A stretch of 35,191 nt of DNA, taken from positions 1-35,191 of IMG/VR virus record IMGVR_UViG_3300025010_000155; one strand, given 5' to 3'. Under the pieces are notes generated by a model. The model did no database searches and had not been told where the DNA came from. It was given only the letters and a program-made list of their open reading frames with translations. The stretch's first letter is position 1. Each line of letters starts with the position of its first letter. Positions 1-35,191 of the stretch are shown here, piece by piece. Both the position numbers and the translations under genes were made by a program. Source of the stretch: a virus.

Positions 1-29
1 AAAAAGGGGGTGTGTATTTTTACTATTTT

Positions 30-200
30 GGGACAAAAAAGGCCTAAAAATGGTCTAAAGCCGCATGATACCTGCATTTATTTTGGGACAAAGTTGGGAC
101 AGAATTTTGTGTGAAAAACAGACACAATTCAATTTATGCCCGTATTTACTGACTTTATCGTGGGACAAAGTTGGGACAAATTTGGGACAAATCTGGGACA
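30..200. repeat. Helically phased GGGACA repeat array
   Basis: Seven copies of GGGACA, most within TTGGGACAAA, start at 30, 85, 96, 162, 173, 184 and 195. Every start is in the same 11-bp phase: intervals are 55, 11, 66, 11, 11 and 11. An eighth copy at 282 is one base out of phase and lies in the palindrome. Sites on one DNA face suggest cooperative protein binding, as at an origin or an operator array. The function is inferred; the spacing is read directly. Confidence 0.85.
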
Positions 201-272
201 AAAATTGATTTTTTGTCTCACCTAATTATTACCAAATTTAATATATTCACATAAGTATGCTGTTTAATCAAA

Positions 273-314
273 ATTAAGTTTGGGACAAGTTTTAAAACTT
301 GTCCCAAACTTAAT
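273..314. repeat. 42-bp perfect palindrome containing GGGACA
   Basis: The stretch is its own reverse complement over 42 bp, centred between 293 and 294. Each arm contains TTTGGGACAAGTTTT, so two GGGACA sites face each other. There is no loop and no T-run, so a dimeric protein site or cruciform is more likely than a terminator. Confidence 0.9.
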
Positions 315-331
315 CCCAGACTTAATCCCAG
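308..331. repeat. Direct repeat ACTTAATCCCAG x2
   Basis: Two adjacent 12-nt copies follow the palindrome. TAATCCCAG is a degenerate form of the inverted TTGTCCCAAA half-site, so these may be weaker sites for the same binding protein. Confidence 0.6.
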
Positions 332-343
332 CTTAAAATCCAG

Positions 344-372
344 CAGACAAACACTATATCCAATGGTATATG
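344..372 (+). promoter_or_regulatory. Cassette promoter, CAGACA-N17-TATATG
   Basis: CAGACA (344-349) lies 17 bp before TATATG (367-372), itself preceded by TGG. It heads the 404 gene and matches the other left-end cassette promoters. The last -10 base is G, not the T expected for sigma-A. Confidence 0.7.
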
Positions 373-403
373 TAATATATAAACTAAAAGGAGGAGAATT
401 ATA

Positions 404-622
404 ATGATAAGAGGATTAGCAAAATTAGCAGCAAGAACAGTAATAGCAGTTGGAGTAGTAGAATTAGTAACAATAGGAACACCGAAAGCAGTGAAATATT
501 TAAAAGAAGGAAATTTACCCAATAAGGTGAGAACAACAGTTGGGGATGTTGTAGAGACATACACAAGTATAAGAAACAAACGGCAAGAGCAAGAAGTAGA
601 GAACTTAGTTAAAGAAGACTAA
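404..622 (+). CDS. Small cassette protein, hydrophobic N-terminus
   Basis: A 72-residue protein of unknown function. AAAGGAGGAG lies at good spacing before the ATG. The first half is hydrophobic and Ala/Val-rich (LAARTVIAVGVVELV), possibly one membrane segment or an amphipathic helix; the second half is charged and helical, ending EVENLVKED. It is the first member of the left cassette array, with its own promoter and a GCAA-loop terminator. Almost all codons end in A (GCA, GTA, ATA, AGA, TTA), unlike the leftward virion genes. It has one LAKLA, the only clear hydrophobic-x-K-x-A match found in the rightward genes. Confidence 0.8.
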   Translation: MIRGLAKLAARTVIAVGVVELVTIGTPKAVKYLKEGNLPNKVRTTVGDVVETYTSIRNKRQEQEVENLVKED

Positions 623-632
623 AGTATTACAT

Positions 633-653
633 TACCCGCAAGGGTATTTTTTT
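633..653 (+). terminator. Minimal terminator TACCC-GCAA-GGGTA-T7
   Basis: A 5-bp stem closed by a GCAA tetraloop is followed directly by seven T. The same design recurs after the other cassettes. Confidence 0.8.
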
Positions 654-655
654 AT

Positions 656-684
656 CGGACAGACTAACCTTTTAGTGGTATATG
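656..684 (+). promoter_or_regulatory. Cassette promoter without an ORF, CGGACA-N17-TATATG
   Basis: CGGACA (656-661), 17-bp spacer, TGG-TATATG (679-684). It matches its neighbours, but no ribosome-binding site or ORF follows; a hairpin terminator does. Confidence 0.75.
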
Positions 685-690
685 TAATGT

Positions 691-732
691 AGGAAGATAA
701 CATATAACTAACTAATATAGGTTATCTTTTTA
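691..732 (+). ncRNA. Candidate ~42-nt small RNA
   Basis: The predicted transcript from the 656-684 promoter starts near 691 and is almost entirely one hairpin. AAGATAAC (694-701) pairs with GTTATCTT (721-728), followed by TTT. All frames close at once and no ribosome-binding site is present. It occupies one slot in an otherwise protein-coding cassette array. An alternative is a cassette whose ORF was deleted. Confidence 0.5.
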
Positions 733-734
733 AT

Positions 735-762
735 GGGACAATTTTCATTTTAGTGGTATATG
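735..762 (+). promoter_or_regulatory. Cassette promoter, GGGACA-N16-TATATG
   Basis: GGGACA (735-740), identical to the phased array unit at 30-200, lies 16 bp before TATATG (757-762). It drives the 796 gene. Confidence 0.75.
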
Positions 763-795
763 TAATATATAAATAATAAAGGAGGAATAGAAATA

Positions 796-933
796 ATGGA
801 ATATTTAACAGTAACAAGTTTAGCAGTATTCGTGACAGGAATGTTAGTAGGAGCAGTAGTATTAAGACTAATGGATATAGCAGTAGAAAAAATACAGTTT
901 ACATTTATAGAAGAAGAGACTTACCCTGAATAA
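796..933 (+). CDS. 45-residue single-span membrane peptide
   Basis: The ATG sits after AAAGGAGG at normal spacing. Residues about 5-27 form one hydrophobic span (TSLAVFVTGMLVGAVVLRLM), followed by a short charged tail ending EEETYPE. It is a predicted small membrane protein of unknown role with strongly A-ending codons. The TAA stop lies inside the loop of its own weak terminator (TACC-CTGAATAA-GGTA then T6), so coding sequence and terminator overlap. A holin-like or host-takeover role is possible but unsupported. Confidence 0.7.
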   Translation: MEYLTVTSLAVFVTGMLVGAVVLRLMDIAVEKIQFTFIEEETYPE

Positions 934-944
934 GGTATTTTTTC
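923..944 (+). terminator. Weak terminator overlapping the 3' end of the 796 gene
   Basis: ACC(C) pairs with GGT(A) across a loop containing the stop codon, followed by TTTTTT. It is weaker than the GCAA-loop versions. Confidence 0.45.
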
Positions 945-945
945 C

Positions 946-974
946 CGGACAAATACCATATTTAATGGTATATG
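946..974 (+). promoter_or_regulatory. Cassette promoter, CGGACA-N17-TATATG
   Basis: CGGACA 946-951, TATATG 969-974, preceded by TGG. It drives the 1010 gene. Confidence 0.75.
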
Positions 975-1009
975 TAATGTAATAAAATAAACAAGGAGGC
1001 ACAACACAA

Positions 1010-1132
1010 ATGAATATATTTACAGCAAGTAATATAACAGCAGCAGTAATAGCAGCAGTAGTAGCAGTAGCAATAGACCCTATCATAGGATTAGTAGGAG
1101 GAATTGGAGCAAAGATATTTATAAAGGATTAA
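1010..1132 (+). CDS. 40-residue hydrophobic peptide with glycine zipper
   Basis: AAGGAGG precedes the ATG by about 11 bases. The peptide is mostly Ala/Val/Ile (ITAAVIAAVVAVAI), then GLVGGIGAKIFIKD, a short glycine-zipper stretch with a basic end. It is a predicted membrane peptide. It has its own promoter and a GCAA-loop terminator, and GCA/GTA/ATA codons dominate. Function unknown; small phage membrane proteins that disturb the host envelope are one possibility. Confidence 0.7.
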   Translation: MNIFTASNITAAVIAAVVAVAIDPIIGLVGGIGAKIFIKD

Positions 1133-1141
1133 ATAAAAATC

Positions 1142-1161
1142 TACCCGCAAGGGTATTTTTT
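1142..1161 (+). terminator. Minimal terminator TACCC-GCAA-GGGTA-T6
   Basis: Same 5-bp stem and GCAA loop as at 633, followed by six T. Confidence 0.8.
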
Positions 1162-1163
1162 CT

Positions 1164-1192
1164 CGGACAAAGGTTATTTTAGTTGGTATATG
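1164..1192 (+). promoter_or_regulatory. Cassette promoter, CGGACA-N17-TATATG
   Basis: CGGACA 1164-1169, TATATG 1187-1192. It drives the 1225 gene; the upstream terminator ends only two bases before the -35 element. Confidence 0.75.
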
Positions 1193-1224
1193 TAATATAT
1201 AGAATAAAAAGGAGGAATTACATA

Positions 1225-1407
1225 ATGGCAGAAACAATAGGAGAAATACAAGAAAGCGCAGCACAAGCAGCAAGAGAAGAACTATTTGAACAACAGCAAG
1301 AAAGAATGGTAGTAGCAATGGAAAGAATGGCAGCAGCTTTAGAGAATCAAACAGCAAGGGCAGAAGAAATGCTTGGAAAATTTGAAGAACTAATAAAATT
1401 AGCGTAA
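1225..1407 (+). CDS. Small coiled-coil protein
   Basis: A 60-residue protein. The ATG at 1225 is chosen over an upstream GTG at 1183 because AAAGGAGG lies just before it and the longer version would include the promoter. The sequence is almost wholly charged and helical (EIQESAAQAAREELFEQQQE, then heptad-like Leu/Met positions), a likely dimeric or trimeric coiled coil. No membrane span or enzymatic motif is seen. Codons are strongly A-ending, as in the other cassettes. Function unknown. Confidence 0.75.
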   Translation: MAETIGEIQESAAQAAREELFEQQQERMVVAMERMAAALENQTARAEEMLGKFEELIKLA

Positions 1408-1418
1408 TGATTAAAATC

Positions 1419-1438
1419 TACCCGCAAGGGTATTTTTT
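1419..1438 (+). terminator. Minimal terminator TACCC-GCAA-GGGTA-T6
   Basis: Third copy of the GCAA-loop terminator. The next promoter's CGGACA begins at 1441. Confidence 0.8.
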
Positions 1439-1440
1439 CT

Positions 1441-1468
1441 CGGACAATATATTTTTTAATGGTATATG
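1441..1468 (+). promoter_or_regulatory. Cassette promoter, CGGACA-N16-TATATG
   Basis: CGGACA 1441-1446, TATATG 1463-1468. It drives the 1502 gene. Confidence 0.75.
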
Positions 1469-1501
1469 TAATATATAACGTAGAGGAGGAGAAATAATAT
1501 A

Positions 1502-1774
1502 ATGGCAATAGTAGTAAATAGAAGCGGGTTTTTAGTAAACAACGTAACACCAGTTAGAGAATTAAGTCTTATGGGAATTGAATTAGTAAATAAAGCAATT
1601 AACCTGTTAGAGGTAAGAGATAAATACAACACATACATTTGTAATAAAGTGTATGAGGCAGCAATAACTAACGAAGGAGTAGTAGTTAGTAAACAAAGAA
1701 TAAAAGTATTAGAATTCTGGGTATTAAACCAGGAGAGAAGATTAATTGACACCGCAAAGGTATTAATCGCATAA
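1502..1774 (+). CDS. Last protein of left cassette array, unknown
   Basis: A 90-residue soluble protein beginning MAIVVNRSGFLVNN after a GGAGGAG site. It is mixed alpha/beta in appearance, with charged helical stretches (ELVNKAINLLEVRDKY; FWVLNQERRLIDTAKVL). No known domain is recognised. It has its own promoter and ends at a hairpin shared with the convergent portal gene. Codons are less extreme than in the 1010 gene but still favour A-ending forms. Confidence 0.75.
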   Translation: MAIVVNRSGFLVNNVTPVRELSLMGIELVNKAINLLEVRDKYNTYICNKVYEAAITNEGVVVSKQRIKVLEFWVLNQERRLIDTAKVLIA

Positions 1775-1780
1775 AAAATA

Positions 1781-1802
1781 AGCGTCATAGACGCTATATT
1801 TT
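1781..1802. terminator. Bidirectional terminator between convergent genes
   Basis: AGCGTC-ATA-GACGCT (1781-1795) has T-rich sequence on the right and A-rich sequence on the left. It can end both the 1502 gene and the leftward portal operon. Confidence 0.7.
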
Positions 1803-3932
1803 TTATATTAGTGTTTGACGACGAGGAGGGTTCTTTGTAGGATTTGGCATTGCCGCATTTTGTGCCCCAAATGCATTAGCCTGATTAGCTCTCTCCCCCG
1901 TCTTATTTTTTAGAAACTCTAACTTCTCTATTTCGGACATATTACCAGCCTTTATTACAAAAGAACTACTGCCCGCGATAGTGCCTGGATTAGAGGAACC
2001 TTCCTTGTTAAGTCTGTCTAAAATATGGGCCTTTAGGTGGTCCGGCAAGTAAGATAATACTTCCATTTGAGCTTCCTCTGTAAGGTGCGCTAGTTTATTT
2101 ATAATAGCTTGTGTCTGCGTTTCCATTGCTGGCGTCACTTGATACCTTACTAATTCCTGTGGGAGCCCCGGAACTATATCATATATGCTCCTATGGGCGG
2201 TAGCTTCTTTATTTAGAGCTTCAGCATAAGGGAAAGCTACTTTCTTAACGTCTTTTTTTTCTTTATTTACAGGCGCCCCATGCTTTTTCTCCGCCTTAGC
2301 CTGCCCGTCTGCCTTACCCTCCTCTTTAGCAGAGGCTAAGTTTTTCTGATGCTCTACTTCACCTTTTTGTTCTTCTTTCTGTGCTTTCTGTTGTTCCTCT
2401 TGCTCTGGGTTACCAAATTGTGCCTGTTGTTGTATTTGAAACTGCATTTGCTGTTGTTGCAACATAAACTGAGTTTCCATTTGGTAAAACTGCATACGGC
2501 GCTCTCTATCCATACGTTCAAATATTTCCACTTCAATTTGAACCTTCATCTTATCAGGGTCCATACCCATCATATTATACATATATTCGTCAGATACTTT
2601 ATTCGCAGCATTTAGATTAATAACCAGTTGTTTCTGTTGTATGTCGTCCTGCATTTTCAAATCAGCTAATTTAGCAGTTATTAAAAAGCTGTTGTCTTGT
2701 GGGCCACGCCATTCTCCCCTTGCCTCCGCCATTCTCTTTATAAGAAAGTTATTCTGAAAATCAACGAGAAGCAGACGATAATTTATAAATTGATTCTCTA
2801 ATGTACGAAGAGAAATAGAAGCCGCCGAGTAACTAACCCCGCCAAAAATAAATTCTCTGGGGACACCCATACCTGCTAAAATCTCTGCTTGTAATTGATC
2901 TATTTCTGGTGTTAGCATTAAGGCTCTTCCCTGACCGCCCAGGTTTATTACGTTGACAGGAACAGGCGAGACTACTTTATAATTGGGGTCTTTAGTAGCC
3001 TGCTCTAGTTGCCTAGCAAAGTCACTAGCCACATTGCTCCAGTTAGCCATGGGGTCTACCCTTTCTGTCGGGTCCAGGTAGTAAACCCTAAAGGGGACTA
3101 TATGCTCCCGTGCAATGGCCTCCTGAGCCTGTCTGAGGAGGTTCCTATAAGCAAGTTGTTTCATAACATTCAGGATAATAGGTGTGCCCCAAACTGAGCC
3201 GTCTCCTGACTCACCTTCGCGGGAGAAATGGTACACATTCTTGCTATTTAAAATAACAGTTTTATTTTCCTTAACTGCCTTTTTAATAGTCTCAGGAATG
3301 GCATCGAATTTTTCCTTTGGTTTCTTTTCTCTGCAAATCCTTCTTATCTTGTGGGGAACTTCCCACTTGTATGTTTTTTCCTGTGTAAGCGGGTCTATAT
3401 CTATAGTCATCTTACTAGGGTCTAGCCTAAAAATATGCTTCCACCTTATATCCGGTATACTAGGGTCTTCTGAGAAATCCGCAAACTCCCCAAATATAAA
3501 GCAGTTACCGTATAGCCAGTAATCTATACCTATTTTTACTAACTCGCCGTGTACTTTCATATCCTCAAAATTCTGTTTATACATTTCCAAAGTTGGCGAA
3601 TCCTGCTTAGGGTCCCAACCTCCTGGCAGTGACTGCATATCTTCCAATATTACATCAGTTACGGGAAACCTAGCTAATGCATTTACCGCCCCACCAATTA
3701 AACTATCAAACTTATAAAAGTATCTGCACCATTTAAATATCTCTATCATTGTACGAGGTATTTGATAATCGGATAAATTTAAATAAGGTGAAGGATAAGG
3801 GTCTTGGTCCCGCATCATAAAGGATGCTGTCTTAGATAATCCGGCTAACGCCGAGCCCTTAGCCTCTTTTAGTATTTTATTCTTCTCCACTTCCCAGCTG
3901 GAAGATGAAGGAAGATATATGCTGCTACTCAT
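1803..3932 (-). CDS. Portal protein
   Basis: A 709-residue protein with the features of a phage portal, the dodecameric ring through which DNA is packaged and ejected. N-terminal to middle segments such as FDSLIGGAVNALARFPVTDV, and the later GVPREFIFGGVSYSAASISL followed by FINYRLLLVDFQNNFLIKRM, are portal-like (wing, stem and clip region). The C-terminal third is Gln/Lys-rich low complexity (MQFQIQQQAQ and following), then a conserved-looking end. Three hydrophobic-x-K-x-A motifs occur (LSKTA, VKKVA, LNKEA). It is the last gene of a leftward operon starting at 8256. The portal lies far from the terminase gene here. Assignment is by recognition of the segments, not alignment. Confidence 0.8.
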   Translation of the reverse strand: MSSSIYLPSSSSWEVEKNKILKEAKGSALAGLSKTASFMMRDQDPYPSPYLNLSDYQIPRTMIEIFKWCRYFYKFDSLIGGAVNALARFPVTDVILEDMQSLPGGWDPKQDSPTLEMYKQNFEDMKVHGELVKIGIDYWLYGNCFIFGEFADFSEDPSIPDIRWKHIFRLDPSKMTIDIDPLTQEKTYKWEVPHKIRRICREKKPKEKFDAIPETIKKAVKENKTVILNSKNVYHFSREGESGDGSVWGTPIILNVMKQLAYRNLLRQAQEAIAREHIVPFRVYYLDPTERVDPMANWSNVASDFARQLEQATKDPNYKVVSPVPVNVINLGGQGRALMLTPEIDQLQAEILAGMGVPREFIFGGVSYSAASISLRTLENQFINYRLLLVDFQNNFLIKRMAEARGEWRGPQDNSFLITAKLADLKMQDDIQQKQLVINLNAANKVSDEYMYNMMGMDPDKMKVQIEVEIFERMDRERRMQFYQMETQFMLQQQQMQFQIQQQAQFGNPEQEEQQKAQKEEQKGEVEHQKNLASAKEEGKADGQAKAEKKHGAPVNKEKKDVKKVAFPYAEALNKEATAHRSIYDIVPGLPQELVRYQVTPAMETQTQAIINKLAHLTEEAQMEVLSYLPDHLKAHILDRLNKEGSSNPGTIAGSSSFVIKAGNMSEIEKLEFLKNKTGERANQANAFGAQNAAMPNPTKNPPRRQTLI

Positions 3933-3949
3933 ATTACTTCTCCCTCTTT

Positions 3950-4819
3950 CTAATCATACAGTCCTTGGTTTTTAAAGTAAATAGACCTAAGTCCTTGTGG
4001 CCTCATTTTATGTATGCCTTCGTTTCCATATACAGGGTCGTAAATAACATGGTTGGAATTAGTATTTCCCATTATTGAATTCATATCGGAATGTTCTAAA
4101 CTTTTTAAGTCCTTGGGGTTTTTATTATACCCTATCATCCCTGAAGGGGTTGTTAACTGCCACCCTTTAGAGCCTATTCTCTGTGCTTCCTCGTTTTTAC
4201 TATACTTCTTAGCTCCACTAAAAGGGTGTGTATGAATACCTGCTACTTCGCTAAACCCGTCTCTGTAAGGACTTTCCGCACTTACTCTATTAGGGGTTCC
4301 TACGTTTATAGCCCCTACTCTGAAATCACCTTTTAGTGAATTTGTCATGTACTCGCTGTATAGGCTATTTTTGAACTCCGGGGATATTCCCTTACCTTTA
4401 AATAAGTTCATTGTTTCATGGTAGGCTTCTTCATTGCCTTTATTATCCCCCGTAAGATGTGTGTAGGGACTATTATATTTTAAAGAAGGAGCTTTACCTT
4501 CATACGACAACTTACCGTTTATTTTGTCTATATGAGTACCGATTTCAGTACTCATGCCTGTCTGTCGAGCGGAAGAATTCAGGGTCTGACGTAGATTGTT
4601 AGGCATCTTACCCATACCCTCTTTAGCAGAGGCTAATTCTCTTCCCTGCAGTACATTTCCCTGTCCGTCCCTCATGTTGCGTAACGCCCATTTCCAATTG
4701 CCTGCAGGTTGTAGTCCTACAGACTTGGCCATATTGCGTGCTTCGAGGGCGTTAAGAGCTATTTTAGTCAGCCTCTCTTCCGCCGCTAATTTACACCAAG
4801 GGTCTAACCCAATATTCAT
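3950..4819 (-). CDS. Virion-block protein with JAB-like HTHP motif (copy A)
   Basis: A 289-residue protein, paralogous to the 4849-5742 gene. Residues 1-114 are about 80% identical between the two, and the last ~35 residues (from VIYDP to the end) are nearly identical; the middle differs. The centre has HTHP at 196-199, then S, then TTPSG at 223-227. This order (HTHP...S...TPsG) resembles JAB/MPN-like domains found in polymorphic-toxin and DUF4329-type proteins, but the usual acidic ligand after the serine is not obvious, so zinc-peptidase activity is doubtful. It contains WCKLA and LTKIA. It sits directly upstream of the portal gene in the operon. Confidence 0.7.
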   Translation of the reverse strand: MNIGLDPWCKLAAEERLTKIALNALEARNMAKSVGLQPAGNWKWALRNMRDGQGNVLQGRELASAKEGMGKMPNNLRQTLNSSARQTGMSTEIGTHIDKINGKLSYEGKAPSLKYNSPYTHLTGDNKGNEEAYHETMNLFKGKGISPEFKNSLYSEYMTNSLKGDFRVGAINVGTPNRVSAESPYRDGFSEVAGIHTHPFSGAKKYSKNEEAQRIGSKGWQLTTPSGMIGYNKNPKDLKSLEHSDMNSIMGNTNSNHVIYDPVYGNEGIHKMRPQGLRSIYFKNQGLYD

Positions 4820-4848
4820 GAATAATAACCTCCCCTAACTAACGCTTC

Positions 4849-5742
4849 CTAGTTATACAAGCCTTGGTTTTTAAAGTAAATTGACCTGAGCCCTTGTGGT
4901 CTCATTTTATGTACCCCTTCGTTGCCGTGTATAGGGTCATATATAACCTCATGGGTAAGTTCAGGATAATTTCTAGTTATTCCACTCATATCACCTGTAG
5001 TAGAACTAGGCAGACCGCTCCAGTCTGGTATGCCGTTGTCTGTACGGCTAACGCCTTCTCCACCATTTAATTTGTTCTCCCTTAATTTTGTTATATTGTT
5101 CCTACGCTTTTCCGATAATTCCTGAGCAAAATTTAAAGAGCCTGAGGGAGTTGTTATTCTCCAGTCTTTATGTCCAGCTCTTTTAAACTCTGGTCTTTTA
5201 TTATTAATATCATTATTTTTAAATGCATGTGTGTGTACTCTAATATGATGCTCCCCTCCATCTTGAACCACATAAGGATAACCCTTAAATTCCCCTCCTA
5301 CACTAATGCCATCAGTGTAAAAATCATTTTTAAAAGGGTGCTTATTAATTGAGGACCCTGGTGGCTTTGGCAACGGCGAGTAGTCATAGTAGTTAGGTTC
5401 TTTTAAAGAAGGCGCTTTTTTAGTATACAGTAATTTACCCTCTACTTTATCTGCGTGTGTAGCAATTTCAGTTCTCCCTCCCATCTGTCTTGATGAGGAA
5501 TTGAGTGTTTGACGTAGATTGTTAGGCATCTTACCCAAACCTTCCTTAGCTGTAGCTAACTCTTTGCCCTGCAGTACATTTCCTCGTCCATCTCTTAAGC
5601 TACGCAGAGCCCACTTCCAATTTCCTGCTGGTTGTAGACCAACACTTTTAGCCATATTACGCGCATCTAACGCGTTAAGAGCTATTTTAGTCAGCCTCTC
5701 TTCCGCCGCTAATTTACACCAAGTATCTACTCCAATAATCAT
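4849..5742 (-). CDS. Virion-block protein with JAB-like HTHA motif (copy B)
   Basis: A 297-residue tandem paralogue of the 3950-4819 gene, with the same N-terminal ~114 residues and C-terminal tail but a replaced centre. That centre keeps HTHA at 170-173 and TTPSG at 197-201, so the JAB-like core is shared while surrounding sequence has diverged. GGAGGGG precedes the ATG. WCKLA and LTKIA are conserved. Two fixed ends around a variable middle suggest both proteins dock to the same virion site and present different cores. Function not known. Confidence 0.7.
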   Translation of the reverse strand: MIIGVDTWCKLAAEERLTKIALNALDARNMAKSVGLQPAGNWKWALRSLRDGRGNVLQGKELATAKEGLGKMPNNLRQTLNSSSRQMGGRTEIATHADKVEGKLLYTKKAPSLKEPNYYDYSPLPKPPGSSINKHPFKNDFYTDGISVGGEFKGYPYVVQDGGEHHIRVHTHAFKNNDINNKRPEFKRAGHKDWRITTPSGSLNFAQELSEKRRNNITKLRENKLNGGEGVSRTDNGIPDWSGLPSSTTGDMSGITRNYPELTHEVIYDPIHGNEGVHKMRPQGLRSIYFKNQGLYN

Positions 5743-5754
5743 AAATAACCCCTC

Positions 5755-8256
5755 CTAACTAACGTAGTTTTTAATTTGCGCATTCATTTGATTCTCCTTA
5801 TCCTCTAAAAAGGAAGTTAGTGATAAACTGTTAATGACGTTGTTTGTAATAATATTACTAAAAGGATGCGTAGGTAATCCTGTACCCGTCAACATCTCAT
5901 CTACCCTACCGCTTATTTTATTATACCAATTTTCATCGCCCGCTAATTCCTTACACACTTCCTTAGTGATGTTTTGAATGTTTTTTCCCTCAAACTTACT
6001 AGCATCCTTAGACACACCCATTAAGCCTGTGGGTAATATTTTAACCCAATATTCCAGTAATTCCAAGTTAACTAAGTCCCAGAAAGACTGCTCATTTTTA
6101 GATAAGGTAGAGTGCGCACACACACGATAATTTTGGTCAATTAACACCTCTACTAAATAGGATAAGGTATGCTCGCCGAAGTTGTCATATAGGTTATCAT
6201 CTACGTCAGATATTAAATCAGACATGATTCTCATGGCGAATACAAACTCCCCTAGTGATAGATTTGATTCCCTTAAGTCGAAGTTTATAGACTTATCGTT
6301 AAAGGCCCTGACTACCTTCTCAAATGTGTGATACCCTGTAAAGGAAGCATCGCCGTGTAATACTAAGGAGATACACATTATTTTATTCTCTACTATGTCG
6401 GAGATTTTGGACAGGCCGTAAATATCTTTTAAGGAGGATAATATTGTAGTCATATCCCATTCCAGCCATTCATTACCAAATTCCTTCATTAGAAATAAGT
6501 AATACACTTTAGGATGTATACCAGAACGTGTAAATAGTTCCTTAAAAAAAGAGTTACTATCGCCTACAGCGGCTGTTTTCTCTGTTAGCTCTTCAAGACT
6601 CTTCTCAGCTCCGCCAGTGTACTTTCCTTTGTATACAGGAACCTCCATTATACCTAACTTCTTACACGCCTCAATGCGGTGGTGCCCGTCCATTAATATT
6701 TTTTTACCTGGTGTTTGAGGTCTAACTCCGTTTAATTGGTTTACAATGACTACAGGTTGTAAATTACTCTTATTTATCTTGTTGGCTAAGGCATCTACTT
6801 TCTCGTCGTTTACAGGTTTATTAATACCTTGTAAATTACTAACCCTCTCCTTAGACAATTCCCACTCATAGTTTTTAGTAAACGCTAAAGCAGCTTTTAC
6901 ATTAGGGGTTTTATACTCATGGCTAGTAGCGACCATATGAGCTACTTTTTTAGCTATAGGGTTTTTAAAAGCATTTTCAAGCGCAGGTATTTTACCATTT
7001 GCTCCCTCTCTAAAATCTTCCCTAAAAGAAGCTCCTTTTTCTATGTACTCATTTAAATCCATTTTAAGGGGGGTAGAATAGTTAGAGGGTGTGATTTTAC
7101 CTGCAGCCTTTAATAGGTCCTCTAATGGGCCTCCTAGAACCTCTGAGGGGCATTCGGTATCAAAACTGGATTCCTTATTTAACTCCTCCAACTCATCGAA
7201 CTCTTCTGCGGATATTTTGCCTAATCTCTTAGCCTCTAAAAAGAAGCGATTTGTAAAGTACTTATCATCTTTTTTAGAAAAGTTATCATAATCTTCATCT
7301 TCCATTTTAGTAACATTAAGCTGAGAAACAACGACATTATCGGTAATATACAATATTCTATCAGGTAAGTATACGACAGTCATGTGTTTTTTAAGAAATC
7401 CAGGAGTTAATTCCTTCATATCCATTACATTAGGTTTACCGAAAAAAAGGAAGGCAAGCTTACTCATGCCTAAATCAAAGTCATCTTCCCCGGCGAACTT
7501 AGCCATACCTAACTCTACAGGAATATTTCTTTCGCTCCACTCACACGCAACAGAAATAAGACTATTAGCATATTTGTTCAGGGATTCATTACTCTCCCCT
7601 TTCTCAAATAACTTACTAAAATAGTCTGCGCAAGCTAATACCTCTAAGAGGTGGGCTTCCTCAGAAACACCCTCATCTCCATCAACATACGCGAACTCAG
7701 AGCTATTTTTAGACAAGGCTTTACGTAACTCTTTATCTTGCTCCATAAGCCTTTTTATAAATACCTGCTCAGTCTCTTGCGCATCTAAATATATTTTATT
7801 AATAATGACATTTTTAAAGTATTCTGGATCTTTTCTTTTCCATGCCTCTCTCGCCTGGGTGTTCATGGTGTCCGCGTTTACAGTGTCTATTGCTGTATTT
7901 CTTAAAATAAATACCACAGACAGAGGGGTAAACATAATTTTAATGTCTTTCTCTATATCCTCTATTTTAGAGTAGTAATTACTCCCCATATCTACGAGTT
8001 TTTTATTTTGTTCGTTCAATAACTTAGCCACGGAATTTGCGTACATTTGTTTGTACTCATTGGCCTTCTTATTATCTTCTATAGCGGTGCCCATCTTCAT
8101 ACCCACCATACCGCCTATAAGTGCCCCACTACCTATACCAATATCAAACGCTGATTTGGTTAGCTCCATCGTTTCTTCATTACTTTTATATTCTAACTCT
8201 AATGCCTTATTTACAGCGTCTATCATCCAATTTGGGTTACTATCATAAATCGCCAT
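5755..8256 (-). CDS. Large virion-block protein with embedded ParB-like domain
   Basis: An 833-residue protein. A glycine-zipper hydrophobic stretch lies near residues 37-60 (FDIGIGSGALIGGMVGMKMG). The middle (about 470-545) resembles the ParB/sulfiredoxin fold: a stretch ending QPVVIVNQLNG is followed by ILMDGHHRIEACKKLGI, where DGHHR at 523-527 matches the ParB-type D/NGxHR motif. The rest is unrecognised. At least seven hydrophobic-x-K-x-A motifs are present (LTKSA, LNKYA, MAKFA, MSKLA, LLKAA, IEKGA, VSKDA). It is the first gene after a strong sigma-A promoter and leads the portal operon. ParB-fold domains in phages can act as nucleases or NTP-binding modules; activity here is inferred only. 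Confidence 0.7.
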   Translation of the reverse strand: MAIYDSNPNWMIDAVNKALELEYKSNEETMELTKSAFDIGIGSGALIGGMVGMKMGTAIEDNKKANEYKQMYANSVAKLLNEQNKKLVDMGSNYYSKIEDIEKDIKIMFTPLSVVFILRNTAIDTVNADTMNTQAREAWKRKDPEYFKNVIINKIYLDAQETEQVFIKRLMEQDKELRKALSKNSSEFAYVDGDEGVSEEAHLLEVLACADYFSKLFEKGESNESLNKYANSLISVACEWSERNIPVELGMAKFAGEDDFDLGMSKLAFLFFGKPNVMDMKELTPGFLKKHMTVVYLPDRILYITDNVVVSQLNVTKMEDEDYDNFSKKDDKYFTNRFFLEAKRLGKISAEEFDELEELNKESSFDTECPSEVLGGPLEDLLKAAGKITPSNYSTPLKMDLNEYIEKGASFREDFREGANGKIPALENAFKNPIAKKVAHMVATSHEYKTPNVKAALAFTKNYEWELSKERVSNLQGINKPVNDEKVDALANKINKSNLQPVVIVNQLNGVRPQTPGKKILMDGHHRIEACKKLGIMEVPVYKGKYTGGAEKSLEELTEKTAAVGDSNSFFKELFTRSGIHPKVYYLFLMKEFGNEWLEWDMTTILSSLKDIYGLSKISDIVENKIMCISLVLHGDASFTGYHTFEKVVRAFNDKSINFDLRESNLSLGEFVFAMRIMSDLISDVDDNLYDNFGEHTLSYLVEVLIDQNYRVCAHSTLSKNEQSFWDLVNLELLEYWVKILPTGLMGVSKDASKFEGKNIQNITKEVCKELAGDENWYNKISGRVDEMLTGTGLPTHPFSNIITNNVINSLSLTSFLEDKENQMNAQIKNYVS

Positions 8257-8294
8257 TGTTGAGCGTGTCTCCTTCCTAAATAGGTGTTAAGCTC

Positions 8295-8323
8295 ATTATA
8301 CAGTATGTACGCAAAAATATCAA
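8295..8323 (-). promoter_or_regulatory. Sigma-A promoter for the portal operon, TTGATA-N17-TATAAT
   Basis: On the minus strand TTGATA (8318-8323) lies exactly 17 bp before TATAAT (8295-8300). It follows the terminator of the preceding operon and starts the 8256-1803 operon. Confidence 0.8.
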
Positions 8324-8355
8324 AAAATAATAAACCCCATGTATGGGGTTTATTA
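8321..8355 (-). terminator. Terminator at the end of the 9468-8353 gene
   Basis: On the minus strand a stem of about 12 bp (AATAAACCCC pairing with GGGGTTTATT, 8328-8355) is followed by TTTTTT. The gene's TAA stop (8353-8355) is in the stem. Confidence 0.8.
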
Positions 8356-9468
8356 TCTATAATACATCATTGGCGGAGTCATCATTGGCATTGGTGCTCC
8401 TTGAGCTTGATTATTATTTTGTGGTCCATAAGCCATCATTTTAGGAAGCATCATACCCGCGCCTACCCCCATAGCAGCTGTCATATAAGGGTGAGACTGT
8501 GCGAAGTTAGGCGGGGGGCCTGCCGGCGGCCTGCCTCCGCTATTACCAGGACCCCCATTAGGACCTATAGGACGTCCATAATATCGCTCCATATCCTTAA
8601 CAGTCCCTTTAGGAACTAAACCGGGTTCTTTCATGTACATGTCGTAGTTTGTCTGCATTTGTTGACCTTTACCCCATCCACCTTTTACATTCTGCATAAA
8701 GCTTTGACTGGACATTGCGTTGGCTTCATTATACTTCTTTTGTACATCTCTAGATTTGCCAGACGCAACCATATCAGTCCACGCCTTAGATTGGGCAGTG
8801 CCAGTAACGTTATTAAAGTGTTTTAAGTCCCCTCCAGAGTGAAATACAGGAGTTCCGTACATACTGTTAAAAGAGTTTACGGTATTCTTAGCGTTCATTC
8901 CATCCTTACCGCCTTTAATAGCTCCTTTAACCCCTGCCCCCATCATACCTAAAAAGGCTTCTTTTTCCATTAAGGATTCAGCGACTATATCCAACTCTTC
9001 TTTTCCTAAAAAGGAGGCTATTTTATCCATACTAGTCAGTACTTCTGTGTAGGTATCCGCCGCAGCTATCTTATCCAGAGAAGCACACAATTCCTCCGCT
9101 TCTTTAGGATGCATCCTACTGACCATAGCGCTCAATTTATCTTTATAAGTCATTTTAGCGGGCGGAGGGTTTAATTTATTTTTAAGTTGTTCCACAATAT
9201 CTTTACCCCTTCCTAGCGCAAACTTCGCTCCTATTAACCCTGCAACACCAGCCGCAATTCCTTTTTTATAGCCTTCACTAGAGGCGTCATCATAAACACC
9301 GCTCATGTATTCCCCTAAGTCTACATTCTTCTCAGAGGTGAAATCATACATAGGCAGTATGTCTATCCCTGTCGCCTCCTTTAGGAATGCATAGGAGACC
9401 TCATTTAGGTCAGAAGGAGACAAGTTTGAAGCTAATTTAGTAAACTCATTAAATAATTCCTTGTACAT
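8353..9468 (-). CDS. Virion-block protein, MYKE family member 1
   Basis: A 371-residue protein beginning MYKELFNEFTKLASNLSPSD, related at its N-terminus to the 9483-10175 and 10481-11257 genes (MYKE/MFKN, then FxxLA/LS, then P/QExLDxIA). A glycine-rich hydrophobic stretch (GIAAGVAGLIGAKFALGRG) lies near residue 70. The C-terminal half is rich in Gly, Asn, Pro and Met, ending in a disordered Pro/Gly/Met tail. Five hydrophobic-x-K-x-A motifs occur, including MEKEAFLGMM. No enzymatic domain is seen. Possibly a minor virion or ejected protein. Confidence 0.7.
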   Translation of the reverse strand: MYKELFNEFTKLASNLSPSDLNEVSYAFLKEATGIDILPMYDFTSEKNVDLGEYMSGVYDDASSEGYKKGIAAGVAGLIGAKFALGRGKDIVEQLKNKLNPPPAKMTYKDKLSAMVSRMHPKEAEELCASLDKIAAADTYTEVLTSMDKIASFLGKEELDIVAESLMEKEAFLGMMGAGVKGAIKGGKDGMNAKNTVNSFNSMYGTPVFHSGGDLKHFNNVTGTAQSKAWTDMVASGKSRDVQKKYNEANAMSSQSFMQNVKGGWGKGQQMQTNYDMYMKEPGLVPKGTVKDMERYYGRPIGPNGGPGNSGGRPPAGPPPNFAQSHPYMTAAMGVGAGMMLPKMMAYGPQNNNQAQGAPMPMMTPPMMYYR

Positions 9469-9482
9469 TACTACTAACCCTC

Positions 9483-10175
9483 CTAAATAAACCTTCCCCT
9501 ACCAGCACCATTAGAGTAAGAACCTCTTAATTCAGATTCTAGTTTATCTTTGTCATTCTTATTTAAAGCCATGTATGCCGCTACTCCGCCTCCTGCTAAA
9601 ATAGGCATTTTATTTTTGGTGAGAAAATCCTTAGCCTTTAAAGCAGCTACGTCTGAGCCAACATCACCGGGTTTTCTTGACTCTCCGTTTATTTCCGAAG
9701 ATACACGTTTATTGGGGTCTTTCATGTCCCTATTATTATTTCTATTGCCTCCGTTATAACCACTGCCATGACCCCCACCTGGAGCAGAGCCTAAGCCTCT
9801 GGAGCCGTATAATCCACCTAAGGCAGCATCTGCTGCTCTCATTTTAGTATTATATCTCTGCTCGTACAATTTCTGTTTGTTACGAGAACTTACCGCCGAA
9901 CTTATAGCCCGATTGTATTTCCATTCAGGCATTTTATGTTTCAAATAGGCAGCTCCTGCTGCAACTCCCCCCGCGCCTATTAATGTTTTCACAGCATCTG
10001 CGTTCCATTCCACGTCCGGCACGTCTAAAGTCACTCCTGCGCTTTTACCCAAGGACTCATCAGGGGAGGCTATCTTTTCCAGCCCCGCGATAACTTGACT
10101 GGCTATAACGTCTAATTCTTCCTGAGATATTGTCCCAGCAAGCGATGTAAACTCCTCAAACATTTCTTTATACAT
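9483..10175 (-). CDS. Virion-block protein, MYKE family member 2
   Basis: A 230-residue protein starting MYKEMFEEFTSLAGTISQEE. The N-terminal helix pair is shared with its two neighbours. A glycine-zipper segment (LIGAGGVAAGAAYLK) follows near residue 65, then a Gly/Asn/Arg-rich disordered linker (GGGHGSGYNGGNRNNNRD), then a second hydrophobic Gly-rich stretch (ILAGGGVAAYMALNKN). LEKIA and LGKSA motifs are present. The design matches a membrane-interacting or internal virion protein; no family is recognised. Confidence 0.7.
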   Translation of the reverse strand: MYKEMFEEFTSLAGTISQEELDVIASQVIAGLEKIASPDESLGKSAGVTLDVPDVEWNADAVKTLIGAGGVAAGAAYLKHKMPEWKYNRAISSAVSSRNKQKLYEQRYNTKMRAADAALGGLYGSRGLGSAPGGGHGSGYNGGNRNNNRDMKDPNKRVSSEINGESRKPGDVGSDVAALKAKDFLTKNKMPILAGGGVAAYMALNKNDKDKLESELRGSYSNGAGRGRFI

Positions 10176-10190
10176 AATTTATTGCTCCTT

Positions 10191-10472
10191 CTACAATATA
10201 TTTACAGGCCATCTAGGAGTATATTTTAAATCGGTAACTACCGCATTAGTAATGTTACCTAAAGAGAATTGTCGTATACTTCCTCTTTCTAGACAGAATC
10301 CCCAATATTTGCCGTCTTTTATGTCATAGGGCTCTGTAGCCCTGATAGTAGTAGCCCCTTTACTATCAATATATGTGATGTTGACTACGTGTTTAGTATT
10401 GGCAGCTTTTCTAAGGGCTCTTAAAACTTGAGGTACTATAACAGTGGAAGACATTTTAGCAGGTCTTTTCAT
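10191..10472 (-). CDS. Free-standing WYL-like domain protein
   Basis: A 93-residue protein. Residues 29-78 follow the WYL (Sm/SH3-like) pattern: VNITYIDSKGATTIRATEPY (30-49), then GKYWGFCLERGSIRQFSLG (54-72), then NITNAVV. WYL domains usually sit in transcriptional regulators or CRISPR- and phage-defence proteins and bind ligands or nucleic acid; here there is no DNA-binding domain. The gene lies in the middle of a virion operon and carries one LRKAA motif, so it may be packaged. A capsid-associated Sm-like barrel is the alternative reading. Confidence 0.6.
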   Translation of the reverse strand: MKRPAKMSSTVIVPQVLRALRKAANTKHVVNITYIDSKGATTIRATEPYDIKDGKYWGFCLERGSIRQFSLGNITNAVVTDLKYTPRWPVNIL

Positions 10473-10480
10473 ATGTTTAT

Positions 10481-11257
10481 TTACCTTTTTCCCTTAAAGT
10501 ATTTAATCAGTGCCCTTCCGCCTAAAACGGCTCCGGCTACCCCGGCCCCTTGAATAGCTCCATCCCCAATACCATCCCTATAAGATATTTTATTAGCGTT
10601 ACCGATAGACACTTCATTATCAGCAGCTACCCCTTTTAACATGTCAATAGGTTGTCGGGGATGTCTGAGGAAATCTAGTTTTTCAAGAGGGGTTTTAGAG
10701 TTATATATGTTAGATGCCAATCCAGAGTTTACGTTTATTTCCTCCCGCGCATCTCTATAAGTATCTTGTAAATCATTATCGAGGACGCTAGTATCTCCAT
10801 AAGGAACACTATAACTAGCAGACTTACGCATCTTCTTCATTATTTTAGGAACTAAATAGGCTCCGGCTGCTACGCTCGCCGCTCCTCCTAGACGCCCCGC
10901 AAACTCCCCATTACCGTTAGAGTCACGCATATTAGTCTTCAACTTAAATGCGGCGCCTTCCTCCATATCATTAAACACATTGCCCGGATTCGTTCTTTCT
11001 AAGTATTCCATCCGGTGAATAGGCGGAAGGCGCTGATATCGGGCCATGAGACTAGTAGAGTAGTCTGGATTTTCCTTTAGGCTATTAGTTACCTCTTCTG
11101 TAACGGCGTTATTTTCTACTTGGTAGGGAGTTTCTTCAGCTATCTTAACAACTCCCTCTTCAAGGGAAGTTAATATTTGTACAGCAATTTTGTCTAAGTC
11201 TTCCGGAGGTAATTCGTTTGACAATTTTACAAAATCATCTAAAATATTTTTGAACAT
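10481..11257 (-). CDS. Virion-block protein, MYKE family member 3
   Basis: A 258-residue protein beginning MFKNILDDFVKLSNELPPED, sharing the N-terminal pattern of the two genes downstream. It has two glycine-zipper stretches: GRLGGAASVAAGAYLVPKIM near the middle, and GAGVAGAVLGGRALIKYFKG at the extreme C-terminus, ending basic. LDKIA, VVKIA and MRKSA motifs occur. A membrane-inserting ejection-type role fits but is inferred. AGAAGGAGAG precedes the ATG. Confidence 0.7.
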   Translation of the reverse strand: MFKNILDDFVKLSNELPPEDLDKIAVQILTSLEEGVVKIAEETPYQVENNAVTEEVTNSLKENPDYSTSLMARYQRLPPIHRMEYLERTNPGNVFNDMEEGAAFKLKTNMRDSNGNGEFAGRLGGAASVAAGAYLVPKIMKKMRKSASYSVPYGDTSVLDNDLQDTYRDAREEINVNSGLASNIYNSKTPLEKLDFLRHPRQPIDMLKGVAADNEVSIGNANKISYRDGIGDGAIQGAGVAGAVLGGRALIKYFKGKR

Positions 11258-11284
11258 TCCCAGCTTCTCTCCTTCTATTAACTA

Positions 11285-11318
11285 GGCTAAGTAAGGTGGT
11301 TCTTCACCTCACTTAGCC
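11285..11318. other. Stem-loop between virion genes
   Basis: GGCTAAGT and ACTTAGCC, with an inner GGTG/CACC pair, form a long interrupted hairpin. No T-run follows on the minus strand, so it is more likely an mRNA-processing or stabilising structure, or a weak terminator. Confidence 0.6.
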
Positions 11319-11337
11319 CTTTATTTTAAAACCTATC

Positions 11338-12369
11338 TTAGTAAGAACAACAATCTATACTTACAGACAACCCTTGACCGGTAACCCCAGTAACTAATAT
11401 TTTTACTTTATTGCTTCCACTGACATCCACGGAGCCTATTTGGTTCAAAGGTAAGGCAACCGCAACGGTAGAACCTCTTAACCATATTTCGGAGGTATCA
11501 TTCCAATAGAAGAAAGTAATATTATACGCGGGGACAACCCTAAAGTCATCGACAACTGCGTTTAATGAATATACAAGAGCAGTTTTACCAGCGGGTAATT
11601 CAATCTCTGGTATTGCTTCTCGTTCTGGAATGAGTGCGGTATTCGCCGTAAAAGGAGCTGCGGTAGTAGCTAAGCCGGTGCCAACAACACCGATATCCAC
11701 TGCTCCCGCTATTCCACCCTCAGATACAGTATACATAGCAATACACTGACAGCCGGCTGCCCTTTGTGCTTCTGTTATTTGGCAAACCATTTTAGGAGCG
11801 GCGTCAGTAGAGACAAATATAACATACCCTGTGGCACCTACCACTTGTGTAATTGGTATTCTAACAGCGTTATTTGTACCGCCAGGGCTTTGGTCTACAG
11901 TAGCAATGGGTATTGTATTTCCATGAATATTAACAGCACATACCGATACTTTGTAAGTTGTAGCGGATACAAGTAAGGCATCTGTAACTGTTTGTCCGGA
12001 AGTAACCCCTAATACAGGCGAAGCTAGTAAATCATTTGCAGTAATAGCAGACCTGTAAGCATCGTAATCGCTGCGTAACACCGTTAATCTCGTAGGTGTC
12101 GCGCCCGCTCCAGTGCCCTGAAGCTGCTTCAATATCCCTTTAGATATGCCCAAGGAACTTATTTCTACTTCTTCAGGGTCTATAATAGGATCTACATTAT
12201 CGAAAGAGTCTAAAATAGTGTTTAATGTTAAATGACCTCTTGTTTGAAACTCTCTGAGAATATCCAGTGTTTGCTCACTAACATGTTTACTGTAGGTTTT
12301 TCCTGCTTCTAGACGTTCTCCATCCACACCTACGTCTCTACTACCTATTAACATAACTACATATGGCAT
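11338..12369 (-). CDS. Probable virion surface or decoration protein, beta-rich
   Basis: The ATG at 12369 (MPYVVMLIGSRDVGV) is chosen because AAGGAGGG lies just upstream; an upstream in-frame ATG at 12468 would place that site inside the gene. The 343-residue product is beta-rich, with an Ig/FN3-like stretch in its middle (TYKVSVCAVN, then VGATGYVIFVSTDAAPK) and a Cys-containing end (SIDCCSY). It is one of the few genes in this block with no hydrophobic-x-K-x-A motif. Flanked by non-coding spacers on both sides, it may be expressed separately, as an abundant structural protein would be. Capsid decoration, head fibre or tube protein are all possible. Confidence 0.6.
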   Translation of the reverse strand: MPYVVMLIGSRDVGVDGERLEAGKTYSKHVSEQTLDILREFQTRGHLTLNTILDSFDNVDPIIDPEEVEISSLGISKGILKQLQGTGAGATPTRLTVLRSDYDAYRSAITANDLLASPVLGVTSGQTVTDALLVSATTYKVSVCAVNIHGNTIPIATVDQSPGGTNNAVRIPITQVVGATGYVIFVSTDAAPKMVCQITEAQRAAGCQCIAMYTVSEGGIAGAVDIGVVGTGLATTAAPFTANTALIPEREAIPEIELPAGKTALVYSLNAVVDDFRVVPAYNITFFYWNDTSEIWLRGSTVAVALPLNQIGSVDVSGSNKVKILVTGVTGQGLSVSIDCCSY

Positions 12370-12391
12370 TATAATGCCCTCCTTATACATA

Positions 12392-12419
12392 ATATTTATA
12401 CTTAGTCTTGTGGGGCGTG
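12392..12419 (-). promoter_or_regulatory. Possible promoter for the 12369 gene
   Basis: On the minus strand TTTCAC lies about 16 bp before TATAAA (GTATAAATA), just upstream of the RBS. The -35 match is poor, so this is tentative; the 110-bp spacer is unusual for this tightly packed block. Confidence 0.3.
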
Positions 12420-12481
12420 AAACATTGAACTTTAAACGCTTCCTTCTACACAGTTTACCACATTGCATACCACTCAGTAAA

Positions 12482-14377
12482 TTAAAAGTTATTTAGTATT
12501 AATTTCAGTTCTTCCGGAGTAATATTACCTTTACCAAAGTCAATATTACGATGGCAAGTGGTATCCTTAGCCCCATCTAAAATGGGTTTATTTTCGGCCA
12601 GCTTTTCCTGCTTGTACTTTTCCCCTTGTATGATGTTCCTCATTGTAGTTGCATGATTTAAAGCTTGAGTTTCGTCTTTTACATTTTCCGCCAGGGAGTA
12701 GGAGTTTAACGCTTCCTGCTCTTTACCTAATTCATCAGTAGAGGCTTTTTTCTCCTGTGTACCAGGCTTATCCTGTAATGTTATACGTGTAGTCCCAGGG
12801 GCCACACTAGGTATACCAGGTTCCGACTCGATAGGTTCTAAACCTTTCTTCAAATTCCTATTTAAAATCAACCCAGTTAATATCATAGGACTGGCGTAGG
12901 ACAACGCTTCTACGGTCTTAAAAGGCAGTTCTTCTACTAAAAAATGGGATAGCCCTTTTTTACCATTATACTTAAACTCCCCCTCATCCATAAAATTATC
13001 CATAGCTCTCAGTTTAGGAGAATTCTGTATCTTAGCATCTAGAGCCATTTTTACTTTTTCAAGTTTACTGGCAGGAGTAAGTATCGAGGCGGATTTATTC
13101 AAGTCTGTAGCTAAATTAGAGATAAATTTCTTATTCCTAGCGCCGTCTACTTCGGAAGTTGGCACATCCAATATTAGCCGTCTGCGGGTGTTTAATGTCT
13201 CATCATCCCTCACCTTTTCAAAGCCGCCGTATAGATTTCTGCCTAACATTCTACTCAACACAGCCAATGTAGACAGCGCTACTCCTGTAGTTGCTGCAGG
13301 TTTTATAACCCTCTCTACCAGAAACCTTTTAGTATCAGGATGTAAGGCTTCTTTCTCTAATTCATCCTTAATATCCTCTAAAGCTGTTTTCTGGTAATTG
13401 TTGTAAGGACGACGAGTAGGAGTAGGAGAGTTATTATAAGGGCGTGGTGTGTAACTACGCGTCCCATAACTACCTCGGGAAGAGTTACCTCCGCTATTTC
13501 GGGGGAAATCTCTAGGAGGTCTCGCCGACCTAGGGGGTTCCCCAAAATACTCTTTCTTTAGACCTTTTGCCTTATCATAAATATAATTACCAAATAACTC
13601 CTCGCCTATGTTTAAAGCCCCTGCTAAGCCTAAGTACATCCCTAGACCCTTGTAATTTATTTTAGGCTTATTTTCCAAGGTTGAAAAGTCTAGCCGCATA
13701 TTGTTAGAGTGAGGAAGTAACTTACTCGCAAATGCTCCACTTTGCGCCATAGAATTTGCCACAACACTGGTTATAGGCTTATTTTTACCTAGGGTTTTTA
13801 ATGTTTGCTTTCCGACGGCGCCTACAGCTTTATCCACGCCTAAATTTAAACCGCGAATAACTTGACTAGTGTCTTTAGCATCATTATATTTATCGTGGAG
13901 TAAGTATGTTCCTGCCCCTGCGCCTAGAGATATTCCTATGCCATTAATAACGCTCTTTATTTTATCATCTTTCTCATCTTCTCCAGTATTTAACAGGCTA
14001 GCTTCTTTATCCTGCCCATCTTCGTGAAAATTAGCAACTCTGACATTAGGAGTTATATTACTTGTAGGAGTTGTCATAGCCGCCGGCATTTTACCAAAAT
14101 TAGCCCATTCCTGCTTCAGCTTACTGCCGGACTCCTTAAACTCATTATACATAGGTATAGTGTGCTCTTTAGCCGCGTCCATTATATTCTTACTGCCTAC
14201 TAAGACGGGGGCAGCGGCCATAGCTGCAAACACAGGGTCTTTAAACATAGCTTTACTTTCGTGCAGTTTTGTACTAAATAGGGGCTTGACTACTTTATTC
14301 ATAAAAGGCTTAACGGTTACCGCACCAATAGGCTTTATTAATTTACCTAAAAAGGCTTCTTTCTCTAGCTCAGTCAT
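12482..14377 (-). CDS. Large virion-block protein with Arg/Gly/Tyr low-complexity linker
   Basis: A 631-residue protein starting MTELEKEAFLGKLIKPIG. Two Gly/Ala-rich hydrophobic zones (GIGISLGAGAGTYLLHDK near residue 150; MYLGLAGALNIGEELFGNYI near 250) precede a disordered Arg/Gly/Ser/Tyr/Pro linker around residues 280-330 (RNSGGNSSRGSYGTRSYTPR). The C-terminal half is helical and charged. Strict and relaxed hydrophobic-x-K-x-A motifs total about seven, including a second LEKEALHPD. No enzymatic signature was seen. GAGGTGA precedes the ATG, inside the end of the upstream gene, implying translational coupling. Confidence 0.7.
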   Translation of the reverse strand: MTELEKEAFLGKLIKPIGAVTVKPFMNKVVKPLFSTKLHESKAMFKDPVFAAMAAAPVLVGSKNIMDAAKEHTIPMYNEFKESGSKLKQEWANFGKMPAAMTTPTSNITPNVRVANFHEDGQDKEASLLNTGEDEKDDKIKSVINGIGISLGAGAGTYLLHDKYNDAKDTSQVIRGLNLGVDKAVGAVGKQTLKTLGKNKPITSVVANSMAQSGAFASKLLPHSNNMRLDFSTLENKPKINYKGLGMYLGLAGALNIGEELFGNYIYDKAKGLKKEYFGEPPRSARPPRDFPRNSGGNSSRGSYGTRSYTPRPYNNSPTPTRRPYNNYQKTALEDIKDELEKEALHPDTKRFLVERVIKPAATTGVALSTLAVLSRMLGRNLYGGFEKVRDDETLNTRRRLILDVPTSEVDGARNKKFISNLATDLNKSASILTPASKLEKVKMALDAKIQNSPKLRAMDNFMDEGEFKYNGKKGLSHFLVEELPFKTVEALSYASPMILTGLILNRNLKKGLEPIESEPGIPSVAPGTTRITLQDKPGTQEKKASTDELGKEQEALNSYSLAENVKDETQALNHATTMRNIIQGEKYKQEKLAENKPILDGAKDTTCHRNIDFGKGNITPEELKLILNNF

Positions 14378-14383
14378 ATTTAC

Positions 14384-15070
14384 TCACCTCATATAACCCC
14401 GTACTATATCCACTGTATTTACAGAGTTAATAATATCATCTAGTTTTATACTCGCCGCTCTTTTTTCTATTTCCTGCTTAACCAAGGCAGCAGCTTCTTT
14501 AGTAGCCATATTATTAGCTATTTTATCTTTAATGGCTCCTACTACTTTGGGCCCATACATAACTGACCCCGTAGTAATACCTCCTACCACAAGATTCTTA
14601 GCTATAGAGGGTCCGGATATCCTTAGCAGTTCTTGGAAATTCTCGGGGGCCAAAGAGCCACCATTCATTTCTTTAGCACTAGCGACTAACTTAGCTTTAT
14701 CTGGTATCAACTCCACAACATTGTCTGTAGGGTGCGCGAATATATTGTGGTCGTCTAAAGGTATATTATGAGTCTTCTCGAAAGAAGTATTCTTTAAGAG
14801 AGATTTTAACTCATCTAATTTTTCATTCGCGTTGGAAGGAAGTTTAAAATCCTTTAGCTCCTCTATAGAATTCACCGGAATCATTCTACGTGAATTATAT
14901 TGCTGCGTATTAATTATAGCGTCAATTTCTTTGTCGTATATAGCCCTTCCGGACTTCAGACCAGATATAACACTGTATCCTGAGGTCATCGTCATAGGGT
15001 GAGTAGCAAATTTAACTGCTGGGTTTACCCTGACAGCTCCCAAAGCTTTAGTAAGTGCACTTAAGTCCAT
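14384..15070 (-). CDS. Virion-block protein, unknown
   Basis: A 228-residue protein beginning MDLSALTKALGAVRVNPAVK. Its start overlaps the stop of the upstream gene (TAATG), a sign of translational coupling. It is mostly helical and polar, with a mildly hydrophobic Gly-containing stretch (NLVVGGITTGSVMYGPKVVG) near residue 175 and a C-terminal helix containing ATKEA and IEKRA. No known family is recognised. Confidence 0.7.
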   Translation of the reverse strand: MDLSALTKALGAVRVNPAVKFATHPMTMTSGYSVISGLKSGRAIYDKEIDAIINTQQYNSRRMIPVNSIEELKDFKLPSNANEKLDELKSLLKNTSFEKTHNIPLDDHNIFAHPTDNVVELIPDKAKLVASAKEMNGGSLAPENFQELLRISGPSIAKNLVVGGITTGSVMYGPKVVGAIKDKIANNMATKEAAALVKQEIEKRAASIKLDDIINSVNTVDIVRGYMR

Positions 15071-16059
15071 TACTTCCTGCCCTCCTTACTTTCTCCATTT
15101 TCACCACCGTGTAGTTCACCTTGTAATTTACGTACCACCTGAACTAACTTTTCATAATCAGTTCCTTCGGGTAAATGTTGTACTTTTACAACAATATCGT
15201 TATTGGCCTTCTTATTTAAGCTATGCCTTCCTAAAGAAAAAGGTTCGTGCTTTTCAGAGGAAATGTTTAAAGATATGTTAAAATTACCAGGTAGTTTTCT
15301 ATCTTCTTTTAGGGAAGCAATTTTGCTCATTGTATATTTAATAATAGGCAATTGGTCTCTATTAACGAAGTTTTCTTCATGCGCAAGCTTATCTAAAAGG
15401 TCTTGGGCAGATTGCCCTGCTCTCTCATGATAAATTAAAGCATCCCCAACAAATGCTATCTTCTGAAGAATGCCTCTTATGAGAGCAGTCTTTTCTTGCC
15501 TTGTTTGTTGAAGCTTAGTGGTTAACTTGCGTTTCATTATTTCACAAGCTGTTTTCTCCGGTGCTCCTACTTCCCATAAACTAGGCTCGTATGAAGGAGA
15601 ACTATTATAGGCGTTAGGAATGTAATTGTCGCCTAAATCAAAATTCATAGGCTGTCCTATAGTAGAGGCTACTTTATTAAAAGTGGTTTCTTCACTTACT
15701 GTGGGGGAAGAAGCCGTCTTCACTACACTAACTACGGATTGTTTAATTTTATCCAAGTCTGCTATAGGGAATATGACACGTCTCACGCTATTACCTTTAG
15801 TCTGCGCATACTTTTGTAAATAAATACCAACATTAGCATCTTCTACAATTCTTTTAGTCTGCTCATCGTTTAAGCTGTATGTTTGTGCTATTTTACTGAT
15901 AGATACATTAGGGTCAGTGTTGTATTTTGTGTACCCCTCTATAACTTGATTAACCCAGGTTTGTCTGTTGTTTAAGAAAGTGCTGTTAAATACTTCCTCG
16001 GCATTTTTATTGAATCCTTCTCCAAACTCACCTAGAAGGAGACTTTCTAAATTAGGCAT
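15070..16059 (-). CDS. Virion-block protein with many K-x-A motifs
   Basis: A 329-residue protein, first in a leftward operon. It carries the densest set of the recurring motif: FNKNA, ISKIA, LQKYA, VVKTA, FNKVA, LQKIA, LDKLA, MSKIA and LNKKA, with PEKTA and QEKTA as looser forms, one about every 30 residues. The spacing is consistent with a repeatedly processed or repeatedly bound scaffold-like protein. It is otherwise helical and polar, ending GGENGESKEGRK. It has no transmembrane segment. A scaffolding or internal core protein is a reasonable guess, not shown. Confidence 0.7.
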   Translation of the reverse strand: MPNLESLLLGEFGEGFNKNAEEVFNSTFLNNRQTWVNQVIEGYTKYNTDPNVSISKIAQTYSLNDEQTKRIVEDANVGIYLQKYAQTKGNSVRRVIFPIADLDKIKQSVVSVVKTASSPTVSEETTFNKVASTIGQPMNFDLGDNYIPNAYNSSPSYEPSLWEVGAPEKTACEIMKRKLTTKLQQTRQEKTALIRGILQKIAFVGDALIYHERAGQSAQDLLDKLAHEENFVNRDQLPIIKYTMSKIASLKEDRKLPGNFNISLNISSEKHEPFSLGRHSLNKKANNDIVVKVQHLPEGTDYEKLVQVVRKLQGELHGGENGESKEGRK

Positions 16060-16107
16060 TTATGCGCCACCATCCTTCACATTACACATATTGAAAAACT
16101 CAACTTA

Positions 16108-16136
16108 AGTGTAGCACGGGGACGTTAATTAGGCAA
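16108..16136 (-). promoter_or_regulatory. Sigma-A promoter of the 16059 operon, TTGCCT-N17-TACACT
   Basis: On the minus strand TTGCCT (16131-16136) lies 17 bp before TACACT (16108-16113), which is preceded by TGC, an extended -10. It drives 16059 to 12482 leftward. Confidence 0.65.
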
Positions 16137-16151
16137 GTTGTATCGAATGAT

Positions 16152-16168
16152 GGTATAAGAGATATAGA
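16152..16168 (+). promoter_or_regulatory. Phage promoter GGTATAAG, small gene at 16205
   Basis: GGTATAAGAGATATAGA preceded by T; TATAAG at 16154-16159. It is divergent from the 16108-16136 promoter. No -35 match is seen. Confidence 0.6.
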
Positions 16169-16204
16169 AGATGATAAATCTTTTTTAGGAGGGCGAAAAA
16201 CGAA

Positions 16205-16336
16205 ATGATTATATCCTTAGAAGAATATAAGAAGAAAAAACTAAAGGCCTTATACATAAAACAACTGATGGAGCTTTATGGGAGAATAAGCTCACCTACA
16301 ATAGTTAAAGAATCTTTTAGCAAAATTAAACATTAG
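16205..16336 (+). CDS. 43-residue basic helical peptide
   Basis: AGGAGGG lies before the ATG and a GGTATAAG promoter about 45 bp upstream. The product is a very basic, probably helical peptide (MIISLEEYKKKKLKALYIKQ, then LMELYGRISSPTIV). It could bind nucleic acid or a host protein. No terminator follows; the next promoter starts 17 bp downstream. No family recognised. Confidence 0.6.
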   Translation: MIISLEEYKKKKLKALYIKQLMELYGRISSPTIVKESFSKIKH

Positions 16337-16353
16337 TTAGCTAATTTATTAAT

Positions 16354-16370
16354 GGTATAAGTTATATATA
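16354..16370 (+). promoter_or_regulatory. Phage promoter GGTATAAG, gene at 16394
   Basis: GGTATAAGTTATATATA, then AAAAGGAGG and the start. TATAAG lies at 16356-16361. Confidence 0.7.
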
Positions 16371-16393
16371 AACGAAAAGGAGGAATTTTTTTG

Positions 16394-16978
16394 ATGTCAA
16401 ATAACTTAAACCAACTTGTAGAGGAATCTAAAGAGTTAACCAAAGCTATTACATCTCTCCAGGAGGACCAGTCACACGTTTTGTCTGGCGCGATCAATAG
16501 AATAGTTGCGTTAAACGCATCCCTGCTGGAAATCATCTACGAGGAGATAGCAAGTGTTAACATTAAAATGGACGCTTTGTTAGAGGATTTTGGCATTGAG
16601 TGTCCGGCCGCCGCAACTGCCTCAACAAAGGTAATAGAGGTAAAGAAGGCAGATATTAAACCCCCTGTCGCCAACAGGAAGGTATATACTGTTAATCTCT
16701 CAGATGTGAATAATAAGTTGCGGAGTCGCGTTGCTTCTGTGCCCATAATTAAGCAGAAGTTGTTTTTCTTTGAAAAAGTAAGAAGAATACTGGCAGGGCT
16801 GCCCTCGGATTCATTTAAATGCGAGGTACTGAAGGTTAACTTTCCTAAAATAACTGGGTACATACACAAAAGCCCTCGGCAATTATGGCGTGGGTTTGCC
16901 GCGTTTAAGAGGGATTATAATGACTTTATAGAGGGAAAAGGCGTATGGGGTACTTTCGACGTACGCTTCACAGACTAA
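16394..16978 (+). CDS. Unknown protein, coiled-coil N-terminus
   Basis: The ATG at 16394 is preferred over the adjacent TTG at 16391; AAAAGGAGG is upstream. The 194-residue product has an N-terminal helical region (NQLVEESKELTKAITSLQED and beyond), a Pro/Ala linker and a basic C-terminal domain with many aromatics (ITGYIHKSPRQLWRGFAAFK). No family is recognised. It is the first gene of a three-gene rightward operon (next ATG one base after the stop). No K-x-A motif matches, consistent with a non-virion protein. Confidence 0.7.
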   Translation: MSNNLNQLVEESKELTKAITSLQEDQSHVLSGAINRIVALNASLLEIIYEEIASVNIKMDALLEDFGIECPAAATASTKVIEVKKADIKPPVANRKVYTVNLSDVNNKLRSRVASVPIIKQKLFFFEKVRRILAGLPSDSFKCEVLKVNFPKITGYIHKSPRQLWRGFAAFKRDYNDFIEGKGVWGTFDVRFTD

Positions 16979-16979
16979 T

Positions 16980-17375
16980 ATGGATTTTAGAATAATATTT
17001 TATGCAGATTCTGATAAAGATGTAGTTAACTTACCAGGAGTCCCAGTAGGGCTGACATTATTAAAGAAGCACTACCCTGCAGCTTTACGCTCCGTATCTG
17101 ATAGAACTCAATTAGTTCCAGACATAAGATTCTTACACTCACACGTAGTGCCACTAACATTAACTATGCCCGAGGTTAGACGGCTAAATGAGGAGTTTGG
17201 TATATTTGAGGTTGATTTTGAATTAAATGACTTTTTCTATTTAAAATTAGTTAAATCAGAGAGAAAGCACGAATTAGTCTATACGCTGGATAGAGATAAG
17301 CTATTCACTACATGGATATCGGCAGGAGCTCCTAAAGAATGGCATAACCTTTCTTTAGGGAAAGGGGCGGAGTAA
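16980..17375 (+). CDS. Unknown protein, paralogue of the next gene
   Basis: A 131-residue protein, MDFRIIFYADSDKDVVNLPG. It shares its plan with 17380-17820: an opening RIIFY/RVMFY strand, a leucine/lysine helix (LTLLKKHYP / IKALKHFLP), then LTLTMPEVRRLNEEFGIFE matching TLPQYTVIDLNNKFGYFE. Likely an alpha/beta fold. It starts one base after the previous stop, so it is translationally coupled. Function unknown. Confidence 0.7.
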   Translation: MDFRIIFYADSDKDVVNLPGVPVGLTLLKKHYPAALRSVSDRTQLVPDIRFLHSHVVPLTLTMPEVRRLNEEFGIFEVDFELNDFFYLKLVKSERKHELVYTLDRDKLFTTWISAGAPKEWHNLSLGKGAE

Positions 17376-17379
17376 TCAT

Positions 17380-17820
17380 ATGTTTAGAGTTATGTTTTAT
17401 CTTGATCATCCTATACAGGTGTGTGCAGGTCGTGTTGGAATTAAAGCATTGAAGCATTTTTTACCTCAGCTTTCTAATACCATTACGGCGCCTATTCCTT
17501 ATATGAATACCACTTTTAAGAATCTCCGATGCACAGAGGTAAGTTTTACTTTGCCACAATATACAGTAATAGATCTGAATAATAAATTTGGATATTTTGA
17601 GACCTCCGGTTATTTGTCTATTTCGGTATCCGCACCCGTGGACTTCCTGGTCACCTTAGAGTACGACGAAAAAGGCAAGCAATTCGAACTCAAATTTAAT
17701 CAAAACTTGATGGAAGCATTGTGGGCGGAATGCGGATACCCCTCTCCTTGGAGTAAAATACCGGATGAAATTAAACAAAGGTTCACCGCACCTAATTCTG
17801 TAGAGTTGCTGCTAAAATAA
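17380..17820 (+). CDS. Unknown protein, paralogue of the previous gene
   Basis: A 146-residue protein beginning MFRVMFYLDHPIQVCAGRVG and related to the 16980-17375 product (see the shared LNxxFGxFE segment). GGGGCGGAG precedes the ATG, four bases after the previous stop. It ends just before a strong palindromic hairpin. Tandem duplication and divergence explain the pair. No domain recognised. Confidence 0.7.
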   Translation: MFRVMFYLDHPIQVCAGRVGIKALKHFLPQLSNTITAPIPYMNTTFKNLRCTEVSFTLPQYTVIDLNNKFGYFETSGYLSISVSAPVDFLVTLEYDEKGKQFELKFNQNLMEALWAECGYPSPWSKIPDEIKQRFTAPNSVELLLK

Positions 17821-17823
17821 TTG

Positions 17824-17847
17824 TATGCCCCGCGTACGCGGGGCATA
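17824..17847. terminator. 24-bp perfect GC-rich palindrome, probable terminator
   Basis: ATGCCCCGCGT and its exact complement form a very stable hairpin just after the 17820 stop. A T-rich run begins about 14 bp later, so it is an imperfect intrinsic terminator. Confidence 0.6.
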
Positions 17848-17867
17848 ATACAACACCTCTTTTTCAT

Positions 17868-17884
17868 GGTATATGTTATATATA
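17868..17884 (+). promoter_or_regulatory. Phage promoter GGTATATG, gene at 17910
   Basis: GGTATATGTTATATATA, then AAAAAGGAGG. TATATG lies at 17870-17875. Confidence 0.7.
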
Positions 17885-17909
17885 GAATAAAAAGGAGGAA
17901 ATAATTAAA

Positions 17910-18107
17910 ATGGAAGATAATAAAAAAGAAATGAAAAATATAGCAGAAACAAAGATTATATTAATAAAGCAGTACCTCGCAGCACTAGACGTAGAAGTAG
18001 CACGATTAAACATAGAAACTAAGTATGAAGAGATCAAAGTAACAGCTAGATTAGCAGGTCACTTAGAAAGCGAGTTGTTAAGCTTAAAGAGATTAAAGTT
18101 ATATTGA
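17910..18107 (+). CDS. Small helical cassette protein
   Basis: A 65-residue charged helical protein (MEDNKKEMKNIAETKIILIK and onward), probably a coiled coil. AAAAAGGAGG lies upstream and an AACCC-GCAA-GGGTT terminator follows directly. It is the first of four small cassettes at 17.9-18.9 kb. A-ending codons dominate. Function unknown. Confidence 0.75.
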   Translation: MEDNKKEMKNIAETKIILIKQYLAALDVEVARLNIETKYEEIKVTARLAGHLESELLSLKRLKLY

Positions 18108-18109
18108 TT

Positions 18110-18129
18110 AACCCGCAAGGGTTTTTTTT
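18110..18129 (+). terminator. Minimal terminator AACCC-GCAA-GGGTT-T
   Basis: A 5-bp stem, GCAA loop and long T-run, the same design as in the left array. Confidence 0.8.
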
Positions 18130-18141
18130 CACCCTTTTAGT

Positions 18142-18158
18142 GGTATAAGTTATTTATA
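18142..18158 (+). promoter_or_regulatory. Phage promoter GGTATAAG, gene at 18180
   Basis: Preceded by ACCCTTTTAGT, a block repeated before the next two promoters. TATAAG at 18144-18149. Confidence 0.7.
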
Positions 18159-18179
18159 AACTAAAAGGAGGAAAATAAA

Positions 18180-18401
18180 ATGGAGTACAATGAGAGACAT
18201 AAATTGGAAATGAAGAGATTAGACGAGATAGATAGGAATATAAGTGAACTAAGTAAAGAAAATACTAGCTTAATGGAAGAGTCAAGGCAATATATCAAAA
18301 AAGGTGAATTACCGCCAACTAATATACTTGAGAGATTACAGGAAATACAGTTAGAGTTAGGTAAGTACAGTAGTAAATTGATAAAATTAAGTAACCCGTA
18401 A
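18180..18401 (+). CDS. Small coiled-coil cassette protein
   Basis: A 73-residue, strongly charged helical protein (KLEMKRLDEIDRNISELSKE and on), a clear coiled coil. The stop codon TAA (18399-18401) lies inside the loop of the terminator AACCC-GTAA-GGGTT, so the ribosome would stop on the terminator hairpin. Its 5' region is nearly identical to those of the next two genes. Function unknown. Confidence 0.75.
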   Translation: MEYNERHKLEMKRLDEIDRNISELSKENTSLMEESRQYIKKGELPPTNILERLQEIQLELGKYSSKLIKLSNP

Positions 18402-18412
18402 GGGTTTTCTTT
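18393..18412 (+). terminator. Terminator with stop codon in its loop
   Basis: AACCC-GTAA-GGGTT then TTCTTTTT; the loop GTAA contains the TAA stop of the 18180 gene. Confidence 0.7.
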
Positions 18413-18427
18413 TTAAACCCTTTTAGT

Positions 18428-18444
18428 GGTATAAGTTATGTATT
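18428..18444 (+). promoter_or_regulatory. Phage promoter GGTATAAG, gene at 18467
   Basis: ACCCTTTTAGT, then GGTATAAGTTATGTATT. TATAAG at 18430-18435. Confidence 0.7.
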
Positions 18445-18466
18445 AAATTAAAAGGAGGAAAATAAA

Positions 18467-18655
18467 ATGGATAAGAAAACAGAGGCTAAAGTAATGGAGT
18501 TAAGAAAATTTAGTGAAGTAGTATTAGGAAGATTAGGTAATAAGAATATACCACTACTGACAAACAGGGAAGTAGTAAACAAATTAAAGGAGATAGCAGC
18601 AAAAATAGAGGATCAACTAGTAGAAAAATTAGATGTTATAGACAGTAAACCCTAA
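18467..18655 (+). CDS. Small helical cassette protein
   Basis: A 62-residue charged helical protein (MDKKTEAKVMELRKFSEVVL and on; ends KLDVIDSKP). AAAAGGAGG precedes the start. The TAA stop (18653-18655) again lies in the terminator loop (AAACCC-TAACAA-GGGTTT). Same promoter and leader block as its neighbours. Function unknown. Confidence 0.75.
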   Translation: MDKKTEAKVMELRKFSEVVLGRLGNKNIPLLTNREVVNKLKEIAAKIEDQLVEKLDVIDSKP

Positions 18656-18668
18656 CAAGGGTTTTCTT
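18647..18668 (+). terminator. Terminator with stop codon in its loop
   Basis: AAACCC-TAACAA-GGGTTT then TCTTT. The loop begins with the TAA stop of the 18467 gene. Confidence 0.7.
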
Positions 18669-18683
18669 TCCACCCTTTTTAGT

Positions 18684-18700
18684 GGTATAAGTTAGTTATA
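18684..18700 (+). promoter_or_regulatory. Phage promoter GGTATAAG, gene at 18724
   Basis: ACCCTTTTTAGT, then GGTATAAGTTAGTTATA. TATAAG at 18686-18691. Confidence 0.7.
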
Positions 18701-18723
18701 AATTAAAAGGAGGAAAATAAACA

Positions 18724-18918
18724 ATGAAAGAGACATTAACATTCAGTCAGTGGATAGAGAAACTAGATGAAGAACAAATGCAAGCAACAAAGGAACATAT
18801 AGCAAAACGTATTGAGATATTAGACAGCCCAGAATTAAGAAAGGTGGAAGATAAAAAATATATCGAGAGACTACGTAATACAGTAGCTAGATATGAAGCT
18901 ATTGAATATACGCAGTAA
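18724..18918 (+). CDS. Small helical cassette protein
   Basis: A 64-residue charged helical protein (FSQWIEKLDEEQMQATKEHI and on). AAAAGGAGG precedes the start. The TAA stop directly abuts the terminator stem (AGCCC-TAACAA-GGGTT). It is the last of the four cassettes and converges on the terminase gene 24 bp away. Function unknown. Confidence 0.75.
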   Translation: MKETLTFSQWIEKLDEEQMQATKEHIAKRIEILDSPELRKVEDKKYIERLRNTVARYEAIEYTQ

Positions 18919-18942
18919 GCCCTAACAAGGGTTTTCTTTTTC
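18918..18942 (+). terminator. Terminator AGCCC-TAACAA-GGGTT-T
   Basis: A short stem with T-rich sequence, oriented for the + strand cassette; no T-run on the minus strand for the terminase gene. Confidence 0.6.
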
Positions 18943-20570
18943 TACCTACTTTTAGCGACGGCGAATTTAATGCCCTCGTAGTTAGACTTAACTCCAAAAG
19001 CTCCCATATTAAATAGTTTAGATGCTAAATAAGCGTATACACATGAATGTAATCCATCATCAGGATGGTTTATAGGGTGTGTGAAAAATAGTTCTTCAGA
19101 TTTACCGTTCAATGTCGTTCTATATTCTGCTTGCTCACATAAGTGATGTTCTCTCATAAACCTCAGATTGGCGGCTTCCTTCCCCGGCCACATCGCTCCC
19201 CTATTATGCATCATATCCAGCACATAATCCATTATGATGTCTGTTCTTCTTACGCGGTATAAATCCTTTCCGTGGTCGTACACTATTTTTTCTTTTTGTG
19301 TGTGAGTGTAATAACAAGCGTACACCCTTTTACCAAAAGCCTTTTTTAGTTTTTGTATTTGGGTAAACCCAAATCCCCAGTCTACTACACACAAACTGAC
19401 TTTATACCTGCTTATCAGCAGGGATATATGTTCCAATTGCTTTTCTACTTCTAATTCTGCGCCGTGCTCATATTTCTTACAGTAAATCATTTGGAACTTC
19501 CCATCCTCATTATATGTAAAAATAGAAACCACCGTAAAAGATGTATCGCCTGTACCCCAGTCAATACCCATAAAAACCCTTTTTAGTGCAAACTTCTCCG
19601 GTAAATATTCGTAGAAGGTTGCATCATTATCCATTATATCATCCAACATTGTGTCTGTTATAAGTTTATCCGCATTCTCATAACTTAAACCTAATACTTC
19701 ATTATAAAATTTAGCTGTAGGATAACCTAATAGCTTTTGGTAAATACCTTTACCATCCTCACTCGTCATTTTAGCTCTGGGGGACATCATTTGTGAAATA
19801 TGAAAACCTTTTAGTGGCTGATGCGGTTTCATTTCTTGCCAAAACCCTTTACCAATATCTTCGGAGTTTATGGGCAGTTTGCACTTCCTGCATATTAATG
19901 TTTTGTCGGTAATATTAGGAATTCCTAATATTTGGTAGCAACCACAACGTGAACATTTTATTACCCATTCTGATTTAGTACTCGTTTGCCACAAAGCTTC
20001 AATTGTATTGCTAAAGGTCTTGGGTGTTCCTGTAAACCAAGTAATAGAATAATCAGAAGCAAACTGTGTTTCCTGAATAACAGGGATAGCATCAACTAAA
20101 ATATCTTGAACTTCATCCATATATAGGCGATCAATGGATAATCCTCGTATATTATCTCCTTCATCGTAACAGTGTCTCATCCATATAGTAGAACCGTTAG
20201 AAAACTCCTTCATATAAACTTGGTCAGTCAAATCGCTCCCCATGTAAAAGCGTCTTACTATACTTTCTTTTGAATATCGGAATAACTTACTAAGCCTCTC
20301 TTTAGAGAAAGTCTTCACCTGCTCCGTTCTTGGCGCCACGTATAAGTCCCTGACAAATGGCTTCAATAACACGTCATTTGCAATTTTAATAGAAACCGTT
20401 GTAGATTTTTCTACTTGTCTCCCTGTCTTTAGAAGACCTAAACGAATGTCTGTGTCATAAATAGCTTTTAGATAGTTTCTACCCGTAAACCTAAAGGGTT
20501 TACCTTCTATAAGATATACTGCCTCCGTAAATATCGAAGGCACTACTTTTAATTGTTTTATATTACTCAT
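18942..20570 (-). CDS. Terminase large subunit (TerL, zinc-ribbon type)
   Basis: A 542-residue DNA-packaging motor and nuclease. The ATG at 20570 (MSNIKQLKVVP) is preferred over a GTG at 20579 because AAGGTG sits at correct spacing only for the ATG. A Walker A-like GRQVEKST (50-57), a Walker B LYMDEVQD near residue 148, and a coupling-type TGTP follow in order. A CSRC...CRKC zinc ribbon (about 205-230) is inserted between ATPase and nuclease, as in GpA-like terminases. The RNase H-fold nuclease carries GIDWGTGDTS (about 340) and later VVDWGFG and HPDDGLH. It has none of the K-x-A motifs. It packages DNA through the portal. Confidence 0.9.
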   Translation of the reverse strand: MSNIKQLKVVPSIFTEAVYLIEGKPFRFTGRNYLKAIYDTDIRLGLLKTGRQVEKSTTVSIKIANDVLLKPFVRDLYVAPRTEQVKTFSKERLSKLFRYSKESIVRRFYMGSDLTDQVYMKEFSNGSTIWMRHCYDEGDNIRGLSIDRLYMDEVQDILVDAIPVIQETQFASDYSITWFTGTPKTFSNTIEALWQTSTKSEWVIKCSRCGCYQILGIPNITDKTLICRKCKLPINSEDIGKGFWQEMKPHQPLKGFHISQMMSPRAKMTSEDGKGIYQKLLGYPTAKFYNEVLGLSYENADKLITDTMLDDIMDNDATFYEYLPEKFALKRVFMGIDWGTGDTSFTVVSIFTYNEDGKFQMIYCKKYEHGAELEVEKQLEHISLLISRYKVSLCVVDWGFGFTQIQKLKKAFGKRVYACYYTHTQKEKIVYDHGKDLYRVRRTDIIMDYVLDMMHNRGAMWPGKEAANLRFMREHHLCEQAEYRTTLNGKSEELFFTHPINHPDDGLHSCVYAYLASKLFNMGAFGVKSNYEGIKFAVAKSR

Positions 20571-20599
20571 TATACCCACACCTTATTTTTAGTAGTTCA

Positions 20600-20608
20600 A
20601 TTATATCA
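20600..20608 (-). promoter_or_regulatory. Extended -10 promoter (TGATATAAT) for terminase
   Basis: On the minus strand TGATATAAT is a perfect TGn-TATAAT extended -10, about 30 bp before the terminase start. No good -35. It is divergent from, and nearly touches, the GGTATAAG promoter at 20615. The same GTTCAATTATATCATA block recurs at 29410. Confidence 0.65.
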
Positions 20609-20614
20609 TAATTT

Positions 20615-20631
20615 GGTATAAGAAATATAGT
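20615..20631 (+). promoter_or_regulatory. Phage promoter GGTATAAG, gene at 20657
   Basis: GGTATAAGAAATATAGT, then AAGGAGGAG. TATAAG at 20617-20622. Confidence 0.7.
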
Positions 20632-20656
20632 AAATAATAAATAAGGAGGAGATAAA

Positions 20657-21067
20657 ATGGCAAGTAAGAAATTAACAAGTAAGAGTATAGTGATGAACGT
20701 ATTAGAACAGATGTTATATGACAGTATTGAGGACATATTAAAACACGCAGAAAGCAGAATCGGCAACAAACAAATAAGCCGGAGTATTCAAAGTATAGAC
20801 GCAGAAGGAGCAGTAAACTTAGCACAAGCGTTATTAGTAGAGTCGATAGCAACGACAGTATACATATCAAGATTACAAGTAGAGCCATCATTTGATGAGT
20901 TCGAAGGAAAGGACGTAGTTGAGTTTAGGAACAGATCCTTGGATTACATGAGAAAGATGTTAGCGGAGATGATAACACAACCGTATGAACACCAAGAAGT
21001 ATTCCCGGAGATTGAAGGGGAAGCGGAAATAGCACACGAAGAAATAGCAGTAGTGGCATCGGAATAA
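20657..21067 (+). CDS. Unknown helical protein, A-ending codons
   Basis: A 136-residue protein (MASKKLTSKSIVMNVLEQML and on) with an acidic C-terminal tail (EIEGEAEIAHEEIAVVASE). AAGGAGGAG precedes the ATG. It has its own promoter and a bidirectional terminator, and codons end mostly in A like the small cassettes. It sits divergently beside the terminase gene. No domain recognised; a helical regulator or host-interaction protein is possible. Confidence 0.7.
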   Translation: MASKKLTSKSIVMNVLEQMLYDSIEDILKHAESRIGNKQISRSIQSIDAEGAVNLAQALLVESIATTVYISRLQVEPSFDEFEGKDVVEFRNRSLDYMRKMLAEMITQPYEHQEVFPEIEGEAEIAHEEIAVVASE

Positions 21068-21090
21068 AAAAACGCCCTTCGGCGTTTTTT
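21067..21090. terminator. Bidirectional terminator between convergent genes
   Basis: A-run, CGCC-CTTC-GGCG, T-run; symmetrical, serves both the 20657 gene and the leftward 21095 gene. Confidence 0.85.
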
Positions 21091-21094
21091 AAGT

Positions 21095-22093
21095 TTAATA
21101 ACTAGCTTCTTTTACTAACTCTTCCATAACTTCTTCAGAGATAGCCGCTAAAACTTCTTTTGGTAATTTCTTTTTAGTAATAGCTTTTAATAGCCCTCTA
21201 CCTATTAAGCCTGCCCCTAAAAGACCGGTGGCACCTGCACCCGCAGCTGCATACTCATGTTCACCCGCGAAGTCCAATCCTTTATTTCCCAGCTCATATG
21301 CTTTTTCCTTTAAATTTTGCATAGACTCTTCATTATTAGGATTAAATTTCTGCACCACATTATTAACTCTAGTTTTAAACTCACTTTCGTTAGCGTGGTC
21401 GGCCTTATATTTAAGCTGGTCTGCTTTTGCTTGGGCAGCACTGGCAGCAGCGGCGTCAGCATTAGCCCTATCCATTTTAACCTGATTAGCTGCTGTATCT
21501 GCGTCTGCTTTTTCTTTGTCTGCTAGAGCCTGCACGCGGGCCATCTGCTCAGATTCAGACCTTTCCTGCGCCCTGTTAATAAGATTAGCTCTTTCATCCC
21601 CTCCACGATAACCCATGGAAACATCGGCAGCCCCATTGTCCTTAGACTTACCGTTTATGAGACTCATCACGTCGTCCTTTGCTCGCTGCCAGGCAATACC
21701 GTGAGCTGTAGCGATTTCATTCCCCACAGCTGTAGATTTATTTTTAATAGCCGCCCCAATGTCCTTTACAGTAGCAGGCTGGCTATAAAAAGAGTGATCC
21801 ATGGGCTCTACGTTCAATACAGGGTAGCCAGGTATAGGGGCATGTCTTGATTTTTGAAATTCTTCCCACGTTGACTCTAATTTAGACTGGTGCTGATTAT
21901 TATTACGGTCTCCATAAACATTTCCAACCACAGAGTCCCCATAAACATTTCCAACCACAGATGTTCCATACGCAACCTTAGTGAGCCCCATAACTACTTC
22001 TACAGCGGCTTCTTTAATTACCTCATCCAGAGCTTTATCCCCGTAAGCTACACGGAATAGTTCCAACACATCGTCGTTATTTTTATTGGCCAT
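21095..22093 (-). CDS. Virion-type protein, Ala-rich coiled coil and glycine zipper
   Basis: A 332-residue protein beginning MANKNNDDVLELFRVAYGD. Residues about 48-65 are a tandem 9-residue repeat, SVVGNVYGD x2. The centre is an Ala/Lys/Asp-rich coiled coil (DKEKADADTAANQVKMDRAN and on). Near the C-terminus is a glycine zipper (AAGAGATGLLGAGLIGRGLL) followed by basic residues, and the protein ends LVKEASY. VIKEA, LTKVA and LVKEA motifs mark it as a member of the virion set. It overlaps the upstream gene by 11 bp. Membrane insertion or ejection is an inference. Confidence 0.7.
   Translation of the reverse strand: MANKNNDDVLELFRVAYGDKALDEVIKEAAVEVVMGLTKVAYGTSVVGNVYGDSVVGNVYGDRNNNQHQSKLESTWEEFQKSRHAPIPGYPVLNVEPMDHSFYSQPATVKDIGAAIKNKSTAVGNEIATAHGIAWQRAKDDVMSLINGKSKDNGAADVSMGYRGGDERANLINRAQERSESEQMARVQALADKEKADADTAANQVKMDRANADAAAASAAQAKADQLKYKADHANESEFKTRVNNVVQKFNPNNEESMQNLKEKAYELGNKGLDFAGEHEYAAAGAGATGLLGAGLIGRGLLKAITKKKLPKEVLAAISEEVMEELVKEASY
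21911..21964 (-). repeat. 27-bp tandem repeat inside the 21095 gene
   Basis: Two in-frame 27-bp units, nearly identical in sequence, encode SVVGNVYGD twice. A recent duplication, possibly a phase-variable or expandable stretch. Confidence 0.75.
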
Positions 22094-22526
22094 TATAATT
22101 TCCCCCTAATTTATTTTTATTTAATTTCCTTTTTCTTAGTGCAATTACCGCACCTGTGGCTAAGGCCCCTTTTGCGGCTGTGCTTGCTATCAACCATGTT
22201 GATAATATAGGGTGATTTCCTACAAAGTTCAACGCTTTATTGCTGAGAGTTTCTTCTTCCTCTTCTCCCGCGCATTTAACAATATCCCACATAACTTCTG
22301 CGGCGGCTTCTTTAATTATATCATCTATAGAAGCACTTTTCATTATCTCACTAATAACTATAGACTTTCTTTCCTCACTCATAGTATCAGGGAGAGATTT
22401 ATGCAATGCCAGTGCTAGTTCTGCTTTTTGCGCCTTTTCCTTCTCATGTTTGCGAGCTACTCCAGCACCTAAAAAGGTTAAGGCTCCTGCTCCTCCGAGA
22501 AGTGCCCCTTTAACATAATTAGTCAT
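22083..22526 (-). CDS. Two-span glycine-zipper virion-type protein
   Basis: A 147-residue protein with an N-terminal hydrophobic Gly-rich span (VKGALLGGAGALTFLGAGVA, residues about 5-24) and a second near residues 110-130 (LIASTAAKGALATGAVIALR), each followed by basic residues. The middle is helical and carries IMKSA, IIKEA and IVKCA, then an acidic stretch. Start and stop overlap its neighbours, so the three genes at 21095-23625 form one operon. Function unknown; a membrane role is likely. Confidence 0.7.
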   Translation of the reverse strand: MTNYVKGALLGGAGALTFLGAGVARKHEKEKAQKAELALALHKSLPDTMSEERKSIVISEIMKSASIDDIIKEAAAEVMWDIVKCAGEEEEETLSNKALNFVGNHPILSTWLIASTAAKGALATGAVIALRKRKLNKNKLGGNYNGQ

Positions 22527-22527
22527 A

Positions 22528-23625
22528 TTACCACGGCACCTCGTTTCTCACGCTTCTACCATTATGGTTCGGAGTACTATTAACTCCTCCTCCCGTAATA
22601 ATAGAAGAAATATTTTTAGCATTTTCCTTTATATGGTTAATAGGAGAAGGTGAATTATTATTTTCCCTGAATTTACTATTTACAGTATTCTTCAAATAGC
22701 GGGATACTTCTGCGGGAATCTCTCCTGCTTCGTGCGCCGAGTCAATTATATCATGAAACTCCTTACCTATAGCTCCTTTATTTCTAAATTCACTTCTAGG
22801 TATATTTCTAGCAGCTTCACTTATTGCCTTTTCGACATCCTTTGTGGTATTTTTAACTATATTCCTTTTTCTTAAATCATCTATAGAGTTGAATAAAGCG
22901 TCAAACTCACCCTCTTTTTTAGCCGAGAATTCTTTGTATTTACCGGCAGCTACTGCCCCTACATTCCGAAGATTTTTAGTGTCTTCTAAAAGAAGAGTAT
23001 TTTTAGCCTTATTCATTATTCCCTTGTTCCTTATTCCTAAAATAAGGCCTCCCAAGGCGCCCGCCCCGGCTATAGCCACATTTTCTTTAGTGAAGAAGGT
23101 CTTCTTATTCTCTTCATCTTTAACGGTGGCCATCTTTTCAAGTTCTTCCAATGTTCCAGCTATTGCCGCGTATACAGGCATAGGAGGGTACCTACGCACA
23201 CTATCATTACCATTTAGTAAACTCATTGCCCCGGCACCGGCTACGACTCCTGTGCCCGCTATAGCCCCTGTAGTCAACGTAGGACTAGCTTTAAAGGCAT
23301 CTTTAATTGTATTAGACGCTCTTGTTTTGAACACTGGATTAGGACCCATTGTCCCCCCTGGATTCCAAGTATTTTTTATAGCCCCTGCCCATCCGGACAC
23401 TTTAGCCTGAGAAGAAGCGGAAAGAAGAGGCTTAACTGCTCCTTTATATGCGTACTTTCCAGCTGCTACAACCCCTTTTGCTATCATACCAAACACAGCT
23501 ACTTTCTCTAAAGAGGTTAATTCCCTATCTAAGGACTGCTCTGCTGCTAAAATAAAGTCGGCAGCCAGTTTATTTAATTCGTTTTCCGGTGAGTCTCTCA
23601 CTGCGTCCACTACCTTTCTAACCAT
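22528..23625 (-). CDS. Virion-type protein with two glycine zippers
   Basis: A 365-residue protein, first gene of the 23625-21095 operon. It has Gly/Ala-rich spans near residues 120-140 (TTGAIAGTGVVAGAGAMSLL) and 185-200 (AIAGAGALGGLILGIRNKG). LNKLA, LEKVA and LEKMA motifs are present. The rest is helical and polar, ending in a Pro/Asn-rich tail. The start has only a weak AGG site although the promoter is good. No known family. Confidence 0.65.
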   Translation of the reverse strand: MVRKVVDAVRDSPENELNKLAADFILAAEQSLDRELTSLEKVAVFGMIAKGVVAAGKYAYKGAVKPLLSASSQAKVSGWAGAIKNTWNPGGTMGPNPVFKTRASNTIKDAFKASPTLTTGAIAGTGVVAGAGAMSLLNGNDSVRRYPPMPVYAAIAGTLEELEKMATVKDEENKKTFFTKENVAIAGAGALGGLILGIRNKGIMNKAKNTLLLEDTKNLRNVGAVAAGKYKEFSAKKEGEFDALFNSIDDLRKRNIVKNTTKDVEKAISEAARNIPRSEFRNKGAIGKEFHDIIDSAHEAGEIPAEVSRYLKNTVNSKFRENNNSPSPINHIKENAKNISSIITGGGVNSTPNHNGRSVRNEVPW

Positions 23626-23639
23626 TTTAACCTGTGTTT

Positions 23640-23668
23640 ATTATATCCTAGAAGAAACTTTTTTACAA
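23640..23668 (-). promoter_or_regulatory. Sigma-A promoter of the 23625 operon, TTGTAA-N17-TATAAT
   Basis: On the minus strand TTGTAA (23663-23668) lies 17 bp before TATAAT (23640-23645). Divergent from the GGTATAAG promoter at 23684. Confidence 0.75.
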
Positions 23669-23683
23669 CTGCCACAAATATAA

Positions 23684-23700
23684 GGTATAAGAGACATAGT
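23684..23700 (+). promoter_or_regulatory. Phage promoter GGTATAAG, gene at 23733
   Basis: GGTATAAGAGACATAGT; TATAAG at 23686-23691. AAAAGGAGG follows. Confidence 0.65.
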
Positions 23701-23724
23701 AATGAAGAATAAAAGGAGGAATAC

Positions 23725-23736
23725 ATGACAATATGA
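23725..23736 (+). CDS. Possible 3-codon leader ORF (MTI)
   Basis: ATG ACA ATA TGA lies at the best spacing from AAAAGGAGG. Its stop TGA overlaps the ATG of the next gene (ATGA), so it could couple or modulate translation of the 191-residue protein. Equally, the second ATG may simply be used directly with longer spacing. Confidence 0.3.
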   Translation: MTI

Positions 23737-24308
23737 ATGATAACACCATTAGAGCAATCACAGAGCTAAGAAAATCAACAGCAACACTTAAGTTATCTAC
23801 AGACAGATTAAAACTAAGGAAAACTAAGGGTTATGAGACCTTAGAGAAAACTATAGAAGAAGTAATAGAATCACAAGAAGAAGTTGCGGCGACACAAGAA
23901 GAAACAGAGGAATCAACAATCAGTGAGTTTATCTCTATGTTTAAAAACAAAAGAGATAGTGCTCGACGAATAGAGCAAACAATTAGAGAACAATTGGCCG
24001 GTAGCAAACTACCCTCACCACAGAGTAATAATGAGGGCAGCAGAGAAGTAAAGATCATAGGATTAAATAAAGCAATGTATATAACACGTATCTCCCAAGA
24101 CGGTATGTCGAAAGCTGACATAGCGGAGTACGCAAGAATAATCAGCGAAATAGCAGATAAATTATACAAAGCAAAAGACCTGAGGCATTTAACAATACAC
24201 AATGCAGTAAGTAAACTACTCAAGAGAGTAGTAATAAAAGAAGAGGAGTTGAAAGAAGTTGTGGAAACATTAGCCACAATGGGAGCAGTAATAAAAGTCA
24301 AAGAGTAA
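23733..24308 (+). CDS. Unknown helical protein, possibly DNA- or protein-binding
   Basis: A 191-residue protein with an N-terminal helix and acidic Glu/Thr-rich stretch (EVAATQEETEESTISEFISM), then a basic segment and a C-terminal domain with helix-turn-helix-like spacing (MYITRISQDGMSKADIAEYA). The start is at 23733, overlapping a 3-codon ORF. It ends at a strong bidirectional terminator. A-ending codons are common. It has no K-x-A motif. Role unknown. Confidence 0.65.
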   Translation: MNDNTIRAITELRKSTATLKLSTDRLKLRKTKGYETLEKTIEEVIESQEEVAATQEETEESTISEFISMFKNKRDSARRIEQTIREQLAGSKLPSPQSNNEGSREVKIIGLNKAMYITRISQDGMSKADIAEYARIISEIADKLYKAKDLRHLTIHNAVSKLLKRVVIKEEELKEVVETLATMGAVIKVKE

Positions 24309-24309
24309 T

Positions 24310-24337
24310 AAAAAAGCCCCTAGCAAGGGCTTTTTTT
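24310..24337. terminator. Bidirectional terminator between convergent genes
   Basis: A-run, GCCC-CTAGCAA-GGGC, T-run. Serves the 23733 gene and the leftward 24339 gene. Confidence 0.85.
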
Positions 24338-24338
24338 A

Positions 24339-25529
24339 TTACATTTCCTCCGCTCCTTCTATTTGCATATCTACATCTTCTACGGGCTCACCAAGCCTTT
24401 CTTTTGCTTCGTTAATGTGATTTTCAAGTGCCTCCTGATATAAATCAATAAGCACTTCATGGGCCCCTTTATCCCTATCAATAGCATTCTTTCTGCCTTG
24501 ATTTTTAATCTTACCGTCTTCAATTTGCTGCATTTTATCTACGGCGGTAAACACCATTTTAGCGACATCTGTAAGAGGTTTTACGACGTCCCTGTCATTG
24601 TATCTGTCTAAGAATTGTAGACGTTTATACCCCCTTAATACAATGTCTTTAACAATATCCTCTACTTCTAATTGCTCAGATACTCCCTGATTGTATGCTA
24701 AATCAGAATATCTGGAAGTTAATTCCTTTATACTTTCGTCTAGGAATTTAACTTTACTTTCGTATTGGTGAGATATAGCTAGTTTATCCCCTAAAGAGTA
24801 CGATTCACTAGTTTCTAATATTTCTAAATCATTCTTTATACTGGTTAATTCACTTGTCAGTTGCTCAATTATTTCTTCCACATTTCTCCTGGTGAAATTA
24901 AAGAAATATTTAGCATAAGCGTAAATATCAACATCATTGAGCTTTATTTGATATTTCTCCCACAGGTACTTATTTATTCTTGAGGGGGAGACATTTTCTA
25001 AAAGGAGTTTATCCACCACATATCTTTTAGGGCATGTAAGCACACTTTCAACCGACCTAGTAACATTGGCTTTTATAATTCTATTTCCTTCTTCATCTTG
25101 AGGAATATTATGCACTCCGCCGTAATACTTAGTTACTTCCCTGCTCCACATCTCCTCAATACCTAATTCCCTTAAAAAAGAACAAAATACCATTCTGGCA
25201 GAATTATCATCCCCAAAGGAAACATCAAAATTAAGTACAGGAGTGACATCCTTCTCATATGTTCCCTTAAGCAATCTATCGTAATACTCCGTGTAGAATT
25301 GAGTAAGACTAAAGTGCCCGGCCAAAGGCCAAAGAACATTAACAAAATATATTGTGAGAATTTCTTTAGAAGGGGCAGAAAGTGCTAAACGAGCTAATTC
25401 CTTCCTGATAGTTGTGGGAGGTATCCGTTTAGCCAGTAAATAACGTATATATCTTGCGTGACCTTTATTTTCAATAGTTCTAATGGCTTGTGTCGTTGAC
25501 TTATCCAGCGCCGTGAAATCTATTTTCAT
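24339..25529 (-). CDS. Unknown protein, possible small terminase subunit
   Basis: A 396-residue protein with two helix-turn-helix-like parts (residues about 25-55: HARYIRYLLAKRIPPTTIRK; and about 170-200: RYVVDKLLLENVSPSRINKY), then a coiled coil (VEEIIEQLTSELTSIKNDLE) and an acidic tail. DNA-binding ends plus a coiled coil is the plan of many small terminase subunits, and like TerL it lacks K-x-A motifs although it is a leftward gene. No sequence match is claimed. A DNA-binding regulator is the alternative. Confidence 0.45.
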   Translation of the reverse strand: MKIDFTALDKSTTQAIRTIENKGHARYIRYLLAKRIPPTTIRKELARLALSAPSKEILTIYFVNVLWPLAGHFSLTQFYTEYYDRLLKGTYEKDVTPVLNFDVSFGDDNSARMVFCSFLRELGIEEMWSREVTKYYGGVHNIPQDEEGNRIIKANVTRSVESVLTCPKRYVVDKLLLENVSPSRINKYLWEKYQIKLNDVDIYAYAKYFFNFTRRNVEEIIEQLTSELTSIKNDLEILETSESYSLGDKLAISHQYESKVKFLDESIKELTSRYSDLAYNQGVSEQLEVEDIVKDIVLRGYKRLQFLDRYNDRDVVKPLTDVAKMVFTAVDKMQQIEDGKIKNQGRKNAIDRDKGAHEVLIDLYQEALENHINEAKERLGEPVEDVDMQIEGAEEM

Positions 25530-25543
25530 ATAAAATTTCCTTT

Positions 25544-26320
25544 CTAAGTAATACGGAAATGCTCACCTTCTAGGGGCATTCCTTCCCTTATTTTACTCAT
25601 TTTATTCTTTATAGTATTTAACAAATTTAAGTTACTCAATTTGGAGGCTACCTGCTTTGTTATAGTGGTTTTTTCCCCTAATAGCCTGTTTAATTCCTCA
25701 GGGTAGAAATGCCCAACATACGATACATCAGAAACAGATAATGGCTGTAGTATCTTCTCTGCGTTCTCTTTCCCTGTTATTTTATGTGTCTCATGATATG
25801 CTCTTGCATTAGCCCTCAGCTCTTCTGTCAGTCTCCACACATCGGACTCCCTCTTTTTAGCTGTATCCCCTATAACGTTTTTTAAATATCCACCTATTTC
25901 ATGTGACTTTTCATTTCCCTGTAAATATGCGTCGTTAATGTAAGAATCTAACAACTTCTTTTGAGAAGTACCTAATTTATGCTTTATAGGCAGCATTCTT
26001 TTTAGCTTATCTAGTGTGTCCGCTCGTTCATAAGCATGATTATATTCATGCATAAATGACCAAGGCTCCTTGTATGAAAGAAGTGTGTTAGTATTTGGAT
26101 AGTACGTAGGCTTGAACCTATTATCTGCTTCGCTTATCATCACTAAGTGAGTTTTTGGAAATTGTTTTCTCTTTAAATCGAGTAAGTAGTTGGCATCATC
26201 CCCGTGTATTTTGTACTGTTTTCCTAAGTCCAGCATTAAGTTATTTAAGTCCCTATTTTCCCTTAACGCTTTATCTAATTTACTCCAAGTTTGTGTGGTT
26301 ATTGCTGCTAGTTTGTGCAT
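25544..26320 (-). CDS. Putative zinc metallopeptidase (HExxH)
   Basis: A 258-residue protein. HEYNH (91-95) is a classic HExxH zinc motif inside a helical context (WSFMHEYNHAYERA). A plausible third ligand is in LTEELRANARAYHE (E166 or E167), the E-x-x-A/N-like helix of gluzincins. It begins MHKLAAITT, one copy of the K-x-A motif. It lies immediately upstream of the possible small terminase gene. A maturation or ejection-linked peptidase is attractive but unproven; phage prohead proteases are usually serine proteases. GAGGTG precedes the ATG. Confidence 0.55.
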   Translation of the reverse strand: MHKLAAITTQTWSKLDKALRENRDLNNLMLDLGKQYKIHGDDANYLLDLKRKQFPKTHLVMISEADNRFKPTYYPNTNTLLSYKEPWSFMHEYNHAYERADTLDKLKRMLPIKHKLGTSQKKLLDSYINDAYLQGNEKSHEIGGYLKNVIGDTAKKRESDVWRLTEELRANARAYHETHKITGKENAEKILQPLSVSDVSYVGHFYPEELNRLLGEKTTITKQVASKLSNLNLLNTIKNKMSKIREGMPLEGEHFRIT

Positions 26321-26354
26321 TAATTAACACCTCATTGCATTTGACTCTTTTAAT

Positions 26355-26371
26355 GGTATAAGAAATATAGT
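26355..26371 (+). promoter_or_regulatory. Phage promoter GGTATAAG without an ORF
   Basis: GGTATAAGAAATATAGT, the same sequence as the 20615 promoter, but followed only by a hairpin and T-run. TATAAG at 26357-26362. Confidence 0.6.
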
Positions 26372-26406
26372 AGAAGGACTCGGGGGCCTCCGGCGCTACT
26401 TTTTTC
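26369..26406 (+). ncRNA. Candidate ~38-nt small RNA
   Basis: The predicted transcript starts near 26369. AGTAG (26369-26373) pairs with CTACT (26396-26400) around an inner CGG(G)/(T)CCG stem, followed by TTTTTTC. There is no ribosome-binding site or ORF. It lies between two leftward virion genes. Together with 691-732 it suggests a class of promoter-hairpin units. Confidence 0.4.
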
Positions 26407-26419
26407 TTACTATTCATGT

Positions 26420-26453
26420 GGTAAAACACCCTAAATATTTAGGGTGTTTTACC
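26420..26453. terminator. 34-bp perfect palindrome after the 870-residue gene
   Basis: GGTAAAACACCCTAAA and its exact complement form a 16-17 bp stem just after the stop of the leftward gene. No T-run follows on either strand, so it is either a hairpin barrier or protein-bound operator. Confidence 0.6.
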
Positions 26454-26458
26454 GGATA

Positions 26459-29071
26459 CTATTTCGTTCTTTTTAGTAGTTTATTGATCACAGGAGGAGC
26501 GGCCATTAAACCCAGCGCGCCTATAGGACTAGCAGCTATGTTAGCAAACGCATCCACAGCCTTCCCTACACTTCCGCTAACCATTCTCTTTCCTGAGGCA
26601 GGGGGAACCTCCGGAATTACTTCAGCTTTAATTTTATTAGTATGTGCGCCCTGTATATTGGATAGGTTATCTAAAGAGTCGCTAATTCCTGCAGTTTTTT
26701 TAAAATACTGAGCGTACTTATGAAGTCCATCTAAATGTCTCAAAGTAGCATTAATAACATTAGGTGAGATCATCTCATTACGAAGCATACATTGATTTAT
26801 TTTAAGTTCTACTAAATCATATGCTAATTTTTGTAAATAAGGAGTAACTTCATGTAGTTCAGTTAATGTTTCTGCTCCTTCAAATTCCGCATTAACTGTA
26901 GCACACTTTACCAACATATTATCTATTCGGTTCTTTATAACCATAAGAGCGGCTAACTTACTAAACGTAGAACTTTCCTTGGCGATAGCTACCTTCTCTA
27001 GTTTCTCAGCCAAAGCTTCACTTTCGGAGGCAAAGGATTTCAACCCCATGAGAGGTTCTCCCAAAGCGGTCCCTGCTAAAGCGCCACCCAGAAGACCACC
27101 TAACACAGCAGGTATCGCCTTTTTAGCATTCTCCGCGCTAAATAGTGATTCCCTCATATTGGTGACGGCTTTATTTACAGCCATATCAGCAGATACTTCT
27201 GGCTTAACCATCCACGGCGTTAGTCCAGAAGTTAACTCATAACTAGCAGTACCTTCTTTACTAGCCCTATAAGTAATCTCATTTACTTTAGCATAATCAA
27301 AGCCTATAGTCCTTAAAATACCTTTTAGCCTGGGTTCTGGCACATTGTCGAAGGACATGTGCTTATCTTGTTTAAACTTATTATCAAACCATTTCATCTC
27401 GACATTAAACTTATGGTCACTATCCCTTGCGACTAAAGTAACTTTAATTTCATCTTTAAATGAAGCTAATTTAACATTTCCGTCAAAGAGGAACATTGCG
27501 GTTTTTACGTCGCTGATATTATTTATTGCACCATGTTTTAATTGTATAAATTTGGTATTCGGGGATAGGCATAGAATAGGTAATTTGTCACTTAGTATCA
27601 CATTATATCTTCCAAGCTTTTTAGGCTCTTCCCTCTGCGATACATCTACTAAAAAGTCTTTTTTACTTTTTAATATAAGCTGGTTGTCGGAGATATTACT
27701 CACGGAGACTAAGGTAAAACTTTCTCCTTTAACATCATGACAACTATAGAATAAACGTGTGTTGAGGCTATAATTAGCCCCACTAGTTACCTTAGTGACA
27801 ATAAAAGGAACTGTAAATGTCCCGCCTACATTAGCAGTGTAAACATAACCAACGTTTAAGGATTCAATATCCCTATATTTTAAATAGAATTCAGGGCTTT
27901 CCTTTTCTCCAGAAGTGTCTAAATTAAACGCAAATTTATCTCCATTACGTAACAATTTAAATCTTCCATCCGCCGCAATTACCAACTTCTCATCCAGGGC
28001 CACACCTCTTACATTAATGAGGGATTTAAAGATTATACCCTGGGTTTCCCCGACACTCATGCCATCTTTCTCTGTGAATGAAAATTTCTCTGCATTACCG
28101 AGTATTTGCACGTCAGCGTGGATATTCCTATTTAGTGAGTCTAAGAAGGCTTTCTTCTCAAGTGCGCTTTCCGCTGGCTCATCATATTCAGCAGCCGCCA
28201 ATTTTTCAGCCGCCACAAGGAACTGCTTTCTAAACGCTTTTTCCACCCCTAAATAGTCTATTTTTACTTGTCTTATGGAGGCAGTCTTCTCTAACAGGTC
28301 ATCTATTTTAGAGGCGTAAGTGCTTCCCATCCCGGAAGAAGAACCGATTAAACTTTGAATTTGCAGCATATCACCCATAAAGCCACCATCCGTAAGCGGG
28401 CCAGTTCTAGTACCTGCCCCCATATACCCGGACAACGAGGGATTATTGTTAACACTATTTGCATTTTGTTGATTTTCCATCATAGTCTTTATGTTAAAAA
28501 GGATATTTTTGATGTTTTCACGAGTGTAAACAGAGCTTTCCATGCCCATTTGGATAGTGTCAAAAGGAAGTATCTCCTTATCTCTCATCACCCAAGGTAT
28601 TTGCAGCATGGCATTACCATAAGTAATATCCACTGTACCTGAAGCATTCGCTATGCTCATTTCCATTCTGCCAGTGCCATCATTAATAGGGTTGTTGTCT
28701 AAAGGCATAATACCTACAGCTAAATTAACCTTATCCGGGAAGAAACTAAGTTCATTGTACATGAACTCCTTTAGGAATTGTTCTATCCCCTCGGGAGTAG
28801 TGTCGTATACTACCATCCCCGCTAATTTAGACATACTATCCCCTATATGTATATCCTTGGGCAGTAGATTAAAGCCTACTTCCCTACCTTCTTTAGGTAA
28901 GTTCATTTCATAGTCATGAGATTTTTTAATAAATTCCCTGAATACGGATGCGGACTTTTCAATTATTTCGCTTTTAGTTTCATGGCTCCGAGTAAACCCT
29001 TCAGCCAGCCTAGTGGCCAGTGCAGGGTTAGCTGCAGATATATAATCCATAAAATTGACTCTATTCTTCAT
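26459..29071 (-). CDS. Large virion-type protein, unknown
   Basis: An 870-residue protein beginning MKNRVNFMDYISAANPALAT. It has about ten K-x-A motifs (IEKSA, MSKLA, LEKTA, LEKKA, LEKVA, FSKLA, LVKCA, LQKLA, LHKYA, FKKTA), concentrated in the N-terminal and C-terminal thirds. The centre is beta-rich. A glycine zipper (AVLGGLLGGALAGTALGEP, near residue 660) lies before the C-terminal helical region, and the end is hydrophobic then basic (NKLLKRTK). It may be a tail, hub or ejected protein. No family match is claimed. Confidence 0.65.
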   Translation of the reverse strand: MKNRVNFMDYISAANPALATRLAEGFTRSHETKSEIIEKSASVFREFIKKSHDYEMNLPKEGREVGFNLLPKDIHIGDSMSKLAGMVVYDTTPEGIEQFLKEFMYNELSFFPDKVNLAVGIMPLDNNPINDGTGRMEMSIANASGTVDITYGNAMLQIPWVMRDKEILPFDTIQMGMESSVYTRENIKNILFNIKTMMENQQNANSVNNNPSLSGYMGAGTRTGPLTDGGFMGDMLQIQSLIGSSSGMGSTYASKIDDLLEKTASIRQVKIDYLGVEKAFRKQFLVAAEKLAAAEYDEPAESALEKKAFLDSLNRNIHADVQILGNAEKFSFTEKDGMSVGETQGIIFKSLINVRGVALDEKLVIAADGRFKLLRNGDKFAFNLDTSGEKESPEFYLKYRDIESLNVGYVYTANVGGTFTVPFIVTKVTSGANYSLNTRLFYSCHDVKGESFTLVSVSNISDNQLILKSKKDFLVDVSQREEPKKLGRYNVILSDKLPILCLSPNTKFIQLKHGAINNISDVKTAMFLFDGNVKLASFKDEIKVTLVARDSDHKFNVEMKWFDNKFKQDKHMSFDNVPEPRLKGILRTIGFDYAKVNEITYRASKEGTASYELTSGLTPWMVKPEVSADMAVNKAVTNMRESLFSAENAKKAIPAVLGGLLGGALAGTALGEPLMGLKSFASESEALAEKLEKVAIAKESSTFSKLAALMVIKNRIDNMLVKCATVNAEFEGAETLTELHEVTPYLQKLAYDLVELKINQCMLRNEMISPNVINATLRHLDGLHKYAQYFKKTAGISDSLDNLSNIQGAHTNKIKAEVIPEVPPASGKRMVSGSVGKAVDAFANIAASPIGALGLMAAPPVINKLLKRTK

Positions 29072-29097
29072 ATTAATTTGCCCCTTTCTCTGACAAT

Positions 29098-29114
29098 GGT
29101 ATAAGGTATATATA
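29098..29114 (+). promoter_or_regulatory. Phage promoter GGTATAAG, antisense to the 29126 gene
   Basis: GGTATAAGGTATATATA; TATAAG at 29100-29105. It points into the 3' end of the leftward 29126-29380 gene and on to the rightward operon at 29456. A 7-codon ORF (29131-29154) is the only coding potential close to it. Confidence 0.55.
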
Positions 29115-29125
29115 ACGTAGGATAT

Positions 29126-29380
29126 TTAAGATGCATTCTGACGAGCGTTTTTAGTTATAAAACGTCTTTCCGCCTCCAACTCTGTAGACTCTAATTCCAC
29201 TAATTCTTCCCCAATTTTTTCAAACACTCTGTTGTCTTTGGAAATGAAAGTGTTAAATCCAGCGTAATTTAAGTCGTCTGCGTGCGCCATTTTATTTAGT
29301 TCTACAATACGTCCACTTTCCTCATCTATTCCGAAGCCTAATTTATCCATCAGCTCTTTTTCTTCTTTAGACAGTAGCAC
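29126..29380 (-). CDS. Small virion-type protein
   Basis: An 84-residue charged protein starting at GTG (29380) after GGGGG. It contains LNKMA, is rich in Glu and Lys, and ends basic (FITKNARQNAS). It is the first gene of the leftward operon with the 870-residue gene (54-bp gap). A + strand promoter lies just past its 3' end, so it may be covered by antisense transcription. Function unknown. Confidence 0.65.
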   Translation of the reverse strand: MLLSKEEKELMDKLGFGIDEESGRIVELNKMAHADDLNYAGFNTFISKDNRVFEKIGEELVELESTELEAERRFITKNARQNAS

Positions 29381-29409
29381 AAGTATTTCCCCCTTTATAA
29401 ATATAGTTC

Positions 29410-29418
29410 AATTATATC
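29410..29418 (-). promoter_or_regulatory. Extended -10 promoter TGATATAAT, leftward operon
   Basis: The minus strand reads TGATATAAT within the same GTTCAATTATATCATA block seen at the terminase promoter. It lies about 30 bp before the GTG start at 29380. Confidence 0.6.
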
Positions 29419-29455
29419 ATATAGGATGTTTAAAAGAAAATACTTAGGAAAGTAG

Positions 29456-29716
29456 GTGAAAATAATTGTAATACAGGTAGGTGATATGATACGAATAGGG
29501 TTAGATAAATTACTTTTGTATTTAGATATGACTAAAGAGGATTTACACTCTTTTATGGTAAATACACAAATGCCCACATTAGAATTATTAGCTGAATATC
29601 TAAGTGAAGATAGTGATATATGTGACTATTGTGGGAATAATTATGTTCATGTCTCTGAAGAACCTATATGTGAGGAGTGTATTGAAATACTACAAAATAA
29701 ATCTAGTTGGAGGTAG
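29456..29716 (+). CDS. Small HTH-like/zinc-ribbon protein
   Basis: An 86-residue protein. The GTG start at 29456 has an AGGA-type site; an in-frame ATG at 29486 is an alternative. The first half looks like a short helix-turn-helix bundle (LLLYLDMTKEDLHSFMVN); the second half has C56-x2-C59 and C72-x2-C75, a zinc ribbon. It opens the rightward operon of 29456-35058. A transcriptional regulator is a reasonable guess. Confidence 0.6.
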   Translation: MKIIVIQVGDMIRIGLDKLLLYLDMTKEDLHSFMVNTQMPTLELLAEYLSEDSDICDYCGNNYVHVSEEPICEECIEILQNKSSWR

Positions 29717-29725
29717 AGGGGATTA

Positions 29726-30286
29726 ATGAATTTAAATTTAAGACGAGATACAATACCTACGGTTAAGTCATTTTGTTTACCTCAGGTAGCGGGTTTCCCC
29801 GCACTTGATCAAAGGTATGTTATTACCAATGCCGATTACCCTTTTATCACAATACGCAGAGAAGGGGAGATTAATTGTATACTTCGTATTGGTTATATAA
29901 CCTTTTTAAGGGTGCTAGAAAACTTGGGTGTCATAGCAAAAGGTAATACCCCCTTAAGGGAAAATAGTCAGTTTTATATTAACTATAAAATATGTTTACG
30001 TTATCGCCTTTCTCTTTCTTTGATATATAGAACCGAACTGTCTCATGACGTAAAGAAGGGGCAATTATTATTTGATGTTGTTACATTCGCCCCAGGACAA
30101 ACTTTGTCACATCACTTGTGGGTACCCATACCCATCCTTATGAATATGTTACTTGACTTTGGTGTTTTTACTTCTAAGCAGGAACGAAACTGCTGTTTAG
30201 TAGACAGGTATTTATATAGAAATGAGTGGGATAATGAGTTGGTCAAAAAATACTCATTTAGAGTGTACAGAGAAATCGACCTTTAA
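29726..30286 (+). CDS. Unknown protein, MNLNL family member 1
   Basis: A 186-residue protein, MNLNLRRDTIPTVKSFCLPQ. It is a paralogue of the next gene: both share RYxITNADYPFIxxRREG, then TFLxxLExLGVI, then xLLxFxVFTSKQxR. No known family. AGAGGGGATTA precedes the ATG. The repeated LGVI and VFTSK segments suggest two similar subdomains. Function unknown. Confidence 0.7.
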   Translation: MNLNLRRDTIPTVKSFCLPQVAGFPALDQRYVITNADYPFITIRREGEINCILRIGYITFLRVLENLGVIAKGNTPLRENSQFYINYKICLRYRLSLSLIYRTELSHDVKKGQLLFDVVTFAPGQTLSHHLWVPIPILMNMLLDFGVFTSKQERNCCLVDRYLYRNEWDNELVKKYSFRVYREIDL

Positions 30287-30301
30287 AGGAGTGAAAATAG
30301 T

Positions 30302-30892
30302 GTGAATTTAAATTTAAGAGCCAAAATATTACCTGAGTTTAAGTCTTTTTTAATTCCATGGAGTACTGAGACCTACCCACCCGACCGAGATTATCGCATT
30401 ACCAATGCAAAATACCCTTTTATTATACTACGTCGGGAAGGTAGTGTACCTTATGTATTTAGTCTTCACTATACGACATTTTTAAGCTCCTTAGAAGCGC
30501 TAGGTGTTATAACTCAAAGTAATATTCCATTAAAATATAACAATAACTTCTGCACTGCGTATAAAGTGAGCGTACACCACCGCCTCTCGCTAACTCTAGC
30601 GTACAGAACGGGATTATCCTACTCTAACTCAAATCGACGATTACTGATTACTGTTAGTATTATCACAACTACTCAGGACCACTACTACCGGGAACATCAT
30701 CATTTCTTATATTTACCTACAGAGAGTCTTATAAGGATATTGCTAGAATTTAATGTTTTTACTTCTAAACAGTGTCGACAATATTCCTTAATAGACAAGA
30801 ATTTACATATGAAGGAATATCAAGATGAGTTAAAGCAAAGAGAAGTGCAAAGAGTGTACAAAGTAATTAACTCGGAAAGGAGAGCGGATTAG
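30302..30892 (+). CDS. Unknown protein, MNLNL family member 2
   Basis: A 196-residue paralogue of the previous gene with a GTG start after AAAGGAGTG. Conserved segments: ITNAKYPFIILRREGSV, TFLSSLEALGVITQ, ILLEFNVFTSKQCRQYSLID. The rightward operon continues without a promoter or terminator. Function unknown. Confidence 0.7.
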   Translation: MNLNLRAKILPEFKSFLIPWSTETYPPDRDYRITNAKYPFIILRREGSVPYVFSLHYTTFLSSLEALGVITQSNIPLKYNNNFCTAYKVSVHHRLSLTLAYRTGLSYSNSNRRLLITVSIITTTQDHYYREHHHFLYLPTESLIRILLEFNVFTSKQCRQYSLIDKNLHMKEYQDELKQREVQRVYKVINSERRAD

Positions 30893-31420
30893 GTGAATTT
30901 AGATTTAACCGTAAAAAATACTTCAGCTAAAGCAAAACTGTTATTCGCCCTGGATAGTAGTCTTAAGACCATAGAAATGGTATATTACCCCTCAATAAAA
31001 ACAATAGTATTTAGGGTATGGTCAAAATGGGAAATGATAAAACATAGTAGTTACTTTACTTTTCTAAGTGTTAAAGCCTGTGACTTTTTATTAACTCTGA
31101 GTAAATTGGGCGTTATAGTCAAAAATGGCGAGGATAATAAAGACATTGTTAATTATTTAAAGTTGGAATACACCTGTCCTAAGGAATTTGTTTATTCTAC
31201 CCTTGTTGGCCCCGTGAAACCTATTGGGCCACATGTTTCTGAAATTTTTATGCATACAGCTGTCTACGAATCTTCCTTAAATAAGGGCGAAGTGTTAAAT
31301 TCTTTCAGAGCAGTTATAAAAATAGAAGAATTGTTTCACGCACTAGAGTGTTTAGGAGTGTTTACGACAGTAAGAAGAGAGAGAGAGTATTTAAAACTTA
31401 GAGAGGCAGGTAAAAAATAG
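30893..31420 (+). CDS. Unknown protein, MNLNL family distant member 3
   Basis: A 175-residue protein with a GTG start directly after the previous TAG. It shares the FLLTLSKLGVIVKN and ALECLGVFTTVRRER segments with the two upstream genes, but little else, so it is a divergent third copy. Its stop overlaps the next gene's start (TAGTG). Function unknown. Confidence 0.65.
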   Translation: MNLDLTVKNTSAKAKLLFALDSSLKTIEMVYYPSIKTIVFRVWSKWEMIKHSSYFTFLSVKACDFLLTLSKLGVIVKNGEDNKDIVNYLKLEYTCPKEFVYSTLVGPVKPIGPHVSEIFMHTAVYESSLNKGEVLNSFRAVIKIEELFHALECLGVFTTVRREREYLKLREAGKK

Positions 31421-32409
31421 TGAATACGCCGTTACAAAGTTATTTATTTTCCACAGATTGGCATGTTACAGATAATTGGCCAGAAAGCAGAAAAGACAAC
31501 TACTTAAATACTATTATGGGTAAAGTTGAGTTTGTTGTGTCATTGGCTAATAAATTGGATGCCCACCTCCTTTTAGGAGGAGACTTAGTGGATAAGTACA
31601 ACAGTAAGCCTAAAATTATAAACTTACTAATTAGTCAGTTGATAAAAGCCAAACAGGAGGTGTTTGGAATCATTGGTAATCACGACATATTCGGGCACAA
31701 TCATGAGGTTATTAAACGTGTTATACTTGGTGCTCTCTTTGAAAGTAAAGTAGTAACATTGTTGGATGCCAGACCGCGTATTATTACTAAAAATGGGGTG
31801 TCAGTACAGTTAACAGGAACAAATTACACTCCGGATATTGATGTTAAGGGGGTTTCTTCTTATAGCATTGTGAAGGCACCGGAGGCTAATTTCGCTATAC
31901 ACCTGGTACACGGCCTTTTAGTTGAAAGACACTTACCGGTGATGAAGTCAAGAAATTACACCCTCCTTACAGAAGTAATTACTCGGGCGGATGTATTATG
32001 TTGCGGGCATGAGCATACAGGATTTGGCGTGAGACTCTTTGAGAATGTTATATTTACAAACCCCGGAGCCTTAGGCAGAATAAATGCTTCCTTAAAAGAA
32101 TTAAGAAGAATGCCTTTTGTTTCATATATTAAGGTATATTCTGACCACGTTGAAGTGGACTTAATTGCGGTACCCGCCGCCACTGGTCCGGAAGTGTTAA
32201 GTCGCCAGAAGATAATTGAGACACTAAAGAGAAAGAAAATGCTTACGGAGTTTAAGGATAATTTAAGCCTAACGGATATTGGGAGAGGGTCCCTAACACT
32301 GAAAGATATTTTAGAAGAGAAGGCTCGGCTAGGAAATGTAGGCGAAGATGTCGTCAACGTAAGCCTACGGGCGATAAAAGAGTATGAGGAGGAACAACAT
32401 TCATGCTGA
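31420..32409 (+). CDS. Mre11/SbcD-like DNA nuclease subunit
   Basis: A 329-residue metallophosphoesterase. Motifs in order: D13-W-H15 (STDWHV), G-D-L-V-D (54-58), G-N-H-D (86-89), H164 (VHGLL), and G-H-E-H (196-199), the complete two-metal site of the Mre11/SbcD/T4 gp47 family, which works with a Rad50-like ATPase on DNA ends. The GTG start overlaps the previous stop. The C-terminal ~90 residues would hold the capping or ATPase-contact region. The Rad50-like partner is encoded 136 bp downstream. Confidence 0.88.
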   Translation: MNTPLQSYLFSTDWHVTDNWPESRKDNYLNTIMGKVEFVVSLANKLDAHLLLGGDLVDKYNSKPKIINLLISQLIKAKQEVFGIIGNHDIFGHNHEVIKRVILGALFESKVVTLLDARPRIITKNGVSVQLTGTNYTPDIDVKGVSSYSIVKAPEANFAIHLVHGLLVERHLPVMKSRNYTLLTEVITRADVLCCGHEHTGFGVRLFENVIFTNPGALGRINASLKELRRMPFVSYIKVYSDHVEVDLIAVPAATGPEVLSRQKIIETLKRKKMLTEFKDNLSLTDIGRGSLTLKDILEEKARLGNVGEDVVNVSLRAIKEYEEEQHSC

Positions 32410-32588
32410 TAAACGGTAAAGAGTTTAAACCAATGCAATCTTTTTTAGTAACTACTTATCAATGCCCAGAGTGCAGTAACTGTTTTACGTTTGATCAAGC
32501 GTTAACACATGACTGCACTAAATTGCTTGGTAAGGAGGTAAGAAATGGCCGACACATCAAGAAGAATAGAAAAAATACGATTATATAG
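32403..32588 (+). CDS. Zinc-finger microprotein between nuclease and ATPase genes
   Basis: A 61-residue protein. GAGGAGG precedes the ATG. CPECSNCFTFDQALTHDC (21-38) gives C-x2-C and H-x-C, a compact zinc finger, then a basic tail (RNGRHIKKNRKN). It overlaps the nuclease gene by 7 bp and the ATPase gene by 44 bp, in a different frame from each. Good start signal and a structured motif make it likely real. It may bind the nuclease complex or DNA ends; that is inference. Confidence 0.6.
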   Translation: MLINGKEFKPMQSFLVTTYQCPECSNCFTFDQALTHDCTKLLGKEVRNGRHIKKNRKNTII

Positions 32589-33828
32589 ATTTCAGTCTTA
32601 CGTCGATAATACTATAGAGTTAGACGCTAAGACTACAGCTATTGTTGGCAAGACAGACGCAGGTAAAAGTGCTATAACTCGTGCACTTTATTGGGTATTG
32701 TACAATAAACCCCTACGTGTTGATTACACTATGTGGGGTGAAAAGCATTGCTTTGTAACCGTCACTTTTAGTGACGGGGTAGAGATAACTAGAGGGCGTA
32801 AAAACACCGAAAATTACTACGTGCTTAAGGACATCGAAGGAAATTCTGAAACATTTAAAGGGTTTGGCGCTGAAGTTCCTCCTAAAGTGATGGAGGCGCA
32901 CGGCATGTACCTGCTTCATTATGTAGACGGTAATGACACAACACTTAATATATCTTGCCAGCTTGACCCTGTATTTATGCTCGAAGAGAGTGCTACTCGC
33001 AGGGCAAAAGCAGTAGGTATTGTAAGTGGCGCAGATAAGGTAGACGGCGGTGTAATGAAAGTTAACGGCTGGTTAAAAGAAGCTAATGAAGAGAAAAAAG
33101 ATTTAACAAAGAGAATATCAGATATAACAAAACATCTAGAAAGCTACGCTTATTTAGATAATTTAGAAGTAGCTATAACATCTCTGAGTAATTTACTAAG
33201 GAGTATCTCCTCTAACGAGTCTTTTTACTCTAACTTATTGACTATTTTTACCTCTCTAAAAGGATTAGAGGTTCAGAGGGAGGAAATGAGAACTTTTCTA
33301 GCTTTTGAAGAAAAGTATATTTCTCTAGAGGATATGCATGTGAGGCTGTCCGTGCTGGAAAGTAGGAGAAACACCATTAATAATACGTACGGTGTTTATG
33401 CAAAATTACTCACAGATAAAAGAGAATTATATAAAGTGATGAATCAAGAACCTTTACTTTCTACATTAGCGGATCACTGCGCTAAAATTTCCGGGTTAGT
33501 GGGGGACAAAACCAAAATAGAATCCCTTTTCGTGGAGTATGCTTCCTTAGAAAGACAAATCGCCTCGCTAACAATCATTTTAGGTAATGTAACTTCCTTA
33601 AATAGCATAGTGAGTTTATTAAAAGACATTGACGAAAAAGTACATAAAATCACTAAGTTAAAGAATGTATATGACAATTACTTACTTCTCCAGGAAAGGA
33701 TTTTTAAAGGAAATAACATATTAAGTAAGTTAGGCGAGGACCTGAGTATAGTGACTGATAAGTATTATGGGTATTTAAACATAGCGGGGGAATGTCCTTT
33801 CTGCAACACTGCTTTAAATAGGGGGTAA
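32545..33828 (+). CDS. Half-length Rad50/SbcC-like ATPase ending at a zinc hook
   Basis: A 427-residue protein. AAGGAGG precedes the ATG. It opens with the Rad50 N-lobe (IRLYRFQSYVDNTIELD, Walker A GKTDAGKS at 35-42), continues with a long coiled coil and ends at CPFC (C417, C420), the CxxC zinc hook, seven residues before the stop. A full Rad50/SbcC continues through a second coiled coil to a C-lobe with the signature motif and Walker B; that half is absent, and the next gene is unrelated. A split or minimal Rad50 would need another source of the C-lobe. Similar half-length phage ATPases may exist. The partner nuclease lies just upstream. Confidence 0.8.
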   Translation: MADTSRRIEKIRLYRFQSYVDNTIELDAKTTAIVGKTDAGKSAITRALYWVLYNKPLRVDYTMWGEKHCFVTVTFSDGVEITRGRKNTENYYVLKDIEGNSETFKGFGAEVPPKVMEAHGMYLLHYVDGNDTTLNISCQLDPVFMLEESATRRAKAVGIVSGADKVDGGVMKVNGWLKEANEEKKDLTKRISDITKHLESYAYLDNLEVAITSLSNLLRSISSNESFYSNLLTIFTSLKGLEVQREEMRTFLAFEEKYISLEDMHVRLSVLESRRNTINNTYGVYAKLLTDKRELYKVMNQEPLLSTLADHCAKISGLVGDKTKIESLFVEYASLERQIASLTIILGNVTSLNSIVSLLKDIDEKVHKITKLKNVYDNYLLLQERIFKGNNILSKLGEDLSIVTDKYYGYLNIAGECPFCNTALNRG

Positions 33829-33833
33829 TTAAT

Positions 33834-34442
33834 ATTTTTAAAGTAAATGACAAAGTTACGACATTACAGAGAGAAACTGCCTTTGATATTTATGTGGCAA
33901 CAATATTAAAGGAGCCTCAATTTATTGGCGATGTGTGGCATACTAACATGGGGGGATTAAAAGAATCAGAGATAATAAAGATTCCTAACATTATTAAGGA
34001 ATACTTAGTTCCCGTATTCCTTGAAGAGTACGAATATTTAGATATTAGGCTGATATTAACATGTGCTATGGCTGTGTCAAAAAGAAGTCCTAATATATTA
34101 TGTCTCAGAGGAGATAACTGCAAATTTAACCCCTCACATTGTCTCCATCCTGGGGCTTTTGTTCTCCAAGAGGAAGCAAGTTGGAGATTTACCCCAGATA
34201 AATTATCTTTCAAATTGTATACATTGAAAGAGAAACACCCCGAGACGGCAGCAGATGCTTGGAGGGATATTAAAGGAGTACTATGGACATCTAGCAGACT
34301 ATCAGCCCTCCCAGAAGAATTATTGCCTTACGTTAAAACTTCGGGGAAAGGGGATAAGACTATTTCTTTGAAACACCTTTTAGAGTATATAAACCTCCGA
34401 GAAGGAAATAATTCTTGTCATTTATGTTCACTTAATGGATAA
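33834..34442 (+). CDS. Unknown protein with Cys/His motifs (copy 1), possible ATT start
   Basis: About 202 residues. Homology to the next gene begins at NIFKVNDKV, yet in this copy no ATG, GTG or TTG lies upstream before an in-frame TAG at 33819. GGGGG at 33821-33825 is 8 bp before an ATT (33834) that would begin FKVNDKV. The first standard codon, GTG at 33894, has no RBS and cuts off the conserved part. Conserved features: VATILKEPQFIGD, WxTNMG, LCLRGDNCKF...HPGA, and a final CHLC. Function unknown; the N-terminal part looks SH3-like. Confidence 0.6.
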   Translation: MFKVNDKVTTLQRETAFDIYVATILKEPQFIGDVWHTNMGGLKESEIIKIPNIIKEYLVPVFLEEYEYLDIRLILTCAMAVSKRSPNILCLRGDNCKFNPSHCLHPGAFVLQEEASWRFTPDKLSFKLYTLKEKHPETAADAWRDIKGVLWTSSRLSALPEELLPYVKTSGKGDKTISLKHLLEYINLREGNNSCHLCSLNG

Positions 34443-34458
34443 GAGGGGAGGGGTTAAT

Positions 34459-35058
34459 ATTTTTAAAGTAAATGACAAAGTTATAGCGCTACAGCACTAC
34501 GAAGACAAGTGCTTCCGCGTGGCAACAATATTAAAAGAGCCTCAATTTATTGGCGATATGTGGTATACCAACATGGGTTCATTAGAGGAGTCAGACATGA
34601 TAAAGATTCCTGAATCTTTGAAAGAACGCTTAATTTCCGGAGAAATTACGGGGTTCGCACTTTTGGAGGCCAGAGATATAGCGAGGTACGCTGTGTACAC
34701 GTCCCAAACGTTGAGTAATAAACTATGTCTCCGAAGTGAAACTTGTAAAATTAGTCTGCCCCAGTATTTTCATCCTGGGGCAGTTGTTCTTCATATAAAC
34801 TCCTATGGCAGCCTGTATAAAGGGCTATTCTTCAGATTGTATACACTTAAAAATAAATATTATTCAGCGTCAGTAGACGCATGGACGGATACGAACGGGA
34901 ACAACTGGGTGACTGAAAATCTATTGGCTCTCTCAGAAGAATTATTGCGTCACGTTAAGACTTCTATCAAAGGAAATAAAACTATCCATATAAAGCACAT
35001 CTTAAACCATATGAATTTACAAGAGTCCAGGAGTTCATGTTCTTTATGTTTGCACTAA
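34459..35058 (+). CDS. Unknown protein with Cys/His motifs (copy 2), ATT or ATG start
   Basis: A ~200-residue paralogue of the previous gene. The conserved block begins NIFKVNDKV. A perfect GGAGGGG (34447-34453) lies 5 bp before ATT at 34459, and this RBS would be inside the gene if the upstream ATG at 34435 were used (207 residues). So ATT again fits the signals. Conserved: VATILKEPQFIGD, HPGAVVL, and a terminal CSLC. It is the last gene before the IS607-like end. Function unknown. Confidence 0.6.
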   Translation: MFKVNDKVIALQHYEDKCFRVATILKEPQFIGDMWYTNMGSLEESDMIKIPESLKERLISGEITGFALLEARDIARYAVYTSQTLSNKLCLRSETCKISLPQYFHPGAVVLHINSYGSLYKGLFFRLYTLKNKYYSASVDAWTDTNGNNWVTENLLALSEELLRHVKTSIKGNKTIHIKHILNHMNLQESRSSCSLCLH

Positions 35059-35091
35059 AATTAAAGGAGGAACAAACTGTTAACAAATCAC

Positions 35092-35120
35092 TTGACAACT
35101 GAGTACTCATAGGTTATAAT
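35092..35120 (+). promoter_or_regulatory. Consensus promoter TTGACA-N17-TATAAT of IS607-like element
   Basis: A perfect sigma-A promoter: TTGACA 35092-35097, 17-bp spacer, TATAAT 35115-35120. The ATG follows only 6 bp after the -10 element, so the transcript would be leaderless. Confidence 0.85.
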
Positions 35121-35126
35121 AAGGAC

Positions 35127-35191
35127 ATGGATAAAAAATATAAAATTCACGAGTTTGCAGGACTTTTAGGAGTGTGTATGAAAACACTCCA
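35127..35191 (+). CDS. IS607-family serine recombinase, N-terminal fragment
   Basis: Only 21 residues are visible. MDKKYKIHEFAGLLGV followed by KTL matches the MerR-type helix-turn-helix that opens IS607-family TnpA serine recombinases (consensus EFAxLxGVSxKTLQRWD). The partial gene runs off the window; a TnpB gene often follows in this family. A plain MerR-type regulator is the alternative. Confidence 0.6.
   Translation, partial: MDKKYKIHEFAGLLGVCMKTL

What the first reader, a model, noticed from the sequence alone, without database searches (positions are those of the whole stretch)
30..314. Phased 11-bp GGGACA array plus palindrome, matching cassette -35 elements
Seven GGGACA sites share one helical phase over 165 bp, and a 42-bp palindrome carries the sequence in both directions. 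The same element, CGGACA or GGGACA, is the -35 of the adjacent cassette promoters. One protein may bind both the array and the promoters, linking an origin or operator to the cassette genes.
Basis: partly seen in the sequence, partly recalled or inferred. Interest (0 to 1): 0.7.

Follow-up and report, generated by a model that had tools for sequence, protein, structure and literature searches.

The report
Iteron-like repeat cluster, probable phage origin
A phage fragment carries nine copies of the short word GGGACA around a very AT-rich gap, a layout that best matches a DNA replication origin placed just after an initiator gene, although an integration site remains a serious alternative.

Summary
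The repeat cluster is real. GGGACA lies on the + strand at 30, 85, 96, 162, 173, 184 and 195, all spaced by multiples of 11 bp. A perfect 42-bp palindrome (273-314) carries the word once in each direction. "One helical phase" is overstated: 165 bp is about 15.7 turns, and long-range register is at chance level in related arrays. The promoter link fails: the shared letters are the GACA half of ordinary -35 boxes.

Database scans show two main contexts for GGGACA spaced 11 bp apart. Sparse direct pairs sit beside tyrosine integrases or tRNA 3' ends, so they look like integrase arm sites. Dense, two-orientation clusters sit directly 3' of VapE, D5 or AAA_25 replication genes (7 of 13 dense loci, 0 of 93 sparse). 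The window has nine copies, a 21% GC tract (201-272), and inverted copies beyond it. This matches the published SaPI/PICI origin plan: two iteron sets flanking an AT-rich region, 3' of the initiator gene.

Best reading: an iteron origin whose initiator gene lies off the contig's left end (0.5). Main rival: an attP arm array (0.25). Neither an initiator nor an integrase was found on the record, and related phages lack the array. No function was tested.

The parts
28..203 (+). First (direct) set: seven copies of TTGGGACAAA-like units, GGGACA at 30, 85, 96, 162, 173, 184, 195
   Evidence: top seven matrix scores in the record
201..272 (.). AT-rich tract between the two sets (21% GC), candidate melting region
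   Evidence: as low as the lowest 0.6% of 72-bp windows in the record
273..314 (.). Perfect 42-bp palindrome with one forward (282) and one reverse (300) GGGACA
   Evidence: strong hairpin, z -7.9
312..329 (-). Two degenerate reverse copies (AATCCCAGACT at 312, AATCCCAGCTT at 324), possible rest of the second set
   Evidence: Read directly; weak, below the matrix list
1..111 (+). Frame open from the contig edge to a stop at 109-111, which could be the 3' end of a gene that lies off the contig; 36 codons, not significant by itself
   Evidence: Six-frame translation
344..1468 (+). Six promoters (NNGACA, 16-17 bp, extended -10 TGGTATATG) of small-gene cassettes; judged not part of the array system

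Best explanation
The cluster is an iteron-type replication origin of the SaPI/PICI plan. An initiator helicase (VapE, D5 or AAA_25 type), encoded on the + strand just left of position 1 and cut off by the contig end, would bind the direct GGGACA copies at 30-200 and the inverted copies at 282-329. It would then melt the AT-rich stretch 201-272 between the two sets and load there. Shown: the copies, their spacing, the AT-rich tract, the inverted copy, and the association of such dense clusters elsewhere with replication genes. Inferred: that an initiator gene lies to the left, that it binds these copies, and that the region starts replication.
For: Among 106 non-redundant loci with the 11-bp pair, those with six or more GGGACA copies lie beside VapE-like, D5/DUF5906 or AAA_25 replication genes in 7 of 13 cases, those with fewer in 0 of 93 (Fisher p 7e-8, or 5e-5 without the three seed loci). 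In all seven the array lies just 3' of that gene. L063 shows copies, AT-rich tract, inverted copies in that order. Published SaPI/PICI origins lie immediately 3' of the initiator gene and always have two iteron sets flanking an AT-rich region (PMC6092414; PMC7581432). The window has nine exact copies and a 21% GC tract between a direct set and an inverted copy.
Against: No initiator gene is on the record; only 29 bp precede the first copy. The window is eight forward and one reverse, more one-sided than most replication-linked arrays. L068 shows that an integration site can hold seven copies. The close relatives L166 and L167 have no such array in the sequence held. The replication label was defined with seed proteins taken from dense loci.
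Confidence: 0.5

Rival explanations
1. The cluster is part of attP: the GGGACA copies are arm-type sites bound by the N-terminal domain of a tyrosine integrase encoded left of the contig edge. The recombination core lies off-contig, in the gap 102-161 (which holds an imperfect inverted repeat GAATTTTGTGTG/CAGACACAATTC), or in 201-272.
For: Integrases lie within 600 bp of the 11-bp pair in 34 of 69 viral loci against 1 of 20 controls with the reversed word. In genomes 22 of 66 loci have a tRNA 3' end facing the pair at 43-200 bp, against 1.7% of random positions in the same loci. L068 has an att-like layout: five copies in the 3' end of int, a tRNA-Ser-like fragment, two copies. Two Stappia loci carry the pair on opposite sides of a 45-bp tRNA-Arg repeat.
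Against: No integrase on the record. No tRNA-like core found: no tRNA or Rfam match. Integrase-linked loci mostly have 2-5 copies. Relatives show no integrase except one marginal hit in a distant one. The palindrome and the AT-rich tract are not needed.
Confidence: 0.25
2. The copies are an operator array or nucleoprotein site for a phage regulator of the small-gene cassettes, with no role in replication or integration.
For: The array lies directly upstream of the first cassette promoter (-35 at 344). Several -35 boxes read CGGACA or GGGACA.
Against: Only the GACA half is shared, at the normal -35 position; the first promoter, nearest the array, reads CAGACA; five sister cassettes lack GGACA; the identical -10 region in L159 lacks it too.
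Confidence: 0.13
3. The copies are the remains of a tandem 11-bp repeat, perhaps once coding, with no present function.
For: SLFN_AlbA_2 genes and a Lin1244_N gene carry 11-bp GGGACA repeats inside coding sequence. In-phase units at 41 and 52 (GGCCTAAAAAT, GGTCTAAAGCC) read like weak copies.
Against: No long reading frame crosses the array. Copies are exact over six or more bases while the spacers are unrelated. The AT-rich tract and the inverted copy are unexplained.
Confidence: 0.12

Closest known systems
SaPI/PICI replication origins (PMC6092414, PMC7581432)
   Same: Two sets of short copies flanking an AT-rich tract; the same position 3' of a replication gene in the related dense loci
   Different: Initiator gene not seen in the window; the second set is one exact inverted copy within a palindrome plus degenerate copies; host element is a phage fragment, not an island
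Arm-type sites of tyrosine integrase attP (e.g. Oenococcus prophages, PMC8074189; Cluster K mycobacteriophages, PMC3203893)
   Same: Short direct repeats of about 10-11 bp in groups; in related loci the same word lies beside integrases and tRNA ends
   Different: No integrase or core found; more copies than most; AT-rich tract and palindrome
GGGACA repeats in coding sequence (Lin1244_N gene of L039, SLFN_AlbA_2 genes)
   Same: Many direct copies about 11 bp apart
   Different: The window array is not inside a long reading frame

Membership tests
SaPI/PICI-type iteron origin | Multiple short repeats (iterons) in two sets | tested here: met
   Seven direct copies at 30-200, inverted copy at 300 beyond the tract; the second set is small
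SaPI/PICI-type iteron origin | AT-rich region between the sets | tested here: met
   201-272, 21% GC
SaPI/PICI-type iteron origin | Located immediately 3' of the replication initiation gene | tested here: inconclusive
   Contig begins 29 bp before the first copy; met in all seven dense replication-linked loci
SaPI/PICI-type iteron origin | Initiator binds the iterons; region supports replication | not testable with these tools
   Needs binding and plasmid maintenance tests
Tyrosine integrase attP | Integrase gene next to the site | tested here: inconclusive
   No PF00589 in the record, but the left neighbour is cut off
Tyrosine integrase attP | Core sequence identical to a host site, often a tRNA end | tested here: inconclusive
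   No tRNA or Rfam match; host unknown, so non-tRNA cores were not excluded
Tyrosine integrase attP | Arm-type repeats flanking the core | tested here: inconclusive
   Groups at 30-101 and 162-200, but the 60-bp gap is shorter than the spans seen in Stappia and L068
Array and cassette promoters bound by one regulator | Shared promoter element that is more than a normal -35 box | tested here: not met
   NNGACA at standard spacing, absent in sister cassettes

The most novel reading that the evidence does not exclude
GGGACA is one recognition word used, across bacteria and archaea, by two unrelated machines of mobile elements: integrase arm domains and VapE/D5/AAA_25-type replication initiators. 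In this phage one array could serve both, so that one word ties replication and integration together.
Probability: 0.08. Interest if true: 0.65.

Novelty: new member of a known kind. Interest (0 to 1): 0.4.

Why it matters
If it is an origin, it gives a sequence rule (dense, two-orientation GGGACA just 3' of a VapE, D5 or AAA_25 gene) that could be used to find phage and satellite origins in contigs. The sparse form of the same word marks likely integrase arms next to tRNA ends, which would help to call attachment sites of integrated elements. The two look alike and differ mainly in copy number and orientation, so the distinction is useful in practice.

Tried and rejected
Transposon-end reading of TGTCCC...GGGACA: no transposase family stood out in the Pfam tally near the 69 loci; integrases did. 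Literature searches for TGTCCCAA with transposons, and for TTGGGACA with attP, gave nothing relevant. Palindrome as a telomere-resolution site: considered for its length only and not tested further. Palindrome as a terminator: a strong hairpin (-31.6 kcal/mol, z -7.9), but no T run follows and it is not in the terminator scan. Global 11-bp phasing as a functional property: rejected. Close >< pairs as a mark of origins: only weakly different, 3 of 7 replication-linked against 4 of 53 integration-linked loci. Close relatives by single-protein search: none for portal or TerL; only the two-row portal alignment found them. Scans for the -10 motif gave three loci; two (L164, L165) share no detected protein with the window. 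My first preferred reading was attP; the copy-number comparison and the layout moved it to second place.

Full report
What is there. The record is an IMG/VR virus contig of 35191 bp, classed linear. Its first 330 bases hold seven + strand GGGACA copies at 30, 85, 96, 162, 173, 184 and 195, all in one 11-bp register, and a perfect 42-bp palindrome at 273-314 with one forward and one reverse copy. In 5000 shuffles of the same 400 bases no more than four copies appeared. A matrix made from the seven copies ranks the two palindrome copies next in the whole record. The tract 201-272 has 21% GC; only 0.6% of equal windows in the record are as low. Two degenerate reverse copies follow at 312 and 324 (read).

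What is not there. The array is not in one helical phase: 165 bp is 15.7 turns of 10.5 bp. Register between separated groups is at chance in 103 related loci. The promoter link is weak: six promoters before small genes have NNGACA 16-17 bp before an extended -10 (TGGTATATG), which is an ordinary -35 arrangement. Five further cassettes at 16.3-18.7 kb use nearly the same -10 without GGACA.

What the word means elsewhere. The pair TTGGGACA-NNN-TTGGGACA occurs in 69 IMG/VR loci, its reversed control in 20. Tyrosine integrases lie within 600 bp of the pair in 34 of 69 loci, against 1 of 20 controls. In the genome collection a 19-base version gives 66 loci over many phyla. Of these, 17 have an integrase within 700 bp, and 22 have a tRNA whose 3' end faces the pair at 43-200 bp. 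In Stappia taiwanensis a 45-bp tRNA-Arg repeat is followed by the pair in one locus and preceded by it in another, as in attL and attR, though the two lie on different contigs. L068 has an att-like layout: five copies in the 3' end of int, a tRNA-Ser-like fragment, two more copies. So sparse direct copies are most likely integrase arm sites. This rests on association, not on binding data.

A second context. Sorted by copy number, loci with six or more copies behave differently. Seven of 13 lie beside genes for VapE-like, D5/DUF5906 or AAA_25 replication proteins, against none of 93 with fewer copies (p 7e-8, or 5e-5 without the three seed loci). Those seven have copies in both orientations, and in all seven the array lies just 3' of that gene. 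L063 shows the layout well: gene end, copies, AT-rich tract, inverted copies. This is the published plan of SaPI/PICI origins. Another dense locus, L039, has 14 copies inside a Lin1244_N gene.

Where the window falls. It has nine exact copies, a direct set, the lowest-GC stretch of its neighbourhood, then an inverted copy. By copy number and layout it belongs with the dense, replication-linked group. By orientation (eight forward, one reverse) it is less typical, and L068 shows that an integration site can have seven copies. The gene that would decide lies left of the contig edge, 29 bp from the first copy. I therefore give 0.5 to an origin, 0.25 to attP, and the rest to regulatory or non-functional readings.

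The phage. Single-protein searches found no relatives. A portal alignment with L159 found L166 and L167, whose portals are about 55% identical and TerL 53-64%. Both carry bacterial-type multisubunit RNA polymerase genes near the portal; in L167 beta and beta-prime domains share one frame. No close GGGACA pair occurs in 12 related records, and no integrase except one marginal hit in a distant one. The two close relatives are incomplete, so absence of the array there is weak evidence.

Limits. The replication label used three seed proteins taken from dense loci. The scans conditioned on an 11-bp pair, so other spacings are under-sampled. The integrase model used to place genes was built from these loci, though PF00589 gave the record-level counts independently (45 of 69 loci against 3 of 20). 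Several loci are near-copies of each other; counts by sequence cluster are lower (16 of 44 clusters with an integrase, against 1 of 14). No binding or replication was tested.

Noticed in passing
L167:12430-17700, L166:16353-17669: The two closest relatives of this phage carry bacterial-type RNA polymerase genes near the portal; in L167 beta and beta-prime domains lie in one reading frame. The window's polymerase, if any, would lie left of position 1.
   Followed up: partly
L093, L098, L119, L142, L154 (around the pair): SLFN_AlbA_2 / Fic-like_C genes carry GGGACA repeats 11 bp apart inside coding sequence, read on the other strand as LSQVCPK-like repeats. Their purpose is unknown.
   Followed up: partly
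L068 around 1305-1600; L121 and L147 around the pair: Att-like sites with GGGACA arms: int, five copies, tRNA-Ser-like fragment, two copies (L068), and a tRNA-Arg repeat with the pair on opposite sides (Stappia taiwanensis).
   Followed up: yes
364-1480 and 16353-18706: Two classes of cassette promoter in one phage: TGGTATATGTAAT with a GACA -35, and TGGTATAAGTTAT (once TGGTATATGTTAT) without one. They might be read at different times or by different polymerases.
   Followed up: partly
L159:1472-1490 (-): The 19-nt string TGGTATATGTAATATATAA has one match in IMG/VR, just 3' of the portal gene of a distantly related phage (22% portal identity).
   Followed up: partly
31420-33828: SbcD-like phosphoesterase and SbcC-like ATPase genes. 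SbcCD cuts long palindromes, and this phage carries a perfect 42-bp palindrome; the link is not tested.
   Followed up: no
35129-35191: The right contig end begins a protein (MDKKYKIHEFAGLLGVCMKTLQ) that looks to me like the start of an IS607-type recombinase, from memory only; an insertion there might explain the contig break.
   Followed up: no
L160 end and L163:2483-2508: A long perfect palindrome with GGGACA (CCAGGACCTTGGGACACTTGC, mirrored) occurs in two IMG/VR contigs, perhaps a joined pair of element ends.
   Followed up: no

Follow-up and report, generated by a model that had tools for sequence, protein, structure and literature searches.

The window (i.e., the whole stretch of DNA analysed, a 35 kb viral fragment) encodes leftward virion-type proteins that share the five-residue motif [LIVMF]xKxA, abbreviated here as hxKxA. 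We translated 20 leftward virion-type CDS and 12 rightward CDS. The main features are given below with their motif copies; an arrow marks the bond predicted to be cut.

1803..3932, minus strand: portal protein, 709 aa (phrog_16240 portal, E 1.4e-19)
3825..3839, minus strand: cut site predicted for the portal propeptide, LSKTA↓S (aa 32-36)
3950..4819, minus strand: virion-type protein, paralogous to 4849..5742, with LTKIA at aa 17
4849..5742, minus strand: virion-type paralogue of 3950..4819, with LTKIA at aa 17 in the common N-terminal leader
5755..8256, minus strand: 833-aa multidomain protein with a ParB-like domain at about aa 479-543, 7 copies
8353..9468, minus strand: 371-aa head-cluster protein, 5 copies between aa 9 and 171 (p 0.001)
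9483..10175, minus strand: 230-aa protein, 2 copies near the N-terminus
10191..10472, minus strand: 93-aa WYL-domain protein of the head cluster, 1 copy at aa 20
10481..11257, minus strand: 258-aa protein, 3 copies
12482..14377, minus strand: 631-aa protein, 4 copies, one of them LEKEA at aa 4
14384..15070, minus strand: 228-aa protein, 1 copy
15070..16059, minus strand: 329-aa core/scaffold-like protein, 9 copies
18942..20579, minus strand: large terminase, a motif-free negative control (phrog_675, E 2.8e-64)
21095..22093, minus strand: 332-aa protein, 3 copies, two N-terminal and one C-terminal (LVKEA↓SY)
22083..22526, minus strand: 147-aa protein, 3 copies
22528..23625, minus strand: 365-aa protein, 3 copies
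25544..26320, minus strand: 258-aa protein whose sequence starts MHKLA↓A and contains an HExxH-type stretch, FMHEYNHAYE
26459..29071, minus strand: 870-aa head protein, 10 copies, aligning to gp218 of Salmonella phage Arash and 0266 of Vibrio phage D69
29126..29380, minus strand: 84-aa protein, 2 copies (p 0.007)

The five copies in the portal protein (aa 20, 32, 562, 573 and 611) all lie outside its conserved core (aa 62-470), and 9 of the 11 close relatives that were aligned retain the copy at aa 32. The core/scaffold-like protein encoded at 15070..16059 has homologues in Arash (gp220) and D69 (0268) that carry nine copies each; its copy at aa 54 is retained in 4 of 5 relatives and that at aa 281 in 6 of 6. 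Likewise, a motif occupies the aa-20 place of the WYL-domain protein in 5 of 8 relatives. None of the seven copies in the 833-aa protein falls within the ParB-like domain. The presence of such a domain inside a head-cluster protein is reminiscent of the 'polyvalent' injected proteins (PMC5512222).

The paralogues encoded at 3950-4819 and 4849-5742 have near-identical leaders (~90 aa) and C-termini (~25 aa) around unlike middle domains that contain HTHP/HTHAF stretches (VHTHAF in 4849..5742). By analogy with the internal proteins of T4, they resemble packaged effectors with a common leader. The HExxH-type stretch makes the product of 25544..26320 a possible packaged metallopeptidase, although no family match was found for it; we also considered this protein as a processing enzyme, a role that was unsupported.

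The regions 1-1500 and 17800-18940 hold repeated cassettes that precede small ORFs every 200-290 bases, each consisting of a terminator-like ACCCGCAAGGGTTTTTT, then conserved promoter-like TGGTATATGTAATATAT and AAGGAGGA, and then the small ORF. A TGGGACAAA-rich repeat is also present with the cassettes, and a perfect 42-bp palindrome lies at 273-314. At 31420-33828, genes for a metallophosphoesterase and an AAA/SMC-type ATPase adjoin in an SbcD/SbcC-like arrangement.

Within the window we counted 61 strict copies of [LIVMF]xKxA, distributed over 17 of the 20 leftward virion-type proteins. Dipeptide-preserving shuffles predicted 14.7 ± 4.0 (z 11.7), and the highest count in 300 shuffles was 33. 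The 12 rightward CDS contained one copy in total, and none was found in the large terminase (18942-20579) or in the products of 24339-25529 and 11338-12468. An earlier note on this DNA had estimated by eye more than 50 strict copies in about 16 proteins, had given counts for the 870-aa protein, 15070-16059 and 5755-8256 that we reproduced exactly (10, 9 and 7), and had assigned the terminase and almost all rightward genes one copy or none. The shuffle comparison that it proposed set the 61 copies well apart from the 14.7 expected, a level that the rightward genes did not match. The recurrence of the motif is therefore real.

About 20 control motifs in which one residue or the spacing was altered (including hxRxA, hxExA, hxKxS, hxKxG, hKxxA, hxxKA and AxKxh) occurred at or close to chance (absolute z no higher than 2.7). 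The signal is thus specific to h, K and A themselves and to the order and spacing in which they occur. When all gapped residue triples were scanned without bias, LxKxA was the top pattern (31 observed, 4.5 expected). Nine proteins were individually enriched at p<0.05, and the remainder, with one to three copies, were individually non-significant. The copies are also placed unevenly: in 15 of the 17 motif-bearing proteins, one lies no further in than residue 45 (6.7 expected, p 5e-5). The motif is immediately preceded by acidic residues and followed by Ser, Phe, Ala or Gly. Since the late proteins are rich in Lys and Ala, amphipathic helices rich in Lys, Ala and Leu might produce such a pattern without any function. 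However, the shuffles preserve both composition and dipeptides, altered-spacing controls stay at or near chance, rightward and tail genes lack enrichment, and the motif sits at fixed positions in the proteases and capsid proteins of relatives. We regard an effect of composition as extremely improbable, and a composition artefact is rejected by the altered-motif controls.

As a control on the method, we turned to T4, whose prohead protease gp21 cuts after Glu in L/I-x-E (PMC9026906). The known code was recovered in gp22, with 16 copies of [LI]xE observed vs 5.7 expected; a signal was also seen in gp21, gp68 and gp23 and not in tail proteins, and hxKxA was near chance in T4. These results suggest that the signal in the window is of the kind left by a prohead-protease code.

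A search of viral contigs with the portal or terminase of the window alone found no close relatives, and profile queries were needed; these yielded 80 loci each for the protease and the portal. Both the portal and the terminase of the window are distantly related to those of Arash, and the portal also to those of Vibrio phages D69, D148 and D181 and Bacillus phage G. In Arash and D69, enrichment of the motif is confined to the head genes that form a block upstream of the major capsid gene. The same motif recurs in ~60 environmental phages and in Desulfovibrio prophages, again confined to the head cluster around the protease gene. Across 65 non-redundant loci, most genes in the interval that opens two genes ahead of the protease gene and closes two genes ahead of the capsid gene were enriched 6-8.5-fold. 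Enrichment was weaker (2.9-fold) for the gene directly before the protease gene and ~1-fold, i.e., chance, for the tail genes downstream of the capsid gene. Thus, the motif is enriched in head precursors and not in tail or replication proteins. Homologous prophage-like loci in contigs from Desulfovibrio and related bacteria (L199-L204) have the same enrichment, which suggests that the lineage probably includes temperate phages. Among close relatives, the Lys of the motif is retained in 41% of aligned cases vs 37% for other Lys residues; such turnover of sites might be anticipated for propeptides that are discarded, though as evidence of conservation it is weak.

Neither PHROG models nor family HMMs detected a protease or capsid gene in the 35 kb of the window. 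Their distribution was examined in nine close-relative contigs, which share 45-57% portal identity with the window. A maturation protease gene, which the earlier note had suggested seeking elsewhere in the genome, was absent from the window and present in 6 of these 9 contigs (E about 1e-60), and a capsid gene was present in 5 (E about 1e-36). The close-relative proteases carry many motif copies, and the capsid proteins have it at their N-termini (PGGLEKIA↓LEK, PGAFEKFA↓SEK and, with Arg for Lys, EGFERYA↓ATK). In one close relative (G002), the protease and capsid genes lie ~20 kb downstream of the portal gene, a spacing that in the window would put them past the left end of the contig. We infer that the phage of the window carries both genes there.

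The protease of the wider family is encoded within the same motif-rich head cluster. Arash gp222, D69 0270 and phage G gp19 (E 2.6e-19) match phrog_18299, head maturation protease. The top structural match of one protease model was T4 gp21 (Z 11.1, rmsd 2.9 over 131 residues), followed by herpesvirus proteases (Z up to 9.9). Sequence comparison with T4 gp21 by hhalign was weak (probability 4%, with the NRN and Ser regions aligned), so the link to gp21 rests on the fold. No sequence match to the family protease was found in the PDB, and 4 of 44 members matched Pfam Peptidase_S78 (PF04586), weakly (best E 0.0096). In a 44-sequence alignment, His96 and Ser147, the presumed catalytic residues, are invariant or nearly so. 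The protease also contains a Cys-rich insert (CSICGN...C..H).

Motif copies bracket the protease domain. On the N-terminal side, the motif lies ahead of the domain in 49 of 52 proteases; on the C-terminal side, it falls within 45 aa after the last conserved block in 55 of 58 non-redundant proteases, and exactly 7 residues past that block in 40 of 58. These positions are those predicted for self-cleavage sites. Lys30 and Ala32 of the upstream copy are nearly invariant in the 44-sequence alignment. In the protease model, the ordered part of the chain begins at ~33 and ends at 219; residues up to 30 are disordered, and order is poor again past 219. The limits of the fold thus coincide with the Ala residues of the two flanking copies, the upstream one at 28-32 and the downstream one at 215-219.

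Family capsid proteins carry the motif within their first 50 residues, near a predicted propeptide boundary, in 43 of 57 cases (0.08 expected in each), and most of the other 14 retain K-x-A. The capsid protein of phage G (L008, 23289-24137) has neither an N-terminal extension nor the motif, and its protease gp19 retains the flanking copies. A capsid protein model places the motif within an N-terminal helix, which neither supports nor contradicts cleavage. The only solved capsid structure in the family is that of phage G (6wkk), whose N-terminus is motif-free, and the mature N-terminus cannot be read from it.

We considered whether the motif could instead be a docking or capsid-targeting signal, i.e., a short helix that binds cargo and core proteins to the scaffold or shell with no cut. 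The mostly N-terminal placement and the restriction to head proteins fit this, and the capsid-targeting sequences of T4 are likewise N-terminal (PMC9026906). However, docking leaves unexplained why copies flank the protease domain on both sides. Copies at the capsid N-terminus, the many copies per core protein and the preference for Ser directly after the Ala also speak against it, and the equivalent statistical signal in T4 is a cleavage code. We thus consider docking improbable.

Together, these data support the hypothesis that the phage encodes a prohead protease of the serine type, with the T4 gp21/assemblin fold, which recognizes hxKxA and cuts there; we assign this hypothesis a probability of roughly 0.87. 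The earlier note had proposed a T4-like maturation site with Lys at P1. The idea of a gp21-like cut site is strongly supported by the gp21/assemblin-fold protease in the motif-rich cluster of relatives and by motifs that bracket this protease and lie at the capsid N-terminus; the placement of the bond after Lys is less likely.

To identify the bond, we analysed the flanks of 1,283 sites in head clusters. Beyond h, K and A, the most informative position was the residue directly after the Ala (0.58 bits, Ser 3.9-fold), and information dropped off past the residue that follows this Ser-rich position. At fixed sites, relatives exchange Ala for Ser or Gly and Lys for Arg. A cut by the same protease after Lys (h-x-K↓x-A) would be the spacing analogue of T4 L/I-x-E: the hydrophobic residue at P3 and the charged one at P1 would be spaced identically, and the hydrophobic position is strongly conserved. 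However, the residue after Lys is variable (often V, I, T, E or Q), that after Ala is often small and Ser-rich, the exchanges are those expected for Ala at P1 and Lys at P3, and the ordered protease fold starts and ends at Ala. A cut after Lys is therefore unlikely. The Ser-rich flank, the exchanges and the fold boundaries instead indicate that the protease most likely cuts after Ala, with a hydrophobic residue at P5, Lys (Arg in some relatives) at P3, Ala at P1 and Ser or another small residue favoured at P1'. Both cleavage itself and the identity of the bond are predictions.

Under the model of cleavage by this protease, the portal, core/scaffold-like proteins and packaged internal precursors would each carry at least one copy, as would the capsid protein and the protease in relatives; most copies would lie where propeptides end or in linkers that can be discarded. 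Once the procapsid has assembled, the protease would trim its own chain on either side of its domain, strip N-terminal propeptides from shell, portal and cargo proteins and chop the core proteins. Some predicted sites may be left uncut.

This system resembles that of T4 in the fold of the protease and the position of its gene among head genes, and also in the multiple copies in scaffold proteins, the N-terminal propeptides, the likely self-cleavage and the statistical signature in substrates. In contrast to T4, the anchors of the motif include no Glu, with Lys at P3 and probably Ala at P1; the protease has the Cys-rich insert; and the window's portal has motif copies at both ends, whereas the T4 portal is uncut (PMC5694885). 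The prohead proteases of giant phages, phiKZ gp175 and SPN3US gp245, recognize S-x-E and A-x-E, respectively; gp245 prefers Ser at P1' when it cuts after A-x-E, its C-terminal self-cleavage has been reported, and the SPN3US portal and capsid proteins lose propeptides (PMC10052503, PMC5694885). These large phages share with the present system many internal head proteins and the preference for Ser at P1', but their proteases cut after Glu and their motif is other than hxKxA. The consensus here, hxKxA[S], is thus not the T4 or phiKZ code itself; because the T4, phiKZ and SPN3US proteases all cut after Glu, it represents a new specificity within a known kind of system.

The likeness to herpesvirus assemblin (S21) is one of fold. 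Herpesvirus assemblin cuts Ala-Ser bonds, which is the bond inferred here; it is not known to require Lys at P3. Homologues of the phrog_18299-type protease also occur in Mycobacterium cluster C phages (Myrna, Alice), Gordonia phages and Rhodococcus phage E3. In this group, the protease and capsid proteins are direct sequence homologues, and the capsid N-terminus GLGRFA↓K resembles the motif with Arg for Lys. Unlike in the present family, the protease is fused to large C-terminal regions, and hxRxA is enriched only ~2-fold. Desulfovibrio prophages have the Lys version of the motif. The open-licence literature that we searched contained no description of an LxKxA-type motif or of Arash.

These results suggest that large tailed phages and prophages of one widespread lineage probably share a distinct maturation code, hxKxA↓Ser, which is read by the lineage's own gp21-fold protease and spans portal, core, shell and packaged effectors. 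If so, an Ala-directed, Lys-anchored specificity would join a protease class in which the characterised members, of the T4/phiKZ type, cut after Glu, and phage prohead proteases would be tied closer to the herpesvirus assemblins. Specific predictions would follow for the isolates Arash and D69 and for the Desulfovibrio prophages. The motif would be a sequence-readable label for proteins carried inside the capsid, marking encapsidated cargo and the precursors of the head in a large group of uncultured phages in which nearly every head protein is annotated as 'hypothetical'.
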